Source: a virus
Reading direction: 5' to 3' (one strand)
Virus record (IMG/VR): IMGVR_UViG_3300030099_000154
Location: 1-36,668 of that record
Length of the DNA: 36,668 nt
In this document: piece by piece, positions 1-36,668 of the stretch
How positions within the stretch are numbered: the stretch's first letter is position 1
Layout: each line of letters begins with the position of its first letter
The notes under the pieces: model-generated
What the model saw: the letters and a program-made list of their open reading frames with translations, nothing else
Told to the model about the DNA's origin: nothing
Databases searched by the model: none
Program-made: the position numbers and the translations under genes

Positions 1-1
1 A

Positions 2-445
2 AATTGGGCAAACACAGCTTCTGCTACTTTTGATATCACCGGTGTCCAGCTTGAACTTGGCGAACAGGCCACGCCTTTTGAGCATGAGGACATAGGAATT
101 ACGTTAGCAAAATGTCAAAGGTATTATCAACGGATTGATGCTAGAACCTCATATGATGGACTGATTGATGGGATGCACTTGGCAACCTCACAATTTTATG
201 GGATGCACACTTTTCCTGTCCAGATGAGGTCAAATCCAACCATGACTGGAAGCGGTACTTTTAGCGTTATGAGCAATGGTAATGACAGAACGCCTGACAG
301 CCTTATAGTGCAAAGAGCCAATGTTCATGTGGTGCAAACGTATAGTGCGTTATCTGGTGGGAATTTAGGCACTGCTGGACACGGTGGGCAAATAAGAGCG
401 CATAACGATGCCGATACATTTTTAGATTTTACAGCGGAATTATAA
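2..445 (+). CDS. Tail fibre-like protein, C-terminal fragment (5' end outside window)
   Basis: The reading frame is open from base 2 with no start codon, so this is the last 147 residues of a longer protein. It begins with a phrase typical of phage receptor-binding and tail fibre C-termini: ITGVQLELGEQATPFEH, followed by LAKCQRYYQRI. In the family this block closes a carbohydrate-binding-like beta domain of fibre or appendage proteins. The rest is Gly/Ser/Thr-rich beta-type sequence (TMTGSGTFSVMS) ending in DFTAEL. An internal ATG at 173 is a possible but unlikely start, because the conserved motif lies upstream of it. It sits one base upstream of the next gene, as in late operons. Being a fibre or appendage protein is inferred from the motif; the receptor is unknown. 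Confidence 0.75.
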   Translation, partial: NWANTASATFDITGVQLELGEQATPFEHEDIGITLAKCQRYYQRIDARTSYDGLIDGMHLATSQFYGMHTFPVQMRSNPTMTGSGTFSVMSNGNDRTPDSLIVQRANVHVVQTYSALSGGNLGTAGHGGQIRAHNDADTFLDFTAEL

Positions 446-446
446 A

Positions 447-638
447 ATGGATATAAAATCAGCAAAATATCATGCAGACTCTATAACAGGTGAAAACTTG
501 TCAATTACTGTTGTCTTAAACAATGCGCCTGAAAAGAGTTTACCTTTATCAGTACCACTTGACCCAGACAACACACACTACGCAGAAATCCTACGCCAAG
601 TAGCGGCTGGCGAATTAACGATAGCAGATGCGGATTGA
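447..638 (+). CDS. Small hypothetical phage protein (63 aa)
   Basis: A 63-residue acidic protein lying one base after the fibre gene and three bases before the next gene, so it is almost certainly co-translated with them. It has no membrane segment, cysteine cluster or signal peptide. A short beta-rich half (SITVVLNNAPEKSLPLSVPL) is followed by a helix (YAEILRQVAAGELTIADAD). Proteins of this size and pattern next to tail fibre genes in marine phages could be fibre chaperones or minor appendage proteins, but I do not recognise a defined family. The start ATG is the only one that fits the spacing. Function unknown. Confidence 0.7.
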   Translation: MDIKSAKYHADSITGENLSITVVLNNAPEKSLPLSVPLDPDNTHYAEILRQVAAGELTIADAD

Positions 639-641
639 TGA

Positions 642-2510
642 ATGCCTCTAAGCAAACTACAGTTCAAACCTGGAATCAACAGAGAGGGTACAAATTACTC
701 TAATGAAGGCGGTTGGTTTGATGGTGATAAAATTAGATTTCGTAATGGTCTGCCAGAGCGCATAGGCGGTTGGACTCGTGTATCTAACACACAAATAACA
801 GGCACACCTCGTAAGATATTTGATTTTGTTACGTTGTCTTCACAAAACTTGTTGTTTATTGGCACTGAGCAAAAAGTATTTTTAGAAAACGCAGGTACGT
901 TCAACGACATTACACCCATTAGATCTACTGTTAGTCTTGGTACGAATCCTGTAAATACAACGGGCGGTGCAGGTAGCGGTGTTGTAACGATTACCACACA
1001 GGCGGCACATGGTGCCATAGCTGGAGACTTTGTTACATTAGCCAGTCTCACAACCACTGATGGCATAACAGCCGCACAGTTAAATATAGAACATAAGATA
1101 ACTTCTGTCCCCAGCACTACAACTTTTACAATTACCACTGCTGGTTCGGCTACTTCAGGCAGCACCGCAGGTGGTGGATCTTCCGGCACTGCCGCCTTTC
1201 AATTGAATATTGGACTCAACACCACGGTTCTTGGTTCAGGTTGGGGTGCTGGAACATGGGGTCGTTTTACTTGGGGATCTGCTGCTGGATCCTTGTCTGG
1301 TCAAACCTTGCGATTGTGGTCGGCAGATAACTTTGGTGAAGATCTGATCTTTAACATTGCGGATAGCACCATTTACTATTGGGACGCAACCAATGGAACA
1401 AGCACTAGGGCAGTTGAATTATCTAGTTTAACAGGTGCGAGTGATGTACCTACCAAAGCTCGTAAAATACTTGTTTCAGACGTTGATCGACATTGCATAG
1501 CATTTGGAACAAACCCAATAGGGAGCGGCACTCTTGACCCTCTGTTAATTCGTTTTTCAAGTCAAGAAGAGCCTCAAAATTGGACTCCATCTGCCACTAA
1601 CACTGCTGGTGATTTACGTTTGTCAAAGGGCAGCGAGATTATCACGGCTGTGCAAACCAGCCGTCAGATATTGGTCTGGACAGATCAATCTATGTACTCA
1701 ATGCAGTTCCTTGGCCCACCGTTTACTTTTGGTGTGTCAATGCTTGGTGATAATATACGAATAGCTGGTCCAAACACCGCATTAGCTGTTAATGATGTGG
1801 TATTCTGGATGGGACAGGAAAACTTCTATCTGTATGATGGACGTATTCAAGCCATACCATGCAGTGTTCGTGACTATGTGTTTGGAGACATGAACAATCA
1901 ACAGTCTTTCAAGTTTCATGCTGGCTCAATTGGTAGTCAGACTGAAATTTGGTGGTTTTATGTGTCCTCTGGCGCAACAGAGGTAGATCGTTATGTAGTC
2001 TATAACTACGGACAAAAGGTCTGGTATTACGGTACACTTGTTCGTACTGCATGGAATGACAGAGCCTCTGGCCTTCGCAGCTTTCCGCAAGCCACAGGCG
2101 CAGATTTTTATCTATATGATCATGAAAATGGTTTAGATGATTTTAGCACAGGCAGCGCTGTTGCAATCAATGCGTTTGTTGAGTCCTCTGATTTTGACAT
2201 AGGCGATGGGCAACAATTTATGTTAGTGAATAGAATATTGCCAGATTTAAGCTTTAGTGGCTCTTCTGCTGGTAGTCCTGCCGCTTTATTTACTGTTAAA
2301 AGTCGTGATTTTGGTGGTGATGCTTTTACCGAATCTCCGTCTGGTAGTGCCGTTAGAACAGCCACAAGTCCTGTTGAACAATACACTGACAAGATTGATC
2401 TTCGCGCTCGTGGCAGACAAATGGCTATTCGTGTAGAGAATACAGCGGTTGGCGTTAACTGGAGACTTGGCGCTCCCAGACTTGATGCGAGGGCAGATGG
2501 TAGGCGATGA
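642..2510 (+). CDS. Large virion protein, neck/tail-hub or gp10-like stabilisation candidate (622 aa)
   Basis: A 622-residue beta-rich structural protein. It opens with a phrase common to tail-hub or packaged-DNA stabilisation-type proteins of podoviruses (FKPGINREGTNYSNEGGWFDGDKIRFRNGLPERIGGW). The middle has repeated aromatic and Gly-rich strands (FWMGQENFYLYDG, WWFYVSSG, DRYVVYNYGQKVWYYG) that resemble a beta-propeller. Residues about 105-185 form a Thr/Ser/Gly-rich insert that looks like an added beta-sandwich (SGVVTITTQAAHGAIAGDFV). The order fibre, this protein, ejection proteins, lysozyme fits a P22-like podovirus. The family link to P22 gp10 is inferred from layout and general pattern, not alignment. 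The 3' end overlaps the next gene by ATGA. Confidence 0.72.
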   Translation: MPLSKLQFKPGINREGTNYSNEGGWFDGDKIRFRNGLPERIGGWTRVSNTQITGTPRKIFDFVTLSSQNLLFIGTEQKVFLENAGTFNDITPIRSTVSLGTNPVNTTGGAGSGVVTITTQAAHGAIAGDFVTLASLTTTDGITAAQLNIEHKITSVPSTTTFTITTAGSATSGSTAGGGSSGTAAFQLNIGLNTTVLGSGWGAGTWGRFTWGSAAGSLSGQTLRLWSADNFGEDLIFNIADSTIYYWDATNGTSTRAVELSSLTGASDVPTKARKILVSDVDRHCIAFGTNPIGSGTLDPLLIRFSSQEEPQNWTPSATNTAGDLRLSKGSEIITAVQTSRQILVWTDQSMYSMQFLGPPFTFGVSMLGDNIRIAGPNTALAVNDVVFWMGQENFYLYDGRIQAIPCSVRDYVFGDMNNQQSFKFHAGSIGSQTEIWWFYVSSGATEVDRYVVYNYGQKVWYYGTLVRTAWNDRASGLRSFPQATGADFYLYDHENGLDDFSTGSAVAINAFVESSDFDIGDGQQFMLVNRILPDLSFSGSSAGSPAALFTVKSRDFGGDAFTESPSGSAVRTATSPVEQYTDKIDLRARGRQMAIRVENTAVGVNWRLGAPRLDARADGRR

Positions 2511-2794
2511 CAAAAAAAATTGTAAGACCTATATTGCCAATAGCGCCATCAGAATATGACGCAGTTTTTGTAAATCAACTTGCAAGAACATTAGAACAGT
2601 TAATAGACGAGGTAAGATCAGCAGATGTAAACTTTCAAGGCATATCCAGTTCAGGTGCTGCAAACGTATTAGAGGCTGGTGATTTTTATGTCGGAGAAGC
2701 TGGTTTTTTACGAATAGTAGAGAAGAATGAAATATATTCAGGAAGCGTTGAAGGAACCACATCTTTGGGAACTGTCACCGTAACGGTGTCATAA
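2507..2794 (+). CDS. Small virion-associated hypothetical protein (95 aa)
   Basis: A 95-residue protein that starts in the ATGA overlap with the preceding gene, indicating translational coupling. The N-terminal half is mostly helical (FVNQLARTLEQLIDEVRSADVNF). The C-terminal half is short beta strands ending in a Thr/Val repeat (GTVTVTVS), a common ending for appendage or baseplate-like phage proteins. No catalytic motif, cysteine or membrane segment is visible. Its place between two structural genes suggests a minor virion or assembly protein, but function is unknown. Confidence 0.7.
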   Translation: MTKKIVRPILPIAPSEYDAVFVNQLARTLEQLIDEVRSADVNFQGISSSGAANVLEAGDFYVGEAGFLRIVEKNEIYSGSVEGTTSLGTVTVTVS

Positions 2795-2841
2795 TTGACG
2801 ATACTTGTAGAGAAAGCGTAATGATGTTAAAGTCTAAACAC

Positions 2842-2853
2842 GAACAATTGTTC
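2842..2853. repeat. 12-bp perfect palindrome in a late intergenic gap
   Basis: GAACAATTGTTC is a perfect 12-bp palindrome in the 78-bp gap upstream of the gene at 2873. This gap is one of few in the late operon. The gap also has a purine-rich ribosome site (AAAGGA) just before the next ATG. It could be a protein-binding site or chance; no good promoter hexamers flank it. Confidence 0.45.
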
Positions 2854-2872
2854 TTAATTAAAGGATCCAGTT

Positions 2873-3751
2873 ATGGGATTTCTTGATGATCTTGTAAAAG
2901 TTGCTCTTCCTGCTGTTGCTGGTACTTTTCTTGGCCCCATTGCTGGCAAAGCTTTGGGTGCTAGTGGTATAATGGGAAGCCCATTTATACAAAGCGCTTT
3001 AACATCTGGTGCTATAGGTTTGTTAACAGGACAAAAACCTAAAGATGCCCTTAAATCAGCGTTACTTGGTGGACTAGGACAATCAGTTTTTGGCGGCATG
3101 GGGCAAGCTGGAGCAACGGCAGGAGCAGGGGCAGGTCAATCATCAATTGACCCTCTTCAATATGCAAGAAACATGGCCTCTGATCCTATTGCTCTAAGAA
3201 CGGGGCAAACATCTATTCCACAAAGTGTTGTTAGTAATGCCATACAAAGTGTTTCAAAGCCTACAGCCGCTAAAACAATGTCTGGTGAATTATTGCAAGG
3301 TCTTGGATTTGCAGGTGAACCGGGCAAAGAAAATATGTTATTTAAGTTGTTAAACACTAGAATGGGTGAGGGTCTTGCTGCTGGCTTAGTTGCACAATTG
3401 TTGGCTGGTGGTGATGAAGATGAAGACAATAGAGGAGCGTTTGAACGTCGTCCCTATGCCGCTGGAGGTCCGGGTGGACAACTTGGCGGTATAAATTATA
3501 ATCAAGGCGGTGTGGTTCAATATTTTAATCAAGGTGGTGCGATGGATAATTATCCAGCAAATCCTCCTAGAAGAGATGGCCCTATTAATCCGTATGAGGG
3601 ATCTGGAACCAGAGACGATGTGCCAGCACTATTAACGGCTGGTGAATTTGTTATGACCCGTGATGCTGTTGAAGGCGCGGGTGGAGGTGATGTAAATCGA
3701 GGTTTAGACCGAATGTATAGAATGATGGATAAATTTGAGGGGATGGCATAA
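2873..3751 (+). CDS. Virion protein with tape-measure-type C-terminal motif (292 aa)
   Basis: A 292-residue protein. The first 120 residues are Gly/Ala-rich and hydrophobic (ALPAVAGTFLGPIAGKALGA, SGAIGLLTGQ), the type of glycine-zipper sequence found in ejection or pilot proteins that enter membranes. The last 110 residues are polar and carry two GG motifs (NQGGVV, NQGGAM). They end with GTRDDVPALLTAGEFVMTRDAV, a signature seen at the C-termini of many phage tape-measure and internal virion proteins. The ATG follows AAAGGA at good distance. Its stop overlaps the next start (TAATG). Likely an internal or neck virion component; precise role unknown. Confidence 0.75.
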   Translation: MGFLDDLVKVALPAVAGTFLGPIAGKALGASGIMGSPFIQSALTSGAIGLLTGQKPKDALKSALLGGLGQSVFGGMGQAGATAGAGAGQSSIDPLQYARNMASDPIALRTGQTSIPQSVVSNAIQSVSKPTAAKTMSGELLQGLGFAGEPGKENMLFKLLNTRMGEGLAAGLVAQLLAGGDEDEDNRGAFERRPYAAGGPGGQLGGINYNQGGVVQYFNQGGAMDNYPANPPRRDGPINPYEGSGTRDDVPALLTAGEFVMTRDAVEGAGGGDVNRGLDRMYRMMDKFEGMA

Positions 3752-4653
3752 TGTCTACACAAACAGTAGAACAGGTACAACGTCTAGCCCCTTATCTTGA
3801 GGGACTTGAGCAAAGATTGCTAGGCACAGCCTTTGGTGAATTTAGCGGTGCAACGCAAACCAGTCCCGGTCTTCTTGATAAGCCTCTTGCCCTTCCCACT
3901 CAACAAATAGCTGGCCTTGATCCCTTACAGCAACAAGCTTTTGCTTTAGCACCTGGAATGGTTGGATCTTATGCTCCGTTTATTTCAGGAGCATCTGGTC
4001 AAACGCTCGGCGCACAAGCTGCTTTAGGCGGTGGTCTTGGACTTCTATCAAGCCCTGCGGCGGCTGTTCAACAGTTTATGAACCCATATCAGAACTTTGT
4101 GATTGATGAGATTAACCGTCAAGCACAAATTGGCAAACAGAAAAGAGCAGCACAGGCTGTTCAATCTGGTGCATTTGGCGGTTCAAGGCAGGGCATTATG
4201 GAGGCAGAGGCAGAGGGGCGTAGATTAGCTGCCATAGGTGACGCACAACGTAAGGGCTTTGGTGACGCTTTAACGGCTTCTCAGAGGGCTGCACAGCTTA
4301 TGGGTGGTATAGGACAGGCATTTGGCGGTCTTGCCAGTACAACGGGTGATTTGGGGCGTGTACAGTCAGAGCTTGGTCGCGCTGATCTTGGTATGCTTTC
4401 ACAGCTAGGCGAAACAGGGCGTAACTTTCAATCGCAGGTTCTTGAGGCGCAACGTCAAAATCAATTACAAGCTGCTCAAGAGCCATTTACACGGTTGGAA
4501 ATTGGTCAAAACCTTCTTAAAGGCATTCCTAGCGCGGGGTTATCTTCTACGTTTAAAACTTCAACCACTCCAGCTACTAACCCGTTCTTAGCTGGAATTG
4601 GTGCATACACTGCGCTTCAGGGTATTAAGCCTTCTGGCCCTGTAGGGAATTAG
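3751..4653 (+). CDS. Internal virion protein candidate, Gln/Ala-rich helical (300 aa)
   Basis: A 300-residue protein starting in a TAATG overlap with the previous gene. The central 120-240 region is strongly helical and rich in Gln, Ala, Gly and Arg (QKRAAQAVQSGAFGGSRQG, EAEGRRLAAIGDAQRKGFG), consistent with a coiled or channel-forming ejection protein. A Pro/Leu-rich head (SPGLLDKPLALPTQQIAGL) precedes it. No enzymatic motif is seen. It sits in a run of four consecutive structural genes that ends with the lysozyme, the place where podoviruses keep their DNA-ejection proteins. The role is inferred from that context. Confidence 0.72.
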   Translation: MSTQTVEQVQRLAPYLEGLEQRLLGTAFGEFSGATQTSPGLLDKPLALPTQQIAGLDPLQQQAFALAPGMVGSYAPFISGASGQTLGAQAALGGGLGLLSSPAAAVQQFMNPYQNFVIDEINRQAQIGKQKRAAQAVQSGAFGGSRQGIMEAEAEGRRLAAIGDAQRKGFGDALTASQRAAQLMGGIGQAFGGLASTTGDLGRVQSELGRADLGMLSQLGETGRNFQSQVLEAQRQNQLQAAQEPFTRLEIGQNLLKGIPSAGLSSTFKTSTTPATNPFLAGIGAYTALQGIKPSGPVGN

Positions 4654-4663
4654 GAGAGCGTAA

Positions 4664-6484
4664 ATGGTGCAACCAGTAAAAGGTTCAGGAATAGGGGCGG
4701 TTAATATTCCTGAAATATTAACGAGTAAACCTAAAATTCTACAAGGACTAGGTACTGCCATAGCTCCTCCAGTGGAGGGAGGAGGTTTTATAGGGTTAAG
4801 TGAGGTACCTGCCTCTGGCTTACCAAATATTATGCCCGGTGAAACCAACATATTTGATGTTGAAGGTTCTGGAAGCTTTACTATTCCAACTAAACGTGGT
4901 CCTGAAACCCTTTCTGAATTTGCTAAATCTAATCTTTCTGGGTTTATGGATATGTTTAAGCCCGGTCCTGAAGACAAAATAAGACAAGCCAGAGCAAGAG
5001 GGCAAATAATACCTGGTGTTTCTGATGAAGTAGAAGCTATGGCAATAAGAGATGCGTCTGATGCTAGGGCAACGGCTGACGCAGCGGGTCAGTTAGCTGG
5101 CGGTCAAGAAACCAGTAGAATATTATCTGAAGCGGCAAAGGGAAAAATATTTGGAGATCAGTCCAAGACAACCACAAAAACTTCAGATGGGACAGAAAAA
5201 ACCAGTACAAAAGTTCCCGGCGCTGACACTCCAGCTAAACAAGCGACAGTTCAAGCCCTTGACGAATATTTAAAACAAGCACGCCCCGGTGTTAAGCCTA
5301 AAGAATATGCAGATTACATAAAAGAATTTAGTGATGCGACTGGACTTGATGTATCTGGTCAGCCAGATAATAGCACTGCTCTCATGGCATTTGGTTTGGC
5401 GTTGATGCAAAACAAGGCTGGTAAAGGTTTTAATGTTGGCAATATATTAAGCTCTGTTGGAGAAGCTGGTCAAACAGCATTGCCAGAACTTACTAAAGCT
5501 CGTTCAGAGGCTCGTGCGCTTCGTGCTAAAGCTGGTGAGTTTGCAATCAGTCGAAAGAGAGAAGATCAAGCTGCGGCTAGAAATCGTCAGTCTATATTTG
5601 TCGTTCCTCGCAGCGGTCAAGGTAAAACAGAAAAAGATCAATTAAGAGACAGGTTGATGAAAGGAAGATATATTTCTGTTAATTCTTATGAATTAGATGC
5701 TTTAGCGAATGCAGAGGGATTTGATCAGAATTACGAGATCATGCCGGGTGATGTTCTTGGTCAAATGGATAATTTGTTTAAGGCTGAAGAAAGTAAATAC
5801 AGCGATAAAATGACTGACTTCCTTTTATTTGGAGGAGCGGATGACGCATTTAAAGTAAAAACTTATGCACCTAAACCAGATCATACTAATTTAAACTCAA
5901 GAGCCATATCTGCCACTGAAATACGAAGAGCAGAAAGTGCAATTAATAATGGACTTGAAAAATTAGATACTCTTGATAAGAAATTTAGTGAATTTAAAAC
6001 TAGGTTTAGTGAAACTCCTCCCAAGTTATTTAATCAAATAGGAAGTGATATATTTCAATTTGGGCAAGCTTTAGGAATTGGTCTTCCTGATGACTTTGAT
6101 GAAATATCAAAATTAGAGGATGACGTAGCTTATCAAAAAAGGTTTACAGAGTATTTAGCCACAAGATATGCGCCACAAATTTTGCAAGAGGCTGGAAAAA
6201 CTATATCTGATGCTGACAGGCAAAGAGTTCAAGCCATTGTGGGTGAAATAGGTAAATTAAAGTCTCCTGCTGGAGTGGCTGCAAGAATGAGGGAGTTGCA
6301 CGAATTTATTGTTCTTGCTGGTCGTAAAAATATGGAAACCGCTATGGTCAATCTTAGCAGAGTTGGTGGTTCTTTAGAGTCTGGTAATTTATCCCCAGAT
6401 GAAGAAAGAAGGTATAATCAACTTGTAGCTCGTTATAAAATAGCTTCTGCTCCTAAACAGCAGGAGAAAAAAGAAGATGAATAA
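4664..6484 (+). CDS. Internal virion protein candidate (606 aa) with GKTISDADR module
   Basis: A 606-residue, mainly helical protein preceded by GGAGAG at good spacing. The N-terminal 60 residues are Gly/Pro/Ile-rich. The middle is charged and Lys/Thr-rich (KTTTKTSDGTEKTSTK), followed by helices. Near residues 507-530 it carries AGKTISDADRQRVQAIVG followed by SPAGVAARMREL. This module recurs twice in the small protein at 31105-31701. The C-terminus is charged (KQQEKKEDE). Its stop overlaps the next gene by 8 bp. The size and position between two ejection-type proteins suggest an internal core protein of the virion; no enzymatic domain was recognised. Confidence 0.72.
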   Translation: MVQPVKGSGIGAVNIPEILTSKPKILQGLGTAIAPPVEGGGFIGLSEVPASGLPNIMPGETNIFDVEGSGSFTIPTKRGPETLSEFAKSNLSGFMDMFKPGPEDKIRQARARGQIIPGVSDEVEAMAIRDASDARATADAAGQLAGGQETSRILSEAAKGKIFGDQSKTTTKTSDGTEKTSTKVPGADTPAKQATVQALDEYLKQARPGVKPKEYADYIKEFSDATGLDVSGQPDNSTALMAFGLALMQNKAGKGFNVGNILSSVGEAGQTALPELTKARSEARALRAKAGEFAISRKREDQAAARNRQSIFVVPRSGQGKTEKDQLRDRLMKGRYISVNSYELDALANAEGFDQNYEIMPGDVLGQMDNLFKAEESKYSDKMTDFLLFGGADDAFKVKTYAPKPDHTNLNSRAISATEIRRAESAINNGLEKLDTLDKKFSEFKTRFSETPPKLFNQIGSDIFQFGQALGIGLPDDFDEISKLEDDVAYQKRFTEYLATRYAPQILQEAGKTISDADRQRVQAIVGEIGKLKSPAGVAARMRELHEFIVLAGRKNMETAMVNLSRVGGSLESGNLSPDEERRYNQLVARYKIASAPKQQEKKEDE

Positions 6485-9455
6485 ACAACAAGAATACTTG
6501 ATACTTGATGCCTTAGACAGAAACATCGTTTCAAGAAGAGAAAGAGATGTTGCTCTTCGCGCTTTAGCTGGTAATCAAAGAGCGCAACAACAAATAATAC
6601 CTACACTTACAGCTAGGCGTGTTTCAAAATTTACGCCCACGGCTCAGTTTGAAGCTACTGAATCAAAGGCTGATGAAAACTTTGATTACGAAACTGGCGC
6701 TGATTCTGGGCTTCGTGCGCTATTATCATTTGGTGAAACTCAAGGCGATAGAGAAGCTATTTTAACAAGATTGGTCGGAGAAGATGGGTTTACAAGAGAC
6801 TCACAAGGCAGACTCGCTCTTACAGAAAGAGGTCAAGCAGCAAGAAACATGCAACCAATCGGAAAAAACCTTGTCATTGAAGATGAGGGTTTTTCTTTTG
6901 GCGATATTGCTGATCTTACTGGAGTGTTACCAGAGCTTGTAGGCGGTATTGGAGGAGCAATACTAGGATTGCCGGGTGGTCTTATTGGGTCATCCGCAGG
7001 AGCAGCGGCTGGAGCTGCGGCTGGTCAAGCCGTTGAAGAGGGCATTGAAAAGCTGTTAGGTGTTCAAACGCAAACTTTATCTGAGGTAGGTAAGGATGTT
7101 GCTGTAGAGGCTGCTTTAGCTGGTACATTTGAACTTGGTGGTGGTCTTATCTTTAAAGCAGGAAAAGCTGTGATTGGTGGTTTAGGAGTTGGAGCAAAAA
7201 GACTCGGTAGATCAGATGACATAACAGATGAGGCTTTAGAGCGTGGCGAAAGGCTTCTTGGTGAAGGAGCGTTGCCTAGCGTTGAACGATTAGGCGCTCC
7301 AGCCATGATTTCATATCAAGCAAAATTTGGCGAGAATGTCTTAAAAGATAGAACAAGACATCTTACTAATACTAATTTTGCTTTAGATCAGGCAGATGCT
7401 CTTAGAGCTAGATTAGGTGCCGTGTCAGTGGATGAGGCCGCTCAAGCTTTTGACAATGTAGCAAGTCTAAAATACAAGGCATTAAAAAAGACAGAACAAG
7501 AGGCATCTCAAGCGTCTTTAAAAGCTGTTAAAGAAAGTGTTGATCTTATAGAAAATTCAACCATGGTTGGAGATGATCTTAATGATGAAATACTTCTTAG
7601 GATAGAAGATGCGTTTGGCAGAGTGCAAGAAACAGCCGCCGCCAAATTTGCAAATGTTGATGAAATATTAAATAGGGTTGACCTTGGTGATCTGGGTACA
7701 GGTCAAACTGCTAGAATAATACCCACGGACGCTATTAAAGTTAAACTTGACGATGTTGTCGTTGAGTCCGCCGGGATATCCGCTCTGGGTGAACAAACAG
7801 AGAGAGCTATAAACGCAGTTCGATCTTTACCTGAAAACGCATCATTTAGACAAATAGCGTTGTCCAGAAAAGCGTTGAATGATGCTTTATACAAAGAAAA
7901 CGCATTGTTTACTCGTGAAATGAATAACGAAATAATGGCATTAAGAAGAGCCATGGATGATGCTATTGACGGTATGAATCTAACTAATATTCCTCGTAAA
8001 ACTTTAAATGCAAAACAAAAAGCATCTTTAAAAGAAGCGTCCGCTGTCCGTAAAGATGCTATGGAATATTATAAAAATTCTTTAAAAACATTTGAAGATT
8101 TAGAAAGATTTTCCATAATTCGTGATCTTAGAAACATGAAGAGAGAAGGAAGAAAATTTGAAGTGGATGCGTTACAAAGTAGAATTGTACGTCCTGATGC
8201 TCCAGCCAGATTGCAACAAGTTATTGACGCTTTAGGTGATGGAGGAGAAGAAGTTAGATCTGCTTTAGCTAGGTCATATTTAGATGACGCATTAACGAAA
8301 ACAGGCGTTAGTCAATTTGGTGATTTAACAACTGGAACATTTAGCGGTAATAAATTTTTAAATCAAATAAACGCATTAAAGGGAACAGGTAAAGTTCTAT
8401 TTGGTGATCAATGGCCTGAAGTACAAAGGTTGGCTGAGACAATAGCTTTAGCTGGTCCCGATAAAATTAGTCCTGAAGTTGTTGAAAATATTGTGCGTAT
8501 TAATAGTCAAAGTCCACTTGTTGATGCCTTAAAACAATTGAATGAAGCTAAGATAGCAGTTGGAGAGGCTGATAGAATTAGAGTTGTTAAAGCATTTAAT
8601 GAGGGTAATTTAACACCTGAAGTAGCTGTTAAAGAACTGACTAAACCTAACGCCAACTCTTCAGACGTTAGAAAGATAATAAAATTCTTTAAAAATGACC
8701 CAGAGGCACTAAACGCTTTGCGAGGCCATGTGGTGGAAGACTTGTTGTCTCGTGTGGGAGATGACGTATTTAGTAGTCAGAAAGCGGCTACAGATTTACT
8801 GCGAGTAATTAAAAAGTCAAGAAAAGACTCTGTTGTTCTGGATGAACTTTTAGGAAAAGAAGGAGCTAACGCTTTAGAGGAGTTTGCTAAAGATTTAGAA
8901 TTTTTAGGTGATGTAAGCAAAGAGGGAACAATAGCTGCCCCGGCTTATACAGCTAATCCAATAAATAAATACAAAGATATTATAAAGTTTAAAGCATTAT
9001 CTTATTTATCGTCAAACAAAGAGGCATTAGAAACTTTGGTTAGAACACAAAAAAATAAACAGGCTGGGAAGGTTGCTGCATCTGATAGAGTGAACTCGGT
9101 CACTTCAAACGCTCTAGCTAAATTAGGTGTTATAGAAAATGTAGCACGAGTCACAAGACAAACAGCGGCTCAATTAGGTCAAGAAGCTTATGACTCAACT
9201 GTAGAAGACCTAAAAAGAAGACTTGATTCTATGGCTCCTAGACCCACTGCCCCAGTTGCATCGTCTTCTTTAGGTCAAGTTGATATAACACAGCCACTGC
9301 CAGGACTGCCGGGAATGGGTACAAATATGCCTGTAGGCGCACGGGGAAGCACTGGAGTTAGAGCAGGTGATTTTCGTCAAATGGCAGCTAGTGACCCAGC
9401 CGTAGCAGAGGCGTTAGGCATTCGTGGAGCAACAGCAGGATTATTAAGACGATGA
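6477..9455 (+). CDS. Large internal virion (DNA ejection-type) protein (992 aa)
   Basis: The longest gene in the window, 992 residues, overlapping both neighbours. Residues about 156-195 form a Gly/Ala glycine-zipper stretch (LVGGIGGAILGLPGGLIG, then SSAGAAAGAAAGQAVEEG), which could insert into or line a membrane channel. The rest is long amphipathic helices with many Lys, Glu and Ala residues, and a Pro/Gly-rich tail (LPGLPGMGTNMPVGARGS). Such proteins act in podoviruses as internal core or pilot proteins that are ejected to carry DNA across the envelope. No lytic transglycosylase motif was noticed, unlike T7 gp16. The role is inferred from size, composition and place before the lysozyme. 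Confidence 0.75.
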   Translation: MNKQQEYLILDALDRNIVSRRERDVALRALAGNQRAQQQIIPTLTARRVSKFTPTAQFEATESKADENFDYETGADSGLRALLSFGETQGDREAILTRLVGEDGFTRDSQGRLALTERGQAARNMQPIGKNLVIEDEGFSFGDIADLTGVLPELVGGIGGAILGLPGGLIGSSAGAAAGAAAGQAVEEGIEKLLGVQTQTLSEVGKDVAVEAALAGTFELGGGLIFKAGKAVIGGLGVGAKRLGRSDDITDEALERGERLLGEGALPSVERLGAPAMISYQAKFGENVLKDRTRHLTNTNFALDQADALRARLGAVSVDEAAQAFDNVASLKYKALKKTEQEASQASLKAVKESVDLIENSTMVGDDLNDEILLRIEDAFGRVQETAAAKFANVDEILNRVDLGDLGTGQTARIIPTDAIKVKLDDVVVESAGISALGEQTERAINAVRSLPENASFRQIALSRKALNDALYKENALFTREMNNEIMALRRAMDDAIDGMNLTNIPRKTLNAKQKASLKEASAVRKDAMEYYKNSLKTFEDLERFSIIRDLRNMKREGRKFEVDALQSRIVRPDAPARLQQVIDALGDGGEEVRSALARSYLDDALTKTGVSQFGDLTTGTFSGNKFLNQINALKGTGKVLFGDQWPEVQRLAETIALAGPDKISPEVVENIVRINSQSPLVDALKQLNEAKIAVGEADRIRVVKAFNEGNLTPEVAVKELTKPNANSSDVRKIIKFFKNDPEALNALRGHVVEDLLSRVGDDVFSSQKAATDLLRVIKKSRKDSVVLDELLGKEGANALEEFAKDLEFLGDVSKEGTIAAPAYTANPINKYKDIIKFKALSYLSSNKEALETLVRTQKNKQAGKVAASDRVNSVTSNALAKLGVIENVARVTRQTAAQLGQEAYDSTVEDLKRRLDSMAPRPTAPVASSSLGQVDITQPLPGLPGMGTNMPVGARGSTGVRAGDFRQMAASDPAVAEALGIRGATAGLLRR

Positions 9456-9916
9456 ACAAAGATAGATTACGCGAAGAGATAGCCGCTGATGAAGGCGTTA
9501 AACTCAACAGTGAAGGTGATCATATCATATATTTAGATCACCTATCACTCCCAACCTGTGGTGTGGGTCATTTAATTACTGAGTCAGATGAAGAGTATGG
9601 CAAACCTGTAGGCACAGTCGTTGAAAAAGAGAGAGTGCGGAAATTGTTCGCCTTAGACATTGCAGTGACTATAGACGAGTGTCGAGTGCTATATGATGAC
9701 TTTGATGACTTACCAGAAGAAGCACAACATATTATTGCAAACATGTGCTTTAATATGGGACGCCCCCGGTTGTCTAACTTTAAAATGATGAAAGCTGCTG
9801 TGGACGCTAGAGACTGGAATGAAGCCGCAGAACAGATGATAGATTCTAGGTGGCACGATCAAGTCCCGAATCGAGCCAAGCGTTTGGTTAAACGGATGAG
9901 AGCGTTAGCTGACTAA
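9452..9916 (+). CDS. T4-type lysozyme / endolysin (GH24, 154 aa)
   Basis: A muramidase that cleaves the peptidoglycan glycan strand for lysis, or possibly for entry. The T4 lysozyme pattern is clear. The catalytic Glu lies in AADEG (E14), the Asp in YLDHLS (D29) and the Thr in TCGVGHL (T35). Further conserved phrases are IANMCFNMGRPRLSNF and the C-terminal SRWHDQVPNRAKRLVKRMRAL, matching SRWYNQTPNRAKR of T4. The Glu-Asp spacing is 15 residues against 9 in T4, because of an insertion around NSEGDHI; Asp-Thr spacing is unchanged. There is no signal peptide or membrane anchor, so export should need a holin. The start lies in an ATGA overlap with the 992-aa gene. Confidence 0.93.
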   Translation: MNKDRLREEIAADEGVKLNSEGDHIIYLDHLSLPTCGVGHLITESDEEYGKPVGTVVEKERVRKLFALDIAVTIDECRVLYDDFDDLPEEAQHIIANMCFNMGRPRLSNFKMMKAAVDARDWNEAAEQMIDSRWHDQVPNRAKRLVKRMRALAD

Positions 9917-10092
9917 GCATTAACAGCCGCAGACCCTATCCCACCCTGTCCGTATTTTTTATCAAAAGCATCAGCAGTTAGCTTGGCTATTTGCTGGCGC
10001 ACATTCCTATGCTCGTCTTCTGAAAGCTTTACCAGTTTTTGATGTGTTGTTAAATCAACTCCAACTGACTTGAATTTAGTTGTGTCTGGCAT
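9913..10092 (-). CDS. Ribbon-helix-helix (Arc-like) DNA-binding protein, 59 aa
   Basis: The only convincing minus-strand gene. I chose the ATG at 10092, giving MPDTTKFKSVGVDL as N-terminus, because upstream codons add an implausible Trp/Cys-rich extension. An alternative ATG at 10107 is possible. KFKSVGVDLTTHQKLVKLSE matches the Arc/MetJ-type pattern of one beta strand (KSVGVDL) followed by helices (HQKLVKLSE, VRQQIAKLTADAF). Such proteins dimerise and bind DNA with the strand pair. It is convergent with the lysozyme (4-bp overlap of ends) and divergent from the nuclease at 10137, with a 44-bp gap between starts. It could repress itself and the early genes. The assignment rests on pattern only. 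Confidence 0.7.
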   Translation of the reverse strand: MPDTTKFKSVGVDLTTHQKLVKLSEDEHRNVRQQIAKLTADAFDKKYGQGGIGSAAVNA

Positions 10093-10136
10093 TATACTAA
10101 TTCCCATTGTTAACCATTTATGTCCATATTTATACC

Positions 10137-10517
10137 ATGTACAACTATAAACGCAAGACAAACAAGTATGGTGCCAGAAAGACAACTTTCATGGGGATTA
10201 AGTTCGATTCCAAGTGGGAGGCAGAGCGTTGGGGCGAACTTACAGCTATGGAAAAGGCTGGTTACATAACAGACCTACAAAGACAAATCTCATATGAGAT
10301 CATAGTCAACGATCAAAAGATTTGTAAATATGTGGCTGACTTTCGTTACAATAAAGTAGATGAATACGGTAGTCTTGAAGAGGTTGTTGAAGATGCTAAG
10401 GGCGTGGAAACTGCTGAATTTAAACTCAAAAAGAAACTTATGAAAGCTGTTCACGGAATTGAGATTTACCTGTCTAAAAAAAATAATAACAATTTTCTCA
10501 AAATAAACTTGACATGA
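10137..10517 (+). CDS. DUF1064-type phage nuclease candidate (126 aa)
   Basis: The chosen start gives MYNYKRKTNKYGARKTTFMG. The body follows the DUF1064 phage family: GIKFDSKWEAERWGEL, then YITDLQRQISYEI, YVADFRYN and VVEDAKGVET with KLKKKLM. The pattern Glu (in WEAERW), Asp (in ADF) and Asp-x-Lys (in EDAKG) resembles the PD-(D/E)XK endonuclease core, related to resolvase-like enzymes of phages. A role in cutting branched or recombining DNA is therefore plausible but unproven. It lies divergent from the RHH regulator, just before the main early promoter. No strong ribosome site is visible, so an ATG 30 bases upstream (10107) cannot be excluded. Confidence 0.7.
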   Translation: MYNYKRKTNKYGARKTTFMGIKFDSKWEAERWGELTAMEKAGYITDLQRQISYEIIVNDQKICKYVADFRYNKVDEYGSLEEVVEDAKGVETAEFKLKKKLMKAVHGIEIYLSKKNNNNFLKINLT

Positions 10518-10537
10518 AAAGATTGCATGCCTATCTT
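10509..10537 (+). promoter_or_regulatory. Sigma70-like promoter P1 of the replication operon
   Basis: TTGACA at 10509-10514 and TATCTT at 10532-10537 are 17 bp apart. The -35 box is perfect and the -10 box matches 4 of 6. The spacer carries GATTGCATGC, which partly resembles the dyad of the other five promoters. It overlaps the end of the nuclease gene and sits about 40 bp before the first gene of the operon. Confidence 0.75.
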
Positions 10538-10538
10538 C

Positions 10539-10562
10539 CAGTTATGTTTAGCGACATAACTG
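10539..10562. promoter_or_regulatory. 9-bp perfect inverted repeat at the P1 start site
   Basis: CAGTTATGT (10539-10547) and ACATAACTG (10554-10562) are perfect arms with a 6-base loop. The repeat covers the expected transcription start of P1 and ends right before the ribosome site GAAGGAGAAGG. It could be an operator for a dimeric repressor or a 5' mRNA hairpin. No T-run follows, so it is not a terminator. Confidence 0.6.
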
Positions 10563-10574
10563 AAGGAGAAGGCG

Positions 10575-11006
10575 ATGAACGCTATTAATCTAAATAATGA
10601 TTTGACTGCTTTGTTTGAAAAGCGTGAGGATCTTAAATCTCAAATAAACGATCTTCAAAAGTCATTGAAGATTGTCAACAAAACTTTACAAAATCAGTTT
10701 GAAGAAACTGCACAAATGCAGCTTGCACAGCAGGGCAAAGACTTTGGTCAGACCACCATGAACGATGGTGACTTCAAAGTTACTGTTGATTTCAAGAAGC
10801 GTGTCATTTGGGATGAGGCTATTTTGTTGCGTGTGTTGGGTGCAATGGATGATGAGACTGCAAGGCATCTTGCTACTGTTAAGTACAGTGTAGCAGAAGC
10901 TAAGTTTCAGAACGCCACACCAGATATCAAGGCAGCATTATCAGAGGCTCGTACTGTAGAATTACAGAGCGTGTCAGTAGACCTTAAAAGAACGGAGGGC
11001 AAATAA
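10575..11006 (+). CDS. Coiled-coil early hypothetical protein (143 aa)
   Basis: First gene after promoter P1, with a strong ribosome site (GAAGGAG). Residues about 15-50 look like a coiled coil (EKREDLKSQINDLQKSLKIV, then NKTLQNQFEE). They are followed by a mixed region (DGDFKVTVDFKKRVIWDEAILLR) and a helical tail. Position and shape recall Gp157-like or exonuclease-associated helper proteins that precede phage recombination ATPases, but I could not confirm a family. Its stop overlaps the next start (TAATG). Likely an early recombination or replication helper by context. Confidence 0.72.
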   Translation: MNAINLNNDLTALFEKREDLKSQINDLQKSLKIVNKTLQNQFEETAQMQLAQQGKDFGQTTMNDGDFKVTVDFKKRVIWDEAILLRVLGAMDDETARHLATVKYSVAEAKFQNATPDIKAALSEARTVELQSVSVDLKRTEGK

Positions 11007-11245
11007 TGAAATGGATTTCTATTGAAGATCGTATGCCAGATAAAGATAAATCGGTGGAGTACAAAGCTACTGTAATGAAAGACCATCCTTCTGAGACCGT
11101 CATCCAAGGTGTTGGAAAGTTTGTCGGCTGTTATGTCGATGATGAAGGCGAAGAGTGGGAGGACATGCATATTTTTGTCAATGATCAGCACGGTGGCTTT
11201 CTAACTGGTGATGTTGAATTTTGGAGGGAGATTGAAAATGCTTAA
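11006..11245 (+). CDS. DUF551-like small early protein (79 aa)
   Basis: A 79-residue acidic protein starting in a TAATG overlap. It opens with KWISIEDRMPDKDKSVEYKA and ends with DVEFWREIEN. This frame of WIS-x-EDR-x-P at the N-terminus and a tryptophan-containing strand near the C-terminus is typical of the DUF551 family of small phage and prophage proteins. Their function is unknown. No catalytic motif is visible. Its end overlaps the ATPase gene by 8 bp, so it is co-translated with it. Confidence 0.72.
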   Translation: MKWISIEDRMPDKDKSVEYKATVMKDHPSETVIQGVGKFVGCYVDDEGEEWEDMHIFVNDQHGGFLTGDVEFWREIENA

Positions 11246-12104
11246 AATAATTAGCGCAGAAGAAAGGCTTGCCGAAAAGCGCGGTCACAAAATTGTGATT
11301 GGTGGGCCTTCAGGGGTGGGCAAGACAAGTCTTGTCCGCACCCTTGACATGGAGAAAACTCTCTTCATGGACTTGGAGGCTGGAGATGCCGCTATTGAAG
11401 GTTGCAAAGTAGATGTGATTAGGCCGCGCACATGGCCTGAGTGCAGAGACTTTGCATGCTTTTTAGGTGGGGGCAACCCTGCATTAAATGAGGACTCACC
11501 GTATAGCATGGCACATTACGAATATGTGTGTCAGACTTATGGTGATCCAGAAAAGCTGTTGAGCAAATACGATACGATTTTTATCGATAGTATTACTGTA
11601 GCTGGTCGGCTTTGCTTTTCGTATAATCAAAATCAACCAGAGGCTAGATCTGATCGAACAGGTAAGTTAGACACTCGTGCAGTTTATGGCGCTCAAGGTC
11701 GTGAGATGATGCAATGGTTAACACACCTTCAACATATTCGTGAGAAGAACGTAATTTTTGTCGGCATTTTAGACGAAAAGACCGATGACTATGGACGCAT
11801 CACTTACGACTTGCAGATCGAAGGTGCAAAGACTGGGCGTGAGTTGCCGGGGATCGTTGATGAACTAATCACAATGACAACGCTGACTGCTGACGATGGC
11901 ACTAAATTTAGAGCCTTTGTCTGTGACACACTAAACCAGTGGGGTTATCCTGCCAAAGACAGAAGCGGCAGACTTGACGCTGTTGAAGAGCCGCATCTTA
12001 ATAAGTTGTTTGAAAAAATGTCTGGCCCTAGACCAGAGGCCATGAACTTTGTAAATCCAAAAACGGTCAATAATAAAACAGAAGAGGAAAACGTAGATGC
12101 TTGA
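11238..12104 (+). CDS. Sak4-like RecA-fold recombination ATPase (288 aa)
   Basis: A P-loop ATPase with Walker A GGPSGVGKTS (residues 22-31, K29) and Walker B IFIDS (D117). It has the short RecA-core layout of phage Sak4 / AAA_24 proteins, which assist single-strand annealing and recombination-dependent replication. The ATG at 11238 follows GGAGGG at good distance; upstream codons overlap the previous gene and add no conserved sequence. The tail (NKTEEENVDA) is acidic. It overlaps the DUF669 gene by 8 bp; the Sak4, DUF669, helicase, nuclease order is a familiar phage recombination cluster. Sak4 and plain AAA_24 cannot be separated by eye. Confidence 0.85.
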   Translation: MLKIISAEERLAEKRGHKIVIGGPSGVGKTSLVRTLDMEKTLFMDLEAGDAAIEGCKVDVIRPRTWPECRDFACFLGGGNPALNEDSPYSMAHYEYVCQTYGDPEKLLSKYDTIFIDSITVAGRLCFSYNQNQPEARSDRTGKLDTRAVYGAQGREMMQWLTHLQHIREKNVIFVGILDEKTDDYGRITYDLQIEGAKTGRELPGIVDELITMTTLTADDGTKFRAFVCDTLNQWGYPAKDRSGRLDAVEEPHLNKLFEKMSGPRPEAMNFVNPKTVNNKTEEENVDA

Positions 12105-12729
12105 CCTAAATAACGTGCCGCCAATGGAAGGCGGAAGTGGAGACTTTGAACTTATCCCTGATGGAACTATTGTTAGTGCTATCATCAAACTGGAAGGTGG
12201 TGACACTGAAATTCCTGAATATGGTGCTGGTAAATACTTTAAGCAGTCTCAAACCACTAGCGCAAAATGGTTGCCAATTGAGCTAACTGTCGTGGGTGGC
12301 AACTTTGACAAGCGCAAAGTTTGGCAGAACATCTTTGTTGATGGTGATGCCAAGGACGAAAATGGTATGTCTAAGGCTAGAAAGATTGGCTTGAACACTA
12401 TCAAGCAGATGGTTGATAGTGGTTTTGGTATATCTCCAAAAGACGAAAGCGAGAACGCTAGAGCTAAACGTGCATCCATCCAAGGTATTGATATGATCAA
12501 TGGTATGACAATATGTTGCAGTTTAGGAATAGAAAAAGGCAATAATGGGTATGCTGATCGTAACAAGATCAAAACGGTCTTGACACCAGACTCGCCTAAT
12601 TATATTCAGAACACAGGACAGACTGCACCTGTCGCGCAAGCGCCAGTTGCACAAGCACCAGTGGCTCAGTCTCCTGCACCGCAACCAAGTACGGCAACAG
12701 CGGGGGTAGCACCATCATGGGCGCGATAA
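12097..12729 (+). CDS. DUF669-type protein, probable ssDNA-binding partner of the ATPase (210 aa)
   Basis: The N-terminus and core (MLDLNNVPPMEGGSGDFELI, then GTIVSAIIKLEGGD and KWLPIELTVVGG) match the DUF669 pattern. DUF669 proteins are commonly encoded beside Sak4-like ATPases and are thought to bind single-stranded DNA as an SSB-like partner. The body is beta-rich with Lys and Asn. The C-terminal 45 residues form a flexible linker with four copies of a PVAQ-type repeat and end in APSWAR, rather than the acidic tip of typical SSBs. It overlaps the next gene by 13 bp. The SSB role is inferred from family context. Confidence 0.8.
   Translation: MLDLNNVPPMEGGSGDFELIPDGTIVSAIIKLEGGDTEIPEYGAGKYFKQSQTTSAKWLPIELTVVGGNFDKRKVWQNIFVDGDAKDENGMSKARKIGLNTIKQMVDSGFGISPKDESENARAKRASIQGIDMINGMTICCSLGIEKGNNGYADRNKIKTVLTPDSPNYIQNTGQTAPVAQAPVAQAPVAQSPAPQPSTATAGVAPSWAR
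12625..12684 (+). repeat. Four 15-bp repeats encoding APVAQ
   Basis: Four in-frame 15-bp units encode APVAQ, APVAQ, APVAQ and SPAPQ in the flexible tail of the DUF669 protein. The third bases differ between copies, so the repeat is kept at protein level rather than being a fresh slippage product. Confidence 0.75.
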
Positions 12730-13046
12730 AGACACTGTGGCAATTTGTTAGCGGCGGCAAACCTTCAGAGGTCGCTAAATCCAGTAAGGGGGGCGCTGGA
12801 GCCGTAAAGCCCCCCATCATCGACATTAAGTTTGACGATGTGCATGGTGAAATTCCTAAACTGTGTCAGAAGACATTTAAGTTAATCTCGCGCAAGAAGG
12901 GAGCGACAATTGACGAGATCCATGCGGTCATTGGAAATAAGAGATCATCTGTTTATAATCATATCCATCTGATTAAAAAGGCTGGCTATCAAATTGTGAA
13001 GACTTACGACAAAAAGTTAGGCATTCACAGGTATAGACTAGGCTAG
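12717..13046 (+). CDS. Winged-helix DNA-binding protein (109 aa)
   Basis: A 109-residue protein with a basic, Gly/Lys-rich head and a C-terminal helix-turn-helix (TFKLISRKKGATIDEIHAVI, then SSVYNHIHLIKKAGYQIV) followed by a wing-like strand (DKKLGIHRYRLG). The layout resembles small winged-helix proteins such as HTH_11 or replication-initiator wings. It overlaps the DUF669 gene by 13 bp and lies 4 bp before the helicase gene. It might guide the recombination proteins to a DNA site or regulate early genes. Function is inferred from the fold only. Confidence 0.75.
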   Translation: MGAIKTLWQFVSGGKPSEVAKSSKGGAGAVKPPIIDIKFDDVHGEIPKLCQKTFKLISRKKGATIDEIHAVIGNKRSSVYNHIHLIKKAGYQIVKTYDKKLGIHRYRLG

Positions 13047-13050
13047 TCTG

Positions 13051-14730
13051 ATGATCTTGCGTGAGTATCAAGAAGTCGCTGTGAATGACGCTTCTGATGC
13101 ACTGGACAAGCACAATAATACTTTAGTCGTTGCGCCGACTGGGGCTGGAAAGACAATCATGCTTTCCGCCTTGGTTGGCAAACGCTACAAGAGTTCACAA
13201 AATGTGCTTGTGCTACAGCATCGCGATGAACTCGTTTCACAGAACTCCAATAAATTTCATCTTGTAAACCCATCCTTGAAGACCAGTGAGGTAAACGCTG
13301 CATCTAAGGATTGGTCAGGTGACGCTGTATTTGCAATGGTGCAAACTCTTTGCCGCGAGAAAAACTTGGACAATATGCCCAAAGTTGATTTGATCGTGGT
13401 TGACGAAGCGCATCATACCATTGCGGATACATATCAACGTATCATTAACGCCGCAAAAAAGGCCAATGAGGGGGTTCAAATCGTTGGCTTTACCGCTACC
13501 CCTAACCGTGGTGACAAGCAGGGTCTACGAAGCGTATTTACCAATTGTAGCCACCAGATAGAAATATCCACGTTAATTCGTGAAGGGTTCCTCGTACCGC
13601 CAAAAACATATGTGATTGATGTTGGTGTGCGGAGTGAATTGAGCGAAGTACGCAAAACTATATCAGATTTTGACATGGCGCAGGTCGAGAGGATCATGAA
13701 TCGCCGCGCTATTAATAAGCGTGTGGTCGAGGAGTGGGATGATAAAGCTGGTGATCGTCAGACAATTGTATTCTGCTCGACCGTGCAGCATGCCGAAGAT
13801 TTATGTGAGGAGTTTGTAGCATATGGTATTGATGCCGCAACAGTAACAGGGGACACACCAAAAGATGAACGTGAGCAAATCTTACATGATCTAAGCACTG
13901 GGCATGTTCAGGTCGTTGTTAACGTAGCTGTATTGACTGAGGGCTTTGATGCTCCGCCTGTGTCCTGCATCGTGTTAACTCGCCCATGCTCATACAAAGC
14001 AACGATGGTGCAAATGATTGGTCGCGGTCTGCGTACAGTCGATCAGGAAGAATACCCTGGTATCATAAAGTCTGATTGTATTGTGATGGATTTTGGTACG
14101 TCTGTATTAACACACGGATCGCTTGACGATGCTGTTAATCTGGATGGCGGTCAGAGTGATGTAGGTGGCGAGGCTCCAGTAAAGATATGTTCTAACTGTG
14201 ATGCTGAGATACCATTGAATGTGCGCGAGTGTCCTATTTGCGGACATGAGATAGAACGCCCAAAGCCAGAGATGCTAGAGGATTTTGTTCTTACGGAGGT
14301 CGATTTAACAGAGCGTTCTCCGTTTCGATGGATAGATCTATTCGGCAATGGAGTTTGTTTGTCTGCATCTGGGTTCAATGGCTTTGCTTTAATAGCTAAT
14401 GTTGATGGCTTGTGTATCGCCGTTGTTAAAAGGAAGGAGGGAAAAACGCGGGTGATAAGCATTGGAACCAAAAGACAGGTTGTGGCGGCTGCTGATGATT
14501 TCATGAGGCAGAATGAAACTGGAGACAGTGCGAAAAAAACCAAGCGTTGGCTGAATGATGCAGTTAGTCCTAAACAACGTGAACTGTTAAACAAGTATGG
14601 GGTTACTGTTAGCTCACTTGATTTTTCATGGACGAAGTATAGAGCCGCTTGTATGTTAAATTATGTTTGGAATAAGGCATTTATTGACAACTTAGTTGAT
14701 AACATAGTGTTAGAAAAGAAAAGCGCATGA
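13051..14730 (+). CDS. RadD-like DEAD/DEAH superfamily 2 helicase with zinc finger (559 aa)
   Basis: An SF2 helicase that unwinds or remodels DNA using ATP. Walker A APTGAGKT (K34), DEAH box VVDEAHH (118-121), motif III FTATPNRGD, and the second RecA domain with motif VI QMIGRGLRT are all visible. A four-cysteine zinc finger follows: C380-x2-C383 and C394-x2-C397. This is the plan of RadD (YejH)-type proteins, involved in DNA repair and recombination intermediates. The C-terminal 150 residues are a poorly defined domain with Trp and Lys residues. The start lies 4 bp after the previous gene. Its stop overlaps the next gene by ATGA. Confidence 0.9.
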   Translation: MILREYQEVAVNDASDALDKHNNTLVVAPTGAGKTIMLSALVGKRYKSSQNVLVLQHRDELVSQNSNKFHLVNPSLKTSEVNAASKDWSGDAVFAMVQTLCREKNLDNMPKVDLIVVDEAHHTIADTYQRIINAAKKANEGVQIVGFTATPNRGDKQGLRSVFTNCSHQIEISTLIREGFLVPPKTYVIDVGVRSELSEVRKTISDFDMAQVERIMNRRAINKRVVEEWDDKAGDRQTIVFCSTVQHAEDLCEEFVAYGIDAATVTGDTPKDEREQILHDLSTGHVQVVVNVAVLTEGFDAPPVSCIVLTRPCSYKATMVQMIGRGLRTVDQEEYPGIIKSDCIVMDFGTSVLTHGSLDDAVNLDGGQSDVGGEAPVKICSNCDAEIPLNVRECPICGHEIERPKPEMLEDFVLTEVDLTERSPFRWIDLFGNGVCLSASGFNGFALIANVDGLCIAVVKRKEGKTRVISIGTKRQVVAAADDFMRQNETGDSAKKTKRWLNDAVSPKQRELLNKYGVTVSSLDFSWTKYRAACMLNYVWNKAFIDNLVDNIVLEKKSA

Positions 14731-14951
14731 GCCGCAGTTCTTTGAAACAAGTAGGAGAGTTATTCTCTATTATTGGATGGGAAAAGCGATTGTGTGATTT
14801 GAATGAGGAAGAAGTGTTAGCCATAACGCTAATCCTAAAACGAATATCGGAAGGGCTTGATGATGAATACTCTAGCGCAAACCTTACTGAAATTTACTTC
14901 CGCTACGGAGGCGGCAGAATCGGCCTCACAGAACAAGACATCCCTTTCTGA
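14727..14951 (+). CDS. Small hypothetical early protein (74 aa)
   Basis: A 74-residue protein whose ATG overlaps the helicase stop (ATGA), suggesting translational coupling. It is mostly helical (LKQVGELFSIIGWEKRLCDL, then NEEEVLAITLILKRISEGL). No cysteine cluster or catalytic motif is visible. The last 89 bases overlap the start of the nuclease gene in another frame, an unusually long overlap for this genome. The coupled start makes it likely real, but it could be a shadow. No family recognised. Confidence 0.55.
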   Translation: MSRSSLKQVGELFSIIGWEKRLCDLNEEEVLAITLILKRISEGLDDEYSSANLTEIYFRYGGGRIGLTEQDIPF

Positions 14952-15666
14952 CGCACAAAGTATCATCAAGGAGCTTGATCGCGGGATCATAGAAAAAGAG
15001 CGCAAGCAACCAAAGCGCAGGTATCTTGGTGCCTCTAGCCTTGGCGATCCCTGCTCACGCAAACTCCAGTATCGCTACATGAATCAAGAAGTTGATGAAG
15101 GCAAAGAGTTCCCTGCCAAAACATTACGCATATTTGGTCTTGGTCACACTATTGAAGACATGATGATCATGTATTTTAGGGACGCTGGTTTTGATCTGCG
15201 TACAGAAAAAGGTGGTGAGCAATTTGGTTTTGAAACTGCCAACGGTGAGGTCAAGGGGCATATTGATGGGGTCATATGTGGTGGTCCATTGCATATGAGA
15301 TATCCCATGCTATGGGAATGTAAGTCAGCGTCTGAAAAGAAGTTTAATGAATTTGTTCGTAAGGGCGTGGCAGAATCCAACCCGGTATACGCAGCACAGG
15401 TTGCATTATATCAAGCGTACATGGATCTGACTGAAAACCCTTGTGTGTTCACGGTGTTAAACAAAAACACGAGTGAAATATACATTGAGATGATTCCGTT
15501 TGATGGTGAGCTTGCACAAGCTACCAGTGACAAAGCAGTACAAATTATAAAGGCAACTCAAGCTAATGACATGTTGCCTAGAGTTGCACAGAATGATGAT
15601 TATTTTGTTTGTAAGTGGTGCGAGTTTCGTAATACTTGCTGGTCTAAAAAAGAAGGGGCGGCATGA
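14863..15666 (+). CDS. Cas4/RecB-like PD-(D/E)XK nuclease with Fe-S cysteines (267 aa)
   Basis: A DNA exonuclease candidate of the Cas4/AddB type. The nuclease core shows GHIDG (D135), LWECKS (E152, K154) and QVALYQAYM (QxxxY motif). One cysteine precedes the core (GDPCSRKLQ, C64) and three follow it (C250-x2-C253-x5-C259), the pattern that binds a 4Fe-4S cluster in AddB and Cas4. Such nucleases make recombinogenic ends with phage annealing systems. I chose the ATG at 14863, seven bases after GGAAGGG; TTG 14857 and ATG 14860 are alternatives. There is no CRISPR locus here, so this is a replication or recombination enzyme. It overlaps the upstream gene by 89 bp. Confidence 0.88.
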   Translation: MNTLAQTLLKFTSATEAAESASQNKTSLSDAQSIIKELDRGIIEKERKQPKRRYLGASSLGDPCSRKLQYRYMNQEVDEGKEFPAKTLRIFGLGHTIEDMMIMYFRDAGFDLRTEKGGEQFGFETANGEVKGHIDGVICGGPLHMRYPMLWECKSASEKKFNEFVRKGVAESNPVYAAQVALYQAYMDLTENPCVFTVLNKNTSEIYIEMIPFDGELAQATSDKAVQIIKATQANDMLPRVAQNDDYFVCKWCEFRNTCWSKKEGAA

Positions 15667-15711
15667 ACCGCCCCTAGTTAAAAACAATTATGCTTGACGA
15701 GGTACAATATA

Positions 15712-17871
15712 ATGAGTGTGGTGAGGTTTGGCAATACTACATCTAGTAGTAATATAGTTGAGGAGATCTCTCAAAGGGTTCCAAAGAGCGAACAAATTCG
15801 CATTTTGCAGGACACCTTCCCTGCGGGGCGTGTTCATGGCAAAACATTTTATATTGGATCTTTGCTTGGTGATCCGGGTCAATCATTAAAAATTAATATT
15901 GATCCTTCATCTCCACATTTCATGCAGGGCCAGGATTTTAATGGCGGCGTTGGAATTGGCGGTATTGTTAAAATATTGATGGAAGCTCGTGGCATGAAGC
16001 TTCCAGAGATAAAGGAGATGTTTGCCAGCTACCTCGACAATACTGGTCCTGCAATTGTTCGTGATAATGCTTCAATAGAAAATCCTATTAGGACGCAGTA
16101 TAACGCCAACTCGCCATACGATGCAGAATATGTGTACACTAACGCTGATGGTGAGGTGCTTGTCACAGTCCGTAGGTACAATGTAAAGGATATTGCTGGC
16201 AATCCTATGCTCAACACCAAGGGCAAGCCAAAGAAAGAGTTCAGGCCGTTTGTCGAAGGCTCACCATATTCTAAATTTCCAGACATTAGACCCTTATATA
16301 ACATACCAAACATCATAGCATCTGACCGTGTCGTATGGGTTGAAGGTGAAAAATGTGCTGATGCTCTTAATCGTGCTGGATATACTGCAACTTGTACAAT
16401 TGGTGGGGCCGGGGCGCTAACAAAGAAAACTGCACCACAGTTTGATTTTTCTCCATTACAGAATAAAGAGCTTATTCTTTGGCCTGATAATGATACGGGC
16501 GGCAAAAAACTAGCTGATCTTATTCAAGACTTGGCTTTGGCTGCTGGAGCTAAATCGGTCACGATGCTAACACCGCCAATGGGTAAGCCCGAAGGGTGGG
16601 ATGCCGCTGATGCTTTATCTGAGGGTTACAACATTGAGGAGTTTGTTAATACCAAAGCCAAGATAACCAAGACAAATATTAACCTTCTTGATGATTCATT
16701 TCTTGTCAGTCGGTTTGCTGGAGCCGCACCAGAGCAAAAGTTCTTAATTGATGGCACGTTTCCGTTAGGTGTGCCGATCTTATTTGCTGCTGCTGGCGAT
16801 GCTGGCAAAGGCATGATGACTCTGGACATGGGTATGAAAGTAGCATCGGGAAAGCCCATGATTAATGCGTTTGGCGGCTTGGTCAAAGAGTTTGGCAACG
16901 TAGTTATCTTCACGGCGGAAGATGACGAAGCTGAGATGCACAGGCGAGTTGAGCGACTTGATCCATTTGAGGAGCGGCGTGGTTATCCGCATGATTTAAA
17001 GATTGTATCGCTTCCAAACGTGGGTGGTGTATTTGCAATCATGAATGAGTCTAACGGCGAGTTCGGCACAACGGCAGAATTTGAAAAGATTTACGAACAA
17101 ATCTTGCAGATGAGTAACTTAAAGCTGATTGTGTTTGATCCGCTGGCATCTTTTGTTCATGCGGATGTCAACGCTGATCCGGCGGCTGGTGCTGCTTTAA
17201 CAGGTTTGTTGGCTAGGATGGCAACAGAAACAGGTGCATCTGTATTGGTTTGTCACCACATGACCAAGATCAAGGACGATGCAGTGGTTAAAACACCAGA
17301 ACAAGCTCGTAACCTGATTAGGGGTACAACGGCTTTGGTCGATGGTGTCAGGTCTTCATTTGCCATGTGGCAGGTTGATACCGCTCGTGGCAAAAAAACA
17401 TGTGAACGGTTGGGTTTACCATATCAACGCAATAGCTGTTTTGATGGCGCTGTGGTCAAATCTAACGGGCCAGCCAGTAGAAATGTTCGGCATTTTGTCC
17501 GGGATCCGATGACTGGGCTGCTAAATGATCGCACTGAAGAAATAAAGTCACTTAGCAGTGGCACGATGCTTGAAATGAAACTGGATGCCATGGTTGATTG
17601 GATTATTCACTGTGAACGTGAAGGTGTTGGATTAACGCACATGAGTGGCAATAACGGGGTTTATAAGCGTTCAGAGGATGCTGACGCTCCTGAGATATTG
17701 CGGGGGATTGGTAAGCAGACGTTGGAAGGATATGTTCGCACATTACAACAAGATGGTCGAATTGATAAGTTTCAATTGACTGCAACGGGCGGCAGGGTAT
17801 GGCTTGGAGGCATTGATGGTCCTATGAGTCGAGGCGAGTATGAAGCAGTGACGGCGAGAGATAATGTCTAG
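15712..17871 (+). CDS. Primase-helicase: TOPRIM plus RepA-like AAA ATPase (719 aa)
   Basis: A fused replication protein. An N-terminal part (INIDPSSPHFMQGQDFNGG, then GIGGIVKILMEARG) resembles a primase head, but zinc-binding cysteines are absent. The TOPRIM core shows WVEGEKCADAL (E211) and LWPDNDTGGKK (D259, D261), for metal-dependent primer synthesis. The helicase domain has a P-loop AAAGDAGKGM (K366), FTAEDDE, and Walker B LIVFDPL (D476), followed by VLVCHHMTK, as in RepA-type hexameric helicases. A winged-helix-like tail closes the protein. The ATG at 15712 has GAGG nine bases upstream. No polymerase follows it, so it may load the host enzyme. It overlaps the methyltransferase by 8 bp. 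Confidence 0.88.
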   Translation: MSVVRFGNTTSSSNIVEEISQRVPKSEQIRILQDTFPAGRVHGKTFYIGSLLGDPGQSLKINIDPSSPHFMQGQDFNGGVGIGGIVKILMEARGMKLPEIKEMFASYLDNTGPAIVRDNASIENPIRTQYNANSPYDAEYVYTNADGEVLVTVRRYNVKDIAGNPMLNTKGKPKKEFRPFVEGSPYSKFPDIRPLYNIPNIIASDRVVWVEGEKCADALNRAGYTATCTIGGAGALTKKTAPQFDFSPLQNKELILWPDNDTGGKKLADLIQDLALAAGAKSVTMLTPPMGKPEGWDAADALSEGYNIEEFVNTKAKITKTNINLLDDSFLVSRFAGAAPEQKFLIDGTFPLGVPILFAAAGDAGKGMMTLDMGMKVASGKPMINAFGGLVKEFGNVVIFTAEDDEAEMHRRVERLDPFEERRGYPHDLKIVSLPNVGGVFAIMNESNGEFGTTAEFEKIYEQILQMSNLKLIVFDPLASFVHADVNADPAAGAALTGLLARMATETGASVLVCHHMTKIKDDAVVKTPEQARNLIRGTTALVDGVRSSFAMWQVDTARGKKTCERLGLPYQRNSCFDGAVVKSNGPASRNVRHFVRDPMTGLLNDRTEEIKSLSSGTMLEMKLDAMVDWIIHCEREGVGLTHMSGNNGVYKRSEDADAPEILRGIGKQTLEGYVRTLQQDGRIDKFQLTATGGRVWLGGIDGPMSRGEYEAVTARDNV

Positions 17872-18373
17872 ACAAAAAGATGATTTTTATCCAACGCCTC
17901 TGGTAGCTATCGAATCGTTATTAGACAACGAAAACTTTGATGGTGACATTTGGGAGCCAGCTTGCGGTAATGGCGCTATTTCTGAGCCAGCATCTGCATA
18001 CAATAATGTCATCAGCACAGACTTAAATGATTATGGTTACGGCGATTCGGGCATAGACTTTTTAATGGAGTCTAAACTGCTTGCGCCAAACATAGTTACT
18101 AACCCGCCATATAAGTTAGCTCAAAAGTTTATAGAGAAAGCCATAGAGCTTGGCGCAAAGAAACATTGCTGGTTATTGCGCTTGTCATTCTTGGAGGGCC
18201 AGCAACGCCGTGTCTCTCTTTTTGATAAACATCGTCCATCCAGAGTTTGGGTGTTCTCTCAAAGGCTGACAATATGGCGCGGTGATGAAGAGCCAAACGG
18301 TAGCGGCACTACTGCTTACGGTTGGTTTGTATGGGAAGGCAACGCAACAGAAACAAGGATTGATTGGATATGA
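17864..18373 (+). CDS. N6-adenine DNA methyltransferase (169 aa)
   Basis: A small SAM-dependent DNA adenine methyltransferase of the phage type. The N-terminus has DFYPTP (residues 7-12), then motif I EPACGNGAIS (31-40) for SAM binding, and NPPY (80-83) as the catalytic motif. TDLNDYGYGD lies between them, where the acidic SAM-ribose contact is expected. At 169 residues it is short for a full enzyme with target recognition, so specificity may be loose or depend on partners. No restriction enzyme gene is visible nearby. Likely roles are protection from host restriction or marking of replication or packaging sites. It overlaps both neighbours. Confidence 0.87.
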   Translation: MSRQKDDFYPTPLVAIESLLDNENFDGDIWEPACGNGAISEPASAYNNVISTDLNDYGYGDSGIDFLMESKLLAPNIVTNPPYKLAQKFIEKAIELGAKKHCWLLRLSFLEGQQRRVSLFDKHRPSRVWVFSQRLTIWRGDEEPNGSGTTAYGWFVWEGNATETRIDWI

Positions 18374-18636
18374 AAAGAGCAGAGGTGCTGGACACAGCAA
18401 AGAAGTATGTGACTAAAGATAAAGCAGCAGAACACGGCGCGATGGAGGATAATTTTAAAACTATCGCTTATTACTGGTCAGGTCATCTGGGTATCGAAAT
18501 CAGCCCGGCAGATGTAGGTGTAATGATGAGTCTGCTGAAAATTGCTCGTATAAAGAGTAACCCGGCGCATGAAGATAATTACATTGATGGCTGTGGTTAT
18601 CTCGCATGTGCGGCAGAGTGCGAAAAAGATATTTAA
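18370..18636 (+). CDS. DUF6378-type phage protein (88 aa)
   Basis: The ATG at 18370 overlaps the methyltransferase stop (ATGA). The sequence fits the DUF6378 family of phage proteins: AAEHGAMEDNFKTIAYYW, then GIEISPADVGVMMSLLKIAR and AHEDNYIDGCGYLACAAE. The conserved His, Asp and Asn (HEDNYID) and the all-helical pattern recall MazG-like or dUTPase-like nucleotide-binding folds, but a reaction is not established. It is the last gene before the next promoter. Possibly involved in nucleotide metabolism; this is inference. Confidence 0.8.
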   Translation: MKRAEVLDTAKKYVTKDKAAEHGAMEDNFKTIAYYWSGHLGIEISPADVGVMMSLLKIARIKSNPAHEDNYIDGCGYLACAAECEKDI

Positions 18637-18656
18637 TTTTTTCTTTATCTTTATGC

Positions 18657-18685
18657 TTGACTTTATGCAAACATTGCTATATACT
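18657..18685 (+). promoter_or_regulatory. Promoter P2 with dyad spacer, upstream of SprT-like gene
   Basis: TTGACT (18657-18662) and TATACT (18680-18685) are exactly 17 bp apart, each matching 5 of 6 bases. The spacer contains TGCAAACATTGC (18666-18677), a near-dyad shared with P3-P6. The leader ends with a strong AAGGAGGG ribosome site. This gap is the end of the long replication operon. Confidence 0.82.
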
Positions 18686-18718
18686 GTATTTATGAGATGA
18701 AAACCAAAGGAGGGTTTT

Positions 18719-19228
18719 ATGGGTTTTTCAAAATCACAAGTGCAGAACAAGCGCGGTAAAAACGTCAAGCCAGATGAGCATAAGCTTGTCGTTAAAATGG
18801 CTTTGTCTTGTTTGCGTGAATTGGCAAAAGCTGAATATGAATTGCCTAAATTCAATGGCAAGATCACAGTTCAAACTAAATGTCGTGGTCAACGATCTTA
18901 TGGCGGCGCAACAGGAATTAGCATTGATGTCAGTCGCTTTAGAAAGGGCGACGTTTTCCTTAACGAATATAAATCCTATCAACAGTGCAAGGTCATTGGT
19001 TCAGCGAAGTGTGACAGTCCCGAAACTAGATTGCTTGGCACTGTGGCACATGAGATTGCACATCATGTTCAACGCAAGTATTTACCTCAAAGTAGATTAA
19101 AAAATGTTTGTCAAAGATCACATGGCGATGGCTTCAAAATTATTTACGGTTATTTACGCCGCGCTTTAATTAACGATTTTGTTAAGCATACTGGTGTTCA
19201 GAATTGGACAATGGCTAGAGCGGCATAA
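18719..19228 (+). CDS. SprT-like zinc metalloprotease (169 aa)
   Basis: A SprT/Spartan-type domain protein. The zinc site is seen as HEIAHH (H111, E112, H115) and a third ligand in SHGDGFK (H135). Family members bind zinc; eukaryotic Spartan cleaves DNA-protein crosslinks, while bacterial SprT is poorly characterised. The N-terminus is basic (KSQVQNKRGKNVK), suitable for nucleic acid contact. The length is normal for a single SprT domain, and no C-terminal zinc ribbon is seen. It has its own promoter (P2) and a strong ribosome site, so it is likely an early gene expressed on its own. A target such as host DNA-bound proteins is inference. Confidence 0.85.
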   Translation: MGFSKSQVQNKRGKNVKPDEHKLVVKMALSCLRELAKAEYELPKFNGKITVQTKCRGQRSYGGATGISIDVSRFRKGDVFLNEYKSYQQCKVIGSAKCDSPETRLLGTVAHEIAHHVQRKYLPQSRLKNVCQRSHGDGFKIIYGYLRRALINDFVKHTGVQNWTMARAA

Positions 19229-19255
19229 GCCCCTTTACTTTTTTTATTTTTTTTG

Positions 19256-19284
19256 TTGACAAGTATGCAATCACTTCTTATATC
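19256..19284 (+). promoter_or_regulatory. Promoter P3 with dyad-like spacer
   Basis: TTGACA (19256-19261) and TATATC (19279-19284) are 17 bp apart. The spacer carries TGCAATCACTTC (19266-19277), which keeps the left half of the dyad found in P4 and P5. A long T-run (about 19239-19254) lies immediately before it and may act as a weak terminator of the protease unit. The leader carries GGAGGG before the start at 19316. Confidence 0.78.
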
Positions 19285-19315
19285 TGTTATCAGCGACTAT
19301 CAATGGAGGGTAAAA

Positions 19316-19576
19316 ATGAGTAACGATCAAACAACGGAAAAATATGTAATCGTATTCGATACCATGTGTGACGGCTGGCAAGCCGTGATGGACAGTAAAG
19401 ATAATCCTGTCTTGTTTGATTCCAAAGAAGAGGCAGAAAAAGAAATAATGGATGATTTTCAGGAACTCCAACGCAATCAGATCGAGTCTGATATGGAGCC
19501 TGACGAGGAACCAGATGAGTTCGCAATTCCACTGTCAGAATATACACAAGGTCGTAAGGTGATATTCAATGGGTAG
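19316..19576 (+). CDS. Acidic early hypothetical protein (86 aa)
   Basis: First gene after promoter P3. The ATG at 19316 follows GGAGGG; the upstream in-frame ATG at 19253 lies inside the promoter and is rejected. The protein is very acidic (EEAEKEIMDDFQELQ, then ESDMEPDEEPDEF) with a short beta-like head (KYVIVFDTMCDGWQAVMD). Small acidic phage early proteins can act as DNA mimics or bind host enzymes, but no family is recognised, so that is only a possibility. It overlaps the next gene by 8 bp. Confidence 0.75.
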   Translation: MSNDQTTEKYVIVFDTMCDGWQAVMDSKDNPVLFDSKEEAEKEIMDDFQELQRNQIESDMEPDEEPDEFAIPLSEYTQGRKVIFNG

Positions 19577-19751
19577 ATTAACAGATTATCTGGAAGCACA
19601 GGCGTTGCTTAATCAAACGATCAACGCTGTGCATGAACTGGTTACTAGCGATGCCACCGAAGCCGAAGTTGAGTTGTTGCTTGGCGCTGCTGGTGGATTG
19701 CAAGAAGCACAGTCAATGTTAATTAAGGCAAGATTGAGGGTGGAACAATGA
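19569..19751 (+). CDS. Small helical hypothetical protein (60 aa)
   Basis: A 60-residue all-helical protein (LEAQALLNQTINAVHELV, then LLLGAAGGLQEAQSMLIKA) that starts inside the end of the previous gene and ends in an ATGA overlap with the next. No conserved catalytic residues or cysteines are visible. Its place in a tightly coupled operon supports it being translated. Function unknown. Confidence 0.68.
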   Translation: MGRLTDYLEAQALLNQTINAVHELVTSDATEAEVELLLGAAGGLQEAQSMLIKARLRVEQ

Positions 19752-20134
19752 AAATGCCAAAATATGAAAAGAATTGCTACACATTATCAGTGGCAATGAC
19801 ATGCGGCAGCGATGGTTATTCTAAGTTAAACAAGCTGGATGAGTCTTTTGTAGGAACGAATAGCTACATGGGAATAGCTTATTTTTGGGACCATGAAGTT
19901 AAGCATACCATGCGAGATATGACACCAAAGTTTCGTAAGATCATTCACGATGCTTTGATCTTAAATGACATACAGCCAAAGAATGATGGGTTTGGCGGCA
20001 AGTATTTTGAAACAACAGATGATGTTTACAGAATTATAAATGCTGTTTTGAAAAAGTATAAGCCAACAGATTGGGAGTATTATTCATTCCGTGAGCCTTT
20101 CTATTATCACTATAGGAAGGTGTCCAATGGCTAA
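19748..20134 (+). CDS. Hypothetical protein (128 aa), Tyr/Lys-rich
   Basis: A 128-residue protein starting in an ATGA overlap, with GAGGGTGG upstream; the ATG six bases downstream is an alternative. It is rich in Tyr, Lys, Asp and Phe, with a C-terminal aromatic segment (DWEYYSFREPFYYHYRK). There are single cysteines only and no membrane segment. The last 8 bases overlap the 451-aa gene. Its N-terminal phrase (SVAMTCGSDGYSK) did not match a family I know. Function unknown. Confidence 0.7.
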   Translation: MKMPKYEKNCYTLSVAMTCGSDGYSKLNKLDESFVGTNSYMGIAYFWDHEVKHTMRDMTPKFRKIIHDALILNDIQPKNDGFGGKYFETTDDVYRIINAVLKKYKPTDWEYYSFREPFYYHYRKVSNG

Positions 20135-21482
20135 AAAGAAAGGAAGCAGTGGACAACACGGCACTAGGATGAGCATGAACAGGTATCTCAAAAAGAATGA
20201 CCAAGAACGCTCAAAGCATATGGCAAAAGGCGTATCACTTGATATCAATTATCACGATATTTTTAAAGATCCAAGCTGGGATGGCGTTGAACGTATGGCT
20301 GATAATATGAAAAAGCGCAAATTGGGCAGGGATAGTCAGGGGGTTCGTTACTGGGAGGATAACGGACCTACCCTGTCCAATACCCTGTTAGCGGCTCTTG
20401 CAGAGCCAAGGAGGGGCATTTCTGGGTATGATGGTGGCAAGTATGCCGAAGCCATGAGGCGGAATGTACAATCGCAAATTGCCACAGCGCAAAAGTTCGT
20501 TGTCAGCAATAGCATGGTTGAACATGCTTATCTTGCGTCCATGGCTAGGCCAACGCATTTAATTCAAATGTTACAGCGTGGCATCCCACCATTTAACAAT
20601 ATGTGGATTGAGTGGGATGAGGATTTTCGCAGGGATATTGTAATCCGCGAAATGGATAAGTTAGGCATTGATGCTCGTGATAATGAGAAATTCGTTGAAA
20701 GCATGAGGACAACGGCTCGTGTTGGCTATCACATTCAAATGGTTAACGATAGATTCATGTATACCAATTACTTTCACTCTCATGAGGTCGAAAAATTGTA
20801 TTCATCACCATTAGCGTTTCACATGTCTAATGATGGTATGATTCGTAACAATGATCCTAATCAAGATCATGATGCGTTCTTGACAGATGTTACTATCACA
20901 AGCACTTGTTTGCTTGGTAATTGGTATAAAGAAAAATACCTTCCTGAGAGTGTAGATAAAAATAACCCTTTGTCTGATCATGATATGAGCATGGGAGTTT
21001 TGCTTGGTTCTTTCGCGCAAATGCAAAGTTCATCCATGCACTGGTTAGCGCCGCAACAAAAGTTTGCACAGGGATTTACACATAAAGAAATGGCAGATAT
21101 GAAAGCCTTGTCATTAACGTCACAAGCTGGTGATGGGCGGTTTCTAATTGCGCTGTTAGGTTTGCTTAACTATGACCTTGTTGTTCATGAAACAACAACA
21201 CCGCCAAAGAAGATTGACCATGTGCGGTTTGGGCGTGTGGTTCCAAAGAACGAGTACAAGGTGGTGACAATTCAGTTACCCAAGCCGCGTGGCAAGCGCA
21301 TCTATGAGCAGATGTTCACAGGGCATGGTAGCCCCAAGAAGGAGCATTGGCGGCGTGGACATTGGCGCACACTGAAGGACAAGTTTGGCAGGATTAAGAA
21401 GCGTGTGTGGATTAGTGAGATGAAAGTGGGCAACCCAGAGTTGGGTACTATCGTTCATGATTATAAACTGGAGGGCAAGTGA
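20127..21482 (+). CDS. Large conserved hypothetical phage protein (451 aa)
   Basis: The ATG at 20127 follows GGAAGG at good distance; the upstream ATG at 20091 is inside the previous gene. The N-terminus is basic (MAKKKGSSGQHGTRMSMNRY). The middle is helical and aromatic with many Met and His residues (MARPTHLIQMLQRGIPPF, PPFNNMWIEWDEDFRRD). The C-terminus carries a basic RRGHWR motif followed by GRIKKRVWISEM. The same RRGHxR and VW words occur at the N-terminus of the small protein at 22120. No nuclease, polymerase or ATPase motif was found. It may be a nucleic acid or protein-modifying early protein, but this is not shown. Confidence 0.72.
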   Translation: MAKKKGSSGQHGTRMSMNRYLKKNDQERSKHMAKGVSLDINYHDIFKDPSWDGVERMADNMKKRKLGRDSQGVRYWEDNGPTLSNTLLAALAEPRRGISGYDGGKYAEAMRRNVQSQIATAQKFVVSNSMVEHAYLASMARPTHLIQMLQRGIPPFNNMWIEWDEDFRRDIVIREMDKLGIDARDNEKFVESMRTTARVGYHIQMVNDRFMYTNYFHSHEVEKLYSSPLAFHMSNDGMIRNNDPNQDHDAFLTDVTITSTCLLGNWYKEKYLPESVDKNNPLSDHDMSMGVLLGSFAQMQSSSMHWLAPQQKFAQGFTHKEMADMKALSLTSQAGDGRFLIALLGLLNYDLVVHETTTPPKKIDHVRFGRVVPKNEYKVVTIQLPKPRGKRIYEQMFTGHGSPKKEHWRRGHWRTLKDKFGRIKKRVWISEMKVGNPELGTIVHDYKLEGK

Positions 21483-22120
21483 TGAGCGGATTTGAAGCTT
21501 TGCAACAAGTCAAAGACGATATGATGCGTCCAATCTACGAAAAGCGGCGGCATTTGGGATGCGAGTTTTGTGGAACAACTTTTTACGGTTACTACCAAAA
21601 GACCGGGAGAAGCGGTGTTCCTAATGGCAAAGAGTCACCGCATCCCAAAAAAAAGGGATGGATTGTATGTCATACACATGATGATGTTTTTTACCCTAAC
21701 TGTCCCGAATGTTTTGGTCCTTTCGGAGTAAGAGATGCAAAAGAGGCATTAGCTGTGCGTGAACATGAACAGGAGCAAAGGCGCAAGAATAAAGCGGCTG
21801 CTGAAAAACGTAAGGCAACAATAGAACGCAAAAGACAAGAATATTGGGATAGAGTTAAACATGTTAGAGCAAACCCGCATGACGCAACGTCAGAAGAGTT
21901 GCGAGACTTTAATTTTATTCAGTCTCTTTTAGGCATGCCATATTGGAGTGGGTATGAAAATAGAGAGAAGCCTTGTTGGGAACAAGGGCAGAATGGTCGT
22001 TATGAGGTAAAATTTAATTATGTTTCTAAAGGCCATAGCAGATCAGGAAAGACACATTACACTAGAGAGTGGTTTGATATTACTGATATAGACACAGGCA
22101 AAAGCTGGAAGGTAGGGTGA
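21482..22120 (+). CDS. Zinc-finger-like hypothetical protein (212 aa)
   Basis: A 212-residue protein starting in a TGATG overlap after GGAGGG. Cysteines and histidines cluster: C27-x2-C30, then C63-H64-x-H66 and C74-x2-C77, a likely zinc site. A charged coiled coil follows (EHEQEQRRKNKAAAEKRKAT, then IERKRQEYWDRV). The C-terminal part is polar and Trp-rich (YTREWFDITDIDTGKSW). The combination of a zinc finger and coiled coil suggests DNA or RNA binding or protein scaffolding. No family recognised. The next gene begins at its stop. Confidence 0.72.
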   Translation: MSGFEALQQVKDDMMRPIYEKRRHLGCEFCGTTFYGYYQKTGRSGVPNGKESPHPKKKGWIVCHTHDDVFYPNCPECFGPFGVRDAKEALAVREHEQEQRRKNKAAAEKRKATIERKRQEYWDRVKHVRANPHDATSEELRDFNFIQSLLGMPYWSGYENREKPCWEQGQNGRYEVKFNYVSKGHSRSGKTHYTREWFDITDIDTGKSWKVG

Positions 22121-22401
22121 TGACAACATATCAAAGACGAGGACATTTTCGTATGCAAAATGGCAATAGGGTTTGGGTTAACTCAACGGTTTGTGAAAAA
22201 AGAAAATCTAGTCAGGAGGCTACAATGGGATTTAAAACAGGAAACTACATGACTGGTATTGGGTTTTTACTTGTGCTGCTGATGTCAGCAGTCGAGCCTA
22301 TGCCGCATAGCTTTGAATTGTTCTGGTTACATGTCGGAACGCTGATGATCGGAGCAGTTCTGATGGGTTCTGGAGCATACCTTACATGGAAAGGAAAATA
22401 G
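22120..22401 (+). CDS. Two-TM small membrane protein with basic RRGHFR head; possible holin (93 aa, or 58 aa from internal start)
   Basis: Reading from ATG 22120 gives 93 residues with a basic head (YQRRGHFRMQNGNRVWV) and two hydrophobic segments (MTGIGFLLVLLMSAV and LHVGTLMIGAVLMGSGAYL) with a charged end. An internal ATG at 22225 follows a perfect AGGAGG and gives a 58-residue two-TM product without the head. Both products may be made, as in holin/antiholin dual starts. The size and membrane pattern fit a class II-type holin to release the soluble lysozyme, but it lies in the early-promoter region, far from the lysozyme, so holin function is a guess. Confidence 0.62.
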   Translation: MTTYQRRGHFRMQNGNRVWVNSTVCEKRKSSQEATMGFKTGNYMTGIGFLLVLLMSAVEPMPHSFELFWLHVGTLMIGAVLMGSGAYLTWKGK

Positions 22402-22402
22402 G

Positions 22403-22618
22403 ATGAAGGTACCTACAATAGAAGAAATTAAGGATGCTCTTAGATTGGTGAGTGACAATCCATTGTACAAACAAAGGATCAGCCGTGAAAAAGCCAAAGA
22501 ACAGGGATTAAAAACATTTTTTACTGGTAATGCCTGTTTACATGGACATGTTTCAGATCGCCTGGTTTCAAACGGCAATTGCGTAGATTGTTATTATGTT
22601 AATGGTGAGTGTTCTTGA
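22403..22618 (+). CDS. Small zinc-binding protein, CxHGH...CxxC (71 aa)
   Basis: A 71-residue protein, one base after the membrane gene. Its C-terminal part has the pattern C45-x-H47-G-H49 and C60-x2-C63 (ACLHGHVSDRLVSNGNCVDC). This pattern occurs at the zinc site of several phage small proteins and some HNH-type proteins; the catalytic part of HNH is not visible here. The N-terminal half is a helix (TIEEIKDALRLVSDNP). Probably binds zinc and a nucleic acid or partner protein. Last gene of the P3 operon. Confidence 0.7.
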   Translation: MKVPTIEEIKDALRLVSDNPLYKQRISREKAKEQGLKTFFTGNACLHGHVSDRLVSNGNCVDCYYVNGECS

Positions 22619-22628
22619 TACGTTCTTG

Positions 22629-22656
22629 TTTGGGTTTAGAAGTTTAGAAACCCAAA
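22629..22656. repeat. 9-bp inverted repeat TTTGGGTTT / AAACCCAAA
   Basis: TTTGGGTTT (22629-22637) and AAACCCAAA (22648-22656) form a perfect 9-bp inverted repeat with a 10-base loop. The same TTTGGGTTT word recurs at 22713-22721 and 22787-22795. The 281-bp stretch 22619-22899 holds no convincing gene and is unusually rich in such repeats. Confidence 0.7.
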
Positions 22657-22799
22657 GTTGGTACCCCAAAGTTCATAAAGTTGTTATTTATCAATGGGTT
22701 AAGAGGTTTTGGTTTGGGTTTGCAATGATAGCACAAACAAAGCAAAATAGGGGTCGTAAGTTATTGAAAAGGCTCAAAGTTTAAGGTTTGGGTTTTTTA

Positions 22800-22840
22800 C
22801 CCTATTACATAGGGGTATAGGTATAAACAAACCTATACCC
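22800..22840. promoter_or_regulatory. Two mutually exclusive hairpins upstream of the small terminase gene
   Basis: CCCTAT (22800-22805) pairs with ATAGGG (22809-22814). GGGTATAGGT (22813-22822) pairs perfectly with ACCTATACCC (22831-22840) around an 8-base loop. The two stems share bases 22813-22814, so they exclude each other. No T-run follows, so neither is an intrinsic terminator. Being directly upstream of the small terminase gene they may be part of a packaging site, an attenuator or an RNA control element. Confidence 0.65.
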
Positions 22841-22899
22841 TGTAACGTGTGGTTGCTGCACCAGTAACCAGAAGAATTGTTCTACTTAGGAGGGGCGTA

Positions 22900-23427
22900 A
22901 TGCCGAATGTCGGAGAAGATCTACCAAAGGAACAGCGTCTTGCTGGACACAAAAGATTAACACCACAGCAGCAACAGTTTCTGGATATGTATCTGCACAA
23001 GGATATGACACAGACTGAAGCGGCTCGTCAGGCAGGGTACAAAAACCCCACAGTGCAAGCTGTACGGCTGTTGCGTAACCCAGTTGTAGCGGAACGCCTA
23101 CAGGAGATGAGACTGGAGACACAGGCCAGATTTGGCGTAACAATCGATAAGTCTATTCGTGACCTAAAGAAGATTCGGGATCAGGCGTGGGAAATGGGCA
23201 AATTTAGCGATGCGTTGAGGGCAGAGGAGCTACGTTTAAAGGCAGCGGGACTACTAATCAACAAGCAGCACGTTGTTAAAGAGGAGATCACAGCGAATAC
23301 AAAACAAGATATTGCTAATAAATTGGCTGAGTATAAGCGTTTGGCTGAGTCGCGTATGAGAAACGTAACACCAGATATGGACATAATAGAACATGAACCA
23401 CAAGATATAGTTAAAGATAGCGCATAG
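22900..23427 (+). CDS. terS: Terminase small subunit (175 aa)
   Basis: Recognises the packaging site and hands DNA to the large subunit. The chosen ATG at 22900 follows a perfect AGGAGG; an upstream GTG frame to 22849 is rejected because it covers the hairpin region. The N-terminal part is a terminase_2-type helix-turn-helix: LTPQQQQFLDMYLHKDMTQ, then TEAARQAGYKNPTVQAV and LLRNPVVAERL (HTH about residues 36-60). A long helical oligomerisation region follows (KFSDALRAEELRLKAAGLLI) and the tail is acidic. It lies 5.4 kb upstream of the large subunit, an unusual separation. The HTH and family assignment are by eye. Confidence 0.85.
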   Translation: MPNVGEDLPKEQRLAGHKRLTPQQQQFLDMYLHKDMTQTEAARQAGYKNPTVQAVRLLRNPVVAERLQEMRLETQARFGVTIDKSIRDLKKIRDQAWEMGKFSDALRAEELRLKAAGLLINKQHVVKEEITANTKQDIANKLAEYKRLAESRMRNVTPDMDIIEHEPQDIVKDSA

Positions 23428-23475
23428 CCCAGATATTCCCATAAAACACTCCGCGCGGGGGTAGGAGACGTTGAC

Positions 23476-23566
23476 CTTCGGGCTTTAGGGGGTCTGAATC
23501 GAGATGGGGGCTTCGGGATCGGGCTTTTTCGGGGTTCGGGCTTGACATCTGATCGGGTTCGGGGTC
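23476..23566 (+). repeat. G-rich CTTCGGG tract A
   Basis: A G-rich, non-coding tract between the small terminase gene and a terminator, with several TTCGGG words (first at 23476-23482, last at 23559-23564) and GGGGG runs. Its segment 23508-23529 recurs with one mismatch at 24040-24061 in tract B. It is compositionally unlike its AT-rich neighbours. The 293-bp gap 23428-23720 holds this tract, an 8-bp CCGCGCGG palindrome (23451-23458), a terminator and promoter P4, but no gene. Confidence 0.72.
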
Positions 23567-23594
23567 ATCCTGAAGGCTCCTCCCTTAGAGAACT

Positions 23595-23638
23595 GCCCCA
23601 GTAGCCGCCTAAAGCTGCTGGGGCTTTTTATTTTTTTT
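23595..23638 (+). terminator. Strong intrinsic terminator after tract A
   Basis: GCCCCAGTAGC (23595-23605) pairs with GCTGCTGGGGC (23614-23624) with one G-U pair and an 8-base loop, followed by a long T-rich run (23625-23638). It should stop transcription coming from the small terminase unit just before promoter P4. Confidence 0.88.
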
Positions 23639-23659
23639 GTTTTTTTGTTTTTTTTCTTG

Positions 23660-23689
23660 TTGACTAAGTGTTGCAATGATTGCTATATA
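23660..23689 (+). promoter_or_regulatory. Promoter P4 with perfect GCAAT-G-ATTGC dyad
   Basis: TTGACT (23660-23665) and TATATA (23684-23689) are 18 bp apart. The spacer has TGCAATGATTGC (23672-23683), in which GCAAT and ATTGC form a perfect dyad around one base. This would let a dimeric regulator block RNA polymerase. It lies right after the terminator and upstream of a small gene with GGAGGG. Confidence 0.83.
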
Positions 23690-23720
23690 TAATAAGTAAG
23701 TTAAACAGGAGGGCAAAACA

Positions 23721-23975
23721 ATGCATAACATTACAGAACACACTGGCAAGTTAAGACTCATAAAAAGATTAAAAAATTCTATCAACGGGAATCCTCGTTT
23801 TGAATTAGCAATTATGGATGATCCGGAGCGAGGTTTAGGCTGGACCTTTAAAACTGGGGTTGATAGCGCACATGGTTATGAAGTGCAAAACTACATGGAT
23901 CGTGATGTTGACGTTACTGTTACTATCGGGACACATTATGGGAGTGCAACATTGAATAGTATCTGTCGGGCTTAG
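23721..23975 (+). CDS. Small conserved phage protein, NGNPRFEL type (84 aa)
   Basis: An 84-residue protein behind promoter P4 with a good ribosome site (GGAGGG). Its layout, KLRLIKRLKNSINGNPRFEL, then GWTFKTGVDSAHGYEVQNYM and a beta-rich DVTVTIGTHYGSATL, matches a common type of small phage protein (S-x-NGNPR-x-E motif, then a DSA-x-GYE-x-N motif) of unknown function, probably a small beta barrel. It stands alone between two promoters and stops just before the G-rich tract B, so its mRNA would carry that tract as its 3' end. Function unknown. Confidence 0.75.
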   Translation: MHNITEHTGKLRLIKRLKNSINGNPRFELAIMDDPERGLGWTFKTGVDSAHGYEVQNYMDRDVDVTVTIGTHYGSATLNSICRA

Positions 23976-23982
23976 ATTCTTC

Positions 23983-24061
23983 GGGCTTCGGGGTCTTCGG
24001 GGTCTTCGGGGTCTTCGGGGTCTTCGGGCTTCGGGCTTCGGGCTTCGGGGTCGGGCTTTTT
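23983..24061 (+). repeat. G-rich CTTCGGG tract B with G-quadruplex motif
   Basis: Ten G-runs start at 23983, 23990, 23999, 24008, 24017, 24026, 24033, 24040, 24047 and 24053. Most are separated by CTTC or TCTTC. Positions 23990-24020 are four GGGG runs with identical 5-base loops, a strong G-quadruplex motif in both the non-template DNA strand and the mRNA. The array lies right after the stop codon at 23975 and ends in a T-run. The 241 bases to 24216 hold this array, an AT-rich stretch and promoter P5, and no gene. Confidence 0.9.
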
Positions 24062-24152
24062 GCTGCCCCACCATTTGGACTTTACATTTTGGTTTTAACC
24101 ATATTTTGTTTTTTTTGAGCGAAAAAAAATCAAAATAAACATCATATTAAGC

Positions 24153-24181
24153 TTGATATGATGCAATGATTGCTATATAAA
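24153..24181 (+). promoter_or_regulatory. Promoter P5 with perfect GCAAT-G-ATTGC dyad
   Basis: TTGATA (24153-24158) and TATAAA (24176-24181) are 17 bp apart. The spacer has TGCAATGATTGC (24162-24173), identical to that of P4. The start of RNA would be near 24188, so the in-frame ATG at 24187 is unlikely to be used; 24217 is preferred. Confidence 0.85.
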
Positions 24182-24216
24182 TAAGTATGTTCAATTATAT
24201 GAAAAGGTATAAATCA

Positions 24217-24441
24217 ATGTCAAATAAAGTAAAAATGATCGTTCGTCGTATTCCTAAGAAAACTGTTCAAAACATATTGAGGGATATTAGACAAAGCGTT
24301 TGGAATCTTAATATAGAAAAAGATTCATTCGGTTATAAAGTCACCACTAAAAACGGGACTCTTGTATTTCAAGCGATGAATGGCACTCGTGACTATTTAA
24401 CTCGTTGGCATCCAAAACTATTAGCAGCATTTAACGGTTAA
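24217..24441 (+). CDS. Small basic hypothetical protein (74 aa)
   Basis: A 74-residue basic protein (MSNKVKMIVRRIPKKTVQN, then LRDIRQSVWNLNIEKDSF) with a C-terminal part of aromatic and polar residues (YLTRWHPKLLAAF). I chose ATG 24217 because 24187 coincides with the expected transcription start; ATG 24199 is a less likely choice. It has an AAAGG upstream. No domain recognised. It is a monocistronic gene between promoter P5 and a hairpin, so it may be an early takeover protein acting on host nucleic acid; this is speculation. Confidence 0.68.
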   Translation: MSNKVKMIVRRIPKKTVQNILRDIRQSVWNLNIEKDSFGYKVTTKNGTLVFQAMNGTRDYLTRWHPKLLAAFNG

Positions 24442-24446
24442 TCATA

Positions 24447-24470
24447 ATGGGGCGCAAAATTGCGCCCCAT
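24447..24470. repeat. 11-bp perfect hairpin ATGGGGCGCAA / TTGCGCCCCAT
   Basis: Arms 24447-24457 and 24460-24470 pair perfectly with a two-base centre; as RNA the core is GGGGCGC / GCGCCCC with an A/T-rich loop. No T-run follows. It sits six bases after a stop codon and 28 bases before the GP88 gene, so it could protect an upstream mRNA end, partly stop transcription, or bind a protein. Confidence 0.75.
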
Positions 24471-24497
24471 ATCCAAACTTAATTGAGGGGCAATATT

Positions 24498-25265
24498 ATG
24501 AAACCATTATCTAAAACTGAAATGGCTGTTTTAGCTGGCAAATCTGTCTATCATAAGTTGCGCGTTAAATCCGTATCGGATGGCATGGCAAAGTCTGAGC
24601 GTGCTATTAAGAAAAGCACAAATGTAAAACTTGGCAAGCGCGTTACCAAAGGCAAGTTAAAAGGCTTTCCGATTTTTACGTTGACATTAGAAGAACGCGC
24701 AACATGTCCCCGCTCTTGTATTCATTGGGGCGATTGCTATGGCAATAATATGATGAATGCGACTCGTTATAAGGGTGATCAAGCTTTATTAGATCAAATT
24801 GAATCAGACTTGGCATTTTATCAATCCAAATATCCAAATGGGTTTCTTGTTCGCTTGCATATACTAGGCGATTTTTATTCCGTTGCGTATGTAGCGCAAT
24901 GGGCAAAATGGCTTGGCATGTTCCCGGCGCTATTCATTTATGGTTATAGCGCGAATCAATATGATGCTATCGACTCCAATGAACGCGCAATAGGGCAAGC
25001 TTTGTTATCTTTGCGCATGGCTTGCGGTATACGCTTTGCTATTAGATTCAGTGGATCATATACGGATGAATTCGCAGCGCTATCTAATGATGATAATCGT
25101 AGCAATGATTTGTTAGCTGATAAACAAGCTTTTCTTTGCCCTACTCAAATCAGCAAAGAAACTGGAAAGCTTGCAAAGAAAGATGAAGAGACTCTTGTAC
25201 CGGATTGCGGCGCTTGTGGTTTATGCTGGCAAGCTTCCAAGCCCGTTGTATTTTTGACACACTAA
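24498..25265 (+). CDS. GP88-type cysteine-rich phage protein, radical-SAM-like candidate (255 aa)
   Basis: The ATG at 24498 follows GAGGGG. The protein resembles the GP88 family (gene product 88 of mycobacteriophages): FPIFTLTLEERATCPRSC, then IHWGDCYGNNM, RLHILGDFYSVAYVAQW and a C-terminal DCGACGLCW. Seven cysteines fall in two sets: C70, C74 and C80 near the middle, then C214, C237, C240 and C243 at the end. The second set resembles an Fe-S or zinc cluster. The first spacing (C-x3-C-x5-C) differs from the classic radical SAM C-x3-C-x2-C, so enzymatic activity is uncertain. It lies between a hairpin and a small ORF, under promoter P5. Confidence 0.78.
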   Translation: MKPLSKTEMAVLAGKSVYHKLRVKSVSDGMAKSERAIKKSTNVKLGKRVTKGKLKGFPIFTLTLEERATCPRSCIHWGDCYGNNMMNATRYKGDQALLDQIESDLAFYQSKYPNGFLVRLHILGDFYSVAYVAQWAKWLGMFPALFIYGYSANQYDAIDSNERAIGQALLSLRMACGIRFAIRFSGSYTDEFAALSNDDNRSNDLLADKQAFLCPTQISKETGKLAKKDEETLVPDCGACGLCWQASKPVVFLTH

Positions 25266-25280
25266 CAGAAAGGCAAGCCA

Positions 25281-25397
25281 ATGTATGTATATAAAAACAA
25301 ATCCGGGGATATCGTAAAATTTATCAAGCCAGTGTCTAGAAAGTCGCAAAAGATGCTAGGCTTCAAAAACATACCGCAAAAGAGAAAAACAAAATAA
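25281..25397 (+). CDS. Small basic ORF downstream of GP88-like gene (38 aa)
   Basis: A 38-residue ORF with a GAAAGGC ribosome-like site, ending just before the strong terminator at 25422. It is basic and polar (MYVYKNKSGDIVKFIKPV, ending KRKTK). The sequence has no frame breaks, and the next feature is a terminator, so it is probably the last gene of the P5 transcript. It may help the GP88-like protein or bind nucleic acid. No homologue is known to me. Confidence 0.6.
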   Translation: MYVYKNKSGDIVKFIKPVSRKSQKMLGFKNIPQKRKTK

Positions 25398-25421
25398 CAG
25401 CAAAACAAAAACAAAACTACG

Positions 25422-25446
25422 ACCCGGCAAGCGCCGGGTTTTTTTT
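25422..25446 (+). terminator. Strong intrinsic terminator ACCCGGC-GCCGGGT-T8
   Basis: ACCCGGC (25422-25428) and GCCGGGT (25433-25439) pair perfectly around AAGC, followed by eight T residues. It ends the transcript carrying the GP88-like gene. Confidence 0.92.
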
Positions 25447-25617
25447 CGCTTATGTTTTACAAGGTACCCTATAGATATTTGGTAAAATTTGAATCGGGAT
25501 CCGGGCGGGTATGGCACCACCCGCAAAACAAAACTTGACAGCGCAACACCTTGCGCCAAGTTTCCCACAAACAACCTCCAAAAAATTTTAAAAAAAAATT
25601 TTACATCATTTTTTTGC
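25447..25617. other. Structured non-coding stretch, possible origin or packaging region
   Basis: No gene is seen in the 171 bases. GCGGGT (25505-25510) pairs with ACCCGC (25519-25524). CTTG plus GCGCAA (25534-25546, with an ACA bulge) pairs with TTGCGC plus CAAG (25551-25560). An A/T-only stretch (about 25580-25602) with AAAATTTT elements follows. Hairpins next to an AT-rich stretch are typical of replication origins; nothing here proves that. Confidence 0.5.
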
Positions 25618-25646
25618 TTGACTTCTTGCAATCTTTGCATTAGAAT
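25618..25646 (+). promoter_or_regulatory. Promoter P6 with dyad-like spacer
   Basis: TTGACT (25618-25623) and TAGAAT (25641-25646) are 17 bp apart, each matching 5 of 6. The spacer has TGCAATCTTTGC (25627-25638), related to the P4 and P5 dyad. It drives the genes at 25676 and 26003. Confidence 0.82.
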
Positions 25647-25675
25647 CTAATTATAGATAAAAGAAAGGGCAAACC

Positions 25676-25999
25676 ATGACGTTAAATTTTCTAGATAAGA
25701 TATTAAGCGACGCACTAAAGCCGCGTTCTTCGCAACTAATGATAGACGAGCGTAAGCGCGAGGCAAGCGCAAAGGGCAAATGTCAACGATTAGCTAAAAA
25801 ACTAGGGCTTGTTTTTGAAGTTGACAGAAGTTATCAGCCGCCACTTTGGACGCTTGAAGCTGGTCCGTTAATAGATGCCAAACATTTTGATAAGATTTGG
25901 CCTGACGAGCGGGATGTTTACGGTTGGGAACATATGTTGAAGATGATGAAAGATTATGAGCGTGATCTGTTGATTGCTGATATTTTAAAAGGAGAGTGA
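25676..25999 (+). CDS. Hypothetical protein (107 aa) upstream of XRE regulator
   Basis: A 107-residue protein behind promoter P6 with an AAAGGG ribosome site. Its N-terminal half is basic and helical (IDERKREASAKGKCQRLAKK, then LGLVFEV) and the C-terminal half is acidic with Trp (YQPPLWTLEAGP, IWPDERDVYGWEHMLKMMKD). It is transcribed with the XRE-type regulator. A single cysteine is present. Function unknown. Confidence 0.72.
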   Translation: MTLNFLDKILSDALKPRSSQLMIDERKREASAKGKCQRLAKKLGLVFEVDRSYQPPLWTLEAGPLIDAKHFDKIWPDERDVYGWEHMLKMMKDYERDLLIADILKGE

Positions 26000-26002
26000 G
26001 TG

Positions 26003-26368
26003 ATGTACAAAGCTAAAGACTCCTACAGCATGTGGAACGGAGATGTTCTACTGGAGAAACGTAAGTACCTTGATAGAACGCAGATGTCGATGGCTCGTGA
26101 TTTAGGCATTAGCCATCGCATGTACTGTTACTACGAGAGTGGTGAGCAGGAAATACCGCGTTCTATAGAATTATCTGTGCGTTACATGGAGCGCAGCAAA
26201 GAGAGTGACGTTGTAATGCCGACAGGTACCCTGAGTAACTTTGACAAGGATCGTATTATTCGTTTGTGTGATGCGTTGCATGGAATGGAGGGTACAGATG
26301 CTCATATAGACAAGGTTTTGAGGCAATCAAAGACCGAGTTAGAGTATCTGTTGTCAAAGTTTGAATAA
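26003..26368 (+). CDS. XRE/Cro-type transcription regulator (121 aa)
   Basis: A 121-residue protein with an XRE-type helix-turn-helix at about residues 26-52: RTQMSMARDLGISHRMYCYY, then ESGEQEIPRSIEL. The start ATG at 26003 follows GGAGAG; the GTG at 26000 is an alternative. The C-terminus (FDKDRIIRLCDALHGMEG, then HIDKVLRQSKTELEYLL) could be an oligomerisation domain. It lies at the end of the early region, directly before the late genes start. It is a candidate for the protein that binds the repeated GCAAT-N-ATTGC elements, including that of its own promoter P6; this is inference. Confidence 0.82.
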   Translation: MYKAKDSYSMWNGDVLLEKRKYLDRTQMSMARDLGISHRMYCYYESGEQEIPRSIELSVRYMERSKESDVVMPTGTLSNFDKDRIIRLCDALHGMEGTDAHIDKVLRQSKTELEYLLSKFE

Positions 26369-26376
26369 TAATCTAT

Positions 26377-26436
26377 CATTGGCCCCGTGTATTCTTCATA
26401 GAGGGTTAGAGCATGACAAGTTTCATGGGGCCAATG
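26377..26436 (+). promoter_or_regulatory. mRNA hairpin enclosing the start codon of the 816-aa gene
   Basis: CATTGGCCCC (26377-26386) pairs perfectly with GGGGCCAATG (26427-26436). Three more pairs (one a G-U) extend the stem inwards to 13. The 34-base loop (26390-26423) contains the GAGGG ribosome site and the ATG at 26413, so the start region is held in the loop while the second arm lies in the first codons. This may control translation. Confidence 0.72.
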
Positions 26437-28863
26437 GCACCTCCGCCGCCAGCACAGCCGCAGCCACAAGCGTTGGACATTCGTACAGATCCTAACCAGA
26501 GGCAACAATTCAAACAGTTTATGAGACAGCGTATGATGCCGATGACATCTGCGCCAATAGCACAGCCTCCCATGCAGCCCTCCATGCCTATGGGTCAAGA
26601 TATAGATATATTTAATCCTGTTAATTTACATGAAGGCGGCATTGTACCGTCTTTGAACAGTTTACAGCAGCAAGCAGCGCAGTTTTCCCAGCAACTTCAA
26701 GGCACTGTTATGGGTGGTGGTCAAGGTGGAGGCATGAGTGGTGGCTTTGGCGGCAGTTTTAGCAGTGGCGCTCGTTCTCTACCTACCAGTGCATATGCAC
26801 CTAACACGAGCGGCGGTTTTTTTTCTAATCGTCCGGCGTTTACTTCGGAACCCTCGCTGCCATTGCGTTCAATAGGACAATCAAACATACGGAAAGAAAT
26901 GTCTTCAGGCTCTCCGTATTTTAATGTTCCGGCGTTACCATCGCAACAGGCGGTTGTAAATCCGCAGGTTGATCCTAATCCATTTATGGGCAGTCAACAA
27001 CCTATGGGTTCTAGTGTTACTAATTCTTCTTTGCAGGGCATTGGCAACATGTTTAACACAATTGGCTTTGAGGATGGCGGCGCAGTGGGCTTTAACAAAG
27101 GCGGTAGTACACAGCCGATTGAGCAAAAGGTTATGAAGAATGGTCAGATAGGTCTTTTTAGAGGCAACACTTTCCTTGGTTTCAAGCAGGAGCCTGAGAA
27201 GAAGGAAGAGCCTCCTTTGTTAAGTTTTGCTAAGTTCAAGAAAGTTTTGGGTCTTGAAGACGGCGGTGCGGTTCCGCCGCGCCGTGCTGACATTGGTGGT
27301 CAGGATCACATGTTGTCGTACATTACGCCAGATGAGGCTGATATTCTAAAAGCTCTAGGTGGATCTGGCGAACCCGGTCCTATGGGTATTCCTGCGTTTT
27401 TTCTGAGCGAAGGTATGGGGGTTGATAGTGGCGGGTCAAGTTTTGGCGATATGCCAGACGACAACACTGATACTTTCAGCGATGGCATGGATGATCCAGC
27501 GTCTGATCCTGGCGGCATAGGTGGAACGGATCCTGCTGGGGAGACTTCTTTTTCTCCTGATTTTGGTGATGACGGTAGCTCTGATGCCGATGAGGTGGGT
27601 GATGCTATAGCAGAGCAGATTGTTAGAGATCAAATTCTTGGCGGTGGTGGAGGCGGTGGGACATTAGGTGATACAAATGTGTATTCTAGTGTTTTAAACA
27701 GTCCCATGCGTCAAGACGAAAGAACCATGAATCCTGCTGATTTTGAGTCCAAGTATGGCTTTCCGCCTAGTGGTTCTTCAGGAACAACCAAATCACAGGT
27801 AGTTATGGGAGGCGGCACAGATGACATGGGTTCAGGTGTTCCTCTTGGTGGATCTTATATTGACTCCACAATAACAAAATCTAGGCAAGAAGCTCCTGAT
27901 TTACTGGGATTAGAAGATGAGTATCTTGATGAAGATATTGCCGCTGGCTTTGGTCAATATGTTGGCGGTCCTGGTGGCGGTCCTGGAGCCAGTGGTTTAA
28001 GCACTTTCGCTGACAGACAGCAACGAGCGCAAGATTACGCCAAAGAAATGGGTTATGATCTAACTGATCGGTCCACCATGAAACAAGGCGCGGAGCGTGG
28101 CTTTAGCGGTATCACCGAAGAGCAAAAAGCAGATTTGCAAAGACGCGCTGAAAGAGGACCGGTCATGGGTCTGAACGCTAGAAACATTAACAAAATATTA
28201 AGTAACGTGGATAAAGAAAACAATCTTACAAGAGCCACGGGAATTTACACAAATCCTGATGGCACGGTTCGCGGTGTAACGGCTCTACCGGATCCTGACG
28301 CTTTTGGTGGTTTGATGCAAAAAGGTGTTAACTTCATTGGTGGTTTTTTCCCTGATTTCATTGGTGAGACATATACTGGCACAGGTCCAAATCCGTTTGA
28401 TCGTGGTGAAGATCCGGGTGGCGGCGGTGAAGATCAGCCTGTAAAAGCCCCAACAGATCCATGTCCAGATGGTTTTGTAATGAAGAATGGTGTTTGCACA
28501 CCAATAGAAAATGGAGATACACCTTCTAATCAGATAGGTGGCATTGGTGACGGTGATGTTACTATCCCAGTTATGCCTCCTCCAGTTATTGTTCCATCAC
28601 CGCGTCCACCTATTACCTCTACTTTGCAGGGTCCAGTTGGATATGGTAGCCCGATAGCTGGGCAGATGGCACCTGCTGTGGCAAGCAGTGCTGCTTTGTA
28701 TCAGCAGATGTTAAATCAACAGGCCATGAACGCAGGTAGAAACATGCCTGTTGGTACTATGCCTTTACCAGCGCCTACGAGGTTACAACAGGGCGGATCT
28801 GTATCTTCTAATCTGGATAGAGCAGCGGATAACTTTCTAAAGGCATTAATGCCAGCGGCTTAG
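26413..28863 (+). CDS. Gly/Pro-rich structural protein candidate (816 aa)
   Basis: An 816-residue low-complexity protein: proline-rich head (MAPPPPAQPQPQALDIRTD), repeated Gly runs (MGGGQGGGMSGGFGGSF, GGGGGGG), acidic Asp/Gly middle (GDMPDDNTDTFSDGMDD), and a single CPDGFVMKNGVC loop (two Cys seven apart from the Pro-Asp-Gly phrase) of the type seen in virion proteins. It carries GG motifs: HEGGIV, EDGGAVGF, NKGGST, EDGGAVPP, QQGGSV. The start lies inside an mRNA hairpin loop. It precedes the large terminase by 3 bp, an odd place for a structural gene. It may be a flexible virion or scaffolding component; no family recognised. Confidence 0.7.
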   Translation: MTSFMGPMAPPPPAQPQPQALDIRTDPNQRQQFKQFMRQRMMPMTSAPIAQPPMQPSMPMGQDIDIFNPVNLHEGGIVPSLNSLQQQAAQFSQQLQGTVMGGGQGGGMSGGFGGSFSSGARSLPTSAYAPNTSGGFFSNRPAFTSEPSLPLRSIGQSNIRKEMSSGSPYFNVPALPSQQAVVNPQVDPNPFMGSQQPMGSSVTNSSLQGIGNMFNTIGFEDGGAVGFNKGGSTQPIEQKVMKNGQIGLFRGNTFLGFKQEPEKKEEPPLLSFAKFKKVLGLEDGGAVPPRRADIGGQDHMLSYITPDEADILKALGGSGEPGPMGIPAFFLSEGMGVDSGGSSFGDMPDDNTDTFSDGMDDPASDPGGIGGTDPAGETSFSPDFGDDGSSDADEVGDAIAEQIVRDQILGGGGGGGTLGDTNVYSSVLNSPMRQDERTMNPADFESKYGFPPSGSSGTTKSQVVMGGGTDDMGSGVPLGGSYIDSTITKSRQEAPDLLGLEDEYLDEDIAAGFGQYVGGPGGGPGASGLSTFADRQQRAQDYAKEMGYDLTDRSTMKQGAERGFSGITEEQKADLQRRAERGPVMGLNARNINKILSNVDKENNLTRATGIYTNPDGTVRGVTALPDPDAFGGLMQKGVNFIGGFFPDFIGETYTGTGPNPFDRGEDPGGGGEDQPVKAPTDPCPDGFVMKNGVCTPIENGDTPSNQIGGIGDGDVTIPVMPPPVIVPSPRPPITSTLQGPVGYGSPIAGQMAPAVASSAALYQQMLNQQAMNAGRNMPVGTMPLPAPTRLQQGGSVSSNLDRAADNFLKALMPAA

Positions 28864-28866
28864 TAA

Positions 28867-30351
28867 ATGGATGATGTCCTTGATATAGCTACCGAGTTTC
28901 TGACTGATGCAGAGCTTGAGTCTCTTGGTAAGCATTTAGACAAGTACAAGGAGTTGCATCAGCGAGAGGAACTTCAGACAAGCTTTCTTGATTTTGTAAG
29001 GCATGTCTGGCCTTCATTTATAGCTGGTAGTCATCATAAGATTTTTGGTGAAAAGTTGGAGCGTGTGGCAAGAGGTGAGTTAAAGCGTCTGATTGTCAAC
29101 ATGCCACCAAGACACACTAAATCAGAGTTTGCGAGTTATCTGTTTCCTGCTTGGGTTATGGGGCAGAGGCCAGAAACAAAGATTATTCAGGCAACGCACA
29201 CGGCGGAGTTGGCTGTAGGTTTTGGTCGTAAGGTCAAGAACTTGCTTGATAGTGAGATCTATCGTGATGTTTTTCCTGACATACAATTAGCTAGAGATGC
29301 GAAGGCCAGTGGTCGTTGGTCTACGGATATGGGTGGAGAGTATTACGCTGTTGGTGTAGGCGGTGCGCTTGCTGGTCGTGGTGCTGATCTGTGTATTATT
29401 GACGATCCTGTATCAGAACAGGATGCGTTATCACCAGCCGCGCTGGATAATATTTACGAATGGTACACATCAGGGCCGAGACAGAGATTACAGCCGGGCG
29501 GATCAATAATCATCGTGATGACACGGTGGAGCATCCGCGACTTGACAGCGAAGGTTTTACAGAAACAAGCCGAGGGCGGAGCGGATCAATGGGAGGTTGT
29601 GGAGTTTCCAGCGATATTTCCCGATACAGACAACGTGTTGTGGCCAGAGTTCTGGAGCAGGGACGAGCTAGAAGGCGTTAGAGCTTCTATACCTGTAGCC
29701 AAGTGGAACGCACAATATCTTCAGAATCCTACTGCTGAAGAGGGTGCGATTATTAAAAGGGAGTGGTGGAATGTTTGGGATCATGATGATCCACCTGTCG
29801 TTGATTACGTCATCCAGTCGTATGACACCGCCTTCACCAAATCCGAAAGGGCCGATTATTCGGCTATTACGACTTGGGGTGTGTTTTATCCTGACGAGGG
29901 TGATGAGGCTGCGATCATATTGCTGGATTCAGAAAAGGGTCGATGGGAGTTTCCAGAGCTTAAAGACGCGGCAATGCGCTTGTATGAAGAATTTGAGCCA
30001 GACATGGTGCTGATAGAGCAAAAGGCATCTGGAACACCGTTAACGCAGGACTTGCGTAAGATGGGTATTCCTGTGTCTGGCTTTACGCCGGGTCGTGGTG
30101 CAGATAAGTTTTCTCGTATGAACGCCTGTGCGCCTGTTTTTGAATCAGGTATGGTCTGGTGTCCAGACACTAGATGGGCGGAAGAGGTTATTGAGGAATG
30201 TGCGTCATTTCCCAATGGAGAGCATGATGACTTGGCGGATTCGATGACACAGGCTATACTGCGTTTTAGGCAGGGTAGTTTTATACGCACTCGTTCTGAT
30301 TACGAAGACGATGATTTGGCAACTTACAGGCGTAGCAGGGAGTATTACTGA
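28867..30351 (+). CDS. terL: Terminase large subunit (494 aa)
   Basis: The DNA packaging motor with ATPase and nuclease domains. The ATPase has a Walker A-like MPPRHTKSE (K85), Walker B LCIIDDP (D179, D180), and the MTRWS coupling phrase that follows. The RNase H-like nuclease domain shows YDTAFTKSERADYSAITTWG (D320, D330) and the C-terminal EHDDLADSMTQAI (D454, D455, D458) acidic site. The 494-residue length is normal for the family. The start is three bases after the 816-aa gene; the stop overlaps the next gene (TGATG). It lies 5.4 kb from the small subunit. Confidence 0.93.
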   Translation: MDDVLDIATEFLTDAELESLGKHLDKYKELHQREELQTSFLDFVRHVWPSFIAGSHHKIFGEKLERVARGELKRLIVNMPPRHTKSEFASYLFPAWVMGQRPETKIIQATHTAELAVGFGRKVKNLLDSEIYRDVFPDIQLARDAKASGRWSTDMGGEYYAVGVGGALAGRGADLCIIDDPVSEQDALSPAALDNIYEWYTSGPRQRLQPGGSIIIVMTRWSIRDLTAKVLQKQAEGGADQWEVVEFPAIFPDTDNVLWPEFWSRDELEGVRASIPVAKWNAQYLQNPTAEEGAIIKREWWNVWDHDDPPVVDYVIQSYDTAFTKSERADYSAITTWGVFYPDEGDEAAIILLDSEKGRWEFPELKDAAMRLYEEFEPDMVLIEQKASGTPLTQDLRKMGIPVSGFTPGRGADKFSRMNACAPVFESGMVWCPDTRWAEEVIEECASFPNGEHDDLADSMTQAILRFRQGSFIRTRSDYEDDDLATYRRSREYY

Positions 30352-30656
30352 TGGCTGACGAGGACAAAAAATTTAGGCATCCAGCAGGTGTGGCTATACG
30401 GAAAGGTTTGGATGCTATTCGTTATAAGCGTTCTGATGAGGGCAAGGCAGAGAAAAAAGCTCGTAAGGAGCATAACAAAAAATTTGGTCCTACCGATAAA
30501 AAGACTAAAAGAAAGCTTCGTAGTGATGCTAAAAAGTCTGATGCTGCAAAGGGTAAGACAATGCGAGAAAGAGGCTCTTATTCTTATTATGAAGAGATGA
30601 ATCATGGCGGTGCTGTTATGAAGGGCCGTGGTGGTAAGTTTAAGGGGATTAGCTAA
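30351..30656 (+). CDS. Small basic GG-motif protein 1 (101 aa)
   Basis: A 101-residue highly basic protein coupled to the terminase gene (TGATG). Most of it is Lys/Arg-rich (KKTKRKLRSDAKKSDAAKGK), and it ends with a YEEMNHGGAV motif followed by MKGRGGKFKGIS. That C-terminal GG-x-V then basic block ending in KF recurs in the next two genes and in the 71-aa protein. Its charge suggests contact with packaged DNA or the portal region, but it has no known family. Confidence 0.75.
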   Translation: MADEDKKFRHPAGVAIRKGLDAIRYKRSDEGKAEKKARKEHNKKFGPTDKKTKRKLRSDAKKSDAAKGKTMRERGSYSYYEEMNHGGAVMKGRGGKFKGIS

Positions 30657-31105
30657 TGGCACCTCGCATGGGAAAAAAATTACCTCCTAGTCTTAAAAAG
30701 ACTAAGCAGACTGGCAAACGGAAACAGCCTCGTATGGTTCCTGGTGGTAAGCTTGGTGCAACTCCAAAGGCTCAAAAGTCTACTGCTCAGATACGCAGAT
30801 TAACTGTAGACGGCAAATCAATTACTGATGCTCCTTTTGTTCCTGATATTCGTAAAGGTAAATTTAAAAACATTGAGATTGGCATGAAGGATATGCCAGC
30901 AGGTTATAATGAGGGCGGCAAGGTAATTGGTAAGAAGAAAGTTATTATTGGCTCTAATTCAAATTTAACAGATGAAGAGCTTGATCGTTACATACAGCAA
31001 TTAAGAGAACCTCTTGTAGTCAAGCCTGTAAAGAAAAACAGGGGCGGTGTTGTAAGAGGATTCAGCCCCATAGCCCGTCCACAACGATTTAAAGGAGTAT
31101 TCTAA
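30656..31105 (+). CDS. Small basic GG-motif protein 2 (149 aa)
   Basis: A 149-residue basic protein coupled to both neighbours (TAATG junctions). It is Lys/Pro-rich in the first half (LKKTKQTGKRKQPRMVPGGK), contains YNEGGKVIGKKKV in the middle and ends with NRGGVVRGFSPIARPQRFKG. Two GG motifs thus appear. Like its neighbours it could associate with the virion DNA end, but function is unknown. Confidence 0.75.
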   Translation: MAPRMGKKLPPSLKKTKQTGKRKQPRMVPGGKLGATPKAQKSTAQIRRLTVDGKSITDAPFVPDIRKGKFKNIEIGMKDMPAGYNEGGKVIGKKKVIIGSNSNLTDEELDRYIQQLREPLVVKPVKKNRGGVVRGFSPIARPQRFKGVF

Positions 31106-31701
31106 TGAAAGGCGGAACCCTTACAGATGCTTTTATTGAGCAATTGATGAGAGAGACCGGAAAATCAATATCTGATGCAGATAGAAACAAAATACAAAGA
31201 ATAGTTGGCATGAGTGATGGATCACCATCTATGAGAATCAGAGATCAACTTGTTCGCAGTCTACAAGAAACTGGCAAATCTATTTCTGATTCAGACATGA
31301 GAAGAATTGGAGCCATGTCAGGATTTTTGCGCCGTCAAAAACCAAAAAGAATGGACGAAGGCGGCAAGGTCAAGAAGCCTAAAACGCTTCCAAAGCCAAA
31401 GCCAAAGATTGGTGATCGTAACGAAATGGGTCCGATTTATACAGACACTAAAACTGGTAAAAAAGTTAAGCGTCTCAACAAAGGCGGTGGTCTTAACGCT
31501 GCAATTGATAGAGTTAAAAAGGCACAAGGCATGGAAGATGGTGGCGAAGTGCCTAAGAAGTTCAAGGGCTTTTCCAAACTTCCTGAAGACGTGCAACAGC
31601 AGATGAACCCTACTCTTGCTGCTAAGTACGAAGATGGCGGCGCAGTTCGTGGTATGGGCAGGGCTTATATGGGTGCGCCTAGAAAAGCTAAGATAAGGTG
31701 A
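31105..31701 (+). CDS. GG-motif protein 3 with duplicated GKSISDADR module (198 aa)
   Basis: A 198-residue protein. Residues 14-35 and 53-73 are an internal duplication of a helix with GKSISDADRNKIQRIVG and GKSISDSDMRRIGAMSG. The same module occurs once in the 606-aa internal virion protein (AGKTISDADRQRVQAIVG). The C-terminal half has three GG motifs (DEGGKV, EDGGEV, EDGGAV), a variant NKGGGL, and ends in RGMGRAYMGAPRKAKIR. The start overlaps the previous stop (TAATG). Possibly a head-completion or ejection-linked protein; the shared module suggests it contacts the internal virion complex. That is inference. Confidence 0.75.
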   Translation: MKGGTLTDAFIEQLMRETGKSISDADRNKIQRIVGMSDGSPSMRIRDQLVRSLQETGKSISDSDMRRIGAMSGFLRRQKPKRMDEGGKVKKPKTLPKPKPKIGDRNEMGPIYTDTKTGKKVKRLNKGGGLNAAIDRVKKAQGMEDGGEVPKKFKGFSKLPEDVQQQMNPTLAAKYEDGGAVRGMGRAYMGAPRKAKIR

Positions 31702-31732
31702 TGTTATTTAACTTTGGTGTTATAGTGCGAGA

Positions 31733-31798
31733 GAGGCTGGCTTATGGCTTTGCGGTCATGCTTGATGCCCTTCTCGTGACTGCGCCGAAGTCAGCCTC
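31733..31798 (+). ncRNA. 66-nt structured intergenic RNA candidate
   Basis: GAGGCTGGCTT (31733-31743) pairs with AAGTCAGCCTC (31788-31798) with one G-U pair; GCGGTCA (31752-31758) pairs with TGACTGC (31777-31783), again with one G-U. It is the longest structured gap (31702-31815) in the late operon. It is not a tRNA: no T-arm, and the 3' end is not CCA. No T-run follows, so not a terminator. It may be a cis-acting late mRNA element. Confidence 0.5.
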
Positions 31799-31815
31799 AC
31801 CTAAAGAGAGATTAG

Positions 31816-32727
31816 ATGGCAGATGATCAGGGAATTATGGGTGCTTTTGCAGCCCCTCCAGCAAGCACTGAAATGTTTAAGCGACTTGCTGACAAGACTG
31901 ATATGTTTGGCCCTACTCCTCTTGGTGCCGTTAATCGCGCTATTGTTGGTACTCCGATTGATGTTTTAGATTATGCTGGTCGTGTAGGCGAAACCGCTTT
32001 GCGTGGTGCCGCCACTGGTGCTGGCAAGTTAGCAGAAACCCTCGGCATGGGTGAGGACATGGCTAATAGATTGAAAAGAGATATTTATGGTCTTGGTATT
32101 GCTGCATCTACTCTTGCTCCGATGGCTGGGCCTCGTCCACGAGGCAAGTCAAATAAGGCGCTTGTCCTTGAGGCGCAAAAAGACAATATGAAATCACCAG
32201 TGGCTAAACAGAAGCTGGAAGAGGACATAGAGTTTGAAGCCATTGAAGATGCTTTGAAAGATGCGTATCTTGAACTTGATGATACTTTGATGATTCAGTC
32301 TAGGGAGCTTGGCATTAATCCTGCGGATGAGTTTAACGATATCTTACAGAACGAATTTGCCATAGCTAGAGACTCTGGAAAGTCTCGTGGCGAAGCTATG
32401 GTTGATGCTATGCAGAATACAGAAAAAGCTATGTCTGATATAAATATGATGGATGTTTTTATTGACCGTCCCATTAAAGACAAGATTTTTAAGCGTCTTG
32501 ATGAAGACTATCAGTTTGGTGTGAGTAAGGCTGTTAAACGTCGTGAAAAAGCGGCTGCTAATCAGGCATCTTTGCGTTCTCAGGCAAATCAAGCTAGAAT
32601 GGCAAATCAACCGCGTGTTAGCGCTGAAGATGCTGTTAGACAGCAACAGGAGTTAATTAATTTTGGCATACCAGAGTCTGTGCCAGATAAACCAACGCTC
32701 GTGGTTATTGAAGGCGGAAAGGACTAG
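31816..32727 (+). CDS. Portal-adjacent hypothetical protein (303 aa)
   Basis: A 303-residue protein 2 bp upstream of the portal gene. The N-terminus has a Gly/Ala/Leu region (GETALRGAATGAGKLAETLG) that may be an amphipathic or membrane-associated helix, followed by a predominantly helical acidic body (LEEDIEFEAIEDALKDAYLE) and a Gln-rich tail (NQASLRSQANQARMANQPR). No protease or scaffold signature was identified. In podoviruses such genes near the portal can encode scaffold or head-completion factors; that is inference. Confidence 0.68.
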   Translation: MADDQGIMGAFAAPPASTEMFKRLADKTDMFGPTPLGAVNRAIVGTPIDVLDYAGRVGETALRGAATGAGKLAETLGMGEDMANRLKRDIYGLGIAASTLAPMAGPRPRGKSNKALVLEAQKDNMKSPVAKQKLEEDIEFEAIEDALKDAYLELDDTLMIQSRELGINPADEFNDILQNEFAIARDSGKSRGEAMVDAMQNTEKAMSDINMMDVFIDRPIKDKIFKRLDEDYQFGVSKAVKRREKAAANQASLRSQANQARMANQPRVSAEDAVRQQQELINFGIPESVPDKPTLVVIEGGKD

Positions 32728-32729
32728 AT

Positions 32730-35168
32730 ATGGCTGTTGAAAAAGGAATAGGGGCTGGCAATCCAGAGATGACCGCTCAAGAACAGGCTGAGATTGATAT
32801 TATAGAATTTCCTGCCCAGCCCGGTGTCATGGAAATGGATGATGGTTCCGCCATTGTTGGTGAAATCGTTGAAGAGCAAATTGTTCAAGATATTCCTTTT
32901 GATGCAAATTTAGCTGAATTTGTAGATGATAGTGATTTAGGTGTTATTGCATCTGATCTATCTGGAGACATTGAAGATGATTTATCCTCTCGTCAGGATT
33001 GGGAGGACACATACAAGCGTGGCGTTGAGCTTTTAGGGATGACCTATGAGGATCGTAGTCAACCGTTTGAAGGTGCTACTGGTGTTGTTCATCCGCTTCT
33101 TGCCGAGTCAGTGACGCAGTTTCAGGCACAAGCTTACCGTGAAATGTTACCATCTGGTGGCCCTGTTCGCACGCAGACTATGGGCGCAGAGACACCCCAG
33201 CTTGTTGCTCAAGCTCAACGTGTTAAAGATTACATGAATTATATGATTACCTACGAGATGGAAGAGTATGATCCTGAAACAGATCAGATGCTATTCTATC
33301 TACCGATTGTAGGTTCAACATTTAAGAAGGTTTATTTTGACCCACTGTTACAAAGAGCAGTTAGCAAATTTGTACATGCTGAGGATGTTGTTGTTCCTTA
33401 TGGCGCAACTGATTTGCTTACTACGCCGCGTATTACGCATATTATTCGCATGGATAAGAACGAAATTCTGAAGTTACAACTTGCAGGATTTTACAAAGCT
33501 ATTGATTTACCGGGTGGATCTCCCAATACAGAGGATTACAGTGGCGTAAAAGAAGCTTTAAATGAAGCTCAAGGCGTACAATTGTCCGGCTCTGGCTCTG
33601 AAGAGCTTGTGCTTCATGAAGTTCATACGTCTCTGGATTTAGCTGGCTTTGAAGATATGGATATGGAGGGTGAGACTACTGGTTTGAAAATGCCATATGT
33701 AGTTACCATTCTAGAGGCCACCAACGAGATATTGTCCATTCGCAGGAATTACAGCGAAATGGATCCGCTAATGCGTAGACAGCAGTATTTTGTGCATTAC
33801 AAGTTTTTGCCCGGTCTAGGTTTCTATGGTTTTGGCCTTACACACATGATTGGCGGTTTATCTCAGGCATCTACAAGTATTTTACGTCAATTGATTGATG
33901 CTGGCACGTTATCTAACCTACCTGCTGGCTTTAAAGCCCGTGGCGCTCGTATTCGTGATGAAGATGAGCCGCTTCGCCCCGGTGAGTTCCGCGATATAGA
34001 CTCCGCTGGCATGGATATTCGTCAATCTATCATGACATTGCCGTTTAAAGAGCCTTCACAGACGCTATACAGCCTCTTAGGAGGGCTTGTAGAGGCTGGT
34101 AGGCGGTTTGCGTCTATGGCAGACATGAAAATAGGTGAAATGGGCGGAGAAACGCCTGTAGGGACTACAATGGCGATTATGGAGCGTGGCACAAAGGTCA
34201 TGTCAGCCATTCATAAGCGTCTTCACTACTCTCAAAAACAAGAATTTAAGATTTTAGCCAATATTTTTGCCAGAAACATGGCTCCTGTGTATCCATATTC
34301 TGTTCCAGGTGCGCCTCCAGAGATAAAACAGACTGATTTTGATGACAGAATTGATGTTTTGCCTGTTTCTGACCCAAATATCTTCTCTATGTCGCAGCGT
34401 ATCGCCTTGGCACAGACAGAATTGCAGTTAGTCCAGTCTAATCCAGAAATACATGGTGCAGAGCAGGGGTTATATCAGGCATATAGAAAGATGTACGAAG
34501 CTCTTGGCGTTACTAATATTGACGCTATTTTGCCCATTCCTCAACAGCCACAGCCAGCCAATCCAGCCAAGGAAAATCAAGAAGCTATGCGTGGTCAGCG
34601 TCTACAAGCGTTCCCTGACCAGAACCACGAGGCTCATATTGAGGCTCATCTTGCCATTTTATCAACACCAGTGGCGCAAGCGAACGCAACGATTGTTATG
34701 ACCTTGCAGGGTCATATTCAGGAACACATTGGTATGATGGCAGAAATTCAGGCACAGCAAGAGATCATGTCTCAGCTTGATCCAGAGGCTGGATTGGTGT
34801 TGCAGGAAAATCCACAAATGGCTCAACAGCTACAAGGGCAAATTGCTAGTAAAGCTGCGGAGCTAATTGGTGAGTTAACTGAGCAGTATGCACAAGCTGT
34901 TGCACCTGCCGACTCAGCCCAGACAGATCCACTTGTTCAAATTAGGCAACAGGAACTGTCCTTGAGAGGCGCAGAAATTCAAGAAAAAGCTCGACAATTT
35001 GAAGAAAGACAAGAGCTTGAGAAGCAAAAAGAGCGCAATGATGTTTTATTGGCTCAACAAAGACTTGATTTAACCGAGGAGGCTACTGCGGAGAAAACCC
35101 GTGTAGCTGAAGAGAGGATCCAGACCCAGCGAGATATTGCTGCGGCAAACTTACAAAGGAAAATGTGA
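32730..35168 (+). CDS. Portal protein, P22-type (812 aa)
   Basis: The dodecameric vertex through which DNA enters and leaves the head. The core shows features of P22-type portals: SSRQDWEDTYKRGVELLG, then FEGATGVVHPLLAESVTQFQ, GFYGFGLTHMIGGLSQASTS and METALR-like helices around GGETPVGTTMAIMERGTKVM. The last about 65 residues are a long charged coiled coil (EKARQFEERQELEKQKERND, then LAQQRLDLTEEATAEKTRVA), which could form the barrel. At 812 residues it is longer than T7-type portals and in line with P22-like ones that have a barrel. The stop overlaps the next start. Confidence 0.88.
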   Translation: MAVEKGIGAGNPEMTAQEQAEIDIIEFPAQPGVMEMDDGSAIVGEIVEEQIVQDIPFDANLAEFVDDSDLGVIASDLSGDIEDDLSSRQDWEDTYKRGVELLGMTYEDRSQPFEGATGVVHPLLAESVTQFQAQAYREMLPSGGPVRTQTMGAETPQLVAQAQRVKDYMNYMITYEMEEYDPETDQMLFYLPIVGSTFKKVYFDPLLQRAVSKFVHAEDVVVPYGATDLLTTPRITHIIRMDKNEILKLQLAGFYKAIDLPGGSPNTEDYSGVKEALNEAQGVQLSGSGSEELVLHEVHTSLDLAGFEDMDMEGETTGLKMPYVVTILEATNEILSIRRNYSEMDPLMRRQQYFVHYKFLPGLGFYGFGLTHMIGGLSQASTSILRQLIDAGTLSNLPAGFKARGARIRDEDEPLRPGEFRDIDSAGMDIRQSIMTLPFKEPSQTLYSLLGGLVEAGRRFASMADMKIGEMGGETPVGTTMAIMERGTKVMSAIHKRLHYSQKQEFKILANIFARNMAPVYPYSVPGAPPEIKQTDFDDRIDVLPVSDPNIFSMSQRIALAQTELQLVQSNPEIHGAEQGLYQAYRKMYEALGVTNIDAILPIPQQPQPANPAKENQEAMRGQRLQAFPDQNHEAHIEAHLAILSTPVAQANATIVMTLQGHIQEHIGMMAEIQAQQEIMSQLDPEAGLVLQENPQMAQQLQGQIASKAAELIGELTEQYAQAVAPADSAQTDPLVQIRQQELSLRGAEIQEKARQFEERQELEKQKERNDVLLAQQRLDLTEEATAEKTRVAEERIQTQRDIAAANLQRKM

Positions 35169-35422
35169 TGTCTGCAAGTTCTGTACGTTCAAAATTTATG
35201 GAAGTTGAAAAAGAAAAAAAGCGTCAAACTCGTTTGAAAGAAGCTGGTGTTGTTGCTGCTCCTGTTAAGGAAGAAGCTCCAAAACCTGTTAAGCCTGTTC
35301 GTGCTAGAAATGAAGATGGCACATTGAAGTCTGATGACAAATCAACTCCTAATGTAAATGAGGCTTGGGTAGGCGGAAAAGCACCCAAGAAAAAAGCTTC
35401 ATCTAAAAAGAAGAAGTCATGA
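35168..35422 (+). CDS. Lys/Pro-rich small hypothetical protein (84 aa)
   Basis: An 84-residue hydrophilic protein after the portal, TGATG overlap. It is Lys/Ala/Pro-rich (VEKEKKRQTRLKEAGVV, KEEAPKPVKPVRARN) and ends in KKKASSKKKKS. There is no hydrophobic core, so it is probably disordered in isolation and may bind DNA, the portal or scaffold. The GTG at 35165 is an alternative start three bases upstream. Its stop overlaps the next gene by ATGA. No family recognised. Confidence 0.72.
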   Translation: MSASSVRSKFMEVEKEKKRQTRLKEAGVVAAPVKEEAPKPVKPVRARNEDGTLKSDDKSTPNVNEAWVGGKAPKKKASSKKKKS

Positions 35423-35634
35423 CTGACAAAAAAGATACGCCTCCGTTGAAAGATCTAATGCTAGGTCTTAGCGATGAGCAGATAAAGATAATCAAGGAGG
35501 CTATAGAAGCGGGTAAGAAAGGCTTTAAGTATGATACGAAGACTGGTCAACGCGATTTTGGATTTAGTAAAGGCGGTGGTGTCTGCCGTGGGCAAGGTCG
35601 TGTCTCGCGTAAAAGAGAGTTTAAAATCTATTAA
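35419..35634 (+). CDS. Small basic GG-motif protein 4 (71 aa)
   Basis: A 71-residue protein with an acidic helical head (PPLKDLMLGLSDEQIKIIKE) and the same C-terminal signature as the three proteins after the terminase: SKGGGVCRGQGRVSRKREFK. The GG-x-V plus basic end is shared although the heads are unrelated. It overlaps the EF-hand gene (TAATG). Function unknown. Confidence 0.74.
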   Translation: MTDKKDTPPLKDLMLGLSDEQIKIIKEAIEAGKKGFKYDTKTGQRDFGFSKGGGVCRGQGRVSRKREFKIY

Positions 35635-35951
35635 TGGTTAAAAAGCTTTCAGAAAACTCTAGGTTTGCACAGTTTGACCTAGACAATGATGGAACCGTAA
35701 CGGATGAAGAAATCGCTCACGCAAAGGATATGCTTGAGTTAGAGCTTCGTGAGGAAAAAGCGGACGCACAAAAGCGCATGGCTTGGATTGCTGTGGCTAG
35801 TATGGTTGGCTTTGCCTTATTGCCGTTGGTTCCAATGATACCAGAAAGCAGATTGCAGTTTTTAGCAAGTTTAAGTGATATGTTATTTTTAAGTCAGGCA
35901 TCTATTGTGGGATTTTATTTTGGCGCACAGGCTTATATGGCTAAAAAATGA
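35634..35951 (+). CDS. EF-hand two-TM membrane protein, holin candidate (105 aa)
   Basis: A 105-residue protein with a canonical EF-hand loop DLDNDGTVTDEE (D15, D17, D19, G20, T21, T23 and E26 in the standard positions), followed by a helix (LELELREEKADAQKRM) and two hydrophobic segments, about residues 49-69 (MAWIAVASMVGFALLPLVPMI) and 83-101. This is an unusual combination. The size and topology fit a small holin, and calcium could gate it, but no holin family is recognised and the lysozyme is at the other end of the window. The flanking genes are overlapping. EF-hand by motif: sure; holin: a guess. Confidence 0.8.
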   Translation: MVKKLSENSRFAQFDLDNDGTVTDEEIAHAKDMLELELREEKADAQKRMAWIAVASMVGFALLPLVPMIPESRLQFLASLSDMLFLSQASIVGFYFGAQAYMAKK

Positions 35952-36160
35952 TACACGCATTTCTATTGGTTGTGGTCTTAGGAGGGGAAATCCAGAGCCA
36001 AGATATGTACTTCAGGTCCGTTGTTGATTGTAATTTTTTTGCATCACAAGTGACCAAAAGGTACGGAAACTACCAACATTATAATAGCGTTCCCTCAGAG
36101 CATAAGGTTACGGCATATTGCAAACCAGTTAAAGTGAGTCCAAATAAAGAGTTATATTAA
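35948..36160 (+). CDS. Small secreted or membrane-associated protein (70 aa)
   Basis: A 70-residue protein with an N-terminal hydrophobic segment (MIHAFLLVVVLGG), resembling a signal sequence or the first strand of a small domain, and two cysteines (DCNFFASQV, AYCKPVKV). It resembles the next gene in layout: a hydrophobic first strand, one Cys in the middle and a C-x-P near the end. The start overlaps the EF-hand gene (ATGA). It might be a periplasmic or lysis-related protein; no spanin lipobox is seen. Confidence 0.65.
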   Translation: MIHAFLLVVVLGGEIQSQDMYFRSVVDCNFFASQVTKRYGNYQHYNSVPSEHKVTAYCKPVKVSPNKELY

Positions 36161-36381
36161 TGGCTTTAAGAGAATACATTCTAGTAATTTCAATGTGGGG
36201 TAATGATGGAGCCATTGATCATTATATTGGGCAAATGTCACTTCAACAGCCTATGAGTCGAAAACAATGCCACTGGATGCTTGAAGATGAGCGATGGTCA
36301 GCGGCTTACGATAATAAGCATTATAAAATGGCTATGCATTGTTTTCCAAAAGATTGCGCGGGGAAATCAACTTGTGAGTGA
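36160..36381 (+). CDS. Small cysteine-containing protein, related in layout to preceding gene (73 aa)
   Basis: A 73-residue protein starting in a TAATG overlap. Layout: first strand (LREYILVISMWGN), one Cys (RKQCHWMLEDERW), then a MHCFPKDCAGKSTC cysteine-rich end. The resemblance to the previous gene suggests old duplication or a shared small fold. Its last 8 bases overlap the next gene. Unknown function. Confidence 0.65.
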   Translation: MALREYILVISMWGNDGAIDHYIGQMSLQQPMSRKQCHWMLEDERWSAAYDNKHYKMAMHCFPKDCAGKSTCE

Positions 36382-36586
36382 AGAAAAGAAAAAACCAGTT
36401 TCTGTATCCGTGGGCGAAAATAGTTTTGAGCTTGTATTGCGGATATTAGGTAATGAATTTGTAGCAATTAAAATTGGATCTACCAACTTTAGCGGTAAGC
36501 TGATTGCTGGTGGCATCTTGTTATTGTTTTTTACTTTTATGCTCATGGAGGTTTTTGGCTTGTCTCGTATAATGGGTGTTGAGTGA
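36374..36586 (+). CDS. Single-TM small protein, GTG start (70 aa)
   Basis: The preferred start is the GTG at 36374, overlapping the previous stop region by 8 bp; longer upstream frames run through the previous gene. The head is charged (SEEKKKPVSVSVGEN), followed by a beta-rich domain (SFELVLRILGNEFVAIKIG) and a hydrophobic C-terminal segment (LIAGGILLLFFTFMLMEVF), so it is probably a tail-anchored membrane protein. No known holin or spanin motif. Confidence 0.62.
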   Translation: MSEEKKKPVSVSVGENSFELVLRILGNEFVAIKIGSTNFSGKLIAGGILLLFFTFMLMEVFGLSRIMGVE

Positions 36587-36648
36587 TGTTTTACCTTTTA
36601 CCACCTCTATGGCTTTTTTCGTTCTTTTGCGGATATTTATTTGGATAG
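36586..36648 (+). CDS. 20-residue hydrophobic peptide
   Basis: A tiny ORF starting in a TGATG overlap: MFYLLPPLWLFSFFCGYLFG. It is nearly all hydrophobic, a likely single membrane-spanning peptide. The coupling to its neighbour makes translation plausible, although the size makes this uncertain. A short hydrophobic peptide in a phage lysis or membrane region could be a small pinholin-like or leader peptide. Confidence 0.4.
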   Translation: MFYLLPPLWLFSFFCGYLFG

Positions 36649-36668
36649 ATGATGGCAACCAAATTAAG
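36649..36668 (+). CDS. Start of a further gene, truncated by window end
   Basis: ATG at 36649 (or 36652) directly follows the previous stop and reads M-M-A-T-K-L to the end of the window. Only 6 codons are visible. By layout it would be a further late gene, possibly scaffold, head or capsid. The coding assignment is only suggested by the tight packing. Confidence 0.35.

Follow-up and report, generated by a model that had tools for sequence, protein, structure and literature searches.

A dyad operator shared by dispersed promoters of a marine phage and its predicted reader, a phage-encoded XRE regulator

Introduction

Several promoters of one marine phage carry a similar palindromic element between their -35 and -10 hexamers, which raises the question of what this element is and which protein, if any, reads it. 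The window analyzed here is the entire virus record IMGVR_UViG_3300030099_000154 (36,668 nucleotides, or 36.7 kb, with a G+C content of 43%). A preliminary description of its sequence listed six promoters, P1 to P6, five of which share a TGCAAT-N-ATTGC element in the spacer, and proposed that a repressor at this element would block several early operons together, with an XRE and a ribbon-helix-helix (RHH) protein of the same genome as the regulators to be considered.

The terminase of this phage shares at most 63% identity with those of named phages, the nearest being DSL-LC04, 023Pt_psg01 and the pelagiphages HTVC027P and HTVC023P, whereas the terL of the nearest virus contig (G001, locus L009, 56 kb) is ~99.6% identical by tblastn. 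The single DNA match among known phages is a 403-base stretch of Roseobacter phage CRP-114 at 72% identity, located away from the promoters. Three relatives on short contigs, with a terL identity of 71–77%, were binned with Hellea, Maricaulis and Rhodobacteraceae metagenome-assembled genomes (MAGs), which hints at an alphaproteobacterial host, at no finer level. The PF00589 integrase had no match in 16 contigs of the group, the 55- and 56-kb ones included, nor did the PF00239 serine recombinase in nine contigs; this suggests that the phage and its relatives, as represented by possibly partial contigs, are lytic. The relative HTVC027P lacks an RNA polymerase of its own and uses the host enzyme all through infection, and all of its early genes are of unknown function (PMC12753301).

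Results

Six promoters carry a common dyad element

All six -35 hexamers were found where the preliminary description had placed them, and the spacers are mostly 17 bp as described, with P4 as the single 18-bp case (Table 1). The TTGACN-type -35 holds for P1 to P4 and P6, but not for P5, which has TTGATA. Compared to TGCAATNATTGC, P4 and P5 have no mismatch, P2 and P6 have one each and thus keep most of both halves, and P3 has two but retains the left half, as had been noted. P1 had been assigned a shifted ATTGC, but an entire degenerate element is present there (TGAAAAGATTGC, offset 6, GAAA-AGA-TTGC), with two mismatches to TGCAATNATTGC. Similarly, the proposed start of the element 9–12 bases past the -35 start applies to P2 to P6 (9, 10, 12, 9 and 9, respectively), whereas in P1 it starts at 6.

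The degenerate element of P1 is retained in the two closest relatives, and the P1 spacer is identical in G001 and G002. At the same position, G010 has the canonical GCAATCATTGC and G026 has GCAA-AAGA-CTTC, whereas the dyad is absent from G003, G012 and G025. P3 has a counterpart in G025 with the near-identical spacer GTATGCAATGACTTCTTATAT.

Taken singly, the parts of this arrangement occur no more often than by chance. The 12-mer alone, allowing up to three mismatches, was found 137 times against 175 expected, and pairs of -35 and -10 hexamers alone in 18000–26500 were found 19 times against 20.8 expected. By contrast, the -35, the element and the -10 together gave six sites, whereas 300 dinucleotide shuffles gave 0.08 on average and never more than one, indicating that it is the combination that is special. 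A search with the -35 and the element over the window and 80 related loci yielded 86 matches, and none in the reversed sequences. The six promoters are thus confirmed to carry a common dyad element, in degenerate form in P1.

Terminator-like hairpins lie directly upstream of P4 (23595–23624) and upstream of P6 (25421–25440), so that the units behind these two promoters look separate; P6 possibly also transcribes the packaging genes further downstream.

Several other features were observed around these promoters. Just past P5 and opposed to it, the minus strand of 24194–24223 holds a 12/12 sigma70 promoter-like match, TTGACA-18-TATAAT. In the intergenic stretch 23978–24058 between two dyad operons, a 9-bp unit TCTTCGGGG is repeated about nine times, with extra TCGGG copies at 23478–23559, and TTCGGG/TGTTCGGG motifs are dispersed in relatives as well. 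At about 25540–25600, 50–70 bp upstream of P6, a TTGAC is followed by a GC-rich inverted repeat GCGCAACACCTTGCGC and then by a TTCCCCACAAACAA-like stretch; this whole arrangement is conserved in both clades described below (L085:5164, L064:4231 and G009 5691) and are possibly a packaging-related site. In G008 (L055), a divergent pair of dyad promoters lies at 8461 (-) and 8494 (+), with the operator in both.

Table 1. Coordinates of the promoters, their elements and the candidate regulators in the window
Feature	Position	Strand	Description
RHH-like protein	9913–10092	-	Small protein (MPDTTKFKSVGVDL...); disfavoured as reader of the dyad
P1	10509–10537	+	TTGACA-17-TATCTT; degenerate operator GAAAAGATTGC at 10516–10526; upstream of gene 10575–11006
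P2	18657–18685	+	TTGACT-17-TATACT; operator GCAAACATTGC at 18667–18677; upstream of gene 18719–19228
P3	19256–19284	+	TTGACA-17-TATATC; half-degenerate operator GCAATCACTTC at 19267–19277; likely ATG of downstream gene at 19316
P4	23660–23689	+	TTGACT-18-TATATA; perfect operator GCAATGATTGC at 23673–23683; upstream of gene 23721–23975
P5	24153–24181	+	TTGATA-17-TATAAA; perfect operator GCAATGATTGC at 24163–24173; likely ATG of downstream gene at 24217
P6	25618–25646	+	TTGACT-17-TAGAAT; operator GCAATCTTTGC at 25628–25638; predicted to drive the operon of the regulator itself
First gene of regulator operon	25676–25999	+	107 aa; no Pfam or NCBIfam match
XRE/HTH_3-type regulator	26003–26368	+	Proposed repressor at the dyad; predicted HTH fold, Aca2-like profile, kept in relatives
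Codons of recognition helix and following loop	26114–26161	+	SHRMYCYYE and SGEQEIP, from alignment and model; vary with operator type

The dyad resembles an operator rather than a part of the promoter

In the relatives, the dyad core is not equally common in coding regions, being 11-fold denser between genes than within them. In the main clade GCAA-N3-TTGC occurs at 10.7 per 10 kb of intergenic sequence versus 0.97 of intragenic sequence, where 45 copies were counted, and seven control dyads had no comparable intergenic excess in the same clade. Among 54 non-redundant sites, which include a few chance matches, the -35 and -10 are mostly 17 bp apart, and the start of the 12-mer ranges from 7 to 12 bases past that of the -35; when the set is widened to 64 sites, the first G of the dyad falls at 8–13 and conservation ends abruptly at the edge of the 11-bp dyad. 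The inner positions, which the search pattern left free, are T in 77%, any base, and A in 64%, and some sites show paired substitutions, as in GCAAC-T-GTTGC; together these indicate that the dyad symmetry is maintained. An RNA hairpin was also considered and rejected by reasoning, as only 1–3 bases separate the arms and transcription from the promoter begins downstream of the site.

The dyad could alternatively belong to the promoter itself, either as an extended -10 or as the binding site of an RNA polymerase modified by the phage. It adjoins the -10 in many promoters (ATTGC-TATATA), where the TGC ahead of TATA looks like an extended -10, and the relative G015 likely encodes a fusion of sigma region 4 and the alpha C-terminal domain behind a dyad promoter. 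However, the register of the dyad slides by several bases while the -35 and -10 stay fixed at about 17 bp, which points to a separate element, an operator and not a promoter part; moreover, both arms are conserved, and the dyad of the sister clade has a different inner gap. We therefore regard the dyad as very unlikely to be a promoter part. Intergenic enrichment and sliding register, together with the clade-wide exchange described below, give the proposed shared operator, read by one repressor that would block several operons together, good in silico support.

The operators of a sister clade changed together

The sister clade comprises phages with a terL identity of 77–80%, of which nine contigs were counted. 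No GCAA-N3-TTGC was found between genes in these nine contigs; instead, GAAA-N4-TTTC occurs at 4.6 per 10 kb between genes versus 0.56 within them, and is in turn absent between genes in the main clade. The promoter of the XRE operon and other promoters of the same sister-clade genomes carry GAAA-N4-TTTC or near forms; such promoters number three in G020, four in L085 and at least two in each of G021, G026 and G029. In each clade, the operator type is uniform across several promoters of one genome. As operators at several separate sites changed together, the change most simply lies in a single trans-acting protein.

Such a protein might be a transcription factor of the host, which would tie the promoters to the state of the cell, like CtrA in phages of Caulobacterales. 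A host regulator would likewise act on several promoters, the sister clade may use another host and so have its operator altered in all promoters at once, and CtrA control of phage genes has a published precedent (PMC9437464). Nevertheless, in most relatives an XRE gene sits behind its own operator, with a recognition region that differs with operator type, and the four nearest isolates, which lack XRE, also lack dyad promoters in the first 50 kb of each. A host factor is thus an unlikely reader.

A phage-encoded XRE regulator is the best candidate for the reader

The XRE gene is the second in the operon behind P6, near terL, and was found in every relative whose contig spans the locus; no homologue was found among 50,697 phage records. 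Two relatives score 25.9 and 25.8 for the HTH_3 domain against a cut-off of 23, whereas the XRE of the window is below the Pfam cut-off. In its AlphaFold model, the HTH helices have a pLDDT above 90, and the helical hairpin behind them is predicted with less certainty. The promoter of the XRE operon bears the operator in most relatives, and in some the dyad scan at this operon found none recognisable.

The predicted DNA-reading region of XRE varies with the inner gap of the operator. Genomes with N3 operators have a helix near S-x-R-M-Y-x-Y-Y-E and a loop (E/D/Q)-x-x-(I/V)-P, with K variants in two lineages, whereas those with N4 operators have a loop (H/Y/K)-T-x-(I/V/L)-(D/S). Two intermediates agree with this division: L186 combines the helix SHRQYCYYE and the loop GHTPID with the N4 site GAAA-CAGG-TTGC, and G007 combines the loop GENSIP with the N3 site GAAA-TCA-TTGC, suggesting that the type of the XRE loop goes with the inner gap. 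On the terL tree, N3/N4 and loop type change only once or twice, so that the covariation of XRE and operator taken alone is statistically weak, and operator type could instead follow some linked gene or a host switch.

Of the two regulators named in the preliminary description, XRE fits as the reader, but RHH does not track operator type. RHH proteins are classic phage repressors, and this one is conserved wherever contigs cover its region. However, its likely DNA-reading strand is similar in the window (FKSVGVDL, N3 operator) and G026 (YKSVGIDI, N4 operator), yet differs in G010 (VKSVSMGH) despite the N3 operator common to G010 and the window, and no dyad promoter was found upstream of its gene. 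RHH therefore has very little chance of being the repressor. From these comparisons, the XRE protein is most probably the reader of the shared spacer operator and the best explanation for it.

The genes behind the promoters are small and change rapidly

Among the relatives the promoters persist, but their downstream genes are exchanged. In G014, for example, the counterpart of P2 is a near-identical promoter with an unrelated gene behind, and the other contigs lack homologues of the genes immediately downstream of P2, P4 and P5. The 107-aa family at the first slot of the XRE operon (fam7) was found in the window, G014 and L160, whereas most relatives have an unrelated acidic family of ~80 aa there (fam0, n=30). 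Across the relatives, the first genes encode 148 distinct products in about 60 families, 137 of them with at most 150 aa. In 18 contigs, the small first products have a median pI of 4.8 and are confined to a single contig in 43% of cases, the corresponding values for other small ORFs being 7.8 and 18%. Family libraries (Pfam, NCBIfam and PHROGs) named almost none of the first products, and no anti-CRISPR was recognised among the partner genes. It is solely by analogy that a role in host takeover or anti-defence is proposed for the controlled genes.

In the G015 contig (L042/L187), the gene that normally leads the XRE operon is replaced, behind a dyad promoter at 16386 (oriented contig coordinates), by one for a 134-aa protein. 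The scanned set gave one match to sigma70 region 4 (E 3e-6) and one to the C-terminal domain of the RNA polymerase alpha subunit (E 1e-5), both of which this protein likely bears.

Discussion

We infer binding, dimer formation, repression, timing and the roles of the controlled genes along the following lines. The dyad GCAAT-N-ATTGC (core GCAA-N3-TTGC) would be the operator of the phage XRE protein, a dimer of which would bind inside the spacer of sigma70-type promoters served by the host RNA polymerase and, by analogy with Aca proteins, keep the polymerase away by occlusion. The promoters would be active on phage entry; XRE would then be made from P6 and silence P2 to P6, its own operon included, and P1 weakly. 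The outcome would be a pulse-type negative feedback across several dispersed operons of small accessory genes. Given the reliance of HTVC027P on the host polymerase and the analogy with Aca, an expression pulse terminated by XRE is plausible in these phages.

A protein bound in the spacer might instead activate, as MerR-type regulators do from dyads between the -35 and -10. However, MerR promoters have spacers of 19–20 bp that need untwisting, compared to the optimal 17 bp here, and the candidate regulator belongs to the HTH_3/XRE class and not to MerR, which makes activation highly improbable.

Repression by XRE has its closest parallel in the Aca autorepressors, which recognise inverted repeats in the core promoter from which they are themselves expressed (PMC9410906, PMC8434428); ten Aca families have been surveyed (PMC9410906), an Aca structure is available (PMC8434428), and Aca2 is that of Pectobacterium phage ZF40. 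Like Aca, XRE is a small phage HTH protein encoded downstream of a small leading gene in the same operon, with an inverted repeat in the core promoter of that operon (P6 and its counterparts in relatives), and it is predicted to autorepress likewise by blocking RNA polymerase. The XRE profile matched Aca2 structures with E-values of 7e-5 to 2e-4 over residues 8–102 (hmmsearch), mostly in the HTH with a poor C-terminal alignment, and Foldseek comparison of the fold gave TM scores of 0.4–0.5 and a best E-value of 0.016, none below 0.001 and hence no confident full-length match. The arrangement would operate in the manner of an acr-aca operon, but membership in the Aca2 family is uncertain. Unlike Aca, which was tested on its own acr-aca promoter (PMC9410906, PMC8434428), the operator here occurs at about three to six promoters per genome, spread along much of its length, and no known anti-CRISPR gene was recognised upstream of XRE. 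Compared to Aca, one repressor would here reach several promoters instead of one.

Control of many sites by a single phage repressor, with motif and repressor varying together, is known from cluster A mycobacteriophages such as L5 and Bxb1 (PMC6550527). These phages are temperate or near-temperate, and their repressor keeps lysogeny through asymmetric stoperators that lie mostly outside promoters (PMC6550527). In contrast, the recognised sites here are symmetric, located in promoter spacers and 11-fold enriched between genes, and no integrase was found in the group.

The immunity repressors P2 C and P22 c2 belong to the same HTH fold class and gave distant phmmer and Foldseek matches; unlike them, XRE adjoins packaging genes and not an integrase, and no lysogeny genes were found. 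The antitoxin autorepressors MqsA and HigA also combine an XRE-fold HTH with short dyads, the inner gap being 3–4 bases in MqsA sites. A weak match to the MqsA antitoxin HMM, below the cut-off, was obtained for one relative, but no toxin partner was recognised here.

If the reading of XRE as the repressor is true, the operator would label those genes of the marine phages that are first turned on and then off again. The first-gene products would be a ready list for testing in host takeover and anti-defence, an approach already applied to archaeal viruses (PMC11065993), and the two clades with their intermediates would provide a natural series of repressor–operator pairs that differ in half-site and inner gap, suited to studies of how a regulator and its multiple sites change together. 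We tentatively suggest that in this widespread lytic marine clade an Aca-like repressor may serve as a global off-switch, that the dispersed operons may be slots for fast-changing takeover and anti-defence genes with the operator as their genome-wide flag, and that the repressor and its operators may have switched specificity together when the clade split.

Follow-up and report, generated by a model that had tools for sequence, protein, structure and literature searches.

In phage P1, pac occupies a single short region, and its hexanucleotide repeats are sites of methylation. The pac site of phage SPP1 contains direct repeats grouped in sets where the small terminase gene lies, and the small terminase subunit (TerS) of phage SF6 binds pac DNA without a marked preference for its repeats (PMC4737164); the replication origins of SPP1 combine direct repeats with an AT-rich region (PMC6316719). 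HTVC023P-type pelagiphages have been described as ranking with the ocean's most abundant phages (PMC10149686, PMC9599517), and a limited literature search yielded no description of packaging or replication sites for them.

The viral DNA analysed here as a whole, hereafter the window, is linear, a fragment of 36.7 kb. Its G-runs belong to paired, directional arrays of the pentamer TCGGG in the interval between the genes of the small and large terminase subunits (terS and terL), an arrangement which is conserved, downstream of terS and on its strand, across a large and diverse group of marine phages that includes relatives of the HTVC023P-type pelagiphages. No earlier description of such arrays was found in a limited literature search (subscription journals and preprints excluded). 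P1 pac shares with them a very short word in several copies, held in separate clusters at a packaging gene, whereas TCGGG is non-palindromic and strictly directional. Like the pac sites of SPP1 and SF6, the locus has direct-repeat sets at the small terminase gene and a related TerS DNA-binding domain (PMC4737164); the SPP1 boxes, however, overlap the start of that gene, whereas the window group repeats a pentamer many times, in two or three arrays that lie 3' of terS and as much as 2 kb from one another. Iteron origins (SPP1 oriL and oriR, PMC6316719) likewise set direct repeats beside AT-rich DNA, and DnaA boxes occur in one lineage here, but the present units measure 5 bp and the arrays are tied to terS and terL rather than to a replication gene. 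Bacterial G-quadruplex (G4) motifs, finally, resemble the window array in their regular G-runs and in G4 potential on the coding strand, but the word conserved here includes TC, and the arrays of sister phages score low for G4 on that strand.

TCGGG arrays and their surroundings in the window

The features of the interval, all on the plus strand, are as follows.

22849..23427, plus strand: terS, terminase small subunit (Pfam Terminase_2, phrog_51)
23457..23564, plus strand: array 1, a GGGGG element followed by 7 TCGGG units, conserved across TerS relatives
23595..23640, plus strand: intrinsic terminator (11-pair stem plus T-run), 3' of array 1
23664..23691, plus strand: promoter-like segment with GCAATGATTGC inverted repeat, by sequence resemblance only
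23721..23975, plus strand: small gene between arrays 1 and 2 (84 aa, phrog_20597, function not assigned)
23966..24056, plus strand: array 2, 11 TCGGG units, holding the reported G-runs
28867..30351, plus strand: terL, terminase large subunit, the downstream boundary of the array-carrying interval

The earlier note on this DNA had drawn attention to ten regularly spaced G-runs, and all ten (three or more Gs each) are present, at 23983, 23990, 23999, 24008, 24017, 24026, 24033, 24040, 24047 and 24053; as it had also claimed, TCTTC separates four GGGG runs at 23990-24020, and a TAG stop codon (23973-23975) lies just 5' of the G-runs. An eleventh run, absent from that account, was found at 23968, within the last codons of the 23721..23975 open reading frame (ORF), and the 3' end of array 2 reads GGGCTTTTT. 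Whole-window shuffles (n = 20) contained at most six G-runs per 90 nt, compared with ten or eleven in array 2, and TCGGG was observed 11 times in the array-2 region against a mean of 2.9 and a maximum of 7 in 1000 dinucleotide-preserving shuffles of that region. Other parts of the description require correction: the phage had been called AT-rich, but the GC content of the window is 43%, which is not strongly AT-rich, and array 2 is not solitary, a second, similar array at 23457-23564 having been overlooked. When all 5-mers were scanned blindly with a threshold of at least six copies in 90 nt, the window gave only two clusters, at 23478 and 23966, both of TCGGG. The T-run said to end array 2 is present in the window but is not conserved; a conserved intrinsic terminator at array 2 was rejected because most relatives lack the T-run, and the true terminator follows array 1. 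Compensatory changes support the stem of the latter, the sole fold backed by the alignment.

Array 1 begins 30 bp past the stop codon of terS, the true start of which is probably a conserved ATG at 22900. The DNA-binding domain of the window TerS matches solved small terminase subunits of the SPP1/SF6 family (E 8e-6); a structure model of TerS (mean pLDDT 61.5) was too weak for use. The promoter-like segment has a counterpart: 23669-23689 and 24159-24179 match at 20 of 21 bases and have TGNTGCAATGATTGCTATATA in common, and the inverted repeat GCAATgATTGC, which could be an operator to judge from its sequence, sits in the spacer. On the minus strand, a perfect -35/-10 pair (TTGACA, 18 nt, TATAAT; 24223-24194) predicts leftward transcription across array 2; the overall count of promoter-type -35/-10 sites is not above chance. 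A conserved CCCCGTGCGGGGGG element was considered as cos-like, but this is not claimed, its phage matches being without useful significance.

Conservation of the word, its place and its direction

Eighty relatives were retrieved through TerS as IMG/VR loci, and the blind scan identified TCGGG arrays in 77 of them (124 arrays in total) and clusters of no other 5-mer in the 80 loci. A G-run array starting about 30 bp after the terS stop, equivalent to array 1, is present in essentially all TerS loci with enough sequence past terS, and a second array follows 0.5-2.3 kb downstream in most of those that reach far enough; at this place the relatives keep G-runs rather than unrelated sequence. The comparison of repeat number suggested by the earlier note gave 11, 13, 8 and 9 units for array 2 among close relatives. 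The two TCGGG arrays are also the main clusters in the family's larger contigs, and the few other 5-mer clusters are confined to two contigs.

What is conserved is the word TCGGG, set between variable neighbours, and not the G-run. G-runs are preceded by TC in 523 of 633 cases in array 1 and 318 of 397 in array 2, as compared with 1-6% of other G-runs. Across aligned relatives, conservation is 0.76 for T, 0.77 for C and 0.86 for G, but 0.49 and 0.59 for the flanking bases, a contrast that holds for the immediate neighbours only, since words conserved in their own right occur among the region's other positions (mean 0.69). The array step is mostly 6-7 bp. The array does have four or more G-runs with short loops, as a G4 would; conservation, however, is not restricted to G-runs with freely varying loops, since the TC before the G-run is kept.

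A reverse search was carried out in which viral contigs were scanned with the repeat alone, and at least 61 loci were recovered in which an array counts five units or more. Among the matches listed, 55 of 61 loci encode a TerS of the family, and in these 55 all 101 arrays are downstream of terS on the same strand, with none opposite, although the loci are related by descent and counts of this kind are not independent trials. Of the six listed loci without TerS, five (L144, L153, L177, L203 and L204) have family proteins, namely amidoligase, GGCT, TerL or portal; the sixth, L150, is an unrelated contig of 73% GC. Beyond the family, a search of viral contigs for the exact TCTTCGGGG repeat mainly returned unrelated sequence containing few TCGGG units. 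The family TerS was not found in bacterial genomes, and thus no host was obtained by way of a prophage.

The GC content of array-bearing phages ranges from about 33 to 55%, indicating that TCGGG is not a by-product of composition. The word is common to two lineages with TerS only ~26% identical, as distant from each other as each is from the TerS of HTVC027P; it is consequently old and does not simply track TerS sequence.

Two further observations were made in these loci. In L080 and many relatives, a gamma-glutamylcyclotransferase-like gene precedes array 2 and an amidoligase-like gene follows it (names assigned by eye); neither is seen in the window. A palindrome, CGAACAATTGTTCG, and its half, ATTGTTCGGG, recur between genes in L005, L074, L080 and other TerS loci; it is possibly a repressor operator by its sequence, and has few copies in the window and none at its arrays.

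Sister phages carry other words at the same place. In HTVC027P-like pelagiphages (TerL ~60% identical), arrays of GCTTG with an exact 7-bp step lie upstream of terL in all 17 loci with enough sequence; 36 of 36 arrays are in terL orientation and none is reversed. Phage 023Pt has a GCTCG array. Coding-strand G4 scores of the GCTTG and GCTCG arrays are low or negative. In HTVC027P terS itself is inverted, yet the arrays, at 16.5-17.5 kb of its record, remain between terS and terL. No pentamer array turned up in HTVC023P-like phages; in HTVC023P, repeats of 33 bp directly follow terS and others of 58 bp lie 2.4 kb further on.

Candidate functions of the arrays

We tentatively prefer, at somewhat short of an even chance, the explanation that the arrays belong to the packaging module as a cis-acting, directional DNA element, similar to a pac site; their constant association with terS and terL, their invariant orientation and the precedent of SPP1 point to it. 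The arrays lie next to packaging genes and are conserved with them, and they are direct repeats of fixed orientation to those genes (101/101 listed for TCGGG, 36/36 for GCTTG). They would act as double-stranded DNA landmarks, and their reader would most simply be a ring-shaped TerS together with TerL or a packaging partner, whose co-operative binding to the numerous short repeats would label the phage DNA, together with its direction, and determine where the first cut falls. In this lineage the word would happen to be G-rich, and that richness would not be the functional principle. Several observations count against a pac site: paired arrays can be more than 2 kb apart, SF6 TerS shows no marked preference for the pac repeats (PMC4737164), HTVC023P-like phages gave no pentamer arrays, the DnaA-box clusters of one lineage point to replication instead, and TCGGG is indifferent to the divergence of TerS, which counts, mildly, against TerS itself as the reader.

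A replication origin, possible but in our judgement doubtful, would consist of short iterons next to AT-rich DNA, recognised by an initiator, with DnaA involved in some phages. It is the main rival because, in L175 and L186, an array is immediately followed by clustered DnaA boxes (TTATCCACA), and the 3.5 Mb of retrieved loci contain no other clustering of this kind. The boxes lie after the last TCGGG array, at 6006-6066 of the reverse complement in L175 and 4796-4876 of the reverse complement in L186. AT-rich tracts follow both window arrays, as at the SPP1 origins (PMC6316719), and the 33-bp repeats of HTVC023P are iteron-like. Near their arrays, however, the window and almost every other relative lack DnaA boxes, no initiator gene consistently adjoins the arrays, 5-bp units are unusually short for iterons, and the window has no GC-skew switch at its arrays, which is not decisive.

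It is also conceivable, though unlikely, that the arrays are neither a classical pac site nor an origin but a distinct class of phage cis-element, a lineage-specific, non-palindromic pentamer repeated at steps of about 7 bp, in two or three arrays of the same orientation between terS and terL, read by some repeat-reading protein.

A role in RNA or through a G4, with the arrays as a G-rich 3' UTR, appears improbable, whether it be pausing of polymerase, protection of the mRNA end or capture by an RNA-binding protein; the earlier note's broader suggestion that the array binds a protein may still hold. The strong G4 motif that had been reported is real in terms of potential (G4Hunter 1.6-1.7, maximum 1.72), but it is TCGGG and not the G-run that is conserved. 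Both window arrays lie just past a stop codon, the coding strand carries them, and array 1 precedes an intrinsic terminator, all of which would suit a role in RNA. Against this, in a low-GC lineage (L154, L170, L175, L186 and L189) array 1 lies inside an ORF that overlaps the end of terS, where it encodes an in-frame Ser-Gly linker of variable length; by eye the ORF is nuclease-like (GGGVPD...ELK), with no Pfam match. An array-carrying ORF after terS was seen in L200 as well as in these five loci. In L209, the gene matching the GP88-type gene of the window lies in inverted orientation between the two arrays; array 2, although it stands between an inverted and a forward gene, keeps its direction, as does array 1. 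Together, the in-frame array 1 and the L209 inversion favour a DNA-level role tied to genome orientation. These two cases and the sister GCTTG arrays, with their low coding-strand potential, mean that a G4 that stops polymerase or protects the mRNA end is not the best general explanation, and the T-run is not conserved. The predicted RNA fold was no stabler than shuffles (z -1.1, in a programme without a G-quadruplex model), a result that held for both arrays, and a search of Rfam returned no credible family.

That a ribbon-helix-helix-like protein reads the arrays, as an operator or a centromere, is a slightly fainter prospect. Arrays read by such proteins are exemplified by the 7-bp heptads of plasmid pSM19035, and the steps here, exactly 7 bp for GCTTG and 6-7 bp for TCGGG, are of that order; a small conserved ribbon-helix-helix-like protein has its gene on the minus strand, at 9913-10092 in the window, and likewise in three relatives (61-81% identity). 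The assignment, however, was made by eye with no Pfam match, the gene shows no link to the arrays, and the promoter-like segments do not overlap them.

Neutral tandem-repeat expansion without function would account for the varying copy number of array 2, but is very improbable given an identical word, place and direction despite TerS divergence to ~26% identity and a GC content spanning 33-52%. Chi-like hot-spots that shield phage ends from host AddAB or RecBCD nuclease are scarcely credible: the words are short, G-rich, directional and possibly host-specific, and Chi of B. subtilis is a pentamer, but when the sister word GCTTG was checked in two genomes presumed, on GC and size alone, to be SAR11, it ranked 120/1002 and 338/1024, not notably over-represented, and AddA matches were weak.

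Whichever protein reads them, the arrays provide one conserved, countable word that predicts where packaging or replication may start in this group of marine phages, and TCGGG helps to recognise the packaging module in metagenomes. Since the word changes from TCGGG to GCTTG between sister lineages, the specificity of protein for DNA can be tested in cultured HTVC027P.
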